Shown: positions 1 through 64,000 of the stretch, piece after piece
Numbering within the stretch: position 1 is the first letter of the stretch
Layout of the letters: each line of letters starts with the position of its first letter
Position numbers and translations under genes: made by a program
The notes under the pieces: generated by a model
What the model was told of the DNA's origin: nothing
Databases searched by the model: none
What the model saw: the letters and a program-made list of their open reading frames with translations, nothing else
NCBI RefSeq assembly: GCF_000003815.2
Contig: NC_049985.1
Span: 2,237,645-2,301,644, forward strand
DNA length: 64,000 bases
Source of the DNA: Branchiostoma floridae
Lineage: Eukaryota; Chordata; Leptocardii; Amphioxiformes; Branchiostomatidae
Reading direction: 5' to 3'

Positions 1-254
1 CTTCGCCCAAAATCCTTAAAAAAACTAGAAAATACAGTGCGATTTTGAAAAGATAGCTTCTTTATACATTTCAGTTTTCCATTGTACATTGTGAAACTGT
101 ACTTCTTTGAGTCCCTTTGCCCCAAATCCTTAAAACAAGAAAATCCCTTCATACCCACCATATCCTTTTCAGGGAAAAGAACATCAATTTTCTTAAGGCA
201 ATGCATAGTAATTCTGAGAACTTAGATATCTGTAAAATTAACGGACAGTCTTAC

Positions 255-396
255 CATAGTCAGCAGGTCCGTCGAACCCCAATCCGCGCCCACCGTAGTC
301 AGTCGGGCCCTTGAACCCCAGTCCGCGTCCGCTGCCCTGTCGGTAGTTGTCAGGTGGTTTGTTGGGTGGGTGGCCGACGTCCTCGGCGTCACCCCG
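255..396 (-). CDS. Tentative Gly-rich repeat exon, possibly of the FOLH1-like gene
   Basis: Between a tctctctag acceptor and a gtaag donor lies a 142-nt open segment that reads RGDAEDVGHPPNKPPDNYRQ and then two copies of GRGLGF-x-GP-x-DYG. Phase 0 at its start matches the end of the preceding tentative exon. I know of no such Gly-Tyr-Asp repeat in vertebrate FOLH1. It is either an amphioxus-specific insertion ahead of the protease-associated domain or an exon of another minus-strand gene continuing to the left. Confidence 0.4.
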
Positions 397-3300
397 CTAG
401 AGAGATAAGTGACAAATCAGTGATTAGCTCTTATTATTATCAGTAGAGAAATAAGTGACACATCAATAATTAACACTTGTCTAGAGAAAGACAAAAGTGA
501 AATATCAATAATCAACTCTTATTATGAACTCTTATGCGAGAATTTGAAATTATCATTTCCTCAAATTATCATATTGGCAAAGATCACAGTGGCTTGGATT
601 TGATCTGTAAAAATCAGAAACAAAGAAAACATCGTTCAACACATATATATGACTATATATGACTATATAATCATGCAACTGTGTCGTACGTTTATAGCAG
701 GATTAAAAGATGTGCCAATATGTTGCTGCTAGAGTCATTTGTCAAATTAAAATGTCATCATATGTTCGGTACTGTTAAAAGGGTCAGCATTGCTTTCACA
801 CTTACAAAACTGTAATAACTTTGTCCATACTTACATTCGATATTCATTGCACACTGTCAGGTAGATTCTCCTAATTCATACAGCACCAACTTGTCTAAGT
901 TTACCTTTCTGTTCAAGATCCATTTTGTATTTATGTATGCGTGTTGACGTTTATTACTCTTGTGTTATGCTTATGTTTTTGAGTAGAAGGCTTTATATAA
1001 ACTAATTGTGCTTTTTGCCTGATGATAAAATTGAAAATAAAATACCGGCTGTGGGGCGCACTCTTCCAGTCCTCCCTTCCCTGATGCGGCAGGGCGGCTG
1101 CATCCAGACAGGAACGGTCCGGAGAACGGCCAGACGTCGCTGAAAATAAGGAAAGAACAGTTTAAAAATTAGTTCACTCCACCAAGACATAGGGCCATCA
1201 CGATATGGCAAATACAACGAACTGTTCTCTAGATGCGTTTCGGTCGGGCCTTCTATTTTGTGCTGTTTTGTATTGGTCGGTGGGCACGAAGAAAACGCAT
1301 GGACAGAGGGCAATATAGAAACCCGACAAAAACACATAAAAACAACGTAAAAAACAGCCGAACCTCTGCTTGGAGAGCAGAATGTGGCCAACTTAACTGT
1401 TCTAGATGCACAAGAGAGACTTACCGGTGGATCAGGCGGCGGCGATTGCTTGTTCTCATTTTCGCATCTTGTGTTGTTTCCGATAGGAAAATGGCAAGTT
1501 GTTGTCTCTGCTCTTTCCCCAGCAGTTTCTGATTTTTCGTTAAGACCGGCGAGCCGCACTTCTCAACACTCTCGGTCCGTAGCCATGGCAACAGCCATGC
1601 AGCTGTCAGTCAAACCGTGTGCTATGTCGCTTACGTGGTGGAAAAGTTTGATATTCATTTGGGAAAATTCTTTGCCACACCGACCGCACGTATACAGTGT
1701 ATTAATCAATCAGGGGGGTCTCAGTACTTAGTTCTATGTTAATTCATGAAATTTCTGAGGAAATTGAGGATTGAGGCCTAGGATGGAGAGAAAATCATAC
1801 CCACAGAATAGTGTGTAAACAAAGTTGTCCAAAGGGCCATTATTTTGTACCTGAAACACGGTAGAAGATGAAGTGCATTTTATCGTAACTTGTGTATGTA
1901 TGTGTGTAATACTATATCTTTTAGCTACAAAATGTATATAGAAAGTAGATTCCATCACTTTAGGCATATGATTGGCACTGACAAAATAATACTCCTCATG
2001 CGTTTTGCCAAGCCGACTACATTGTATTGCTACACACAAACTGTCCTACACTTTCACCATTACCAAGACACGACAAGAAGCCGAACTTCTACACCTAGAC
2101 TATATCGACTATGATACTTTTACCCATATGTTTCATCTTTGTTGACATGTACTTAGTTAGGTTGGGCAAAAATTAACAATAGAGGCCTTTGTTCATTCAT
2201 TATTCTTCATGGATGAAATAAAAACATGTTCGTCGTTGTTTTGTCCCCCTTTCGCCACCACTTTAAAGTCTCTATCACGCATAGAATTCCGAACACCCAT
2301 TTTGCCACCACTCTAAAGTCCCTATCACACATAGAATTCCGAACATCCAAAACCTTCTCCAGACCATGGTTGGGAGTCTGTCGTGAGCAAGATTGGCTGC
2401 GTTTGGCTTCATCAGCCTACTGTATGTGTATACACTATAATACACAAACGCACCCACACAAACGCACCCACACAAACACACAAGCACACACACACTCACA
2501 CCCCCACATACATGCGTGTGCAAATATTTAGGACGTACAGTCATTTTCATCACATCTTTGTCATATTCACATTTTTCATTTCAAATTATTGCTATTTTAC
2601 CATGTCACCACTTGTAAGTTACGAGAAGTTTGCATCAAAACTTTTCTTCTGTTATTTCGCACTGTACAGGTGTACGGCGCACAATGCTTCCCTCCCAGAC
2701 TATTACAACTTCATTAAGCTGAAGAATCTCGAGGCCAAACCGAGCTCGCAAGGAAAGCATGCAAGTCTTGCCGGCAAGGAACTCACGAGTCAAACATCAA
2801 AGAAGTTAATCTCTGCAGGAAATGTTCGGGATGCCTCGCGGGGAAGGTTGTGTTAAGAAGTAATTGTCTGGATATTGGAGTGCTGGTAAACACGTGCCTT
2901 GGTGGTACTTTCCAAGGTTAGGCTCCGGCTGTTTTTGGACAAATTATTACGCTGCCACAAGATACAAAGAAAAGTGTACAAAATGAAAAAGCTATGTAAA
3001 AAGCGTCAAAAAGACAGTTGGAGCCTAACCTCTGCTTGGAGAGTACCTTGGTTGGAGTGTTACCTGAGGTTGCTTTATGCAGACATACATGTAATTTTAG
3101 TTCACAGTTTATCCAAATTGGGGTAAGTTGTTTTTTAAAACAGGGTATTAAGAGGTAAAGCAAATAAGTGGTTTCAAATTGCAATGTTGTTTAAAAATAT
3201 TACACTTTGAAACCACATCCCGTTCACTTGATATTCCAAAATACCCTGTTTTTGAAATAAATCACATATAGGTTACCCGCGAATATAGGTGAACTAGCGC

Positions 3301-5258
3301 ACGCATACATTCATGTGCGTTGTACCATGGGACTGGGTGTTATACCACAATGAGTTCACCGGGTTTTCCTGGGGTGCTTGGCTTGTAGTTATAAGCCCCT
3401 TAAGAATTCCGTATAATTCGTATCTTTCCTCGAAGGATCGTATTAATTCCACAAAGTTCATAATATGGATTTATTGAAACCTGTATGAATACTTATTAGT
3501 AAGCATCTTTGATACAGTTACTAGTACTTGTTTTGAGTTGGGTGACACTTTGGGATATGACACAAGATGTAGAAATATGATTTAAAAAAAGAAAAGAAAC
3601 ATGTACGACACATAAAACAAATTATTCTTATTAATCTATGAAGTTCATCTAGCGTTCTGTTACGCCATGAGTGTCATGTGACATATAAATAGTTCTTATT
3701 CTTTCTCCATTGCTCATTCATTCACTCATTCACTCACTCATGCACTCACTCACTCATTCAAACACTCGCTCACCGTCGCTCACTCTCACTCACACTCTCA
3801 CTCACTCACTCACTCACTCACTCACTCGCTCACTCACTCAAGACGATGCAAAAAACTTTAAAGTACAACAGGTGAAATATTCCCTTACCCGTCGAGTAGC
3901 GCCACGTAGCTTGGCCTGACGGGGTGAGGGTTACCAGGATAGCAGCACGTTGCACTCACTCACTCACTCTCACACACTCTCTCTCACTCACTCATTCACT
4001 CTCACACTCACTCACTCACTCACTACTATGCACAAAACTTTATGGTGCAACAGATGAAATCTTACTCGTCAAGTAGCGCCACGTAGCTTGGCCTGTCTGG
4101 GTGAGGGTAGGATAGCAGCACGTCGTACGGAGCAATGTGCGCGGAGTCCAGGCCCTGATCCAGCCAGGTCCGCCTCACGTAGTCCGCCAGGTCATGCCCG
4201 TCCTGAGTTCCTGCCATGTGGGGCTTCTGGGTCAGGATCCTGCGGAAAGTGAGATTTGAAAATTGATCTTGAACCCGAATTTATAATGGTTTATTCAAAC
4301 ATATTCAAACATATACATAGGCTATGAACTAATGAGAGCAACCTTCCACTGTCCGTGACAAATTCCTCTAGCTATATATTTTCAACAACTTCAATGAACA
4401 GTACCATTGCAATGACCGAGTGGGTAGAGTGTTCGCCTTGTATTCTTTAGGCCGTGAGTTCGATCCCTGGCCGAGTCATATCAAAGACTTTAAAAATGGT
4501 ACATACTGCTTTCTCTGCTTAGCACTCAGCATTCAGGAAAGAGTATGGAAGTTGAACACACACCACTACCAGTGGACTAGCCCCCTGCTGTAGTGATTGC
4601 ATTGTGTGGCCACTGAAACGGAGATGGGCACCGCCCTATGCGCCATCAGGCGCGGGAAGGAACTTTGACTTTTACAATGAACAGTTGGTCATGTCCTTCA
4701 GTACAGCATTGTTTTCTTTTAAAAAAAGAAAGACTAAAACAAATCAAATGGGTGTGGCCATAAAATGTATTTAGTCACAAGGAAAACATTTGCATGGCAT
4801 CCAATGTTAGGTTTTTTGTTCTCTGACGGGGTGACAATATTACTATCCTACCACACTTGAAAGACATTCAACTTTACCAGGGTTAGGGTTTAAGGGTTGG
4901 GGTTGGGGTTGGGGTGAGGGTTGGGGTTGGGGTGAGGGTTGGGGTGAGGGTTAGGGTAGGGGTTAGGGTAGGGGTTAGGGTTTAACTAAGGTGTTAGGCC
5001 AAAACATCTAGCATCCCTGGCTTCCTACGACGCATTTTGCAAAGATTAATGCTGTGGAACTTTTCAGACAGTGTTCACAGATACAATATCGTCATTTTAA
5101 CATTAACGTTGAGTGTTTTTCTTTTACCTCAGGAATTCCTCAATGCGTGTTGAGTTCATCTCGCCTCGAAGTTGGGCAGCCCAGTCTTGCTGTGCCAGCA
5201 TCCCGCCAAGAAGGTAGCAAAACGTCGCAAGAAGAAGAAGCTGCCTTCTTGTCGTCAT
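255..5258 (-). CDS. FOLH1-like: Glutamate carboxypeptidase II (FOLH1/NAALAD)-like gene, 5' part
   Basis: Zinc metallopeptidase family M28B, which removes C-terminal glutamate from substrates such as N-acetyl-aspartyl-glutamate at the cell surface. Exon 1 (5258-5128) starts at an ATG and encodes MTTRRQ, then a hydrophobic stretch LLLLATFCYLLGGMLA that is either a signal peptide or a type II anchor, and ends with MNSTRIEEFL. Exon 2 (4239-4066) joins in phase 2 and encodes ILTQKPHMAGTQDG followed by GLDSAHIAPYDVLLSYPHPD. This closely follows the family pattern of a 'PHLAGT' block and a 'DVLLSYP' block just before the protease-associated domain. Two further exons (1467-1425 and 396-255) are tentative but fit in phase. 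The PA, zinc-binding and dimerisation regions lie beyond the left edge, so activity cannot be judged. Family assignment is firm for exons 1-2; the exact paralogue is not. Confidence 0.72.
397..1424. other. Putative intron with an unresolved exon-like segment
   Basis: AT-rich sequence in its left two thirds. At about 1044-1140 the minus strand has a good acceptor (ttattttcag) followed by about 90 GC-rich bases open in all three frames. No donor or family match was found, so it is not called as an exon. Confidence 0.3.
1425..1467 (-). CDS. FOLH1-like: Tentative exon 3 of the FOLH1-like gene
   Basis: A 43-nt stretch ends in a good donor (CCACCG followed by gtaagt). Entered in phase 2 after exon 2, it reads CENENKQSPPPDPP. 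In FOLH1 the block after DVLLSYP is followed by an acidic stretch and then a proline run, so position and character fit. The acceptor (acacaag) lacks a polypyrimidine tract, which is the main weakness. It ends in phase 0, which matches the start phase of the next tentative exon. Confidence 0.4.
2437..2520. repeat. (CACA)n-rich simple repeat
   Basis: A run of ACACAC/CCCACACAAACG units. The open frames across it on both strands are low-complexity His/Thr or Val/Cys artefacts. Confidence 0.8.
3092..3300. mobile_element. MITE family A, copy 1
   Basis: A non-coding element of about 210 bp with long imperfect inverted ends. The left end reads TTTAGTTCAC..TTATCC and the right end GGTTACCCGC..AGGTGAACTAGC; inner arms pair AAAACAGGGTAT with ATACCCTGTTTT. 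Four related copies lie at 7397, 15242, 19833 and 24655. Transposition would depend on a transposase elsewhere. Confidence 0.6.
3708..3840. repeat. (TCAC)n/(TCAT)n simple repeat
   Basis: Tandem CTCACTCA repeats with scattered variants. They form the left flank of a duplicated exon edge; a second block of the same repeat follows at 3952-4023. Confidence 0.9.
3841..3951 (-). pseudogene. Duplicated 3' edge of FOLH1-like exon 2 with its donor site
   Basis: This segment repeats the last roughly 60 bases of exon 2 and the first bases of its intron (compare 4025-4135). Both share the core GTAGCGCCACGTAGCTTGGC and end in a usable minus-strand donor (gtaag). Only the exon's 3' end is present, with no acceptor, and (TCAC)n arrays lie on both sides. 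It is a non-functional copy that keeps a decoy donor in the intron. Confidence 0.75.
3952..4023. repeat. (TCAC)n simple repeat, second block
   Basis: Tandem CTCACTCACTCTCACA units between the duplicated exon edge and genuine exon 2, probably the substrate for the local duplication. Confidence 0.85.
4402..4676 (+). mobile_element. tRNA-derived SINE, full-length copy
   Basis: The head carries Pol III promoter-like boxes: box A near GACCGAGTGGGTAGAG and box B near GAGTTCGATCCC. The body contains a GTACATACTGCTTTCTCTGC block and ends in GGTGGCACC-type sequence (here GATGGGCACC) and GGAAGGAACTTTGACTTT. Related copies occur at 14980-15110 and 23716-24341, and a palindromic double head at 18042-18318. 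Confidence 0.75.
4878..4985. repeat. Telomere-like G-rich array
   Basis: About 100 bp of degenerate GGGTTA/GGGTTG/GGGGT units inside the first intron of the FOLH1-like gene. It resembles interstitial TTAGGG sequence but is too degenerate to mark a chromosome end. Confidence 0.7.
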
Positions 5259-7396
5259 TGTGTCCTCCTACTACAGCAGTTAGGTCTCCGCCGGTTCTTT
5301 GTCTTCTGGCAAAACTTCAACTTGAAGATTCTATAGACTAAATGACGTTAACGTTATACTATATGAAGTTACCGACTGTGAGGTTTGATCCACTCTCAGG
5401 ATCGTGATGCTAAGATCAACAAGTTCCTCTCGCCGCTTGCACTAAGCACAGAACTACTGTTTTATCTCTTATCTTGGTTTCATCGGGATGTACAAACAGG
5501 ACACAAAGTCTGGTTTGTGTGGATTTTGGATTCAAAATTCCACAGTTACCATAGGGCTGGACAACAGAGGGCTGATACAACATTACTATCGCATAGTCAA
5601 TGTTGACTTTTGTCCTTACACAAGATTATAAACAACACTCCAGCACACAATTGGGACTTCATTTGGTCGGACGAGTAGCTTTCCTTCAAAATTCATAGCG
5701 CATTTCATGTTTTTTTTCTCACTCCACTTTGCCAAATAGGCCTCTACTCGTCCAGTCTTGGCAAGTAAATGTAGTTATATGTTACGGACTTTGATTTTCA
5801 TCTGTCTAGTCTTTCGGGTCCTCCTTATATGACATGACCTACTTCTTGAAATATCAGACGGAACAAAGGTTCTAAATCCCCCGTTAAGAATGAGGTTTGG
5901 TTCAAAGTCGCAGGGATCGAACATAGATTCAGTTCAAAGGGCTTGGAATCAAACGAAGGATCAGTTTAAAATTCAAAGCTGACTCAGGTAATATTGAGAG
6001 CAGTTAACAGCAACATTTACATTCGTTGAACTTCCTAAACATAATATTCACAAAGAACAGCCAACACACATGTATAAAGTCGCAAACAAACAATATATAA
6101 ACAAGCACATATACCTTCAAAGGTTAACAGGTGCATGGTGTTTGCAATCGGTTTTACATTTCTGTCATTTGTCTGAATTCATGAGATTAAAAAATATAGC
6201 ATAAAGTTATTATGACATAAACCTTACTGTATTTGATACTACATGAATTTTTGATAGCCATGTAACATTACATGAACATTATGATTACAAAAACAGTCAA
6301 CAATGTGACGAGAAAACCAGTCAAATACAGGTACAGTTTTAATCATCATCATATAATCTCAATACATATTGCACAACATGAACCATAAATCTGACAAAAT
6401 GTCAACATGTGAGTAAACTACAGTTCCACATATCTTCTCGTCTAATCTTCATAGAGTTCTCACAAAAATACATCCAAAAATAATCATGTACGTTTGACGA
6501 TACTCAGTTTTTTTATATTTTCTATAGTACGCCAAGCATAAGATTAGTGGAGTATTACTACTAGTGCAGCATTCTAGCACAGAAACTGATGATTGTTGTT
6601 ACGTACGATCTCACTTCACTGAGAGTTTTTTTTGTTCACAACTTAACCAAGCTATCATACATCGTTCATTTCACTAACCTTACATCTTCGGTTTCATCAC
6701 AAAGCAACGCCCCCTGTCTCTCCTAAACTGCAATGCTCTAGTCACTTTAAAGGAATATAGCCAGGTCAATATTTATATAGTGACAACATATACCAATATA
6801 ACATGTATGCATGGATACTGCATATCAGAAGATATAATTATTATCATATATCTGCATCAGGGAAAAGAATGCAATCTTACAGAATCACTAGTTCTACTAG
6901 TCCTGATCCTGATTAGAGTCTTTGTCAACACTTGACAAGGGCTCAACCAGGGTTGTAGCCAGCACCTGTTCTTCCGTCTTTTGACGGAATTTTGCAGCTG
7001 GGGACGAAAAAAAAATTTTGCCCATTCCATCCTCCGTGAGCAAAATTTAACCCACAAAATGCAGGAAATATTGTTTCAGAGGGTCTAGATTTCAAAATTT
7101 TCCTTGGGAGTATGCACCTGGACTCCCCTAGGAACGCTACGCCAAAGCCATTCAAAATTGAGGGGACGGAAAATGATTTCAGGCTGGCTACAACCCGGGG
7201 CTCAACCAGGATGCTCGGAATGCGTCAAGGTGGTTTCCCATCTATAACTTTCAACTCAATCCACTTATTGACATGAATCGGAGTTGAAAAGTTCTGACTG
7301 TCTCCATATCTTTCAAGTAATATCTTTAAACTTACAGGCTCCGATTGGGATCTTTACTGACTGACTTGGTTAGATAGCAATCTCTACTGTGACATC

Positions 7397-7615
7397 TAAC
7401 GTTAGTTCACCTTTATCCGTAGGGTAACCTTTATCCGTTGTATATAAAAATAGGGTATTTTGGGATCGTTAAGTCGATGGAAGGTACTTTCACATTGCAA
7501 TATTTTGAAAATGTGGACATTTGAAACCCACGTCGTTGACCTGAAATCTCTAAATACCCAGTTTTTAAAACAACGAATATAGGTTACACCGCGTATTGAG
7601 GTGAAATAGCATTAT
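7397..7615. mobile_element. MITE family A, copy 2
   Basis: The left end TAACGTTAGTTCACCTTTATCC pairs loosely with the right end GAGGTGAAATAGCATTA. The inner arm AATAGGGTATTT pairs with AAATACCCAG. Length and layout match the other copies of this family. Confidence 0.7.
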
Positions 7616-8242
7616 ATCTGTATCTATCTATCTATCTATACTTTCTAGAGGCACACTTTAGCTGCTAGAACAAGCATCTATGTCTGGTACTGACATAAAG
7701 GTAAGACATTCAGGAAATATTGCATAAGCAATTAACAGTCACCAACGTAACGGAAGCCAGCGGATACTGTCTGAAATGCCTGACCACTTCTGAAACTTAT
7801 CCAGTTGCTTGAGTAAGTTTTGCTTTACGAATTGAATAGCCTTTTTCCTGATAATCAAACTACAACCCTGCTCTTATGCTTTAGATGTACCAACAAGTAC
7901 ATTCCCACATCATCTCTCACATATAAAACATCGTGTAAAAAACAAACCATACAAATCACAACTACATTGTTTCAATGCACCGATTCGTAACAAAGACATC
8001 ATAATCTTTTTGCGTTATATATCATGGCAAGATTAATGACATGGATGGCAACAAAACATTTACCAGTAAGCCATAAACTGTAATACTATACTTATAACTG
8101 TAATCCGTAAACTGTTATACTTACAGTCGAGGATATAAACAGAAACACATCATTCACATCTTTAAGCTTTGGTTGATAGCAAAAGTTAAAATAAAACTGC
8201 TTACATTATCAGACCAGGAAACTGGATGGTTCCTTCACCAGG

Positions 8243-8590
8243 ATGCTACATGTTGTATACAACAAACCTTGGTGGGAACACACAACAAACAAACAACTGT
8301 ATGGGACTCTTCCATCTATTTCAACTGAAGTCAGGCGACGCCGGTTAAGCATTGCTGTTACTCGACATGGCAAACCAGCCGGTAAACTGCTCTTTTGGTC
8401 CCCAGAAGCAAATAGGAGAAGAGGCCGTCCATACCTCACGCTAAAGAACTTTATTGAATCAGCGATTGGACTATAGGATAAGGACCTCATTGAACTGATG
8501 AAAGATTGAGTACACTGGAAGCAGAACTTTGTCAATGTTTCAATTCGAGAAAGAGTATGAAAATGTATGTATGTATGTATGTATGTACAT
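8243..8590 (+). mobile_element. 3' tail of a non-LTR retrotransposon (relic)
   Basis: An open frame encodes HTTNKQLYGTLPSI, then RRRRLSIAVTRHG and RRRGRPYLTL. This is the usual C-terminal tail of RTE/CR1-like LINE polyproteins after the reverse transcriptase. A stop follows at about 8474 and the frame degenerates after it. It ends near a (ATGT)n run at 8564-8586, as many LINE 3' ends do. Only the tail survives, so it is a 5'-truncated relic. Confidence 0.6.
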
Positions 8591-9790
8591 TCAGAAAGAA
8601 ACTGAAAATTATTCACATTTTCTTCAGTGGGACAATTACTGCACTTTCTCATATGTAAAACTCATATAGAGTCAGATAGATATTAATACTTCTTTTCAAT
8701 GCAACAATTTTTTATGACTGCTTGGAACAATTGATAACTAGCATTTTGAATACTGTTAAATGAGTTTGTTATATCAACTGTCTTGGCTATGGAATTGTTT
8801 TCCTTCTAAAAATCCAACATCTGATAATTTTTCCTATATGACTCAAATATAATATCATTTCATCTTATGTACCTGCTATTGTCATGTATTTAACTTCTTT
8901 TTTTATCAAGAATGTATGAAAGAGGAAAAGACATTTTAATGATACCACAGCCTGTAAAATAGAATGTTTTTGGTTTCATTTTGTCTAGAAAAAAATCCTT
9001 CTACAAAATAGCCAGAGTTACTTGTAGAGCCTTCAAACGGAATGTTTCCATACGACATAAAAATCTGTCCAAGACTTTTGTTACAATGTACCTAAAAATC
9101 CCAATAACTTTAATACCTAATGAGGAAGTCTTGTGTGTCAAGCATAAAAAGTCCCCTGAAAATAAGCCCAAATCCAGAGGAAAATCTCAGCAAGCCCTCA
9201 AAGTTTCATCTCTTTGGTGGATGCAACAGTTGATATTTGTTAACTCTCCTGCTAACATCTTGTAAACTCTAAAGACCTAATTATAATAACTAGCCTATGA
9301 CTAGGTCCATTTTCAATTGTGAATAGCTAGCTAATGGTACATATAGTAACATTGGTCACTTCAAAAATGTTGGAAAGTCTCTAAGAATTTGGAAAATCTA
9401 TTTCAACCTAGACTGAGATTTTTTGTTCCCTGGGAAGAACCGTAACCATAAACCAGTTAAAATTCCTAGTTGCAGAATGCACAGTTACATTTTACATGTA
9501 AATTGAAAGAGATTCTCTCTTCTTCCTACATGTACCTTTCACAGATGTACAGGTTCAACTTTTATATCAATGAAATCTTCTAAACACATTTGTACTCTTT
9601 CTTTCTTTGACATCGTTGGTGTTTAACATTCTTTAGTGGGCTCCTGTCTTGTGACTGTTTTTGGAATGACTTTTGAGCAAATTCCTAGCATCAGACTATC
9701 CAAGATCATAACTGGTTCCCTGTCTCCCTGTATGGTATTACTGAATATTCTACATTTGGTCCTACATTTAGAACAATGTGAGGCTTAAGT

Positions 9791-10014
9791 AGGGCTGTCC
9801 CCAGGACCTGTCCTTCTGTCCCAGCACGGAAATTTGCTTGTTGAGATGGACAAAAATTTCCATCTGTCCAAAAGCTCTGAACTTTACAACTTGAAACTGA
9901 TGAAAATGCATTTTTGTATGCTTGAAATGACAGATTTAACAACCAAATTGACAGCATATTGGCTCTTTAACAATGAGTGGAATAGAAAAATTTTTAAAGC
10001 TGGAGACAGCTCTG
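9791..10014. mobile_element. Foldback element with AGGGCTGTCC ends
   Basis: Bounded by AGGGCTGTCCCC on the left and GGAGACAGCTCT on the right, imperfect inverted copies of each other. A related element lies at 17753-18061, and fragments of the end occur near 26562 and 39645. Confidence 0.5.
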
Positions 10015-10786
10015 ATCGACAGCATAGTGCAGACTTTGGTCAAGATATACAAAGGGAATTGTCGTGGGTTGAATAAAATCTTAAAGCTAGAGACAATCAT
10101 GGACTGAAGTGACAGGTAACCTTCATTGACGTAACAGGTACAAAGTGGCACACGTTTCACAATATAGTACATCAATAAAAGAAGTAAAAGAACTGTGCCG
10201 ATTTGGCAGACTTGTACCACACATGCTAGGGGCACTAACCTCATCAGGTATCCACATAGCTCACAATAGTTATACAAGTGCTCCAACAATCTAACTTTCT
10301 GTCTTGTCTTTTCACACGGCACAGGAATGATCTCATCACCACTGCAATCAGATGAAGTTAATGTTTCTTCATTAGGTAACTTTTAACAGAATTTAGAGTT
10401 AGACACAGTCTAATCTGTCTATGTGAACAGGTGGTCACTACAGACAGGATTCTTCAAGTTTTTGTCAGTGGGAAAATTGTCTATGGTGCCACCATAAATT
10501 AGTCACATTGGACAGGTGGTCCTTATGTAGAGGAGGACACTTGTACATGTTAAACTTGTACAGGTTTGACTGTACAACTAGTTAGGTGTTCTGCAATGAG
10601 TCAGTGTCTGTTGCCACCACATGCCTGTAACACTGGTGTGTAGTGTCAGATGCAGTTAGAACAACTGACCGATTCAGAGGCAGATTTCAGAGGCCAGATT
10701 GTTTTAAGCACTTACAAAGATCACTGTGCAGACACCTGATAAGCATCTGTGAAAAGCTTCATCTTTATCAGGTTGGGAAGTCACTG

Positions 10787-11099
10787 AATAAAGAGACTTT
10801 TCTTTCACAACCCTTGCTTTATTTCCACCTCTCTTTATTTCCACCTCTCAGTCTTGGAAACCATCTGTTACCGTCCTCTGGCCAATTCTGGCTGGTTCAC
10901 AATGTACTGCATAAACAATGACTGTTACATTATATATGTATATATTCTACGCTTGTGACCGCATTTGTAAGCAGTGACACTTAGTGCTGCAGTACAATTC
11001 GAACCAGTCAGAATTATCCGCAGGAAGATGACAGACGGTCACCAAAACCTTGATGGAAAAAAAAGCAAGGGTTGGGGGAAAAGATAGTCTCTTTATCCT
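10787..11099. mobile_element. Foldback element downstream of MOSPD2
   Basis: The left arm GAATAAAGAGACTTTTCTTT..CAACCCTTGC is mirrored on the right by GCAAGGGTTGGGGG..GTCTCTTTATCC. The element also carries AATAAA-type signals on the minus strand (TTTATT at 10818 and 10834), which could supply polyadenylation sites for MOSPD2. Confidence 0.5.
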
Positions 11100-11120
11100 C
11101 CTGATAAGCAAAGCTTAACT

Positions 11121-11336
11121 GGTGTTCATATAGTAAGGTTCTTTAGACACAACCAAAGAGTACTAACTTCCTACGTTTCGATGTCAATCAGACACCATCA
11201 TCGGGGTAGAATGACATGACCTGGATGATGGTGTCTTATAGACATCGAAATGTTGGAAGTAAGTACTCTTTGGTTGTGCCTAAAGAACCTTATTACTATA
11301 TGAATAATTGCCAACCTGATGAAGTTATTTATGGAT
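11121..11336. mobile_element. Penelope-like foldback remnant in the MOSPD2 3' region
   Basis: The arms GTAAGGTTCTTTAGACACAA and TTGTGCCTAAAGAACCTTA are inverted copies. The right end is CCAACCTGATGAAGTTATTT, the same tail as the Penelope-type insertion at 23766-24142. The 7-bp flanks CTTAACT at 11114-11120 and 11337-11343 look like a target-site duplication. It lies 15 bp from the MOSPD2 stop codon, so it is probably in the 3' UTR. Confidence 0.6.
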
Positions 11337-11351
11337 CTTAACTAGAGTTGT

Positions 11352-14300
11352 TCACAAACTGTGTTGCGCTGCGTGTCCCGCCGCCGGCTGCGTAACGCTG
11401 GCGACGCTGCACGTCTGGCCGTCCCCGCCCGACCACAGCAGGTAAAGCAGCACCAAGGACAGGGACAACAGCAGCACCACCAGCAACTTCTGTAGGCGCA
11501 GAGTCTGGGAGATGTTCTCTTCCAACCGCTGGGACGTACTGGAAATGGCACCAACCTGAAGATAACAGAATATAGTTAGACACATTTGATACCTCCAGAC
11601 TAGCTGTAGACATCATCTGTGGCATCAAATGGCTGAGAGGCTAGGCTAGAGGCTTCTGTATGCGCAGAGTCTGGAAGACGTTTTCTTGTAACCGCTGGGA
11701 CATACTGGAGATGGTACCAACCTGAAGATACCAGAATATGTTTAGACACATTTTATACCTTCCTACGGTATGGGAGGACCTAAGGTAAGGTAAAGTAAGA
11801 CTAGCTCTGTGCATTATTAGAGGCTAGGTTAGGGGCTCAGGGTCTGGGGGAGGGTCTCTTCTAACCACTGGGACGTACTACAAATGGTACCAACCTGGAG
11901 ATACCAGAATATGCTTAGATACATTTCACAGCTCTAGACCAACTCTAGCCATCACTAGAGGTTAGGCTAGGGGCACAAGATTGAGAGGTTCTCCTCCAAC
12001 TGCTGGGATGTACTGGAAGAATAGTGTAAAACAAACAAACAAGACAAATAGAAGTAAACTGAAAGGGATCTTACCGTCTGGGTGAGTTCTCGGACCTGTT
12101 TCTGCAGCCGTGCCATGTCTCCCTGCGGCGTGGCCTCCTGAAGCTCGGCCGCGTCGGGGGTCAGGTGGGCGCATCTAAGTCTGGGGATCGGGAGGGGAGC
12201 AAGGAACATATATAGTCCTGTAGCTGTTTAATCAGCAGAACTGTTGTCATGCTGAATCAACAGGCAGATATTTCCCTGTAGGTGCCTCCTCTCCTCTTTA
12301 TAAATCAGATGCTAAACATCAGTTAGTGATATAATAGGATATGATTTTGGAAATGGGCAGATGCTTCAGGTGATGCAGAGTGGGTTGAAGAAAGGATACT
12401 ACTTGAAACGTCTGACCATTTCCAAAATCATATCGATTCAGTTGCTTGAGTAACTGCTTTTTGGCATACCTCATTTCCTGACCTTCATTGACTTAACATT
12501 TCTTATACAAGTAGCCCCTATTACCATATATCATACATACATGCTTCAGGCCTCCCTTGCACTGTTATATCTCACTATATTTTTCTGTTACGTATTCATA
12601 AACATTTATCAAAAAGATGATACATGAAAATAAATAAATTCTACATGTTTTTCATTGCAGACCCTTGACTTGTGTTATGCAACTTGTCCCTAACCTGTGC
12701 TCCATGACGGAGCCCTTGGCTGCAGACTTCCAGAGCGCGGCCAGCTCTGCCGTGTTCTTCACCTCCTGCTGAACCTCCATGGACAGAACCAGGAACTTGT
12801 CTCGAGGTGTGGAGGCCTGATGACCTAAAGTGGTGTTCAGAATATAAATCAGATTTTATTTTATGTCACAGTTTTAAACCTTAAATCTGTACACAAAATA
12901 AAGCGCTTACCAATAAGCGCTTTTGATCAGTCTTCTGATTCTTATCAACTTGAAATGACCCAAAGCCTTTGTCACACATCCAGACTGGTATTGGGCTCTG
13001 CTGTAAGTGGCCTCTTTTGTTCCCAAGAAAATAATCCTGTTCAGAATCCAGTATCTTCACCTTGGGTCATTTCAACTTGATAAGGACCAGAGGACTGATC
13101 GAAAGCTTGTTGGTAAGTGATTTATTTTGTGTATGGATGTAAAACTTAAAATTGTGACGTGATGTTGACTACCATCGCAGATGAATTTACATTTGTTTAT
13201 GATAACAGATTTTATTTTGGTTCAGCTTATAACATGATACTCTCACGCACAAATTAAAGGAACTTGTCACGAGGCGTGGAGGCCTGTGACCTTGAGTGGT
13301 ATCAGAATAGAAGAAATCAGATTCTTTATAATTGATATAAAAGTACAAATGAAAGGCCACAAGTCGAGGAGGCTTGGTGACCTAAAATGGTGTTTAGAAT
13401 AGAAATCAGATTTTTTTCTTAGTTATTAGAGTAGTATCCCTGGTCAATCAGGATTTTATTCTTGATTTAACGTGCTGGCACATTACATAGGTGGCTTGGA
13501 GCCAGCTTGGTTTCAACAAAAAGGACCATACAATTCGTACAAATACTATACAGTAAATACAGAACATCCTTGTATACACTGCCAGATATAATGCAATGGG
13601 ATACCATCCCATCGTCAGAAATTGTGACTAACCAGGCTGTAGAAAGACATTGACGTCCACAGACACTCCTGGTGCGATCGGCCCCGAGCTGGGGCGCACT
13701 CGGTACTTCTCAGGCGATGTTGTCTTCACCTAACATTAGACACAGATGGAAATCTTTGTTCAATCTCAAGCTAATGTGGATGGACAAATTCAAAAATTGT
13801 CTTACTTTATTTCTAGAATTCCATTTGTCAAATTGACTGTAACAGTTACTATTCTTTTATGGGCAGTTAGGGTAAGATGGCATTTTATATAGGGTTAGGG
13901 TTACAGGAATGCCTTTAAACCTGCAGCCTCAAATTGGCATCATCAGAAAGAACTCTCGGGTCTGTACTTCTGAGCTGGAAACTGTTTTCAAAGTACTTGA
14001 TTAGAAATCCCTTTGATTCCTTATCTACACAGGACAAAAGCTACTGAAGCAACTAGATAACAGTAACAGTCAGACATTTAGCAGATGATAGCAGATAACG
14101 TTTAATCTAATATTGTTTAATCTGTGGACATTTCAGGTCCTGATTATCTTTTGTCAGTGACTTATTATCTGTATGCCTTACCTTGAAAGCCACAGTTCCG
14201 GCCGTTGTGTTAGTGAGAGTCAGAACCTGCTGCACCTCAGCACCCTCCGCATTCACAAACTCCAGCACATCCCCTGGACTGAAGGGGGGACAGCATGGTC

Positions 14301-17300
14301 ATCTTATTAAAATATTTGTTGAACTATCAGTATGTTGACCAACAAAATGTATGAACTGTAATTGTTCAAAATATTCCTTTTGGGTATTGCCACTGAACTA
14401 AACTGAAACATTTCCACCAAATACACACCCCTCTGACGTTATTGAACATTACATGTAAGTCATCAAAAACCATACTTCCAGCTCATACATTACAATATTT
14501 GCTTGAATCATTTGGCTTTCAAACGAACATTCTTTACAAGCCTTTGTGCAGAGTTGAAAACATGCTGCCATGTTTATTGTCATGCCATGACCAGTAAAGT
14601 GGGAAGAATCAAGATCTGGAGAGATGATATTTTCATGGTTTGTTGTTCAATAACATCAGAAGGGTGAATATTTGTGCAAATGTGTATGTTATTTAACAAT
14701 ATTACCACAATTGAACGTTATTTCAGGGAATTTTCAATTTTTATGTCATTGTTGTCGTTAGTATCTAAGAGGTTCAGAGAAAGGACACCTTACCATATCT
14801 TGAGGAGCTGTCCCTGATGTGCTGTTGCCTCTGCTGATCGCTTGTTTGAGGACAGCAGCTGCTGTACCTGCCTGTGTCTGTTAGGGGGCGTCAGTGGCTG
14901 CAGATAAGAATAAGAAACACAAATCATTATGTTCCAAAAACAATTTCATCAGGTCAGTAGAACATACTTTAGGATATTAAAGTTAAAGTTGTCCGTACAT
15001 CAGTAACAGATGCATAGGGGTGGTGCCCATCTCCATTTCTGTACTCTCTTGGAACTCACGACGTACCGAATGCAAGGCGAACACTCTAACCACTCGGCCT
15101 TTGCACCGGTACATAGGATATTGGAGGATATTGGAGTTTTCTTTTTCACAACCAGTATTAATGTTGCCTAACAGACATCTACCTCAGAGCTTCTAACTGG
15201 AATGCTGCTTCTCGATTGGTCAAGTTTCTCAGGTAGAACGCTAACGCTAGTTCACCTTTATCCGTGGGGTAACCTATATCCATTGTTTCTCAAAACAGCA
15301 CATCTAGGGATGTCAACTCGATGGATAGTTGTTTCAAATTGTAATATTTTCAAAATATAGCAGTTTGAAGTAACATTTTGTCGGCATGATAGCCCTAAAT
15401 ACCCTGCTTCAAAAAGCAACGGATATAGGTTACCCTGCGGATAAAGGTGAACTAGCATTACCCTAAACATAGGCTACTCAAGCAACTGCACAGATTTTGT
15501 AAACAGTCAGACATTTCAAGCAGCATCCACTATCTTTTTGTCTTCATTTCATTTACTTTTCAATTTATAGCTTTTTTTTATTGAACTCCTGTTGGTCTTT
15601 ATACTTTTCTCAGTCCCTGACAAAACACAGAGGATGCTCTGCAAAACATCTAACCATCTAAAACCATCCAGTTGCTTGGGTATCTGTTATCTTGAGAGAA
15701 ATTTCTCCTTACCCCTTTGTCAGATTTTGCGTCCCCTCCCGCTGCCCCAGAGTCACTGTGTCTTCTCCGCACGCTGTCCTTTGTGTCGGCTGAGAACGTC
15801 ACCTGTACTCAGGCAAAACATCATTCATAGTTAACATTATGTCATACCTGGGCCTCAACATTTGATACGGGTGTTCCGGACCAGGTGGTAAATATAGAAT
15901 ACAACATGGTGCAGTTCACATCACCCTCATTCCCAGCCCTCCCGCGGGTAGGATCGCTGAACGGCCAAAAGCATTATGTCACACCTGTCCAAGAAAACAC
16001 TTTACAATCCAAAATGCGCTGGAAATTGAGAAAATTTGGTGTCCTTGATAAAGAATTGTAACTGTCGATAATTCAAATATCAGATTTGGAGGTTGGAATT
16101 GCTGATGTTATAATTCTTGATCAAGGACACCAAATTTCCTCATCTTCTGGCGCATTGGTAGCATGTAAGCCGATTCAAATCCAAGAAACCTGAACCATTA
16201 CGGCATGAAAAATCATAGCCAGGATTACTTTTAAGTTGAAAGTATGATGTGCCAAGTATACTGACCTTTCTAGGGCTGGGGTTGTTGGAGACCTCCCCGT
16301 TGGCCCGTACCATGTTGGGGGACTCCGGAGGGGTGCCCCTGGGTGTGGAGGGGTTGGGCAGGTCGTCGTCAGGCAGGGGTGGGTACGTGTACTGGAATGT
16401 GTCCTGAAGAAGGGAGAGAAAAACACAATGTCAAGCTCAAATAATATTTCTACTTCTGTATTTATATTGTAAATCAGCATTACTTCCTTTTATAGATGTA
16501 GCAGACCACGCATTTGACAGCTACTAGTTATAATCTCAGTGGCAGCAGCAACAGATTTGGTATGGGGGGGGGGGGTATATTGCTGACCAAATTTCAGCAT
16601 ATGGGGTGCCAGAGACATGACAATCCTAACATTTTGAAATCTTGACCATCTGAAATGCCATTTCCTGCATTTTGAGGAGCAAACTTTGCTTGTAGACTAG
16701 GTTTAATAAAATTTTTATAAGTGAAAAAAGGGTTTCAGCTGACTTTTTTTTTGTGTGTGTGGGGGGGGGGGCCTCGTGCAACTTTTTCCAGAAAAAAAAC
16801 AACAAACTGGTGTGTCCTGAGCACCAGAACTCACCGTGCCTCCCATGCGGGTAGCCAGCTGGTCTGGAGCGATGTACTGCTGAACCTCGCTCCGATTCAC
16901 GAACTTGATCTTCTTGACCGAGTCAGGTGGCAGCCACGTTTTGATGATCTTCCAGGCAGCTGATGAGATGTGATTTTATTTATTTAAGTCACGCTTATAC
17001 ATTGGGGGATGGAGCAAAAGACAAAACACTCATAAGAAATACCCTCATAGATACAAATATGAAACATTGAATACGTGAAGCACTGTATGGTTTGTACTTT
17101 GACATTCGACTTATGCTTTAATTTATGTGTATTTTGTGGATGTTGAAAGACTTCAAGTTCCATATCCTGCTATCTTTTGCTATAAGCTGAAAACACAAGG
17201 CATTAATGTACTGCATACATTGTACATGTACATGCCTTAAGCAGTTTGAGTACCCAAAGAAGGTACCCAAGTATGGGAACTGCATATACAATTGAGCCAC

Positions 17301-20300
17301 TTACTGTTGAGAATCCATGGCATCTCATAGACCAGTAGGTAGGCTGGAGGAAAGAAATCATAGTGATGGTCAAAGATCTTTTTAGATATCCTTGACAAGT
17401 TAGAACTGTTAAGTAGAACATAATCTATCCTTGTCATGGCTAGTGAAAGATTAGACCTTCACTGAGCTAAGACTCGATCAAGATCAATTTCCGTTGTCTC
17501 AGTCAAAGAGGACTAAAGCAGAAGTTCACACATTAACTCTAAGCATGGCTCAGTGGTCATTGATTTTTCTATGTTACAGCACTTCATAGGAGGCCAAAGT
17601 GGTTTCACCTTCCGGCGAGTAATCCCTCACAGTTCATTTTCACTGAAAGTCTACCACATGATATATTGAATCTGATATCAATGGAGGGAAACTATAGCTG
17701 CTACCCAACAACTCTTGTGGCAGTGTAGGGTCTAATGCTTAGGGTGTCTGGCAGAGCTGTCTCCAGAGATTTTTCCTGTCCCTCTCATTGTTTGGGAGAC
17801 CATGATGTTAATTTCATTGTAGGAGCTGTGGTTTTAAGCCTACAAAAATACATTTTTATCATTCTCATGTCATTTCTGACCATCGCAACAAGCAAATGTC
17901 CGTCGTTGGATAGATGGACAATTTTTGGAGACACCCCTGGGTTTGGGGTCAATCCACTGACAAGTTCTGATGCTGTTTCCACAGGAAATGTATCTTTCAA
18001 AATTGCCTCACTTTACAAGTCAAAAAGTCAAAGTTCATGAATTAACATGAGGGACAGCTCTATATAATGTAGGGGTGAAAATAAGGAACCGGTGCAATGG
18101 CCGAGAGGTTAGAGTGTTCGCCTTGCATTCAATAGGCCGTGAGTTCAATCCCAGGCCGAGTCAAAGCAGTATGTACCATTTTTAAAGTCTTTGGTATGAC
18201 TCAGCCGAGGATCCACCTCACGGCCTACCGAAAGAAAGGCGAACACTCTACCCACTCGGCCATTGCACCGGTTCCTCACTTTCACCCATACATTATATAG
18301 AGCTGTCCCTCATGTTAAATGGAGGTCCCGTGTTTGAGGAGAGCAACAGCTTGAGATGGTTGAAGAGCCCATCACATTTATCAAAAAGAGAAGGGATCCT
18401 TCCTGGTGTGAGTGGATCAAACCTTACAGTCTGGTCTTACTTATCTGGGTTACTCTTGGACGCACTGTACTGATAATGCAAAACAAAGAAACAAACAGAC
18501 AAACAAAAATACAACTCACCAAGCATGTTGGGGAAGTAGTTCTTGAAACAGTTGATTAAGAATCTAATGAAGTCCATATCCTGGAAAAGAGAAGAAGAGC
18601 AGCACTTTGAAATTTCATACAGTAGAAGTCTGGAATGAAAATTTATAATTAATGAATGAATGAATGAAGATTTTATTGCACATTTTTGCCACACCGGGCA
18701 CAACAAGACATGTTGAAAAGATACAGTTCACAGATACAAAATGAGACAGTGGGAGCCGCTACCAGCCTTGTTTCTGCCTGGCTGCAACTTGTCATGCATA
18801 GTTGCATCCCAAATAAATAAAATGAAATGAAATGAGACTACAGTAGAAGCCGCTTAATTGCACGGTCTATTTGCCAGTGAATTTCGTGCAATTATCTGAC
18901 TGGTGCAATAATACGAAGTTATCTAGCTGGACCACACTGGTTTTGGATTTGGAGAGTCCGTGCAGTTAACAGAAGTGTGCGTTAATCCGTTGTGCAATTA
19001 ACTGGCTTCTACTGTATTGTTATTTATAATATCCATACTTTCAGCACCAAGGACAGAGTCTAGGTTTTCCTATTTTATGGTACCATTGATCATTTCTTAT
19101 AGATATGCCTCAAAGAGCACATTATTAAAACATTAAAAACCATGGTGGGATAAACTGGTGCTGCATTGTGGTTCACTAACTCCACTTAGGTGAAAATTAG
19201 AACCTATCTTCAATTACGGCCATCCTTCAGAAAGGACATTAAAAGGAGGTCACGTGTTTGAGGAGACCCACACTTTGAGCAAGTTAAAGATCCCGCCACA
19301 CTTATAAAAAATAGTAGGGTTCTTCTCGGTGTGAGTGGTTCAAATCCTTACTATTTAATGGCAGCAACTGGAGTAATTACTGTCTTATTGATGTCACTAG
19401 CTGCTGTGTTGTACAGGCTGCCATTACAGATCCTTGCTATTTAGCTGTGCAAGCTCCTTGCAATTCAGCCCCTGGCTGCAAAGAGAGAGTAGTCTATCCA
19501 GCAAATAACAATAACATAACAAGAACAATAACCTACCATACGTCGATGTAGGTTAGACATCCAGGTAATAAGATACACCAAAAAGGAATAACCTACCATG
19601 TTGCCCAGGCCCGTTTCTAACATGTCGAACACGATGGTCATCTGTTTCCCCTGGTGCCTTGTGCTGAGCCTCTCCAGCCAGAAGACCAGGAAGCGACACA
19701 GCTCCTGGTACTTGGACGAGTCCTTCTTGTGTAGCTTCGCGATGAATATCACTGCGGAAGACAAAAACAAGCGGAGGTTTGTTTGTTTGTTTATTTGTAC
19801 AAGGAAAGACATAAAACATAATACAAAAGCAGTAACGCTAGTTCACCTTTATCCACGAGTAACCTATGTCCGTTGTTTTTAAAGAGTGGGGTATAGTAGG
19901 GATATCAAGACTGTGGTTTCAAAATATTGCAGTTTGAAATCACTGTTCATCTATTCTATAACTAGATACCCTGTTTTTGTAAAAGCAACAGATATAGATT
20001 ACCCGGCTGATAAAGGTAAACTAGCATTATATAAAAACAGGTGCAAGCAGAGGGAAAAGCGTATGTAGCTTAAACTAAGCCCTCCTGCCCTATCCTAGGC
20101 TAAATCAATTACAATTGATAAATGATTCAAGTAATATACATAGTGTGGTAGCCGTAAATGCTAAATAAAAAGTTATCTGAAAACCAGTTTAACTCAATGA
20201 AGAGCTTATATTCGATGGAAGACAGATGCTATGAACAGGATCATTGTACCAGGAAAATTCCGCTGGCTCTTTTCGATGAATACATTGAACGGTGGACTAT

Positions 20301-23300
20301 GGAACGTCAGGTCCTAGGAGGTGTTTGATTTTCAGAGAATCAAATTCTATCGAATAAATGAGCTATATTTTGTCCTTTTTGAAAAATGTGGGATGTCTAT
20401 GCTCTTCCCATTCATTTTGATGGACAGTCACCTGCACATGTATACAAATGAAAATTCTGACAACTGCTGCACTAATGCTACATGCAAATGTCAAGGCCCT
20501 TCAGGCTTAGCCTGTCTTGTGTTTTCACGCAAGGATCACCTCTGTGCACTATTCAGTAAAAGGTCCACGTACATTTACAACGTGTGCTAAATGGTGCCTT
20601 CAGGCATTTGTGTTTCATCCCTGATACAACAAAAGACTGTATATTTTATTTCCCCTATAGGGAAGGTAAATATAATTAGATGTACATGTATCACATGTGT
20701 GTTGAATGGTGTCCTGAGGCATTCATGTTCCATCCCAACAAAAGCGCCAAAAAACTAAATATACATGTAATTGGATATTCAGGATGTAGGATACTAGCCT
20801 GAAGCAGCTGACAGCCAGTTTCTGTTCCTTAGGGGCTATACCAAGTTGATTTGTTGTTTCTCAGATTGAAAAAAAATAATATAATGTGCTTATCTTTATG
20901 AAAACGAAAATTGAGAACCAGGTTTGTGCAATTAGTTTAACAGAGTGAATACACTGTCATATTGGAGTTTTCCTCTGTTCCTTATAATATAATGTCTGCT
21001 TGCTACATTTTCACCTTCAGATGTCCAAAAATAGATCTGCACAGTCTTAGAAGCTATACGACTCAGGCATATGGTGCCTTCAACCATCCATGTTCCATCC
21101 CTGACATGAAAAAAGACTGCATACAAATGTATTTCCTTTCCCATATAAGGAATGTAATATAGTGTACTTTGGCTTCTATGATGTCTGCTTGCTACATTTG
21201 TACCTTCAAATGTCCAAAAATAGATTTGTATGGTCTTAGAAGCTATACCATTCAGAAAGAGGTCCATGTACATGCACCACATGTGTGCTAAATAGTGCCT
21301 TCAGGCTTTCATGTTCCATCCCTGACATGACAAAAGACTGTACATTTCCTTTCTCCTAGAAGGAAGGCAAATATAATGTACCATAATATATATGTAGGAA
21401 ACTCTTTAGCTTGTAGGGGCTGACAGCCAGTTTCTATTCGTTAGGCTACACCAATTTGATTTGTTGAGTCTTGGATTTTTCAAAAACTAGAAAACATAAT
21501 GAAAACAAAGTTTGAGGACCAGGATCGTGCCTTGGTGCAATCAGTGTTACAGAGTGGATACAGTAACATTTGAAGTTTTCCTTTGGCTTTAATGGAGTCC
21601 ACTTACTACATTTTCACCTCAACATCTCCAAGAACCAAGGAAATGAAACACCTCTGTACATGACTATGTAAGTATAAGGTCCACGAACATGCGCTACATG
21701 TGTGCTAACTATAAATGGTGCCTTCAGGCATTCATGCATCCCTGACATGACAAAGGACTGTACATTTCCTTTCCCTTATAGGGAAGGCAACTATGATTAG
21801 ATGTGCACTACACAAACATGCACAGCATGTGTATGCAGGAAGCTCTTAAGTCTAGAGGCACCCACAGACATTTCCTGTGCCGGAAATACATATTTAATAA
21901 TCATTTTGAAATGGTGAATGCCAAAAATATGAATGGGGGTAGGTATCAAAGGTACTCCAGTGATCCAATTTAACTACCAGGGCACTGAGCAAAAAACACT
22001 TTTGTAATGACAGCTACAAAAAAATGTATAATTTACATTTTCTGGCGAAAAAAAGATAATCTTAAAGGCATCTATCGCATAAATGAGACATGTGCACAAG
22101 GGGTTTAGTCCACTCTATTTCCAGCTGGAAAATGACTAAGTCTAATCCAGTTAGGAGAAATGACAAATGTCAGGAGGAGCAGAAGAAATGGAGGGAGAAC
22201 AATATGTTTCACTCCCAGACCTGGGGCGTGGAGTGAAATGTAATTGAATGCACAACATATGTATGCAGGTCACTCTGAAGCCTGTAGGCACTCACGAAAT
22301 ACAAAAATATCCACCACATATGTCACAGGACACACGTTCTAAGTCTAAATAGCAGAACAAATGGTGTAAGAACAATATATTTCATTCCCATACCAGTGGT
22401 GTGGACTGAAATACAATTAAATGCACAACATATATATGCAGGGCACTCTAAAGCCCTCACGAAATACAAAAACATCCACCTCATCTGTCACAGGACACAC
22501 GTTCTGAGTCTAAATAGCATAGGAGAAACAGAACAAATGGTGTAAGAACAATATATTTCACTCCCATACCAATGGTGTGGACTGAAATATAATTATATGC
22601 ACAACATATGTATGATTAAATGGCATTGCACATATGTATCACCATCATCATCATCGGTCGGCTGCAGAGCAGTCGACTGCAAGCTTCCTCCAGTTCCGTC
22701 TACCCGTCTACAACATCTGTATGCAGGGCACTCTAAAGCCCTCACGAAATACAAAAATATCTACCTCATCTGTTACTGGACATATGTTCAGAGTCAACCC
22801 GTCACCTCGCGATGCTATCTACCACACAAGCACACAAACCGTGGCTTTGCAAGCTTGGAGGCATTACAGTAGGGCTAAACTGGGCTTGCAGGAACATTGA
22901 GCTGTCTGGGTAACTCACAGATTGCTACCAAGCCACATCACCTTGGTAAACCCTTTCCACTGACACTGGCATTGCCACCACCACTGCCTCCTTCAATCAA
23001 AAGGAAACGCTGGGTCTGGGTCTATGCAGCCCTTACTGAGTATGCACTCTTGCTGTAGGAACTATCACACATATAGATGTCAGGGGTCGAAATACACATA
23101 CTTAACTTGCAATTTGCACATAATTTTTGAGATTTGTATGTAAAAAATATTCTGAACTTGCAATCTTGCATGTTGAAAATACCTGGCCTATAGTAAAAAT
23201 ACTGAGGCCATGGTGCCTTTGCTTGTCTGACGGGGATCGTCACTGGTCGTCAGTAGGTGTTAGAAATAATCAAATTGGGCTTTGCTGCAAACTTACATGC

Positions 23301-26300
23301 TGAATATGTGGATATCTTTCCAAAATTTCAAGTTCTGTCTACATTTTCATGCGCCGATTTCTGTCCGCCAAAAGTGACAGAATGGGCAAAATTCTTATCT
23401 GTCCTGAGCAGCAAAATTCCGCCAAATGACGGAATGATAGATGCTGGCTAGAACATTGCTGCATTTTGCATGTAAATTTTTCAAATTGCACGTAAAATTT
23501 TTGCCAACTTGCAATTTTGCATGTAGCAAAAAAAAACTATTTCGATCCCTGGATGTAATAGCCTTAATGTATTTAGAATAATGTTCTTGGTTGTCATTCT
23601 GTCGATGTCAAAACCGCAATTGCATTGATATTATCTTTGTCTCTGTCAGCAGGGCTAGCCCTTTGTAATAGCCACAGTCTAGTCAGGCAGCCGTCTGTGT
23701 GTGTTGAACATTAGCTTTAAAGTCCTTCCTGCATCAAATGGTGCATAGGGAGGCACTCATCTCTGGATATATGAGAATTCTTGTACACAATCAAATTAAA
23801 CTTACTTGCTGACGTTTCGATGTCTGTCAGACAGATAGATCAGAGAAGACAACAGACGGATCCGTTGGATTAAAGAAGCAGTCTGAATAAGGAAGTCCAC
23901 CCCAGTGATGAATCGGGACGAGGGGGGATACAAGCTGAGCCACGTTTGGGATAGTGCTCTTCTCGCCGCAAAAGCGCCACCTACATCGGCTACATATAGC
24001 GGCGAGAAGCAGAACTCCAGTCAGAAGCTCTGAGGAAGATGTCTGACAGACATCGAAACGTCAGCAAGTAAGTTTAATTTGGTTGTGTACAAGAATTCTC
24101 ATATATCCTATATTCTACCAACCTGATGAAACTATTTTCGGAAGGCACTCATCTCTGTTCCAACAGCCCATGGGCCATGCAGCATTGTGCAATCACTACG
24201 GCTAGTCATTTCCCAAATGCTGAGTGCTAAGCAGACAAAGCAGCATGTACCATTTCTAAAGTCTATGATATGACTTTACTGGAAACTCGTGACCTGCCGA
24301 ATGCCAGGCAAACACTCTAACCATTTGTCCATTGCGCCAGTGCATGCTGAACTCACTCACTCACTATCCATGGTTAGATTATACTGCTGCTGGGTTCTAA
24401 ACAAATAAATAAACTCACAGATGGGGTGCCCCTCCTTGTCCTCGTTGTGTGCAAACAAGGCTCCCTTCTCAAACATGGACACAGGAAGGCTGGACTCACT
24501 GATGTCTGAAATATGAAGTTCAGTTCAGAAATAACAAAGTTGGCATCAACCATTATGATGAACAGTTCATACACAGTTTGGGGCAAAATAGATAATGCCA
24601 GTTTACCGGTTTCTGTAAAACAATCATCCGTCGTGAACGATGGGAGAACCATGGTAAAGCAATCTATATCTATTGTTTTTAAAGGGTATTTAGGGATATC
24701 AAGTTGACGGACGGTGCACCTGGTTTAAAAGCAATGGATGTAGCTATAGGTTACGTCACAGATAAAGGTGAACTAGCATTATTCATATTTATATGATGTT
24801 GTCACACTATCCTTGCACATGTATTAGAAAGGTGTTCCTAATGATTAGTTATTGACTTTTAGCAATCAATCAATAAACACTCAAAGTCTGGCTGGAACAA
24901 TAGTAATATTTCAGTTTGATGTGTGTTGAAATCACATCAAGGAACTATTATTGGAAAGTTAACAACCTGTGCAGCTTCATACTTATATAGACCATGCCCA
25001 GATGCTTGTACAGCCACAGCTGTTACAAAGTCAAAAAGCTTTGACTGTAACTGTCGATCAACAGAACGTTATCAAATCTAAGGATTGCCAGAAACTAAAT
25101 CATATTTTCACTTGAAAATTGACTCCATCACATTGGCCAGGGCTTGGGAATGGGCAAATAATGGCTGGCCTCTAAAGATTGAGCAATGATCGGGAAAACA
25201 CCAGTCAATTATTACTGTAAATGTCCTTTAAAGCTCGCAGACTCGTCAGTAAGATTGAATTTGCTGCTGTGTGATGGGGGCTTTGAGAGAAAAACAAAAC
25301 ACAAGCCCCAGCTGTTGCACAGGGACAAGCTTTGACCATAATTGTTGATCACCAGACAGTTATCAAATTCAAGAATCGCCAGAGACTCAAGTGTATTTTT
25401 GGAAGGTGCTCTGGGACCAGCAAGTGTCAGCCAATCTCTGAAAATAGTGCTCAAGGATCAAGAGAACACAGGGCATCACTACAAGAAAAAATGACATTTA
25501 GAGCTCACAAACTTCTTAGCTGATTGATTTCCCTGCCACATGACAGGTGCTTTAGAGAGAAACAAAACATAAGTCACCATAAACTCCAAACAAAAAAGAA
25601 GACATTATTGGACTAATTATACTGTAATATCCAGCACAAAAATTGGACTCACCCAAATTTTCGACTGGACACCAACAGTCTTTGTCAAGGAATGAACAAT
25701 CCACTGCTGTTGTGATGTCACATTATGCAGATAGAACACATGACTCAGTAAGCAGTGGACCATAGGTTGCAGGAGGTCTATGGCGCCCACCGCGCAGTGG
25801 ATTGTTCAATCCTTGACAAAAACTGGTGGTGTTTAGTCAAAAATTTGTGTAAGTCCAATTTTGGTGTTGAATATTACAGTGTACCTAGTCCACTACTGAC
25901 TTCTACAAACACAGATGAACTTTCAAGTTGAAAAAATTGAGTAACGATGAAGAGGAAACCGGGCAAATCAAACTATTAAACTTCTTTTTTTTTACTTATT
26001 CTGTCACTGAATCCATGTTATTCTTTACCAAAGATAAAAAGGAAAAAAATATTTGTACAGGCATTATAAAATCTTTGTTTCTAGATTCTTGCATAAGATA
26101 ACCGAAGCCTAAATAATATATCACAGCCGAAAGTGACATTTTGAGCTCGCAGACTCATTGGCTGATCAATTTTTCTGCTGTGTGGCTTTAGAGAAAGACC
26201 AAAACACAAGTCACCATAAGATCCAAACAAACAAACAAACAAACCATAAACTCCAAACTCCTTCCTCCACTTGAGTGCGCTGACCAGCATGTCGTAGGCT

Positions 26301-29300
26301 GCTTCAGGCGTTGGGCGGGCCAGGAGGTAGTTCTCCAGGTACTCATCATCCTTCCTGACCTTGACAATGTCCCGAGGGTCAAAGAGGTCGTTCTGTGAAA
26401 TTGCATCTGTGAAAACACATTAGAAACACATTTTGGACTTGCCATTGGGTGATAACCATGGTTTTATGAATGATATCCTTGGGGGAATGTTACAAATCTA
26501 ATGAAAAAATGGAAAAAATATCATCCCCCAAAAATAACTTTCATGAAGGAATAATATATTCACTAGGGACAGCCCTATGTTCTGCTTAGGGTTAGGGTTG
26601 GGATTAGGTTGTGTTGAAAAATAGGGGTGCGTCAGGACAATAGGCACAATAGGTTGTTGGAACGTATAGGGTTGCCAAATCACAGGACTGTCGGAAAATT
26701 GGACTGTAACCAAATGCACCAAAGCAGAGTTTTTAAAAAAGAATATTGTTGTTTTATCTGATAAACATTAAAGATAGTGGTGCTCTCCCTCCCCTTATCA
26801 CTTGTATCCCCATTTTTGTTGGAAAGGGCAAGTTTTGCGCCCATAGATGTCATGTACATTTATCCTATTAGCAATACAATATGTAAATGGCTGTGTTTTT
26901 TTAGGGGGCAAGGCACAATATACATTAGACTACCTATTCTGTCCGTGGTACTGAAAGTATAGAAATTATTGATTTTAATTTCAAACAAGGGAAATGGCAA
27001 CAGCACCACTGCATCTGTACCTCTCCCCAGTGGACATTGTTTTGCAGGGCTCAAAATGCTATTTTCTGCATACCTGCACAGGTGAAGAAAATCACCTGTA
27101 CCACTCTGAATTTAGGAAGAATGGATCATTCTAAAATTATGTTCAGCTGGTGTGTTATACCGAAGGGCAGTTATACCAGCTATATAAATACAGATACAAA
27201 TTGTTGAGGAAACATTGCTATCTTTTTTTGATACTTGATAGGTAGTAGGTTAGTTGATAACAGTCAATGCAGCTAATAACAATTCACATACACCTTCATC
27301 ATAGGACATTTATGTAAACCCAGTACAGGGACCAGTGCAGGTTAGGTGCAGGTAGACACCAGAAATACCTGCACAGCTCCAATTTTACCTGTACTAACCT
27401 GCATATACAGGTGGTATTTCGAGCCCTGTTTTGGAACGTATTACTCATCGAACATGACAGCGTGTCGATGTCTGCAATGTGTATGGTAATAACATAAGCT
27501 AACATCGTGTCAGGGACATCCGTCATCAGGGAACCAGGGAGGATGAGGGAATTGTTTCTTGTCTGCTGATTTATAGGAAGACGACAGATCAATATATAAT
27601 GGCAGACAGATGTAATACCTAAAGCAGACAGAAAGTTTCACAAAGCAGTGCAGAGTCATCTTCAACTTTCATCATATAGGCAGTCCGGTTACACCCTTAT
27701 CTTGGACAGCCATATGTTCTGGCACCCCTATGTTCCCACACCCATGGGTATGGGTCAAATATGCTGTATTTGCTCTCAAGCAAATGTCAGCCTTTCTAGT
27801 TTATATATATACATTCACATTTCAAACAAAATCCATTGACAAAGAGACAGCAATACCTGCATTTGGGCATTTCAGGCAGTAGGAGTTTGATTTGGGATGA
27901 AAAGTTATAATATCCATACTTTCAGCACTAAGGACAGCATAGGTATTCATTTTTTTCAAAGTAAAGCACACTCCACTTGAATCAATTAATGCCTTTTTTT
28001 TCAATTCTTACACATATGCCTGAAAGAACACATTTTTAAATGCGTTTAACACAAAAACACTCCTAATTAAACAAACAGCAATCAACCCGATAGAAGATAT
28101 ACTAGAGGGATTGCATTGGAAAAGGATTATTCCTTTAAATTGAATGAATGCCTTTTTTCAATTCTTATTTATACATATGCCTGTTAGAACACATTTCTAA
28201 ATGTTTCTAACACAAAAATACTCCCAATCGATCACAACAACAATCAACCCAAAAAGAAGGATACTAGAGGGATTGCATTCGTAAATGATTATCCCATCTG
28301 TGACCATGATTTATCATCCGTGCTGATGGAATTGTATTAGAAAATAGCAAAGTGAAACACTATCCATAACAATCAAATTTTGCAGGGTGATAACTCCGCT
28401 AAATAATTCATCAACACTAAGCCGTAGGGTTATGGCCATATAATGACTTGTCAGGACTTTATAGTAGCTCCTGGCATCAAAACCACTTTTCATGCTACCT
28501 GTAATTCCAGTCATGACACAGGGCCTGTAGGTATCATATTTCATCCTGTGAAAAAGCCACCAATGCACCACCTACATTTTTAATGGTTAGGCCACAGCAA
28601 GTAAATAGACCCAATAAGCATTGTAACAAGAGTTGATGTGACAAAATATGGCATCACAGCTAACAAGTCACTTATTCTTGTATTCAAAAAGTGAACTAGT
28701 GGAGTAAATGTGATCCTAGTGTGGTAGACTGGCATCACTTATCAATTTGGCAACTACTCTCATGGCTTCCATATTGGTGCCAATCTTACAGATATCCAGG
28801 AGTCAAGGCTACCACTCTAGTGTCACTTCTTCATACAATTATTAGCTTACAACACAGCCTATTCACACGTTTTTTTTCTTCTGAAATCAGGCAAAAATTA
28901 ATGAGCGTGCGGATGTCATCCATAAAATTTACTTCCTGTGGCCTTAGTAAGACGTTGTCAGCTTGTTAACATATAGATGAAATAACTTTGAAGCCCATCC
29001 CTGACTGATAAGCACAAACACTCGTTATTTGAGATGGACATTCCCTGGTTAATGAGAGTAACACATGGTTAACATCATAAGTACCGAATAAAGGACATCC
29101 CCAGACATTACTATTGCCTAGCATGAAGCCTCTATTGCCTACGCATTGCTTGCTGCGTGTTGCTTTCTCACATTCAAGAGTAGACTTTGCATTTTGGTCT
29201 TTTGTTATTGTTCATGTTGTAGTGCCTTGAAACAAGAGCTAAAAGGTTTCTTAATAAACAACAATAAACAACAACTATATACCTAAAGCACAGAGGTCGA

Positions 29301-32300
29301 GCTTTTCCCACAACAGCAAAGAAACTCCAGGAGCTAAGGAAGCTTGCAGGATGCAAGGAATAATGCAAAAGGATGAAGAAAGACTGAATGCAACTATAGG
29401 ACTTTCCAGACTATAGATGCAGAACCCAGTGACTGATGATGATGATGATATACTAGTAATCTATACTTTCAGCACCAAGGACAGCATAGGTATTTACTTT
29501 TCAACAAAAAAAACATGCTAAACATGAATCTGTGAATAATTTTTCTAAATTTCTTAGAAGATATACAATGCTTTTGTTTACATTTGGGATATTCTGCAAC
29601 TGGTGTCTAGCAGGAAGTCAATATTAGATTACTAGTTCCCTTGCAGCAAGTTCCCTTGCTGCTTCTATAACAAGATATATTTTTACAAGAAAGAATCGGT
29701 AGCGCTTCCCCAATTTTGGTCTGTGGATAGGCTTAAATGTATTAACATTAAGCACATTGAAGTAGACATTTGGCTCCAAATTCTCTATTAGTTATGGGAT
29801 TAGGAAGGGAGGAGGAGGTTGAGGCTATGATTTCCCAAATAGCACTTACTCCTACAACTGGATATGATTTTGGAAATGGTCTGATTTTTCAGGTAGCATC
29901 CACTATCTCCTGTCAGTGTCATCTTATTACCTGGATGTCTAACCTTAACACTATGGATTTGCACCAAACAGCATTATGCAAATCATGACTTCTCTAAATG
30001 ATAAATAGTCTAATGATATAATCCATTTGTGCTAAGTGAAATTTTGTAATCAAAACATATCCATTCCATTACAATCATTTCTTTCATGGCTGTATTTCCA
30101 TGATCTTCAGCATTTTTATGATTAGAGGTCTGATAAACAAGAAAATGATATGCTACGGCCTTACTCAGTTCATTGAAGTTACCACATGTAGCACACGCAC
30201 ATCTGATCTCACCCTTCGTTAACACTGGCAGATGGATTCAGCCGTGGCAGCCATTAATGATTTAGGCTCGGATTACGTGCTAATGACAAGATAACAGTAA
30301 TCAATAGGAGGAACAGAATCCATCAACAGCCACAGACAGAATAGCATAAGAGCAAGACTGTGTTGGCTGCGTCTATTTGGTTCAATTCTGCGAGCAAAAA
30401 TAATCAAAGCTTGAGAGTAACTCAGACAATGGTGTAGCCAACCTACATATACAGAAATCAATTGTTTTCTGATTGACTACAAAACTAAATAGAAACAGCA
30501 TTTTGTATTTCTGATATGAACCTGTACAGAAGGACCACCGGACTATTGTTACCACTTTTTCTGGTCCTTGGATCATTTTTACCCAATGACAAAAGCATTA
30601 ACAATCCAGTCTATAGTGACCATCTGTCCACATAGACCAGATTTAACCACTAAACAGTCTTCTTGGGCAAGTTCAACTACTGTAGATGGAGAAATGTTTG
30701 GGATAGTTTTTTGTTCATGATTTTTGCAGTGGCCATTGCACCGCAAACTTAAAATCGCTGCGAACATTATTCCATTACAGTATATGACTACAGTCTATGG
30801 CGCTACCGCAAACTTAAAACCACTGCGAACACTCAATTTTCCCGCTACCGCAAAAGTAAATACCAAAACTTAAATGCATTTACAGCATATAACTGTTCTG
30901 AAAATTGTTTCCAGCATATCCAACATATTCCCTGAATCGTTGTATATGATTCAAGGTCTTTCTGTTGTCTGTGCCATAGATAAGGCAAACGCATCACCTG
31001 TGCCAAATCAATAAAAACAGAGACATGTAACAGAGCAGTAGATGTCAGCAGTGCCCCTGGGCATTTCTCTGTCCCCAGTAGGATCAAAGTGGGCTTGTTA
31101 CTATATCCCGGTAATCCATACTTCAGCACCAAGGACAGTGTAGGTAATGGTGCACTCTCACTGCACTTGCGACAAGCTTGCGTCACTGCAGTTTGAGAGA
31201 TACTCAACGAAGTTCAGAGATAAAGCACCAAGTTTCTTTTTTTTTGTCTTCTATATAAAGTCATACTTTTACATACTAAGCAATATCTAAATAATAAAAA
31301 ATCAGAGGAAATAACAAAACAGTGATGCAGTGAACGAACCCCGCAGTGACGCAAGCTTGACGCAAGTGCAGTGAGAGTGTACCTTAACGCTAGTACATCT
31401 TCATCTGTTTTTGTTTGTGGTATCTAGTATATCTTGTTTGTTTTTTAACAACTTACAATCTTTTCAAAATATTGCAATTTTTATAGCAGTACTTAAACAA
31501 TGTCAATCAACTTGATATCCTGGAAATACAACGGGGTATCTAAGAATAGCAACAATGATTTCGACCTGAATCTGTGAATGCTTTTTAAAAATTTCTTGCA
31601 GATATACGAGCCATCACTGTTTTGTTTTGTTTACATCCAGGGTATTCTACAACTGGTATCTACCAGGACGTCAGCTGATTAGATTACCAATCAACTGTAC
31701 TTCAAATGGCCTAAAAATACTGAGATATTTGTCTTGCATGTCTTCATCTTTTCAAGGCAGCCCTAAGGAAATGGAGTCCCAGACAAAGACGTTTCATCTA
31801 ATTGTAAACCGAAACAACTTGGCAGACCTTGAAAGGGAGCTACCATATGGTACCAGCTCACATAACATCAATCCTGCTTCCCTCTCGTACCTGTACCTTT
31901 ATCTTTCTCACAAGATTCTCCTGTTACAATCAGTTATATACACTAATGGTATCCTCTGGGTTTTTGCAACACATTGGTCCAGAATATAGGCTATGAGGGA
32001 TGATAGCTGATACTACCTGATACACGTTAATACAAAAATAGACAACTTATACAAGAGTAGATTTCTTAACCTTCTCCCCACTAGTACTACATACTCCCAT
32101 AAACATTACATTCATTCAGCAGGTTATATTTTTGGCTGAGTTTGTGTGTCTGTCTGTCTGTTTAAGAATAGCATTACTCCATAACTCAAGAAGTTGTGAA
32201 TGGATCTTTATGATATTGGTTATTTTGTTGTTATCAAAATAAATAAATTATGAGATTCTGAGCCCCCTAGCAGCTTTCCAACATATTGCAACACAACTTC

Positions 32301-34882
32301 TGTTTCTGATATCCCTAAAAAGGCTAAAGCTGTGTTTTGGATTTGGGGTGGTAGATACTGTACAATGCAGAAACTTTTGCGGTTGTTTTATGTTTGCGGT
32401 TTCTTAAACTTAAAACCACTGTGACCATTTTTCCATGGCAGTAAGAGGCTACAGCGCATGGTGCTACCGCGAACTTAAAACCACCGCGAAAAGTCCTTTT
32501 CCTGCTACTGCAAACTTAAATGCATTTACAGTAGCTCTGATGCCAGAAGACTGTCACAGCTGATGAGAGGCAGTTAGAAAAACATCATGTATACCCCTGG
32601 AGAGATCCTCCATGAAACCCCCATGAAATTGTGACTGCCAGTAGATGTGAAAAGCCAGCAAGACATTTTCTTCAGTAAAATACATCAAAGTCAACTCAGC
32701 GAGGCGTCACTTTCAGCTAAATGGATTCAGATTAACTTGGCCTGGGGGACTCCACTTTCATGGGGTGTTCAATGACGTGTGTTTCCACATTGCCATGGTG
32801 ACGGTGTTACCATGGAAACATCAGAATGTAATCAACATTCATCTGTCAAACCAAAGCTATATGTTGGTGACAGAAGGTCATCTGAAGGTTATTGAATTTT
32901 AATGCCGAACAAAAAAAAATCAATGGCAACATCTGTTAACGATAACAAAGGATTCCAGATTTATTTTTGCACTGGTGCACCTGACCTAAAAATTTTGGCG
33001 CACAAAATAGATTTGGGTGCAAAACCCGATAACGAACGTTTTCCTCTTTAGAGCTGTAATCTGAAATTCTATGACTGCAAACAGTTAACCGTGACATCAC
33101 ATTAGAAAGAATACCGAAACTAATTATTAGCATACTCCATTGTAATACTATATCAAAGAATTATGTTAGCCCTTACTGTTATGTTAACTAGATTGCTAAG
33201 CTTTATCGTATACCTCTATTTTGTACTTTGTGTAATAGTTGTTGCCATACATTGCATCATGTGCAATTGTCCTGCAATAAAGTTCTTCATGTAACCATTC
33301 TAACAGTTCTTTTTTCAACAGCAATAACTTGATGGTCAGGTTAGATTATCAAAGCTGACTCCTTTGAACTCAGGCAGAACATATAGCATCTCATGCCAAA
33401 CCTGTACAAAGACCGTGAAAGATATCAACAACCTATCACTACATCTACTCCGGCTGGCTGGAAAGAGCTAGGGTTATCTTTCGGTGCTTTCAAAGGGCGC
33501 CTCCAGCAAAGATCAGTGCTTATCCCTGAGCTAAAGCTTGTAAGGTGTAATACATCAATGCCTGTGTGCAACTAGGCGTCCTGCCAAGTGTAAGTAAAAG
33601 AGTGGACTTTATCCGGAGTAAAGTGCACAGCTGACACGATGTTTTATGGTCTAAAGACTGCAAATGATACATCTTAAGTATCATTAACGTTACACATCCT
33701 CAGCATGGGCTTTGAAAAAAGGTAGAGTTACCGGTATTGTCGATGAATGTTAGGGTATCCTCTAGGGTCTAAAGAGTGCCCTTTGCAAAAGATCAGTGGT
33801 TGTGGATGACTGCTTTTCTTATAATGTCGGCACACACCTAGGCTCCCTGCCAAGCTTGGGGTGTATCCTTTGTATGTTTGTATGTGTAGTCTAGATGTAA
33901 TATTTTACTAAGCTCTTTACAATGTGCATGGTTCAACTTTCTTGCCTGTTTCTCGTAGCATTTTATAACGTTACGTTACATTATTTCAAGTGAATGTGCA
34001 TAAAATTTTCTCTCTTTTCTGCCCTCTCTCCTTAATGTTACACTCTAACTCCCCCTTTTCCTTCAGTTTCTCCTTCTCTTCCCTCCTTCTTTCTTTTTCT
34101 TTCTTTCTCCTTGTCTCCATCTCTCCATTCCCCTATCTCTCCTTCAATTACCCCCCCCCCTCTCTCTCTCTCCAAGGACGATATGAGATTCCTTATTTAA
34201 CGTCCTTGCTCTCTCCTCTCTGCCCTATATCCCTCTCTCTATCCATCCCCTCTTAACGTTACCCCATCATTCTCTCTTTCTCTTTCTCTCCCTTTCTGTT
34301 TGCCTGCCCAAAAGGACTGATGTGGAAAGCGCTACTAAAAGACATGCACAATACATCTGTTTTATATTAAGATAGGTGCTTTACCGTACTAGTATCACGC
34401 CCATCCCAGCTGTGTTGAAACCAAAGGGGCGGGAACCCTGACCATACCGTGACAACTCAACCCTCTGCGGTGTTCAAACGGCCGCTGTCAAACAAGTCAA
34501 AGGTCGGCCTGGCACGAATGCCCTTGTGTTACCCTTCGAACAGAACAGAAATCCCCCTCACGCCAGCTCCTGTGATAAAAGCTATTGATCGCGCAGCTGT
34601 GTGTTAGAAACAGCCCGTCCAACGCGGGGTTACAAAACGCGATGTTTGAACGGTTGATAATAAAAGAGAGCGGAAGAGACACAAACTCACCGGCCTGTTC
34701 TCGGAGAAAACGGTCTCTCAGCTCTCGGATCTTCACTTTCCGGTCCTGAAAACAAAACAGACACCTTCAGACATGTGTTCGCGAACTTCTACCGCGGTGT
34801 TACCGTCAGTCACAATGAAAGTATCGACAAAATCGAGGAAAAATTGGAGGTGAACCTCTTTGCCGTCTGCTACTTCCGCCAT
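11352..34882 (-). CDS. MOSPD2: MOSPD2: CRAL-TRIO and MSP domain, ER tail-anchored contact-site protein
   Basis: Exons: 34882-34793 (tentative), 34745-34691, 26406-26245, 24505-24419, 19751-19597, 18580-18520, 17343-17305, 16959-16835, 16403-16266, 15802-15713, 14897-14794, 14278-14182, 13729-13633, 12824-12695, 12180-12075, 11555-11352. Phases join throughout, giving 579 codons against 518 in human. The CRAL-TRIO domain (about 60-250) shows WRKEF, FWLERL, TIVFDMLETG, MDFIRFLINCFKNYFP and MPWILN; MGGT closes it. The MSP domain (about 370-475) shows LTLTNTTAGTVAFKVKTTSP and YRVRPS. In the family this domain binds FFAT motifs to tether the ER to other organelles. A coiled coil precedes a C-terminal membrane segment (about 536-553, LLVVLLLSLSLVLLYLLW). 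Introns 2 and 4 are large and repeat-filled. The gene starts head to head with FANCB. Exon 1 needs a 47-nt intron and is the weakest join. Confidence 0.93.
11486..12030 (-). repeat. Tandem copies of the MOSPD2 last-exon 5' edge (x4)
   Basis: Units of roughly 135-180 bp begin at about 11486, 11652, 11834 and 11970. Each repeats the start of the last coding exon, its acceptor and intron sequence with CAGAATAT. The first unit is the genuine exon. Unit 2 reads in frame from its acceptor as VGTISSMSQRLQENVFQTLR and then a short tail and stop (11641-11721). Unit 3 reads VGTICSTSQWLEETLPQTLS and stops (11829-11894). Unit 4 is more degenerate. None of the extra units encodes the membrane segment. Confidence 0.8.
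12871..13149. mobile_element. Long foldback element in the MOSPD2 intron before exon 14
   Basis: Arms of about 85 bp. The left arm contains ACACAAAATAAAGCGCTTAC and CAACTTGAAATGACCCAA; the right arm contains TTGGGTCATTTCAACTTG and GTAAGTGATTTATTTTGTGT. No coding capacity. It separates exon 14 from two degenerate copies of that exon's edge. Confidence 0.65.
13253..13425 (-). pseudogene. Two degenerate copies of the MOSPD2 exon 14 acceptor edge
   Basis: Sequence at 13257-13330 and 13360-13420 repeats the exon 14 start and adjoining intron at 12795-12860, sharing GGAACTTGTC-CGAGG-GTGGAGGCCTG, GTGACC and CAGAATA-AAATCAGATT. Only the 5' edge of the exon is present. The coding frame is not kept cleanly, so these are non-functional. 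Confidence 0.65.
14980..15110 (-). mobile_element. tRNA-derived SINE, internally deleted
   Basis: Minus-strand copy of the SINE at 4402. It keeps the tail (GGTGGTGCCCATCTCC on plus) and the tRNA-like head (GCAAGGCGAACACTCTAACC, CACTCGGCC..TTGCACCGGT) but lacks the middle of the body. Confidence 0.65.
15242..15460. mobile_element. MITE family A, copy 3 (best preserved ends)
   Basis: The left end TAACGCTAGTTCACCTTTAT and the right end ATAAAGGTGAACTAGCATTA are near-perfect inverted repeats. The pairing continues through GGGGTAACCTATATCC and GGATATAGGTTACCC. It lies in the intron between MOSPD2 exons 10 and 11. Confidence 0.75.
16009..16158. mobile_element. Short palindromic MITE
   Basis: About 150 bp whose halves pair: AAATTTGGTGTCCTTGAT near the left and ATCAAGGACACCAAATTT near the right, with CCAAAATGCGC and GCGCATTGG at the ends. 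It sits in the MOSPD2 intron between exons 9 and 10. Confidence 0.65.
17753..18061. mobile_element. Foldback element with AGAGCTGTCTCC ends
   Basis: The left end AGAGCTGTCTCC is mirrored by GAGGGACAGCTCT on the right. The centre pairs GACCATGATGTTAATTTCAT-type sequence only loosely. It is related to the element at 9791, and its right end is reused in the adjoining palindrome. Confidence 0.5.
18042..18318. mobile_element. Palindromic double SINE head
   Basis: The two halves are inverted copies of one sequence. The outer arms TTAACATGAGGGACAGCTCT and AGAGCTGTCCCTCATGTTAA match perfectly, followed inward by ACCGGTGCAATGGCCGAG and CTCGGCCATTGCACCGGT. Each half contains a tRNA-derived SINE head with box A and box B sequence. 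A transcript would fold into a hairpin of about 130 bp. Confidence 0.75.
19833..20029. mobile_element. MITE family A, copy 4
   Basis: Ends TAACGCTAGTTCACCTTTAT and GATAAAGGTAAACTAGCATT. Inner TCCGTTGTTTTTAAAGAGTG pairs with CTGTTTTTGTAAAAGCAACA. Intronic in MOSPD2. Confidence 0.7.
20300..21850. repeat. Degenerate long tandem repeat block in MOSPD2 intron 4
   Basis: Sequence such as GTGCCTTCAGGCATTCATG, TTCCATCCCTGACATGAC and AAAGACTGTACATTTCCTTT recurs at about 20590, 21075, 21295 and 21720 with unequal spacing. Another part (GCTACATTTTCACCTTCAGA, ATGTCCAAAAATAGAT) recurs near 21001 and 21190. No coding sense is seen. Confidence 0.7.
22240..22610. repeat. Tandem repeat, unit about 170-190 bp
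   Basis: Two adjacent units share TGCACAACATAT-TATGCAGG, CACTCTGAAGCC/CACTCTAAAGCC, CTCACGAAATACAAAAA and AGAACAATATATTTCA. A third partial copy resumes at about 22725-22795 after an interruption (22615-22720) that contains CATCATCATCATCGGTCGGC. Confidence 0.75.
23081..23551. mobile_element. DNA transposon remnant with CAGGGGTCGAAATA ends and 5-bp TSD
   Basis: The left end CAGGGGTCGAAATA and right end TATTTCGATCCCTG are inverted repeats flanked by GATGT on both sides (23076-23080 and 23552-23556). Inner arms share TTGCAATTTGCA/TGCAATTTTGCA. The end sequence suggests the hAT superfamily. Most of the centre is another repeat with GCAAAATTCCGCCAAATGAC. Confidence 0.65.
23716..24341 (-). mobile_element. 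tRNA-derived SINE split by a later insertion
   Basis: Read on minus, the head is at 24341-24270 and the body runs to about 24158, then is interrupted and resumes at 23765-23716 with the usual SINE tail. The interruption is the Penelope-like element described separately, so the SINE is the older insertion. Confidence 0.75.
23766..24142 (+). mobile_element. 5'-truncated Penelope-like element inside the SINE
   Basis: Between 15-bp target duplications AGGCACTCATCTCTG (23751-23765 and 24143-24157) lies a 377-bp insert. Its left arm ATATATGAGAATTCTTGTAC is inverted at the right (GTACAAGAATTCTCATATAT). The interior reads in one plus frame as REDNRRIRWIKEAV, a stop, then MNRDEGGYKLSHVWD. That is the typical C-terminal tail of Penelope-like reverse transcriptases, after the GIY-YIG domain. 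An inverted terminal fragment at the 5' end is a known habit of Penelope insertions. Confidence 0.75.
24655..24781. mobile_element. MITE family A, copy 5 (left end lost)
   Basis: Retains CTATTGTTTTTAAAGGGTAT on the left and GATAAAGGTGAACTAGCATT on the right; the outer left end is missing. It lies 5' of MOSPD2 exon 4 on the transcript. Confidence 0.55.
25618..25883. mobile_element. Long-armed foldback element
   Basis: Arms of about 90 bp: ACTGTAATATCCAGCAC..TGACAAAG-like and GAACAATCCACTGC on the left, GCAGTGGATTGTTC and GTTGAATATTACAGTGTA on the right. No coding frame. It is in MOSPD2 intron 3. Confidence 0.7.
27045..27428. mobile_element. DNA transposon remnant with CAGGGCTC ends and 5-bp TSD
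   Basis: The left end CAGGGCTCAAAAT and the right end ATTTCGAGCCCTG are inverted repeats flanked by TTTTG at 27040-27044 and 27429-27433. Subterminal CCTGCACAGGTG / CACCTGTACTAACCTGCA arms extend the pairing. It shares end type and TSD length with the element at 23081. Confidence 0.65.
27980..28290. repeat. Two-copy tandem duplication, unit about 150 bp
   Basis: 27980-28127 and 28140-28290 share CATATGCCTG-AAGAACACAT, ACACAAAAACACTCC/ACACAAAAATACTCC, AATCAACCC and ACTAGAGGGATTGCATT. Parts recur near 19095 and 29490, so much of MOSPD2 introns 2-4 derives from repeated segments. Confidence 0.7.
30680..30885. mobile_element. Tc1/mariner-type MITE, copy 1
   Basis: Begins after TA with CTGTAGATGG and ends TGCATTTACAG. 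The interior carries the family's repeated 'GCTACCGCAAACTTAAAACCACTGCGAAC' type blocks (for example CGCTACCGCAAACTTAAAAC). Older and more diverged than the copy at 59061. Confidence 0.6.
31148..31384. mobile_element. Foldback MITE with TAA target duplication
   Basis: The left arm TGCACTCTCACTGCACTTGC and GCTTGCGTCACTG are mirrored by CAGTGACGCAAGC and GCAAGTGCAGTGAGAGTGTA. It is flanked by TAA at 31145-31147 and 31385-31387. A 3-bp TWA duplication is typical of PIF/Harbinger transposition. Confidence 0.6.
32358..32531. mobile_element. Tc1/mariner-type MITE, copy 2
   Basis: Flanked by TA on both sides; ends CTGTACAATGCAGAAAC and TGCATTTACAG. Shares the internal ACCGCGAACTTAAAACCACC motif with the copies at 30680 and 59061. 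Confidence 0.65.
33990..34310. repeat. C/T-rich low-complexity tract
   Basis: A long polypyrimidine-rich stretch (TCTCTCTTTCT, CCCCCCCCCC) in MOSPD2 intron 2. The plus-strand open frame across it (33990-34256) is a Ser/Leu/Phe artefact of composition. Confidence 0.75.
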
Positions 34883-35044
34883 GTTGGTCATGCGATGTTG
34901 TCGGTCAAAGGTCACCCGGAAGTCGGGTCGTCAGTGGCGGGAAACACAAGATGTCAGCTGATGACTAGGTCGTGTGAGGATCTTGCTCCTTATTTTCCTA
35001 CTTAATAGCGCAATAGTGCGACATAACCAGCTCATTTTTTCACC
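34883..35044. promoter_or_regulatory. Bidirectional promoter of MOSPD2 and FANCB
   Basis: Only 162 bp separate the two start codons, so both genes must initiate in this region or just outside it. The MOSPD2 ATG lies in CCAACATGGCGGAAGT on the minus strand, which combines a YY1-type core (ATGGCGG) with an ETS core (GGAAGT). A second ETS-type site CCCGGAAGT is at 34915-34923. GGCGGGAAA at 34936-34944 matches an E2F site, as expected for an S-phase repair gene. No TATA box is evident. Motif calls are by eye. Confidence 0.75.
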
Positions 35045-38000
35045 ATGGCGTCTCCAAGACACCATCTAGTTTCCTACAAAGGCTTTGTTGTAGAATTTTG
35101 CGATGAAGTTGAAAATACGACACTGGAAGGAACTGTGATCCAGGCCAGGGTTTTCAAGATGGACAGGACCACAGGCAAGTTTGTACAAGTATGTGTGGTT
35201 GACAGTCCTGAAGTTGGACAGCTTCACATCATAACAGCTAACTGTGTGTGCGAGGAGAGCACCGGATCCATCCTTCCATGCGTTCTTTTCCGTAACTGCA
35301 AAGGAGACTCTGGCTTTCCTTGTGTGTTCCAAGCAGCTTTTCTGACAATGGATGGGGACGATGCAAAACTCGTGACCGGTCCAGGAATGTCAGCATCACA
35401 CCGCATGTGTCACAGCAACGTCCTAAAGACCTTCCAGCTCCTACCGGGACCTCGGATTGCGTATCGTTACCATGGAGACCTATGCGTCGCCTGCGACAAA
35501 CAGAACACAGGAACATTCCAACAGCTGAAGATCGCTACGTCGACCTTCGACCCGCTATGGTGGGGAAAGCTGGGAAGGACACTCGTTGCCATGGGAACGG
35601 AGGCATGCTCAGCATCACCTGATCACCAGATGGAAACCGAAGAGGAGATGGTCACCGACCTTGACCTCATCTGGGGTCACAAGTGGATGTATGTTGCCAT
35701 GGAAACCAAAGATGAAGAGTGGAAGAAAAGGGACGGTAGCGTCTTCATTCCTCATCCGTATGCATGTGTGGCTAGGGCGATATGCCTGTTAGAATACAGA
35801 GTGATTAAACAGACAATAGATGGGGATAATCCAGAGCAGGAGGATGCTGATGTCCATCAATCACGTGTGCTGTTAGCGACCAATCAGGGGCAGCTGGTGG
35901 AGCTGGAGGATGGGGAGGTGAGGAGGATTTGTGAGCTGCCGTTTCAGGACCCGTCTGACGTGCGTGTGGCGTATGTCAGCGGAGGGGAGACAGTCGTTCT
36001 TGTGACGTCACCCACAGGAGGGGTGTGTGCGGTGTGGGGCAGCAGCTTCAAGGTACGGCTCAGATTTTTGCCGTAACATAAAGAAAAAAAGTATAGAAAA
36101 AGATCTGTCTGATCAGATTTAGTTCTCTGTGTATATCTGAGAGTAGATGTCAGCTCTGATACTTGCTCTATGATAACATCAGTTGGAGCAAATAAAATCT
36201 ACTTAAATGGTACCAAGGCTAATCTAAAGTTCAGCCCTAAAAATGACTAGGTATATAGGACAGTAAATTAGAACAGTAAATGTACTTTGGATGGATTAGG
36301 TGTATGATAAGATAAACAGCCTCTGGAAGTACTTTAAACTTAATGATCCAGAATTTATCTGATGTGTGATAGTTGTTCTTTTGCTCCAGCCCGCAGGCCA
36401 CTGGCCATCAGCCCACATGGCCCTGACCGACTATTTCCTGTCCCGTGGGACTCAGCAGGTGCTACTGCTATCTGGGAGTGGGGGAGTCTTTGATGGTTTC
36501 CTTCTCACTGATCTAATGGGCTACAACATTACCGATCAGGTGAACTAGCCGGTGTCTACACAGCTCAACTTTATTTTTGTGATCCCAGTTCCCTTTGATT
36601 AAAGAAATCCTGTAAAGATTGATTTTTCCATTATCATGTCTGATGTTTAATTTCTAGTCCAGTGTTTGAGTGCGGTTTATTCAGATTCTTATATTGCTAT
36701 ATCTTTACCCTTCAATTTTGTTCATCAAGTTGACAGAATGGTCTTACAATATAGTTAAGTAACATTTTTTCAGTCAGAGTGATGATACACAGCAAAATTC
36801 TATCAAATGACGGAATGACATTAGCTATCTAGAATTCTGATGTGTTGTTTGATAAGATATACAATTGTTTAAGTGTTTGTTGTAACTTTTTCCCTGGTAC
36901 CACTAACAGCAGGAGGAAGCTGAGGAGGAGACAGATGTGTCTACTAGTACAGACAGGAGTGTACCCATGCAGTCAGCTGTGCAGGCCTTACAAGCCAGGC
37001 TATATGTAAGGCTACTCCCTATTATGACAGGATATGAAATAAGTCAAACATTGCGACTGTGTATTAAAAAATGTCAATTCGGACCTCATACGGACTTCAC
37101 ATACATTGTTATAGCACCTTTTCCAAGGATTTTAACCTCCTTGCCTTAAATCTTTATGAATACTTAAATCTGGAATACTTTTTTAATGTGTACCTTTTTA
37201 TGTGTGTTAATCACAGGAGAGCCAGGCATCCCTGGAGGAGCTGAGGTCCCTGTCAGCTCAGAAGGACAGAGTGATCCAGCAGACCTGCACAGCTCTGAGA
37301 GCCATGGTGCTACAGAGTGGCCACGTTATGGGGCAGGCCGCTCTACCAGAGGATGTAAGCACTCCCTCCTACATGTATATCCTACCTCGCTATACTTTTG
37401 TTCTGTATGGTATAGACTCACTCACTTAATCACTCTCACTCACTCGCTGACTCACTAAGTTCCTCATGCTTGCTCACTCGCTCACTCATTCATTCACTTA
37501 GAAGTTACTCATACTTACACTCAGACACTAACTCTCTTACTCACCAACTCTCTCAGTAACTCACTTACTCACTCTTACTCTCACACTCACTCACTCTCAG
37601 TAACTCTCTCACTCACTCTCTTACTCACCCACTCTCTCAGTAACTCACACTCACTCTCAGTAACTCTCTCACTCACTCTCTTACTCACCCACTCTCTCAG
37701 TAACTCACACTCTCTCAGTAACTCTCTCACTCACTCTCTTACTCACCCACTCTCTCAGTAACTCACTCACTCATACTCTCACACCCACTCACTCTCTTAC
37801 TCTCACACTTACTCTCACTCTCTCAGTAACTCACTGACTCACTCTCTTCCTCTCACTCTCACTTACAGGTGCCATTGTCATGCTGGATAACACTGAAGGT
37901 TTAGGAGGTGAAATCTTCCATTATGCTGTATGTCCTTCTCTTGCAAGGTTGTCCCCATAGACATCATTCATAGCTTGGGAAAATGACAGCTCAGAGACGA

Positions 38001-40570
38001 CAGTATTCTACCAGTTTCGACTTTAATTTGTCTTTCTCAAGAAATCAAGGTTGTCCCCATAGGTTTCGTCCTTCCTTGTTGCTCCATTGACTAATTACTT
38101 TCCTCTTATTTATTGTGTCCCACTTGCAGCCCTCACTGGTGTGCCTGTACAATGGAAAAGGTTTTCCCCCCAGTCCTGACTTGATGCCCCCCTCCCCACC
38201 TATGTCGGACCCCATCACCGTTGTACGAGTCTGGCAGAGGCTGGTTCTGAACCAGTGGGTGGTCGGGCTGGAGATCAGCAACCAGTCAGACAGGTGGGGA
38301 TCTTAACTTGAAAGTTCATCTGTGTTGGTAGAACTCATTATTGGACTTTAAGTCAAACTATATTGGACTCCAATAGGCAGGGATCTTATGTTCCAATGGG
38401 TCCTTCCTGGTGTGAGTAGTTCAAAACTTACAGACCTATGGCCGCACCTGGGTCAATAACTGTCACCTGAGTTAGTGTCAAATGGCAGCTGCTTTAAGAC
38501 TCTTAAGATTTAGCCCTGCCTATATTAAGCTCCTCGAAATTCAGCCTCTGGCTGCGAGGAGAGAGTAGACAGCCCACCCAATAAGAACAAGCAATGCCCC
38601 TTCATTCTGACACCCCTATGTTAGGGTTAGGGTTAGGGGTAGGGGTAGGGGTAGGGGTAGGGGTAGGGGTAGGGGGTGTGAGAACATCAAGGATTTGGAA
38701 CATATGAGTGTAACTAAATAGGGATCTTGTGGTATCAGCATAGGCTATGCAAAATCTATTTAATGGAAGACATCTGCCCATGCATTGATTTTGACCTGTT
38801 TCTGAGATATTTTCTTTCAAGTGACATGCAACAAGAAATCACAGCTGCATTGACATCCATCTAACTTACCTTAAATCAAACAGTTTTCTCTACTGTTTGA
38901 AATAAACTTTCCCACATACAAATGTATTTTCCTTTTTTCCGCAGAACTTTGCAGGACGTACGCCTTGCCCTTGTTAGACACGAGGGTGCTGAAGCTGGTG
39001 CCATGAAGAGTTCAAGATGGAACAATGATAGCACATCTTCATGTAGAGTTGTTTCAACAATCCCTCCCGCAGTAAAACTAGGCTCAGAGACAAGTCATCA
39101 CTTCCAATCCAAGAAACTAAAACTGGACAAAAGTGTGCAACAAGATGTAACAAAACAGAATACTACACTAGTCTGTGTGTCCCCCATACCCAAGTTTGGT
39201 GCCCGCCCATCCTTACAATGTTCTTTACTCCTATCATGGAGAGAAAAAGAAGGGAGAGGTAAAGACAGTGAAGTGGAGTCCAGCTTTAGAGATTTCTGTC
39301 TGGATGTTGGGCATGTGAAGTTGTCCATTGATGACATTACCAACAGACATCTGACTGTGTTTGCGGGGGATGGCAGCAAGACTGGTAAGATCTCGCCTTT
39401 TTTTTTACCTCTTCAGATTCTGTAATCTTTTTCTGTAATTCAGTTTGTCTTTTGATGTTCTTCAGGACCCATCCTCCATCAATACAGAAATTTGCTGCAG
39501 TGGGAAAAATTCACCCCATTGTCAACAAAAAAATCCTAACTGCAAGACATGAAATTGATGAAAGTGTATATTATAAGCTTGAAATAGACATTTTCAAAAA
39601 TGTGAATTCACACAACATAGTCTCCCAAAACAATTAGTATGACTAGAGACAGCCCTTGTGTACACATAACTATTCTGTCTGTAATGCCTGTGAAATTTAC
39701 AGAGTAGCATAGAGATGACTAGGTTGTATAAACTCTTTCAAAAACATTTTTTTCACAGCTGACTTACAGAAGACAGACCTGCTGGCCCTCGAAGCTGTGC
39801 AGTCAGAAACAAGGTTAAAGGTGAGATGTAGCCATGGCAACCTCAGGCAGCTGCCTCAGATGTTGCAGAGCAAACTGGGATTCCAGGCTATCCCAGGCGC
39901 CCCTGGACTGTTCTGTGAGCGGCAGGGACCGCTGCAGTATGTGAGAGTCACCTGTACTGTCATCAGCAGAGCAGAGGCTGAGCTATCTGTTTGTACAAGG
40001 TGGGAGGATTTTGTAATTATGATAGCATTCATCTAGGTGTATTATTGCAGCCAGTAGGTTCCCAATCTGACTCTGAGTGTTGAGGCTGTTAAAATACAGT
40101 GGAAGGAGAAGGATGGATTCTGCCTACCAACACTGTTCCCTAGACACGGTGGATAACAACCCACTGCTTTTATAGCCTCAAAAGACTTTCGGACAACCTT
40201 ATCACTTGAGTCAGATATACATGTAAATGTCGAATTTTGTTCATCATTATCAGTACATATCCTATAGATGCACGTAGAGGAGCGATTTTGGTTCATTCAT
40301 TGCTTGCCTATGTAACTGCTCAGTTTAAAAGACACTGTGTGAATCACTTTTTTTTCTCTCTCCAGAGACCTGCCCCAGCTGTCTCTTCTACTCCACTCCC
40401 TGTACAGCCTCCTTCCCCGAGGAACAAAAGTCCTCCCTGATCTTCAAGACTCCAACATTAAGGAGGAGGTGGAAAAGTATGTGAAATCTGTGGACACTGA
40501 GCAGCCACACATGGGCAGCAAGCTCAGAACTTTACTACAGTGGGAGGGAGTGGAGAAGGAACAAGAGTGA
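35045..40570 (+). CDS. FANCB: FANCB, Fanconi anaemia core complex subunit
   Basis: In vertebrates FANCB binds FANCL and FAAP100 to form the catalytic module that monoubiquitinates FANCD2/FANCI at DNA crosslinks in the nucleus. Exons: 35045-36052, 36390-36539, 36910-37005, 37217-37354, 38130-38293, 38945-39384, 39759-39999, 40366-40570. All have GT-AG borders and phases join to 813 codons plus TGA, against 859 in human. Exon 1 holds 336 codons of the N-terminal propeller-like half. Family signatures are CELPFQDP (296-303), CAVWGSSF (328-335), DYFLSRGTQQVLLL early in exon 2, and VWQRLVLNQWVVGLEI in exon 5. Exon 4 is a coiled-coil-like helix (SLEELRSLSAQKDRVIQQT). Exon 3 has a tandem CAGCAG acceptor. 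The start follows TTTTTTCACC and is conserved in position. Identity rests on remembered human sequence. Confidence 0.93.
37417..37868. repeat. CTCACT/CTCAGTAACT minisatellite in FANCB intron 4
   Basis: Short CTCACT units grade into a higher-order repeat of about 60 bp built from TCTCAGTAACTC, ACTCACTCTCTTACTC and ACCCACTC. It occupies most of the intron. Confidence 0.85.
38617..38680. repeat. Telomere-like (GGGTTA/GGGGTA)n tract
   Basis: Three GGGTTA units followed by about seven GGGGTA units in FANCB intron 5. Similar tracts occur near 4878 and, shorter, 26588. They are probably part of a dispersed repeat rather than telomere scars. Confidence 0.7.
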
Positions 40571-41135
40571 TGCTTTCATACAGATGACAGGGCCTACAAG
40601 ACGTGTTGCCATCTGGCTGAATGTTTAGATTCATAGAAGTTAAAAGTTGATTTGCCGATGAGTCTGTCAGCTTGAAATGATACTTTTGTCAGTTATATTG
40701 TCAAAGTTCTCTCAATCACCACACAATTTGACAGATCAACTGATGTGCAGAGACCCCTGAGCCCAGCACAATGTGATGGGGTAAGTATTTTTGTGAAAAA
40801 TATGCTTGAGTCTCCTTGTTAATATTGGGGACAGGTACAAATGTACACCTTAAGCCCCTTAACAGGTGTCATCATAATGTAAAAATCTGTGTGGAACTGT
40901 GTCATAAGATGGTTTACTACTTGAATTTTATTGTTTCAATGTTTGTGGCATATACATGTGTAACATAGAAATTTACATTGTCATTTCCCAGAGTGTAACA
41001 TTACTGTCTAAATGTCTTCACTGACAGGTTATATTGGCAAAATATGTACAGGTGTGTTATGTTGTAGACAGTTACTTGGGTTTGGCAAAAAAACTTTTCT
41101 ACATTCAGTGTGCTAGAAAAATAGTACAACTCTAC

Positions 41136-41141
41136 AATAAA
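41136..41141 (+). terminator. Candidate FANCB polyadenylation signal
   Basis: AATAAA, about 570 bases past the stop codon and the clearest such signal in the next kilobase. Confidence 0.45.
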
Positions 41142-42853
41142 TATATTTACTCTCAACAGAAGTCTAGCTTCCTACATGCATCCTCATTGGATAACTTAAG
41201 CATACAGATTTGAGGATCCTTAACTGAGTGCTCTTAATTCCACTCATTAGTGCTTATATTCACAAAAATATAGCATCTACATGTACTACATCATGCTTTG
41301 CATTATACAGTGGCATGGAAATCATGTCGACTTTTGATCAAAATATGCAAGAAAGCCACATTGTTGAAAAGTTTGAAAATTCAACTCCTATTGCAAAATA
41401 TATTGTATTTATGTTTGTGCACTATTTGTACATATCATTCATTTACATATTTGTGCCCATGATAAATGTAAATTTACTATATATTTATCATGTGTAACAA
41501 GACCTTTTCACTTCAATGTTTAGTTGTTACCTCCATGAAAAACGAAGGTATTTTCAAGTGTCTGTTTATGTTTCCAGATATTTGTGGTCAGCATAACTCA
41601 ACAATCTCTGGATGGATTCTGATGGTATTTGGCATGTGGGTAGGTAGGTTTGTTTGTGTGTGCATTTGTGTTTCCAGATATTTGTGGTCAGCATAACTTA
41701 AGAACCCCTGAATGGATTCTGATGCTATTTGGTATGCCGGTAGGTCTTATTTTTGTTTGCACTCTCCACTTTTGTCCCTCTTTATACTTCCACCATTGCT
41801 TTTCAGTTGAACTAGAAACACCTCAATATCAGTTCACCTCAATGAACATACATGTACAGTTTGTCCACCAGTACATCAACATTCAGCATGTAGCCAAATG
41901 TGTCGTCAGTCCACGTATGGCAGTGTTCTTGTCTCACCCCTAACCTGCTGTGTTCAGATGCTGTACATTCCGCATATGGTCAAATTGTCAAAGATCAGCA
42001 GGTAGTCAGTTGCACGCATCTTGTCGCAAAGGAAGATGACTTAAGGACCCATAGACACCTTGAAGGACATTATGACGACTATGTATCAACAGTCAGTAGT
42101 AGACATGTAGAGCTGTCTGGTCACAAAAGACTCCTAGGACTCATAGATACCTTGGAAAATCACCAGTACCATGCATATGGGGAAGAAATTCTCGCATGCA
42201 TGCATGGAAAAGACCTTAACCACCAAAAGATGTTGTTTCTCGTGAAAGTCCTGGCTTTGGGATGTCTCAGATTGTTTTTTTTCAAATCTAAGAGCTCTAG
42301 CATTGAAACTCCTGAGAGTACGATGCCATTGCTAAAGTCCAGGGTGTTCTGAAGCAGATGAGCGCCTCATACAAGGAATTTGTGCTTTTGGAATGTTCCC
42401 CTTAAAGAGTCTTCCAAGTTCTTCAAGCATGATTACAGATGTGAGAAATCAGTCCTTTAGAACCAGAACTTTCTGTTTTGTGAGGCACATTGAAGAATCA
42501 AGTTCGTTTTAAGATGGGAAAACAGATTCCTTCATAATCATATGCAGATGTGTCGTAGCCCTGTTAACTTTTGCTGTCAATATCTTGCTGTGGCTAGATA
42601 TTGAGACCTGGAACGTCTCCAAACATGTTTGTCTTTGTGAGGTTTTTGAGAGCCCAGCAAAATGAGACTATGCTCCTCAGAAACAGATGAGTCTGCCCAA
42701 CGTGTGGTAGCCCTGTTTGCTGCCTCTGCCCGTGTCCTTGAATGTCTTCAAACTTGTCTTTATCAACCTTAAGAGCCCAGCAAGAGGAGTCTATGTCTTC
42801 AGACGCACATGAGGCACCTCCTTAAATAGTCTTTTTCAAGAGATCACAGTCTT
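41142..42853. other. Convergent intergenic region after FANCB
   Basis: A two-copy tandem repeat at about 41560-41750 shares TTTCCAGATATTTGTGGTCA, GCATAACT and TGGATTCTGATG. A 150-codon open frame at 41900-42352 has no recognised family and no clear splice or start context. From about 42350 the sequence consists of diverged copies of the last exon edge of the neighbouring minus-strand gene. Otherwise nothing is seen. Confidence 0.5.
42540..42850 (-). repeat. Tandem copies of the 3' edge of the CNTNAP-type gene's last exon
   Basis: 42668-42735 repeats the end of the last exon and following 3' flank (42848-42920), sharing CAGCGTGTGGTAGCCCTGTT-like sequence and GCC-CTGTTTGCTG. A further diverged unit starts at about 42540 (GTGTCGTAGCCCTGTT). 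Recurring GAGCCCAGCA and TCAAACTTGTCTTT-like blocks mark a unit of roughly 150 bp. Confidence 0.6.
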
Positions 42854-45800
42854 TCAGAAGCATATGAGCCTGCCCAGCGTGTGGTAGCCCTGTTTGCTGT
42901 CTGTGTCCGTGTCGCCGAACCTGAGCTGTGTGACAGGCAGGTGTCTCTTGTGCATGAGCCAGCCGGAGTCCTCCTGCCAGCTGGCCAGCCCAGAGTCGCA
43001 CTTACAAGCTCGGCCTCCGCCACAGGTGCCTGCAAACAATGACAGTTGTACGTTTAAAGCAAACGCAGATTTGTGATCTATTTGGGGAAACCGAATTTTG
43101 CCCAATTTTTCAGACAAACTTTCATGTCGCATTGACAGTGGACCTTAAAAACATTCAATTGATTTGATTCACTCACAAGGGACAGGCTGTCAATAATTTG
43201 GTCATTCTTACTAAGGAAGGTGCTACCAAGAGTTCAGCAAGAGTTAAGATCGAAAGTTTAGACTTATTAAGTTTTATTGCATAAAGATAAATTGGTTTAT
43301 ACACATTCATACACATCATTTCTGTTGTGGAAGGCATCTTCTGAAGTAAAGATAACATTTGCCGTAGATGATAAGTATGTATACGGATTCGTTGTCAAAA
43401 AAGACACCAACTACAATATATTATAAAGCTCTATTTCTGTACACAAAGCAGAGTGCTCGCCAATAATCATTCGCATTTTCGATTTTTACAATATCAATGG
43501 CCATCAAATATGAACTTTCATTCAACATTACCTGCTTCTCCACACGCGCAGTTGTTTGTCCCGGGTTTCCCCCCTCCCCAGTAGTCCTTTCTCCGGCCGT
43601 CAGCTGACAACCACCAGGCGAACCCCGTACTGCCTCTGTGCAGGACCGAGCTCAGGCATTCATACTACAAAGATGAAATATTGCAGGGAATTACTTTGCA
43701 TCACACAAAGGTTCAGTTTTGCTAGGGTGTTCTAATGTTATTAATCTCAAATGGTGAAATGTTCCAAACCAAATGCTATTACCTTAGTAGATTAAAGGCA
43801 GTACAAAGAAGAAAATACGGCTTGAAAGTGGGGTAATATTCAAAAGAGTCAGTTTGATTCTGGAAAAACTGATCTCAGTTAATGTCTTTTACAATATTAC
43901 TCGTATCACACCTTCGCCTGGGTACCATCCTAACCCTTGGCTGGGTTCCGCTTTCCGCTTTTGGGGCATGGTCGGGCCCGGGTCCATTCTAACTCGGAGA
44001 TAAAATAACCCGGGATCTAATCGTAAGCACATCGACAGGTACCCCAAAGTAATCCGGCAGTCCAACGGGACAAATTTGTGGCTTCGGGGTGGGGCTACAG
44101 TCCCAACGACCACAGGGGCAAATGTGACCGTAATATTAAGCAAGCAAAAGGGGAGAGCCAACATACAGTAACTACGGACGACGGTACCCAGACTAATCAA
44201 ACCTTGCTGTTATGTAAACATTTGTGTAATCTCTTAAGCTGGAGACCAAAGGTCCATGTACGATAGAAACAGAAAACACGCCGCCACCGGTACCTTGATG
44301 AACTGCATACATCTCTTGGACCTCCTGATGACGGCCCGGATCTGCTCCAGGGACGTCCAGTAGGTGATGTTGCGGAAGTACGACCCGGGCTCCCCGTAAC
44401 CCTCCACCACCGTGCGGGACTCGCTGTCGTGCCCGAAAGACGACGCGACTAAAAACAATCAATACATAATGTTCACATAACGTTACATGTACGAGGTTAC
44501 ACCTGCGTTTGGTTCAAGTCTTCAGATAACAGTTTCCCTTGCTGGTCTTAAATACTAATATGATTAACATCGTTCGGGCCTCGTTGTCGTGCCCGAAAGA
44601 CGAAGCAACTAAAAACAATCAATACATAATGTTCACATAACGTTACATGTACGAGGTTACACCTGCGTTTGGTTCAAGTCTTCAGATAACAGTTTTCCTT
44701 GCTGGTCTTAAATATGTTTAACATAGTGCGGGCATCGCTGTCGTGCCCGAACGACGACGCAACTGAAAACAAGCAATACATGATATTCACATTCATGTAC
44801 GAGATTACAGATGAGTTTGGTTCAAGTCTTCAGATGACAGGTTTTTATTTTACTCGCAGTTCGTCGACACATTTAGCTAAAATGCCCGAATGTTCAGGAC
44901 ACCGGAAACATTCAATGCACAATAAACCATCATCTCATAGTTCTGAGCACAGATGTGGTCTCATATGAGCTCAATTGGCCTAGAACGGAATGAAATCGTT
45001 AGGATAATAAAATACAACGTCCGTCCCTACCTGCATCTCCGACGCGTTCACACTGCACGGGAGTCGGCGGCACGCCCTGTCCCGGGCCGTCAGGGTCTAT
45101 GGAGTAAATCTCTCCCGAACGGAACTCTTTCCCCAACGTCTCGGAAACTTCTGTGCAGCTGGCAGGAAGAACTGGAAGGGAGTAAATGATTTGATACATC
45201 TTTGGCAGGAATAATTTTCACAATAAATAATTTTACTTTCTTCTGATATCAAATTTCAATTTTGTTAATGTTGAATTTTAATTTTTGTAATGTCGAACGC
45301 CATTTTACTCAAATTTTAAAGTTTGAAATGCCGAATTTCAAATGATGGGCAGTGCAGTTTAAAGCATTACTTCACATGAAATGTAATAATGATCAAAGAT
45401 GTCCACATAAGCACATATTTGCTAATGTTATGTTATCTTGTTCAGCAAAGGGCGTGCCAGTCAATGTGAATAGAACTAAATCTGAATCTGCAAGTGCGTG
45501 GCTTCATAAAACTCAGAGATAGCAAGATTTAAATGAACACTACTGAAAAATGTTTTTGTCTAATACAATTACCGGTATTGACAAGCTTGTTGGAGAAATG
45601 CATACGAATGATGAGGACAGCTTTATTGCATGTCAAGAGCTGAATATTAGCCAAAGGTGATCATAAAATGTAGGAAGGTTGGTCCGTCAAAAATGGATGC
45701 ATGAGAGTCCCCACCATGACATGACTGACAGCCTCCCGATGACGTGTTCCACCCCGGTAAGTCCCTGCCCTGCGCCGATGACGCCGGTTCCCCGAGAATT

Positions 45801-47167
45801 CCCGACAGCTTCTGCTGCAGAATCCGCTGCGACCGCTCCATCTCCGAGTTCCTCAGCCTGAGCCCCTCCACCTCGTCCAGCAGCTCGTCCTGGTCGTGAA
45901 GCTGTCCGTAGAGTTGTTGAAGTTCCTCCCTCAGCTCGCTGGCTGACTTCCCGTCCAGGGCCAACAGGCGCTTCTCTCTGTTTGGGGTTGTGACGCCGGA
46001 ATCGTCTTCGCTGTCGTCTTGGTCCTGTACGTCTCTGGGCCCTATGATGCGCGGTGTGGTCGGGCCATGGTCGGGCTTGGAGGGTTTCTTACCCTTCCGC
46101 AGGGTTTCCATTTCCTGAAAAATATAAAAGTGATCGCATATGAAGTCATTGAACAGGTGAGCTAATCTTTCATTGGTCGTGACAGAAAAAAAATAGACGT
46201 TATGTAACGTATTTATAGATTATCTATCGGGCGAGGTTTTTCTTTCCTTCCTGAGGGTTTCGATTTCCTGTAAAAGAGTAAAAATCATCTCGGACCTGTT
46301 GATCTCAAATTAACTCAATGTTTTGAAATGAATAAATAAATAGATAATTAAGTTGTCCACGGCGTAATGTCCCGTCCTTAGGATTGCTACACTTTCCAGT
46401 AGCGTGAATGCCAGGTGAGCGACAACAGGCGGAAATCGAACTCACGACCATTGGTCCAGAGGCAGGGTCTCTAACCACTGGGCTATGCTCCCAACGTGGT
46501 AGCATGACATTTCGGCGTAAGGGCAGTTTGGCCTCTAGCCGAACAGGACGATTCGGCACTGGATCCAGGAAGACTCGGGTTATAGTTAGGATTAGGGTTG
46601 AGTTAAGGCGTCCTCTTGACAGTCCTAGGGCTGATGCCGCATCGTCCTGATCGAGTAGAGGCCGACCTGTCCACGACCCGAAAGGTCGGACAATCACGAG
46701 ACGCTTATTCCTATTTTCCCCTAACTATCGCAGAGTGGAATTTGTCATCACCAAGCACAGCAAGGGCATCTTCGCTAGATAGTTTTAAAGAACGCTTGAA
46801 GATAGATGGGCAAAAGTTGCGTCTGATAGGTCGTTCAGTGCAAAACAACCAGAAGCTGGCGTGTTATTCAAAAGGTCGGTGCTAGATGACAAAACAAAGA
46901 CGACAGAAAAAGGCCACGTTTATTCCTATCAACTTCTGCTTGGAGAGTAGGTTATAACAGCTATATTGATATAGATACGCGCATATGTACCTTTAGAAGC
47001 GCCTGGTTCTGCTGCTGAAGCCGCTTGACCTCGTCCCACAGCATGTTGGTGGGGCGGCTCTCCAGCGCCAGCACCCGCTGCTCCATGACGTGATGCGTGC
47101 TCTGCAGGAACTCGTTCTGCCGCCGCAGCTGCTGAACCATCTCCTGAACACCCTGCTGGTCCAAGAC
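42854..47167 (-). CDS. Coiled-coil protein with a CNTNAP(CASPR)-type C-terminal domain, 3' part
   Basis: Exons in transcript order: 47167-46991, 46114-45753 (donor tentative), 45158-45031, 44448-44294, 43664-43532, 43029-42854. They sum to 1131 nt, 376 codons plus TGA, in phase throughout. The first two encode heptad-rich helix (EMVQQLRRQNEFL, ELREELQQLYGQL, ERSQRILQQKL) with an acidic, proline-rich stretch between. The last four match the fibrinogen-related segment of contactin-associated proteins: IDPDGPGQG, HDSESRTVVEGYGEPGSYF with an NIT sequon, FAWWLSADGRRKDYWGGG, CACG, CKCDSGLASWQEDSGWL and LPVTQLRFGD. Cysteine spacing follows CASPR. The domain is extracellular in known proteins, so a secreted or type II membrane protein is likely. 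The 5' exons, including any signal or anchor, were not found. No laminin G or EGF modules are present. Confidence 0.8.
44410..44850 (-). repeat. Three tandem copies of an exon acceptor edge in the CNTNAP-type gene
   Basis: Units of about 155-160 bp start near 44410, 44571 and 44724. Each holds the 5' edge of the exon at 44448-44294 (GCTGTCGTGCCCGAA-GACGA), its acceptor and about 110 bp of intron (AATCAATACATAATGTTCAC, GGTTCAAGTCTTCAGATAAC). The first two are nearly identical, so this duplication is recent. Extra units contain the exon start but no full exon. Confidence 0.85.
46240..46290 (-). pseudogene. Short copy of the 46114 exon acceptor edge
   Basis: TTCCTGAGGGTTTCGATTTC here repeats TTCCGCAGGGTTTCCATTTC at the 5' edge of the exon that begins at 46114, with the adjoining intron CTG-AAAA-ATAAAAGT-like sequence. 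Confidence 0.55.
46400..46492 (-). mobile_element. tRNA-derived SINE head
   Basis: On minus, AGCATAGCCCAGTGGTTAGA (box A region) and GTGAGTTCGATTTCC (box B) are spaced as in a tRNA gene, but the acceptor stem does not close. It reads as a tRNA-like SINE head rather than a functional tRNA. Confidence 0.5.
46690..46900 (+). mobile_element. 3' tail of a non-LTR retrotransposon (relic)
   Basis: One frame encodes SYFPLTIAEWNLS followed by SSLDSFKERL. This 'FPRTI-x-WN ... SL-x-x-FK-x-RL' pattern is the usual C-terminus of LINE reverse transcriptases of several clades. Upstream domains are absent. Confidence 0.6.
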
Positions 47168-47690
47168 CTGCAGAAACAGACAAGGTTCACTTTACTCCTG
47201 AACCATCTCCCTAACACCTGCGGAAACAGACAAGGTTCCCTTTACTCCTGTCCTGAACCATCTCCTGAACACCTGCAGAAACAGACAAGCTTCACTTTAC
47301 TCCTGAACCATCTCCTGAACACCCTGCTGATCCAACACCTGTGGAAACAGACAGGGTTCACATTACTCCTGAACCGTCTCCTGAACACCCTGCTGGTCTA
47401 AAACCTGCGGAAACAGACAAGCTTCACTTTACTCCTGAACCATCTCCTGAACACCTGCTGAAACAGACAAGCTTCACTTTACTACTACTGAACCATCTCC
47501 TGAACACCTGCAGAAACAGACAAGCTTCACTTTACTCCTGAACCATCTCCTGAACACCCTGCTGGTCCAACACCTGCAGCGAAAGACAGGTTTCACTTTA
47601 CTCTCAAGGGCAGACACGACTATTTCTCTTGAACCATCTCCTGTACACCCTGTCTGTCTTACATACACCTGCAACAACAGGCAAGGTTCA
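47100..47690 (-). repeat. 65-bp tandem repeat seeded from a coiled-coil exon acceptor
   Basis: About nine units share CTGAACCATCTCCTGAACAC, CTGCTGGTC, CACCTGCAG and AAACAGACAAGCTTCACTTT. The leftmost is the genuine 5' edge of the exon 47167-46991, with its acceptor (ttctgcag). Each further unit repeats the acceptor, so the intron is a ladder of possible splice acceptors. Units differ by small substitutions and one carries an insert near 47610. Confidence 0.85.
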
Positions 47691-49039
47691 TTTTACTCTG
47701 AATCATTTGAATAACGATATCATCTACAGCAAGATACAAGGTTTCACTTTAAGAAGAGACAAGGCTATGTTTTTATCATTGAATGAATGTGTGAATGTAT
47801 GAATAAGTGAATGAGGATAAAGTGATAAATTTTCTGTGGCATATATAAAGTTGATTTAGACTCTCGAGTGTCTGTTTGTAAGTGGCAAAACACAACAAGA
47901 TTAGATGCATTTTTTATTATAACAATGGTTAGGTCTTACTAATTAAGAAAATGTTAGAATTGTGGGACTCCTTTAAAACTGTGTCTGTTTTTTCGTTTGT
48001 CTGTTGGTTGTCTGTATTGCATACACGAATCAAGGCGTAATATATACTATGTAATGTTATGTGTATGTGTACCAATGTGATGTATATGTTTTAATGTATG
48101 ACCCCAGGAAGAATAGTGGATGCACATGTGTATTCACTAATGGGTGTCATTTTAACAATAAACAATATATCAGATTTGTACAGAATAGCACAAGCTCCGG
48201 ACAGCTTTATTTCATCCACTCACACCGGGATGGATCCCTATCGTTTTCGAGTGGTAGGTGTGGCTCTCCTCAAGCACGGGACCTCCATTTAATTTCCTAT
48301 TCGAGTGACATTCTTAGCCTAGGTTTGGTACTCATTTCCACCTGAGTGGAAAATTAGTATATTTCCCAAGGGCACAGCATGTCAGGAGATTGAACCCAGA
48401 ACCTCTGGGTCCAGGACTAGCACTCTAATCGCTACGCCTGCAAACAATATTTAGCTGTAAGTAGCTCTGAATGATTATGTTCCAAGTTTAAATATGTTGA
48501 AAGCATTCGTGTACAATGATTCCATGAAGAGTAGAGGTGTAAGTTGCTAATCGAGATCAAAACAAAGAAATAAACAAACAAATAAGATATAAGAATGAGT
48601 TATACCTTATTACATATATCCTTTATTAACCTTAATGTGCATTCCCGTAATGTTTAAAAGTGCAGTTCTGAGCCCAGTAAGTGATTCTAAGAATTTTAAA
48701 TGTATCATCCATTGTAAGCAGCAGAAGAATTCATTGTCCCTACAGGGAACCCTGCCATTTTCTTCCGTTCCATTAGAAATAAGATCCATCATTAAATATC
48801 TAAAGCGTATGACACATCCACTATTGGATACCTAACGTGTATTACACAACGCAATCAGACATGCCTATCTTGTGGAGATGAAATTCAATGCGTAAAATTG
48901 AATTGTACATTTATTTCAGCGGAACAGATGAATGAATGACATTAAATATATTGCCTTGCATTCTGTGAATACATTGATATCTGATAAGTGTGATAACACT
49001 TACATGCAAATGAATGTTGTGGAGTCATGTTAAAAACTT
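47691..49039. other. Intergenic region before the TRIM array
   Basis: No gene was recognised. A tRNA-like SINE head on minus near 48360-48445 (GCGATTAGAGTGCTAGTCC, GGTTCTGGGTTCAATCTCC) is the only identifiable element. The upstream exons of the CNTNAP-type gene may lie here but no convincing one was found. Confidence 0.4.
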
Positions 49040-51028
49040 TTAGATTCCGTGGAAAAATTTGATACAACCAGGATATTCAGAAACAACTAAATGTCCGTCG
49101 AGAGTCAGCGCCAGTCCCAATGGCAATGGACGGTCCAGTCCGTGTTCCTCCCGTGTCAGCACGTGCCTGATAAACGTGCCGTCCCGACTGAACACGGAAA
49201 CACGAAAGTTTTTAAAGTCAGCCACGATGATGTTGTCCTCGCCGTCCGTGATGACAGACCAGGGGCTGTACAGCTGACCAGGTTCCGAGCCACGTGACCC
49301 GCACGTGAAGAGATAACGACCGGTGGGGTCAAATATCTTCAAGTTGTTGTTGTCACAGTCATTGACGATGATTTGGTTGCTGCTGTTGACGGTCACGCGG
49401 AGATAGGAACCCAGCTGCTGCTGACCTTGACCTTTATCCCCGAACTTCAGCATGACGTCACCGCTGGGACTAAGTACGAAAACTTGGTGCTCGATAGTGA
49501 CGATGACGCGTCCCAAACCGTCAACAGCAACACCACGTGTAGCGCCTCCTCTCTGTGCAGCCCCTGTCACCTGGATGACACGTGACTCCCTCCCCTGTTT
49601 GTCCAGTACGTGAATCCTGTGTCCGTCCCCTGTCACCAACAGCTCACCGTTTGTCAGTGCCGCCACATACAACGGCTTGAACCTTAGGTCGACCTTCCTC
49701 TTGAAGGAGCCATCTTTGTCTAGAAATTGCAGGCGCAAGTTGCTATAATCAGCCACAACAATGTCTCCCTCTGCGGTGACAGCGAGCGAGCTCGGAAAGG
49801 CAAACTGTCCAACTCCACAGCCCTTCTTACCAACAGTTTTCACGTGTTTTAGACTCGAGCCGCCATTCCCGATCACCACGTTTGGTCGCACTTGCGTGAT
49901 TTTTTGCGGTGAGCACAAAGGTGTTTTCACCTGGTTTATTCCACCTACAAGTCTAGCTACTTCCTGCTCCAGTTCTCCGGTTGGTGGGTCAAAGGTCAAG
50001 TTCACAAAGTTCTTGGGAAGTTCAGACTTCTCAGTGTTTTTGTACTCCGCGGTTTGATCCAACCGTCCGGTCAGTTCTCCGGCCACCGACATGAGCTCCG
50101 CCGGGCTCCCGTACTCCAACACGTTGTCCGTGAACTGGACACAGCTCCTGGCTGAGGCCAGGTCCATCTCAGCTGCCTCCATGGCGGCTTCCATCTGTTT
50201 CTCCCGAGCAGCGTTCATGGCGCGAAGCTGAACGATTCTGTCGTTTCCCACCTTCTTCGCGGCCTCGATGATCGAGTTGACTTGTTTTCTGATCTGTTCT
50301 TCTGTTCGCTGTACCTGTGCAGACCACTCGTCCTTCACTGACTGCAACTCTTCTATCCACTTCTCACGCAGGTCTGCTGTGTTCTTGACTGTCGCAAGTT
50401 TTGCCTTGACCTTTGCCCCCTCCCTCTCGGCCGCCTTCTCTATCTCCACATACTGGTGATCTTTGTGCGCCGTGACCACACAGTGCAGACAGATGACCCG
50501 GTGGCAGGTGTCACAGTAGAACTTGTTCAGTTCATGGTGATCCTCACACTTGGAGGTCTCCCTTGCCCGGAGCTCGGCGGCAGCCTTGCCGGATTGGAGG
50601 TCTTGAACTTTGTGGGACCGATTAGCTTTGAAGCGTCCGTGCATATCGTTACACGTCTGACACAGGTAGTCAGTACACTCCAAGCAGTAGAACTGAGCCT
50701 TGTTGCCTACCTCACATACCGTACAGGGGATTCCATCCTCCGGCGCCTCGGAAATTTCCCCTTTCGGCTGTTGTTGTAGAATGTCGCGCAGTTTGCCAAC
50801 GAGGAAGTTGGACTTCAGCTCTTGGACGCCATTTCTGGGCAGTGGCACGTCCTGTCGGCATGTTGGACAGTCCAGTTTCCCTACCGGCTCTGTGGCCAGG
50901 AGCTTCTCCAAACACGGCTGGCAGAAGGTGTGAAGACACGGCAGCATCTTAGGCTGCTTGAAGTCCTCCAAACACACCTGGCAGACGAGAAATTCGTCTG
51001 TTATATCGCTGATCGCGTTCGACGCCAT
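49040..51028 (-). CDS. TRIM-NHL E3 ubiquitin ligase, array copy 1
   Basis: Single-exon frame of 662 codons from the MASN start shared by the first three copies; an upstream in-frame ATG at 51034 adds only MT. RING finger (about 16-59): CQVCLEDF..CLHTFCQPCLEKLL..CPTCRQD, the E2-binding zinc domain. B-box 1 (about 100-138, CTVCEVG..FYCLECTDYLCQTC) and B-box 2 (about 160-195, CEDHHELNKFYCDTC..CLHC..AHKDH). A coiled coil follows to about 310, then six NHL-type beta-propeller repeats to the end (VADYSNLRLQFLDKDGSF, IIVADFKNFRVSVFSRDG). No filamin repeat is apparent between coiled coil and NHL, unlike TRIM2/3/71. In the family the propeller binds RNA or protein targets. Intact. Confidence 0.92.
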   Translation of the reverse strand: MASNAISDITDEFLVCQVCLEDFKQPKMLPCLHTFCQPCLEKLLATEPVGKLDCPTCRQDVPLPRNGVQELKSNFLVGKLRDILQQQPKGEISEAPEDGIPCTVCEVGNKAQFYCLECTDYLCQTCNDMHGRFKANRSHKVQDLQSGKAAAELRARETSKCEDHHELNKFYCDTCHRVICLHCVVTAHKDHQYVEIEKAAEREGAKVKAKLATVKNTADLREKWIEELQSVKDEWSAQVQRTEEQIRKQVNSIIEAAKKVGNDRIVQLRAMNAAREKQMEAAMEAAEMDLASARSCVQFTDNVLEYGSPAELMSVAGELTGRLDQTAEYKNTEKSELPKNFVNLTFDPPTGELEQEVARLVGGINQVKTPLCSPQKITQVRPNVVIGNGGSSLKHVKTVGKKGCGVGQFAFPSSLAVTAEGDIVVADYSNLRLQFLDKDGSFKRKVDLRFKPLYVAALTNGELLVTGDGHRIHVLDKQGRESRVIQVTGAAQRGGATRGVAVDGLGRVIVTIEHQVFVLSPSGDVMLKFGDKGQGQQQLGSYLRVTVNSSNQIIVNDCDNNNLKIFDPTGRYLFTCGSRGSEPGQLYSPWSVITDGEDNIIVADFKNFRVSVFSRDGTFIRHVLTREEHGLDRPLPLGLALTLDGHLVVSEYPGCIKFFHGI

Positions 51029-51034
51029 TGTCAC

Positions 51035-51345
51035 TAAGCACTGAATGTTGACATTGGCACGCCCACTGAAACTTTAGAAGGGGTCACAGTAAAACGCTTT
51101 GAGCGTTCGACCTTATCAATTATGTTTACCTTCTATTCACACTTTAGGTCGTTCCATTCCATAAGTTTGGAGGGGTGCAGACCCACTGTCGATACGACGC
51201 AAAGAGATACGATAATAAGGCAAGCAACATATAGCCTATAGGGATGAAAGGGTAATCGTAAGTTGTGTCGAGTTGTCGGAAGGTTGACCAGAATTTCCCT
51301 GGGTTCAAGGGGAAAGTCCTGACGGCCTTTGGGAACACCTTGTGA
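51035..51345. promoter_or_regulatory. Upstream flank of TRIM copy 1
   Basis: The first 90 bases contain GGCACGCCCACTGAAACTTT and GGGGTCACAGT..CTTTGAGCG, a block repeated ahead of copies 2 and 3. Its location just 5' of the start codon in each case suggests a shared core promoter or 5' UTR, but it may simply be duplicated flank. Confidence 0.45.
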
Positions 51346-51420
51346 TATCGCGTGGCGTAATCGGCAGCGCTTTGGGCTCAGACCTAAGAGGTCTTGGGTT
51401 CGAAACCTGCCATTGTGATT
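51345..51420 (+). mobile_element. tRNA-like sequence (pseudo-tRNA or SINE head)
   Basis: GTGGCGTAATCGGCAGCGC resembles a D arm with box A and CTTGGGTTCGAAACC a T arm with box B, but the acceptor stem does not pair and the anticodon stem has a mismatch. It lies at the left border of the hairpin array. Confidence 0.45.
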
Positions 51421-51456
51421 TAACTAGTACGAGGAGTACTGTACGAGTTTGTCTTC

Positions 51457-52370
51457 TAGTGAAAAATGTGATAGCACCCCTCTATTGCATTAACTCATTA
51501 GTTAGAATAAATTTGTGTCTATCATTGAAAAAGGTAATAGCATCCATCTATAACATTAATTCACGAAAAAGAGGGGAAAGTTGGTTCTACTAGTGAAAGA
51601 ATGTGATAGCACCACTCTACCACCTTAATTCACTAGTGAGAGTAAAAGGTCTGATCTAAATTAATTCTTGAAATAATGAGATACCATTGTGACAACCATT
51701 GTCACGTGTAAAAGTAGCTAACATGGTTTTCAACTGAAAAACTTTTTGAACTAAAATAATGAGATAAATAGACCACTACCGGGTCAGTAAATTAATGTAA
51801 GGGAAGGGTGTTATCACATTTTTCACTACTAGACACAGATTTAGACCAGATGTATACCTTTTACTAGTGAATTAGTGTGATAGCACCCATTATCACATTA
51901 AGTCACTAGGTAAGTGGAAAAAACTGCATCTACTAGTGAAAAATGTGATGGCACTCCTCTATCACATTAATTCACAAGTGAGAGAGGGAAAGTGTTGCTA
52001 CTAGTGACAAAAATGTGATAGCACCCCTCTATCACATTAATTCACTAGTAAGAGAAAAACTGTGTCTACTAGTGAAAAATGTGATAGCACCCCTCTATCA
52101 CATTAATTCACTAGTATACGTAAGAGAAAAACTGCATACTAGCGAAAAATGTGATAGCACCCCTCTATCACATTAATTCACTAGTAAGAGGAAAAGTGTG
52201 TCTACTAGTGAAAAATGTGATAGCACTCCTCTATCACATTAATTCACAATTAAGAGGAAAAAGTGTTGCTACTAGTGACAAAAATGTGATAGCACTCCTC
52301 GGTACATTAATTCACTAGTAAGAGAAAAAACTGTGTCTACTAGAGAAAAATTCAATAGTAAAAGGAAAAC
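51457..52370. repeat. Hairpin minisatellite, about 11 units of roughly 65 bp
   Basis: Best units (about 52000-52260) carry ACTAGTGAAAAATGTGATAG, the 7-base spacer CACCCCT, then CTATCACATTAATTCACTAG. The two blocks are inverted repeats with one small mismatch, so each unit can form a stem of about 20 bp. A short linker AAGAGGAAAA-GTGT joins units. One unit near 51800 is in the reverse orientation. Spacer and arms change together in only a few units. No open frame of note. Confidence 0.85.
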
Positions 52371-52619
52371 ATCTGATCTCATCAAGCAGAACGTAAGATA
52401 TTGCATTAATTTAAAGACACCACAGAGCAGAGTCTAAACTATTAACATTATAAAGCCTGTCATCGTCATCTCAAGTCACCATTCTGTAATCTTTATGAAC
52501 AACCAAAAACAGAATGGTACAGAAAGGTTAAAAAAGGTATGAAACATAGTTCTACATCAAGTATAATGCATAGCGTATAAAGTCCTCATCAAATATGTGC
52601 AAGCTACTCGTGCTGCATG

Positions 52620-53401
52620 ATAATCTGTTGTATGGGGAAGGTTCAACTTAACGGAGTGCTGGATAGCATGAAGGATTCATGTACGTGTAATCTAACATTG
52701 CACAAGTATCTAAAATTCCATGACCTGATACCTGGTTACTGAATCCTTTATTGACCTTTTTAGTACTCTTTGCTTGATGTATTGGACTTTTTCTAATAAA
52801 ATGAGACAAGAGTCCATTTGTGGTACTGCACACCACGATAAAATTGACTAAACTTTAAACGCTAATATCTCGAAAACAAAACATTAGATTTGAACGCGGT
52901 TTTAACCTAACTCATTAGTTAGGGTTAACAATGTGCCTTTTTCTAGGAGTGGGTGGGGAGGGGGTCTAGGAGAGATGGTTTCTAACGGGCTTGGCTTGCC
53001 TTCCTGGCTATTGGTGAACGTTTTTCGCAGTTTAGCAGAATTTTCGAATTGATAGGAAGTATGAATTTTTCTGTCGCATAGAACAAATACATGAAACACA
53101 GCAATGAATGAAAGAACACTTTCGGCGTCCCTAAAACAATCATTATTGACCATCATACTGAAGCATGTTTTCTCAAACTTTAATATTAAAAGTCTTTTGG
53201 TCTTTGTTGGATATACAATATTTACAAATAAAGTGCATTGTACAGTGGTTCATAGAGAGATACTTTGTTCTTGTGGAGATTGAAGTTAAAAGGTAAAATG
53301 TAACTGTATCATAGCGGCACACATGGATGCATGGCGTTATATATTGTCTTCGGTGCTTTAGAAAAATGTTTAACGCTTTGGATGAATTGATGTCATTAAT
53401 A
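52620..53401. repeat. TRIM spacer duplicate, copy 1
   Basis: This spacer matches those at 58500-59640 and 62640-63550. Shared blocks include AATCCTTTATTGACCTTTT, CACACCACGAT-AAATTGACT, AACAATGTGCCTTTTTCTAG, CTAACGGGC and GGCTATTGGTGAACGTT. It shows the array grew by duplication of gene plus flank. Confidence 0.8.
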
Positions 53402-53409
53402 TCTGTTCG

Positions 53410-55920
53410 CTTAGATTGAAAAATTGTATTAGTGATTTGATAAGTGAAGATCAAACTGGTTATTTGAAAAACAGATTCATTGGAGAGAATATACGAAGAA
53501 TTTTAGAATTAATTGAATATTATGACACTAACGAAAAACCAGGACTGATCTTTATTGCCGATTTCGAGAAGGCATTTGATAGCCTAAGATGGGATTATAT
53601 GTTTAAAGTTTTGAACTATTTTGGCTTTGGGGAATCTCTTATTAAATGGATTTCGGTTTTATACAACAATATTTCTAGTAAAGTAATAAACAATGGACAT
53701 ATTTCTGACGCCTTTCCTCTTCTCCGTGGTGTTCGACAGGGGTGTCCCCTCTCCCCCTACTTGTTTATTTTATGTGTAGAATTATTAGCCACAAAAATCA
53801 GGACCAACGAACACATAAAAGGACTTAAGATACACACTCTGGAAACCAAGGTCTCACAGTTTGCTGATGATTCTAATTTTCCTCTGCAACCCGAAGCACA
53901 ATCTCTAGTAGCCCTCGTTGAAGATTTAAAGAATTTTTCAATAATTTCTGGCTTAAAACCGAACTTTGACAAATGTACGATTTTAAGAATAGGCTCTTTA
54001 AAAAACACAACTTTTTCTCTCCCTTGTGATCTTCCTATCAAATGGACTAATGGCCCTGTACAACTTCTAGGGATTATGCTGGGTTTAGGCACAACTGGTT
54101 ATACCGAAAAATTAGATCAGAATTACTGGACAAAACTAGCTAAGATAGACAAGATCTTGCTCCCCTGGAGAGGACATTCCTTAACACTTTTTGGTAAAAT
54201 TGCCTTGGTGAACTCTCTAATAGTATCACAATTTACATATCTATTCATGGCTTTACCTTCTCCTAGCGCCAAGTTCTTTAAGGAGTATGAGAAAAAGATA
54301 TTCAATTTCATTTGGAATGGGCGCCCAGAAAAGATTAAACGCAAGGTTATATATAACACCTATGACTGTGGTGGTCTGAAATTAATACACTTACCCACTT
54401 TTGATCTCACTCGTAAGGCATCGTGGATACCTAGACTATGGCAAGCAAAAACACCTTTAAGTAAATACTTGACTGATTTCCCAGATCCTGTATGTAAACT
54501 TTACCCTTTCTTGCAATTATCTAAATATCATATAGACTGTATTTTCACTAAGTTTTCTCGGTCTGTTAGTCCTTTCTTCATCAATGCCCTTAAAGCATGG
54601 CTTTCCTTCCAATTTAAGCCACCTGAAACACACCAGGACATACAATCACAGCTTTTATGGCTCAACTCAAATATTACTATAGACAGCAAGCCTATTCACT
54701 TTAGAAAGCAAGCTACTGGTCAAATATTATTTATAAGTGACCTTTTAGATACAAATGGAAAATTTTTGTCATATAAGGAATTATCGCTGAAATTTGGGAA
54801 AACTCTTCAAATGATGGAATATAATCAAATAATCTCCGCTATCCCAAGCACCTGGAAAAGACATCTTAAGGATAAACCACTTACTATAGGACCTAATGCA
54901 CCCTTCATATCAAACTATTCCTGGTTGGGGGCACGTAAGATAAATAAAGATATATACATGACAACTCTTTTGACAAATAACGTAGTCCAAACCCCAGTTA
55001 AAATCCAAACATATTGGGAAGAAATACTTGACATAATAATACCATGGAAACAAGTTTATAGACTGATATACAAGACTACAATATGTCCGAGACTAAGATT
55101 TTTCCAATTTAGGATGTTACATAAATTTCTACCTACCAGAAAAATGTTATATATTTGGAAACTCTCGGACAGCCCTATTTGCATACACTGTGGAAATGAG
55201 CAAGAAGATACACTGCATCTATTTTGGGAATGTCCAAGAGTTTCCCAATTTTGGAGAGATGTCAAGAAATGGCACGAACGAGTATCGAGTGAACCATTAC
55301 ACATAGATTTAGCAAGTGTAATTTTGGGTGATCTAACAGTAAATTCCCCTAGGCTGAACAATACACTAATATTAATGGCAAAATTTTTTATTTACAAACA
55401 GCAAGAAAAACACCTATCATTAAACCATTTTATCTCATATATTAAGACTTCTTACAAATTGGGATTTATAATAGCTTCCAGAAAGAACAAATTGGCAGTT
55501 CACTACAGTAAATGGGGAGAAATACTTCACATCATTTCTTAAACCCCTCTATTTTCTTTTTGTCTTTTGCTACTCTTGTGGTTTTGCATTATTCAATTAT
55601 TTTCACTAGTATTTGAAGCGAAATGTTGTATTGATGGTTTCTTATGTGTCTGTACTTTATTTGAGATTATTCTTGTTTAAAGTTTACCATTAATTTACAC
55701 TGATGTTACTTTTCTTATGTAAACGATACTACCTTATACTACTGTATTAGTTTATTTGGTTGGTATTATTTTCTTCCCGCTGTAGTATTGTTATCTATTT
55801 TTGGATCCGTGGTTTATGTTTATGTTTTGTCTCAGTTATTGTCTCCATCTCTATTGTCATTATGTATTCTTCTGTTATTTCTGTTTATTTGAAATGCAAT
55901 AAATATTAAAAAAAAAAAAA
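53410..55920 (+). mobile_element. 5'-truncated LINE (L1/Tx1-like) insertion with open ORF2
   Basis: An uninterrupted frame to 55542 encodes reverse transcriptase motifs A (FIADFEKAFDSL, about residues 47-57), B (GVRQGCPLSPYLF, 105-117) and C (FADD, 149-152, where many LINEs have YADD). A zinc-knuckle-like CIHCGNEQEDTLHLFWECP lies near the C-terminus. The endonuclease and any ORF1 are missing, and the first codon is not ATG, so this is a truncated copy. It ends in a poly(A) tail at 55907-55920. TCTGTTCG at 53402-53409 and 55921-55928 is the target duplication. The intact frame indicates recent insertion. Clade call is by eye. Confidence 0.9.
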
Positions 55921-55991
55921 TCTGTTCGGTACAATAAGCGGTACATGCAGTAGTAGAACTAGAAGGATGTTGTGAAGTTGTTCGAAAAACG

Positions 55992-57977
55992 TTATTTTCC
56001 GTGGAAAAATATAATAGAATGAGTACATTCAGAAACGACCAAATGTCCGTCGTGAGTCAGCGCCAGTCCCAATGGACCGCACAGTCCGTGTTCCTCCCGT
56101 GTCAGCACGTGCCTGATAAACGTGCCGTTCCGACTGAACACGGAAACACGCCAGTTGTTACAGTCAGCCACGATGATTTTGTCCTCGCTGTCCGTGATGA
56201 CACATTCGGGCTTGTTGAGCTGACCAGGTCCCGAGCCGAGTGACCCGCACGTGAAAAGATGACGACCGGCGGGGTCAAATACCTTCACGTTGTGGTTGTC
56301 ATAGTCACTGACGATGATTTGGTTGCTGCTGTTGACGGTAACGCGGAGGTCGGAACTCAGCTGCTGCTGACCTTGACCTTTGTATCCGAATTTCAGCATG
56401 ACGTCACCGCCGGGACTGAGTACAAGAACTTGGTACCCGATAGTGACGATGATGCGTCCCAAACCGTCAACAGCGACACCGAGTGTAGTTTCATCTGTCT
56501 CTGCAGCCCCTGTCACCTGGATGACACGTGACTCCCTCCCCTGTTTGTCCAGTACGTGAATCTTGTGTCCGTCTCCTGTCACCAACAGTTCACCGTTTGT
56601 CAGTGCCGCCACAGACCACGGCTTGAACCCCAGATCGACCTTCTTCTTGAAAGAGCCACCTTTGTTCAGAAATTGCAGCCGTGAGTTTTCATTATCAGTT
56701 ACTACAATGTCTCCCTCTGCGGTGACTGCGAGATAGTCTAACTGCCCATCCCCACTGCCCTCTTCCCCAACAGTTTTCACGTGTTTTACACTCGCACCGC
56801 CATTCCCGATCACCACGTTCGGTTGCACCTGCCTGATTTGAGGTGGACGCAAAGGTGTTCTCACCTGTTTTATCCCACTTACAAGTTTAGCTACTTCCTG
56901 CTCTAGGTCACCAGCTGGTGGGTCTAAGGTCAAGGTCACAAAGTTCTCGGTCAGTTCAGATTTCACGGTGTTCTTGTCTTCCCCGGTTTGGTCCAACCGT
57001 CCGGCCAGTTCTCCTGCCACCGACATGAGCTCCGCCGGGCTCCCGTACTCCAACACGTTGTCCGTGAACTGGACACAGCTCCTGGCTGAGGCCAGGTCCA
57101 TCTCAGCTGTCTCCATGGCGGCTTCCATCTGTTTCTCCCGAGCAACGTTCATGGCGCGAAGCTGAGCGATTCTGTCGTTTCCCACCTTCTTCGCGGTATC
57201 GATGATCGAGTTGACTTGTTTTCTGATCTGTTCTTCTGTCCGCTGTACCTCTGAAGACCACACGTTCTTCACTAACTGCAGCTGCTGTATCCACATCTCA
57301 TGCAGGTCTGCTGTGTTCTTGACTGTCGCCAGTTTTGCCTTGATCTTTGCTCCCTCCCTCTCGGCCGCCTTCTCTATCTCCACATACTGGTGATCTTTGT
57401 GCGCCGTGACCACACAGTGCAGACAGATGACCCGGTGACAGGTATCACAGTGGAACTTGTTCAGTTCACGGTGATCCTCACACTTGGAGGTCTCCCTTGC
57501 TCTTAGCTCGGCGGCAGCTTGGCCGGATTGCAGGTCTTGAAGTGTTACAACTTTGTGGGACTTGGTCACTTGAAGCCGACGATGGGTGCCGTTACATGTC
57601 TGACACAAATAGTTGGTACACACCACACAGTAGAACTGAGCCGAGTTCCCGACCTCACAGGCCGTACATGGGACTCCTTCCTCCCGCGCCTTGGAAGTAC
57701 TAGTTGCCCCTTTCGGCTGTTGTTGCAGAATGTCGCGCAGTTTGCCAACGAGGAAGTTGGACTTCAGACCCTTCACGCCATTTTCTGGGAGGGGCACGTC
57801 CTGTCGGCATGTTGGACAGTCCAGTTTCCCTAAAGGCTCTGTGGCCAGGAGCTTCTCCAAACACGGCTGGCAGAAGGTGTGAAGACACGACAGCATCTTA
57901 GGCTGCTTGAAGTCCTCCAAACACACCTGGCAGACGAGAAATTCGTCTGTTATATCGCTGATCGTGTTCGACGCCAT
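55992..57977 (-). CDS. TRIM-NHL E3 ubiquitin ligase, array copy 2
   Basis: Single-exon frame of 661 codons from the conserved MASN start. An in-frame ATG at 58043 would add 22 residues, but the sequence there corresponds to 5' flank in the other copies. Same order as copy 1: RING (CQVCLEDFKQPKMLSCLHTF), two B-boxes, coiled coil and NHL propeller. It differs from copy 1 by a four-residue TSKA insertion before B-box 1 and a shortened linker into NHL (GEEGSGDGQLDYLAVTAEGD, lacking the FPSS residues). Zinc ligands all appear intact. The LINE lies about 70 bp beyond its stop codon, so its 3' UTR may be altered. Confidence 0.92.
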   Translation of the reverse strand: MASNTISDITDEFLVCQVCLEDFKQPKMLSCLHTFCQPCLEKLLATEPLGKLDCPTCRQDVPLPENGVKGLKSNFLVGKLRDILQQQPKGATSTSKAREEGVPCTACEVGNSAQFYCVVCTNYLCQTCNGTHRRLQVTKSHKVVTLQDLQSGQAAAELRARETSKCEDHRELNKFHCDTCHRVICLHCVVTAHKDHQYVEIEKAAEREGAKIKAKLATVKNTADLHEMWIQQLQLVKNVWSSEVQRTEEQIRKQVNSIIDTAKKVGNDRIAQLRAMNVAREKQMEAAMETAEMDLASARSCVQFTDNVLEYGSPAELMSVAGELAGRLDQTGEDKNTVKSELTENFVTLTLDPPAGDLEQEVAKLVSGIKQVRTPLRPPQIRQVQPNVVIGNGGASVKHVKTVGEEGSGDGQLDYLAVTAEGDIVVTDNENSRLQFLNKGGSFKKKVDLGFKPWSVAALTNGELLVTGDGHKIHVLDKQGRESRVIQVTGAAETDETTLGVAVDGLGRIIVTIGYQVLVLSPGGDVMLKFGYKGQGQQQLSSDLRVTVNSSNQIIVSDYDNHNVKVFDPAGRHLFTCGSLGSGPGQLNKPECVITDSEDKIIVADCNNWRVSVFSRNGTFIRHVLTREEHGLCGPLGLALTHDGHLVVSECTHSIIFFHGK

Positions 57978-58340
57978 TTTTACCAAGTACTGTATATTGA
58001 CTCTGTCACGCCCACTAAAGCTTTGCAAAGGGTCACAATGCAAAGCTTTGGTCGCTTATCATTAATATTTACCAGGTTATGAACTTTTGTCGCTTTTGGA
58101 CGATCCATTTCAGGCGTTTTGAGGGGTACAGTCCGTGCAGACCCACTGCTGACACGACGCAAAGGGATACGATGCATTGATAAGGCAGGCAAGATTGACC
58201 GAAGGCCGTCGACACCGGCTAAGCCAGGGAAATATTGACTTCGGCACACCCACTGAAACTTTGGAGAGGGTCACAGTGTGAAACTTTGAGCGCGTATCAT
58301 TGGTGTTTACTATGTTATATGGCTTCAGGACGTTCAATTA
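57978..58340. promoter_or_regulatory. Upstream flank of TRIM copy 2 with a doubled module
   Basis: The block CACGCCCACT-AAGCTTTG with GGGTCACA and CGCTTATCATTAATATTTAC (58010-58075) recurs as CACACCCACTGAAACTTTGG, GGGTCACAGT and CGTATCATTGGTGTTTAC at 58243-58310. Between them lies GCAGACCCACTGCTGACACG, also found near copy 1. Confidence 0.5.
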
Positions 58341-58499
58341 CAGGCGTTTACAAGGGTTCAGGATGTTTCAAAGTACGCCGTGTACAGAATAGTACAGTCA
58401 GGTTAAGAAAGGTATGGAAAAAACATCGTTCTACATCAGGTACTATGCATAGCGTATAAGTCTTCATCAAATATGTGCAAGCTACTAGTACTGTATTAT

Positions 58500-59640
58500 A
58501 ATCTGTGTAGGTGAAAATCCAACTTAACGGTGTGCTGCATAGCGTGAAGGATTCATGTACATGTAATCTAACATTGCACAAGTAACTAAAATTCCATAAC
58601 CTAATAACTGATTACTGAATCCTTTATTGACCTTTTAGTACTCTTTGCTAGATGTATTGGGCTATTTCTAATACAAGAAGAGAAAAGTGTCCATTTATAA
58701 TACAGCACACCACGATGAAATTGACTAAACTTTAAACACTCATATCTCGCCAACAAGGCACTAGATATGAACGCGGTTTTCACCAAATAACTTCGTATTA
58801 GTTAGTTTTAACAATGTGCCTTTTTCTAGGAGTGGATGGGGAGGGGTATAGAAGGGGCGGTTGCTAACGGGCGTGGCTTGCCTAGTGACCATCCTCGCTA
58901 CCAAGTTACTGGCTATTGGTGAACGTTGTTCCAAAGTAGAATTGATTGAAAATTATGAATTCTTCTGTCGTGTAGAACTGATATATGAAACATTACAGTA
59001 TATGTAAGAACATTTCATGTGTATCTGAAACAAGCCTTTATTGAACAAAATTTTAGATTATTGTAAATGCAGAAACTTTCGCGGTGGATTAATGCTCGCG
59101 GTTTTCGCAGCGGCCGCTTCACCGTGAATTTAAAACCACTGCGAACATTTATCCATAACAGTAAGAGACTACAATGTATGGTGCTACCACGAAATTAATA
59201 CCACCGCAAAAAAGTCCATTTCCCCGCTACCGCGAACTTAAATCTCCGCGAACTTAAATGCATTTACAGTATTTTTCAATCTTGTCATCGTTAATTTTAC
59301 ATGTGGAGTCAAATACAGAGGATTTAAACTAAGACGGGGTTTTAAAGTGTATTTGAAAGCAATATTGCAAATATATACGAGGGCAACCTTTTTCATCTTT
59401 ATTACGATAAAGATTACAATAGGGATAATTTTTTGTCTTTGTTGGATACAGCATATGTACAAATGACGAGCATAATACAATGATTTATAGAGACATACTT
59501 TGTTCTTTTGGAGATTGAATTTGAAGTGTAAAATTGTATCTCAGCGGCACAGAAGAATGGATTACATTGTGTATTGTCTTGCATGCTTAAGAACAAAGAT
59601 AAAAGGCCTGTGATTACATTGATTTTTGCACAATAACACA
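58500..59640. repeat. TRIM spacer duplicate, copy 2 (with MITE)
   Basis: Very similar to 62640-63550, block by block, apart from the 209-bp MITE at 59061-59269 that the other copy lacks. The near identity dates this duplication as later than the split from copy 1. Confidence 0.8.
59061..59269. mobile_element. Tc1/mariner-type MITE, copy 3, with empty-site proof
   Basis: Flanked by TA at 59059-59060 and 59270-59271; ends TTGTAAATGCAGAAAC and AACTTAAATGCATTTACAG. The paralogous spacer at about 63183 reads AATTATTTTTCAATC with a single TA and no element, which defines the borders exactly. Confidence 0.85.
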
Positions 59641-59674
59641 TGTAATAGAAGGATGCGGAAAGCAGTTAAAAACT

Positions 59675-61057
59675 TTATTTTCCGCGGAAAAATTTTATAC
59701 AACCAGGAAATTCAGAAACAACAAAATGCCCGTCGTGGGTCAGCGCCAGTCCCAATGGACGGTACAGTCCGTGTTCCTTCCGTGTCAGCACGTGCCTGAT
59801 AAACGTGCCGTCCCGACTGAACATGGAAACACGATCGTTGCCAAAGTCAGCCACGATGATGTTGTCCTCGCTGTCCGTTATGACAGTCTCGGGGTTTTCC
59901 AGCTGACCAGGTCCCCGGCCATGTGACCCGCATGTGAAGAGATGACGACCGGTGGGGTCAAATACCTTCACGTTGTGGTTGCTATAGTCACTGACGATGA
60001 TTTGGTTGCTGCTGTTGACGGTCACGCGGAGATAGGAACCCAGCTGCTGCTGACCTTGACCTTTATCCCCGAACTTCAGCATGACGTCACCGCTGGGACT
60101 AAGTACGAAAACTCGGTGCTCGATAGTGACGATGATGCGTCCCAAACCGTCATCAGCAACACCACGTGTAGCGCCTCCTCTCTGTGCAGCCCCTGTCACC
60201 TGGATGACACGTGACTCCCTCCCCTGTTTGTCCAGTACGTGAATCCTGTGTCCGTCTCCTGTCACCAACAGCTCACCGTTTGTCAGTGCCGCTACATACA
60301 CTGGCACGAATCGCAGATTGACCTTCTTCTTGAAGGAGCCATCTTTGTCCAGAAATTGCAGGCGTTTGTTGCAACAATCAGTCACTACAATGTCTCCCTC
60401 CGCAGTAACGGCGAGCGAGGTCGGGAAGTAAAACTGTCCAGCCCCACTGCCCTTCTTCCCAACAGTTTTCACGTGTTTTAGACTCGCGCCACCATTCCCG
60501 ATCACCACGTCCAGTCGCACCTGCGTGATGTGAGGTGAGCACAAAGGTGTTCTCACCTGCCTTTTTATCCCACCCCGGAGGGCGACGGCAGCCTGGCCGG
60601 ATTGCAGGTCTTGAATGGTTACAACTCGGTGGGACTTGGTCGCTTGAAGCCGACTGTGGGTGTAGTTACATTTCCGACACAGGTAGTCGGTACACTGCAC
60701 ACAGTAGAACTGAGCCGAGTTCCCGACCTCACAGGCCGTACAGGGGACTCCATCCTCCCTCGCCTCGGAAGTTTTCCCTTTCGGCTGTTGTTGTGGCTTT
60801 TGTTGCAGAATGTCGCGCAGTTTGCCAACGAGGAAGTTGAACTTCAGCCCCTGAACGCCATTTCTGGGCAGTGGCACGTCCTGTCGGCATGTTGGACAGG
60901 CCAGTTTCCCTACCGGCTCTGTGGCCAGGAGCTTCTCCAAACACGGCTGGCAGAAGGTGTGAAGACACGACAGCATCCTAGGCTGTCTGAAGTCCTCCAA
61001 ACACACCTGGCAGACGAGAAACTCGTCGGTAATGTCGCTGATCGCGTTCGACGCCAT
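59675..61057 (-). CDS. TRIM-NHL copy 3, lacking B-box 2 and the coiled coil
   Basis: Single-exon frame of 460 codons from the MASN start; an upstream ATG at 61237 extends the frame into flank and is unlikely. RING (CQVCLEDFRQPRMLSCLHTF) and B-box 1 (CTACEVG..FYCVQCTDYLCRKC) are intact. After LQSGQAA the frame jumps directly to VRTPLCSPHITQV, which is the start of the NHL linker in the other copies. About 200 residues holding B-box 2 and the coiled coil are therefore gone, in frame. The NHL propeller is complete. Without the coiled coil it should not form the antiparallel TRIM dimer. It may be a partial gene with altered function, an early pseudogene, or an assembly collapse between repeats. 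Confidence 0.85.
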   Translation of the reverse strand: MASNAISDITDEFLVCQVCLEDFRQPRMLSCLHTFCQPCLEKLLATEPVGKLACPTCRQDVPLPRNGVQGLKFNFLVGKLRDILQQKPQQQPKGKTSEAREDGVPCTACEVGNSAQFYCVQCTDYLCRKCNYTHSRLQATKSHRVVTIQDLQSGQAAVALRGGIKRQVRTPLCSPHITQVRLDVVIGNGGASLKHVKTVGKKGSGAGQFYFPTSLAVTAEGDIVVTDCCNKRLQFLDKDGSFKKKVNLRFVPVYVAALTNGELLVTGDGHRIHVLDKQGRESRVIQVTGAAQRGGATRGVADDGLGRIIVTIEHRVFVLSPSGDVMLKFGDKGQGQQQLGSYLRVTVNSSNQIIVSDYSNHNVKVFDPTGRHLFTCGSHGRGPGQLENPETVITDSEDNIIVADFGNDRVSMFSRDGTFIRHVLTRKEHGLYRPLGLALTHDGHFVVSEFPGCIKFFRGK

Positions 61058-61340
61058 TGTGAACAAGTACTGAATATTGACTTGTCGCCTTAGGACGATC
61101 CATTTCAGGTGTTTGGAGGGGTGCAATCCCATTTTAATACAACGCAATGGAAGACGGTGCATTGATAAGGCATGCAAGATTGGCCCAAGGTCGACGTTGA
61201 CACCGGCTAAGCCAGGGAAATATTGACTTCGGCACACCCACTGAAACTTTGGAGAGGGTCAAAGTGTAAGACTTTGAGTGCTTATCATTGATGTTTACCA
61301 TGTTAGGTCGCTTCAGGGCATTCAATTAGAAGCGTTTGTA
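61058..61340. promoter_or_regulatory. Upstream flank of TRIM copy 3
   Basis: Contains GGCACACCCACTGAAACTTT, GGGTCAAAGTG and GCTTATCATTGATGTTTACC at 61229-61300, matching the distal module ahead of copy 2. The proximal module present ahead of copy 2 is missing. Confidence 0.45.
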
Positions 61341-61489
61341 GGGGTTCAGGATGTTTTAAAATACGCCACAAAGGGATAGGATAAAAAGATAAAAGGTTGT
61401 TCGTAAGCTGTGTCAAAGTTGTCCCAAGATTGACACTGGCTTAACCAGTGTATACCAAGGATCCAGAGGAGATTCCTAACGGCCACTAT

Positions 61490-62070
61490 GAGCACTACAA
61501 TCGCTTGGACAGTCAGTCTGCTCCGGGGAGTTTTCCTGTATGGTACAGGGTCGAACTCGCTGTACTAGTAGAAGACCTTATGAGAGTCCTTGTTCTTTTC
61601 TGTTGTGTCAATAAAGTTTACTTCTTTTTGGTAGGATCGCGGGGAAAATATTCTTGAGCGAAACAAAAGTATGAAACATGCGTTAAGGAGAACATTTAAT
61701 GCTCACTACAGCCGCCTATCCCGTCAGTCTGCCCTGGGGATTTTTCCTGTATCTCAAGTTAAGTTCTGCTTCCTTTACTTATGCCTATTTACATACCTTG
61801 TACAGGACATTATAAAAGTCCTCGTTTTGTCCTTTTGTGTCAATAATGTTTACTTCTTTTTGGTAGAATCGCAAGGAAAGTATTATTGCGAACTTCCTGT
61901 TTCCCAAGTTAAGTTCTACTTCCCTTACTTATGCCTATTTACATACCTTGTTATTGATGGTTAAATCATTGAACACGCCTTTGTGTACCTTCACTTGCAG
62001 AAGACCTTATGAAAAGTCCCTTTTCTGTTTTTTTCGTTATGTCAATAAAGTTAAGTTCTGTTTGGTAGAA
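61490..62070. repeat. Three-copy tandem repeat, unit about 180-230 bp
   Basis: Units near 61500, 61730 and 61880 share GTCAGTCTGC-C-GGGGA-TTTTCCTGT, GTGTCAATAA-GTTTACTTCT, TTTTTGGTAGAATCGC and ACTTATGCCTATTTACATAC. No coding match. Confidence 0.7.
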
Positions 62071-62639
62071 TCGCGAAAATTTTTGTCTCGTGCTGAACAG
62101 AGGTATGAAACATTAAGATAAAGAACACTTAATGAGTTGTCACATACATTCTTCATTGACTATAATGTAAGTGTATTTTGATGTATTGAACCGCTTTTGA
62201 CTAGAATGAAACAAAGTTCCTTTGCACTGCTTCACATGACAATGCAGTTCACAGGAAGCAAATCACATATCATCAAGTAGAACGCAAGATAACGCATAAA
62301 TTTCAAGACATCGCAGAGTCTAAAACATACTGAATATCAATACAAACCATCCAGGCATTCTTGAGTTATTCTGTTCTTCTACATACATACATACGTACAA
62401 ACAAACGCTACCCAAAATATAACCTTCTCGGCGAAGGTAACAACTAACATCAGAAAGCCTGCCATCGGCATCTGAAGTCACCATTCTGTAATATTCATGA
62501 GCAAACATAACAGAATGGTACAGAAAGGTTTAAAAAGGATGAAATAAAACATCGTTCTACGCCGAGTACAACATTGTGTAAAGTATAGAGTCCCTTTAAA
62601 ATTTGCGAAAACTCCACCATCATAATCTGCTGTAGGTGG

Positions 62640-63550
62640 CACGTTCAACTTAACGGTGTGCTGGGTAGCATGAACTACCCATATACATGTAATCTAACAT
62701 TGCACAAGTAACTAAAATTCCATAACCTGATAACTGGTTACTGAATCCTTTATTGACCTTTTAGTACTCTTTGCTAGATGTATTGGGCTATTTCTAATAC
62801 AAGAAGAGAAAAGGGTCCATTTATAATACTGCACACCACGATGAAATTGACTAAACTTTAAACACTCATATCTCGCCAACAAGGCACCAGGTATGAACGC
62901 GGTTTTCACCAAATAACTTCGTATTAGTTAGTTTTAACAATGTGCCTTTTTCTAGGAGTGGATGGGGAGGGGTATAGGAGGGACGGTTGCTAACGGGCGT
63001 GGCTTGCCTAGTGACCATCCTCGCTACCAAGTTACTGGCTATTGGTGAACGTTGTTCCAAAGTAGAATTGATTGAAAATTATGAATTCTTCTGTCGTGTA
63101 GAACTGATATATGAAACATTACAGTATATGTAAGAACATTTCATGTGTATCTGAAACAAGCCTTTATTGAACAAAATTTTAGAATTATTTTTCAATCTTG
63201 TTATCGTTAATTTTACATGTGCAGTCAAAATACAGAGGGTTAAAACTAAGAAGGGGTTTTAAAATGTATTTGAAAGCAATATTGATAATGCAAAGATTAC
63301 AATAAAGATAATCTTTTGTCTTTGTTGGATACAAAATATGTACAAATGACGAGCAAAATACAATGATCTATAGAGACATTCTGTATTCTTGTGGAGATTG
63401 AATTTGAAGTGTAAAATTGTATCTCAGCGGTACAGAAGAATGGATTACATTATGTATTGTCTTGCATGCTTAAGAACATAGATAAAAAGCCTGTGAATAT
63501 ATTGATTTCTGTACAATAACACTTACATGTAATAGAAGGATACGGAGAGC
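62640..63550. repeat. TRIM spacer duplicate, copy 3 (without MITE)
   Basis: Matches 58500-59640 over most of its length, for example GTTGCTAACGGGCGTGGC and AACATTACAGTATATGTAAG. Its right part (63480-63550) also provides the pre-insertion sequence for the LINE site near copy 2. Confidence 0.8.
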
Positions 63551-63561
63551 AGTTAAAAACT

Positions 63562-64000
63562 TTAATTTCCGCGGAAAAATTTTATACAACCAGGAAATTC
63601 AGAAACAACAAAATGTCCGTCGTGAGTCAGCGCCAGTCCAATTGGACAATACAGCCCGTGTTCCTCCCGTGTCAGCACGTGCCTGATAAACGTGCCGTCC
63701 CGACTGAACACGGAAACACGATGGTTGTTGCCACAGTCAGCTACGAAGATGTTGTCCTCACTGTCCGTTATGACAGTCTCTGAGTTTTCCAGCTGACCAG
63801 GTCCCCGGCCATGTGACCCGCATGTGAAGAGATGACGACCGGCGGGGTCAAATATCTTCACGTTGTGGTTGCTATAGTCACTGACGATGATTTGGTTGCT
63901 GCTGTTGACGGTCACGCCGAGATAGGAACCCAGGTGCTGCTGACCTTGACCTTTATCCCCGAACTTCAGCATGACGTCACCGCTGGGACTAAGTACGAAA
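63562..64000 (-). CDS. TRIM-NHL copy 4, C-terminal NHL part, cut by window edge
   Basis: The frame stays open to the right edge and encodes the last NHL repeats: FVLSPSGDVMLKFGDKGQGQ, IIVSDYSNHNVKIFDPAG, IFVADCGNNHRVSVFSRDG and HFVVSEFPGCIKFFRGN, ending in TAA. It is closest to copy 3 (shared FRG end, GSHGRGPGQLENSETVITD against GRGPGQLENPETVITD). One residue is added in CGNNHRVS. RING and B-boxes would lie outside the window. Confidence 0.88.
   Translation of the reverse strand, partial: FVLSPSGDVMLKFGDKGQGQQHLGSYLGVTVNSSNQIIVSDYSNHNVKIFDPAGRHLFTCGSHGRGPGQLENSETVITDSEDNIFVADCGNNHRVSVFSRDGTFIRHVLTREEHGLYCPIGLALTHDGHFVVSEFPGCIKFFRGN

Follow-up and report, generated by a model that had tools for sequence, protein, structure and literature searches.

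Partial copies of exon edges in the introns of an amphioxus gene region resemble known mirages

Exons of three genes in a 64,000-base stretch of the amphioxus genome (here called the window; G000:C7:2237645-2301644) have one edge copied, once or several times, into neighbouring DNA. Probably these copies are mirages of the type already described in amphioxus, i.e. products of frequent short-range duplication that are retained where an intact exon remains. Mirages are tandem copies of exon-intron boundaries, named at the Adh3 locus and associated with somatic instability (cited in PMC3087553). The published accounts place them also in the globin genes BflGb6 and BflGb9, where RT-PCR suggests normal splicing (PMC3087553), and in the troponin C and PGBD5 genes (PMC3902484); they hold splice sites yet are described as leaving the mRNA undisturbed (PMC3087553, PMC3902484). 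As there described, units are 10-160 bases long, a single exon-intron boundary is spanned, 5' and 3' boundaries are both affected and splice signals are kept in many copies. The boundary, the unit length, the involvement of both sides and the retained signals are all found again in the window. The window cases differ from those accounts in that they lie in new genes, include some spaced pairs and are known from sequence alone. They extend the known amphioxus mirages to new genes, and mirages are a real feature of the lineage.

Exon edges in the window were fixed from open frames together with splice sites and were used with a margin of 10 bases; some are 1-2 bases off, which is still inside the margin. 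The start of a FOLH1-like (glutamate-carboxypeptidase-II) gene lies on the minus strand, with exons at 5128-5258 and 4066-4239 whose peptide matches glutamate carboxypeptidase 2 in the PDB (E 2.2e-14). No third exon was recognised within the window (1-5258 covered), and the gene may be incomplete, truncated or in possession of a long intron. Downstream of these two exons, near 1600, a further minus-strand gene might begin. A second minus-strand gene has 12 modelled exons between 11352 and 19751, and its partial protein carries CRAL_TRIO (7.7e-32) and Motile_Sperm (7.3e-24) domains in Pfam, a pair that is taken here to justify the name MOSPD2. Eight plus-strand exons (35033-40569) presumably represent FANCB, as judged by resemblance; a Pfam search with the first exons of this gene gave nothing. 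The MOSPD2-like and FANCB-like genes lie side by side on opposite strands (11352-40569); MOSPD2 and FANCB are adjacent on the human X chromosome as well. The third affected gene, at 42854-47167 on the minus strand, has six modelled exons and no match in Pfam or the PDB, the two collections searched. It is a multi-copy gene: a genome search gives 70 matches, of which the gene itself accounts for three. Beyond it, long single-frame open reading frames of similar sequence follow on the minus strand at 49043-64000 (e.g. 49043-51073, 55995-58055 and 59678-61258) and are presumably RING/B-box/NHL proteins of the TRIM2-like type.

Exons with copied edges in the window, and their copies
Feature	Position	Strand	Remarks
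FOLH1-like exon 2	4066..4239	-	True donor at low end; PDB match and splice sites
Donor-edge copy of FOLH1-like exon 2	3808..3955	-	GT donor flanked by 67 columns of exon and 81 of intron; 82% identical
MOSPD2-like last exon (exon 16 of the original prediction)	11352..11555	-	Pfam domains in partial protein
MOSPD2-like last exon, acceptor-edge copy 1	11653..11760	-	AG kept; 88% identical
MOSPD2-like last exon, acceptor-edge copy 2	11834..11954	-	AG kept; 81% identical
MOSPD2-like last-exon fragment, exon only	11983..12018	-	Without splice site
MOSPD2-like exon (exon 14 of the original prediction)	12696..12824	-	True acceptor at high end
Acceptor-edge copy of exon 12696-12824	13258..13332	-	81% identical
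Acceptor-edge copy of exon 12696-12824	13368..13417	-	88% identical
Terminal exon, multi-copy gene	42854..43029	-	No Pfam or PDB match
Copy of last 57 coding bases and stop codon of terminal exon	42677..42736	-	Without splice site
Second, weak copy of stop-codon end of terminal exon	42518..42578	-	65%; E 4e-4
Exon, multi-copy gene	44294..44448	-	True acceptor at high end
Acceptor-edge copy of exon 44294-44448	44568..44714	-	Identical at 105/106 intron and 35/41 exon positions
Second acceptor-edge copy of exon 44294-44448	44726..44843	-	83%
Exon, multi-copy gene	45717..46115	-	First base 46114 or 46115
Acceptor-edge copy of exon 45717-46115	46227..46289	-	76%; 91 bases from true edge segment
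First modelled exon, multi-copy gene	46992..47167	-	No upstream exon located
Array for exon 46992-47167	47195..47715	-	Units of about 50 and 66 bases; eight decoy acceptors

Self-alignment, edge-by-edge alignment and the gene models agree that all seven sites named in the original prediction are genuine local duplications. The prediction had also held that the copy carries the splice site in every case. This is so at six sites (five acceptors and one donor), where the repeat spans a true exon-intron boundary as in a mirage; the seventh, at 42.5 kb, duplicates the stop-codon end of a terminal exon. The description of the copies as tandem applies to the sites at 11.5, 44.4 and 47.1 kb, where self-alignments overlap, and very nearly to that at 3.8 kb, which is almost head-to-tail, but the copies at 12.8 and 46.1 kb are spaced. 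A tandem-repeat finder lists the arrays at 44.4 and 47.1 kb, not that at 11.5 kb. In the 47.1 kb array the decoy acceptors fall at 47217, 47272, 47338, 47404, 47454, 47507, 47573 and 47668, nine acceptors with the true one. At 44.4 kb (44408-44714) the nearest copy loses identity to the true edge at the splice junction, the intron part being significantly more alike than the exon part (Fisher P 0.002), which suggests that the intron parts have undergone an exchange ending at the exon.

How does a gene tolerate so many apparent splice sites? The AG is kept in all 15 decoy acceptors of the window and the GT in the lone donor copy. With a splice-site matrix not trained on amphioxus, the decoy acceptors score near the true acceptors, and the donor copy at 3.8 kb outscores the true donor (9.1 vs 5.6). 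The true-acceptor score of the 46.1 kb exon is unreliable owing to a one-base offset, and two additional rows without AG in the decoy scoring are offset pattern matches inside copies. Splicing to a decoy acceptor, with everything up to the true exon left in, would in 14 of the 15 cases add a segment with stops in each of the three phases, and in the remaining one a 50-base frameshift. Since any of the decoys would thus shift the frame or introduce stops, a normal mRNA needs the choice of the site that bounds a complete exon, and exon definition would presumably account for that choice. In their best alignments, copies are on the intron side in all 16 edge families (six in the window and 10 in the outside sample described below), as is expected where insertions into the exon are lost. 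The suggestion that growth is tolerated only where one intact exon remains is well supported by both the placement of the copies and the consequences of retaining them. Families at acceptors outnumber those at donors (11 to 5, window and sample together), a difference that is not significant (P 0.21).

These observations can be accommodated by a simple scheme. Segments of some 40-200 bases would often be copied over short distances in the amphioxus genome, the spaced pairs probably, by resemblance to known duplications, through DNA-repair copying of nearby sequence, and the tandem arrays probably through unequal exchange or slippage. Where the copied segment happens to span an exon edge, the intron next to it would receive a normal-looking splice site that bounds no complete exon. 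Under exon definition, the acceptor and donor of the complete exon would then be paired, so that the copy stays intronic and drifts, and insertions that break an exon would be purged by selection. In this scheme the repair mechanism, exon definition and neutrality are what we infer. Local duplications that leave annotated edges alone are the commoner kind, as 7 of the 13 window families and 24 of 34 families in the first 16 regions of the outside sample span none. Among the two-copy families of this set, a gap separates the copies in five of seven edge families and in all 16 others. As most two-copy families are gapped, they are similar to the repair-mediated proximal duplications described in humans (PMC2671141). 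Vertebrate duplications of this type, together with the ‘doublets’ that the same account cites from Thomas et al., are also short, lie near the donor and sometimes carry splice sites (PMC2671141). In the arrays at 11.5, 44.4 and 47.1 kb, tandem growth appears to have followed later.

Some indication of age comes from paralogues. In two FOLH1-like paralogues, with 79 and 81% amino-acid identity to exon 2, 1001-base stretches around that exon (about 700 bases beyond it) yielded no counterpart of the 3.8 kb donor copy, which is thus probably younger than those splits. One FOLH1-like paralogue (L040 423-1001, G000:C6:21076700-21077700) has a diverged array of its own after the same exon, with 64-72% identity and the exon edge excluded. 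Paralogues of the 42-47 kb gene, with a best identity of 63% per exon, are too distant for dating its mirages.

Are copies of exon edges too frequent for chance, as had been proposed? The answer depends on what is counted. When every copy counts, 6 of 51 edges in the window are spanned vs 4.0-6.2 expected under coverage and shift nulls (P 0.31-0.53), and no excess is seen. When each family counts once, at a single unit length, those at an edge number 6 of 13 vs 1.7 expected (P 0.004), and within the gene regions of the window 6 of 7 vs 2.0 expected (P 0.001). Since only one segment of a k-copy array can be ancestral, the coverage and circular-shift nulls were not kept for the main test. A base-equivalence count (12 vs about 3 in the sample, 6 vs 1.7-2.0 in the window) was set aside as well, as it probably over-merges array phases. 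Within the window the distribution is uneven: mirages occur at 2 of the 23 modelled edges of the MOSPD2-like gene, and on the 14 modelled edges of the FANCB-like gene there is none. The window had been picked for the feature, so that a fair test comes only from outside it.

The outside sample consists of 25 gene regions of the same genome (513,431,437 bases in 431 contigs), with 146 exons and 292 edges taken from search rows. Sixteen regions (200 kb) cover chaperonin genes, cullin genes and two myosin genes, and the other nine (43.7 kb) each cover a kinesin gene. It is not a random sample, as every multi-exon chaperonin and cullin match is in it and the remaining genes were chosen by hand. Anchors were 54 of 60 chaperonin rows (six single-exon or isolated matches were left out), all 42 cullin rows (one of two overlapping matches, a copy, was then removed before counting), 9 of 142 myosin rows (two genes, added as batch filler), none of 13 rows from one further search and 42 of 134 kinesin rows (nine genes; one row running through many stops was omitted). 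Edges were set near match ends with the splice-site matrix. Two edges with long low-identity alignments, L021 8737 and L029 3674, are excluded from the final family tests and included in earlier ones.

Mirages were found in the sample at 10 of 292 edges and in 9 of 146 exons, as 10 families (six at acceptors, four at donors) in 6 of the 25 regions. The window is thus not peculiar, and a mutational process local to it, as originally put forward, is not what the data indicate. With independent placement within gene bodies, 10 edge families compare with 5.0 expected (P 0.009). Where the families of a region are rotated jointly and one random copy per family is taken, 10 of the 33 families in gene bodies reach across an edge vs 4.3 expected (P 0.006); among families of at least 80% identity the count is 7 of 20 vs 1.95 (P 0.002, joint rotation) and among those of at least 90% identity 5 of 11 vs 1.6 (P 0.007). 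The outcome changes little when low-complexity filtering is switched off or the cut-off is set at E 1e-5. Counted by gene, there are 6 vs 3.7 expected (P 0.12), and 5 vs 1.8 (P 0.015) in the younger set of at least 80% identity. The excess over random placement, which the original prediction proposed as a test, thus holds in this sample by family (P 0.002-0.006) and is not firm by gene (P 0.015-0.12). If real, it needs more than neutral copying.

Is coincidence, with local duplications landing at random and edges having no effect at all, then sufficient? This is a serious possibility, if on balance not the expected one. It draws on the all-copies count in the window and on the coverage null for the first 16 sample regions, where 12 of 208 edges are spanned vs 17-19 expected (two spurious edges still included). 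However, these nulls count all copies of an array, and the per-family expectation is two- to four-fold lower and is exceeded by what is observed.

Exon edges might instead be true duplication hotspots, e.g. through clustered breaks in transcribed DNA or an edge composition that aids strand invasion. This would supplement the explanation by short-range duplication and retention, not exclude it, and is unlikely although it deserves attention. It gains from the family-level excess outside the window, and the excess at 90% identity and above indicates that the edge families are not merely old copies preserved by a slowly changing exon. The by-gene excess is weak, however; four of the ten sample families come from one cullin gene, the nine kinesin regions have five families and zero mirages, the FANCB-like gene has none either, and no excess appears under the coverage nulls. 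Slower divergence of exons might by itself yield an estimated 1.3-2 fold. The data suggest a preference for exon edges of about 2-3.5 fold that rests on few genes and is not secure.

That the copies are functional, as alternative splice sites or as raw material for new introns, is very unlikely. Decoy sites score well, and globin mirages have been proposed as a source of intron gain (PMC3087553), but retention after the 15 window decoys shifts the frame or brings in stops, and the 3.8 kb copy was not seen in the stretches covered of two paralogues. Intron gain through duplication of a proto-splice site, as set out in PMC3087553, also produces duplicated splice signals within a gene; in the window, by contrast, it is the intron of an already existing boundary that receives the copy, and a new intron is not demonstrated. 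Least likely of all is an assembly artefact in which high heterozygosity leaves haplotype edges unmerged; some two-copy sample cases (L018, L021) are 97% identical, as might be seen between two amphioxus haplotypes. Against this, window edge copies are 76-95% identical, there are three to nine copies at four of the six sites, 37-200 bases is short for haplotype overlaps, and for the globin mirages support is reported from RT-PCR, trace data and a pair of haplotypes (PMC3087553).

What does short-range duplication with retention beside intact exons imply for the genome as a whole? A genome-wide count of amphioxus mirages was not found in the literature searched, in which subscription journals are thinly covered. 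In humans, 4 of 824 donors of proximal duplications are given as partial exon/intron (PMC2671141), vs 10 of 33 gene-body families in the amphioxus sample, figures that are not directly comparable as methods and exon density differ. A tentative and rather doubtful proposal is that short-range duplication in amphioxus favours exon edges as its templates, which would leave decoy splice sites beside several per cent of all exons and oblige splicing to ignore, as a matter of routine, decoys of equal score. If several per cent of exons do hold good unused decoys, amphioxus would offer a natural experiment in exon definition and intron gain. What most merits further work is the possible edge preference, and the quantitative claim can be tested in existing amphioxus genomes and RNA.

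Several individual constructs stand apart. A myosin gene (L029 4151-5433, G000:C10:21152000-21161999) has a very large mirage, in which an exon start and its acceptor recur in some 13 units, with identity of up to 96%; a unit has 100 bases and is itself a pair of near-50-base repeats. The repeated exon start presumably carries the P-loop motif. In a cullin gene (L021 4090-4574, G000:C12:3648200-3658199) both edges of one exon are copied separately, the acceptor at 97% and the donor at 89% identity. A kinesin exon (L030 588-1003, G000:C2:31967000-31972199) has two upstream acceptor-edge copies, 91-93% identical, both of which match the kinesin model; this region was chosen for a mirage that the search rows had already revealed, and it is excluded from all statistics. 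Two further repeats lie in the window. An array with units of 66 and 136 bases at 51420-52358, in which the 66-base unit has about seven copies at 51862-52351, is outside recognised exons. At 253-327, a 39-base repeat of 1.9 copies falls in a minus-strand open frame and gives an in-frame repeat of 13 residues.
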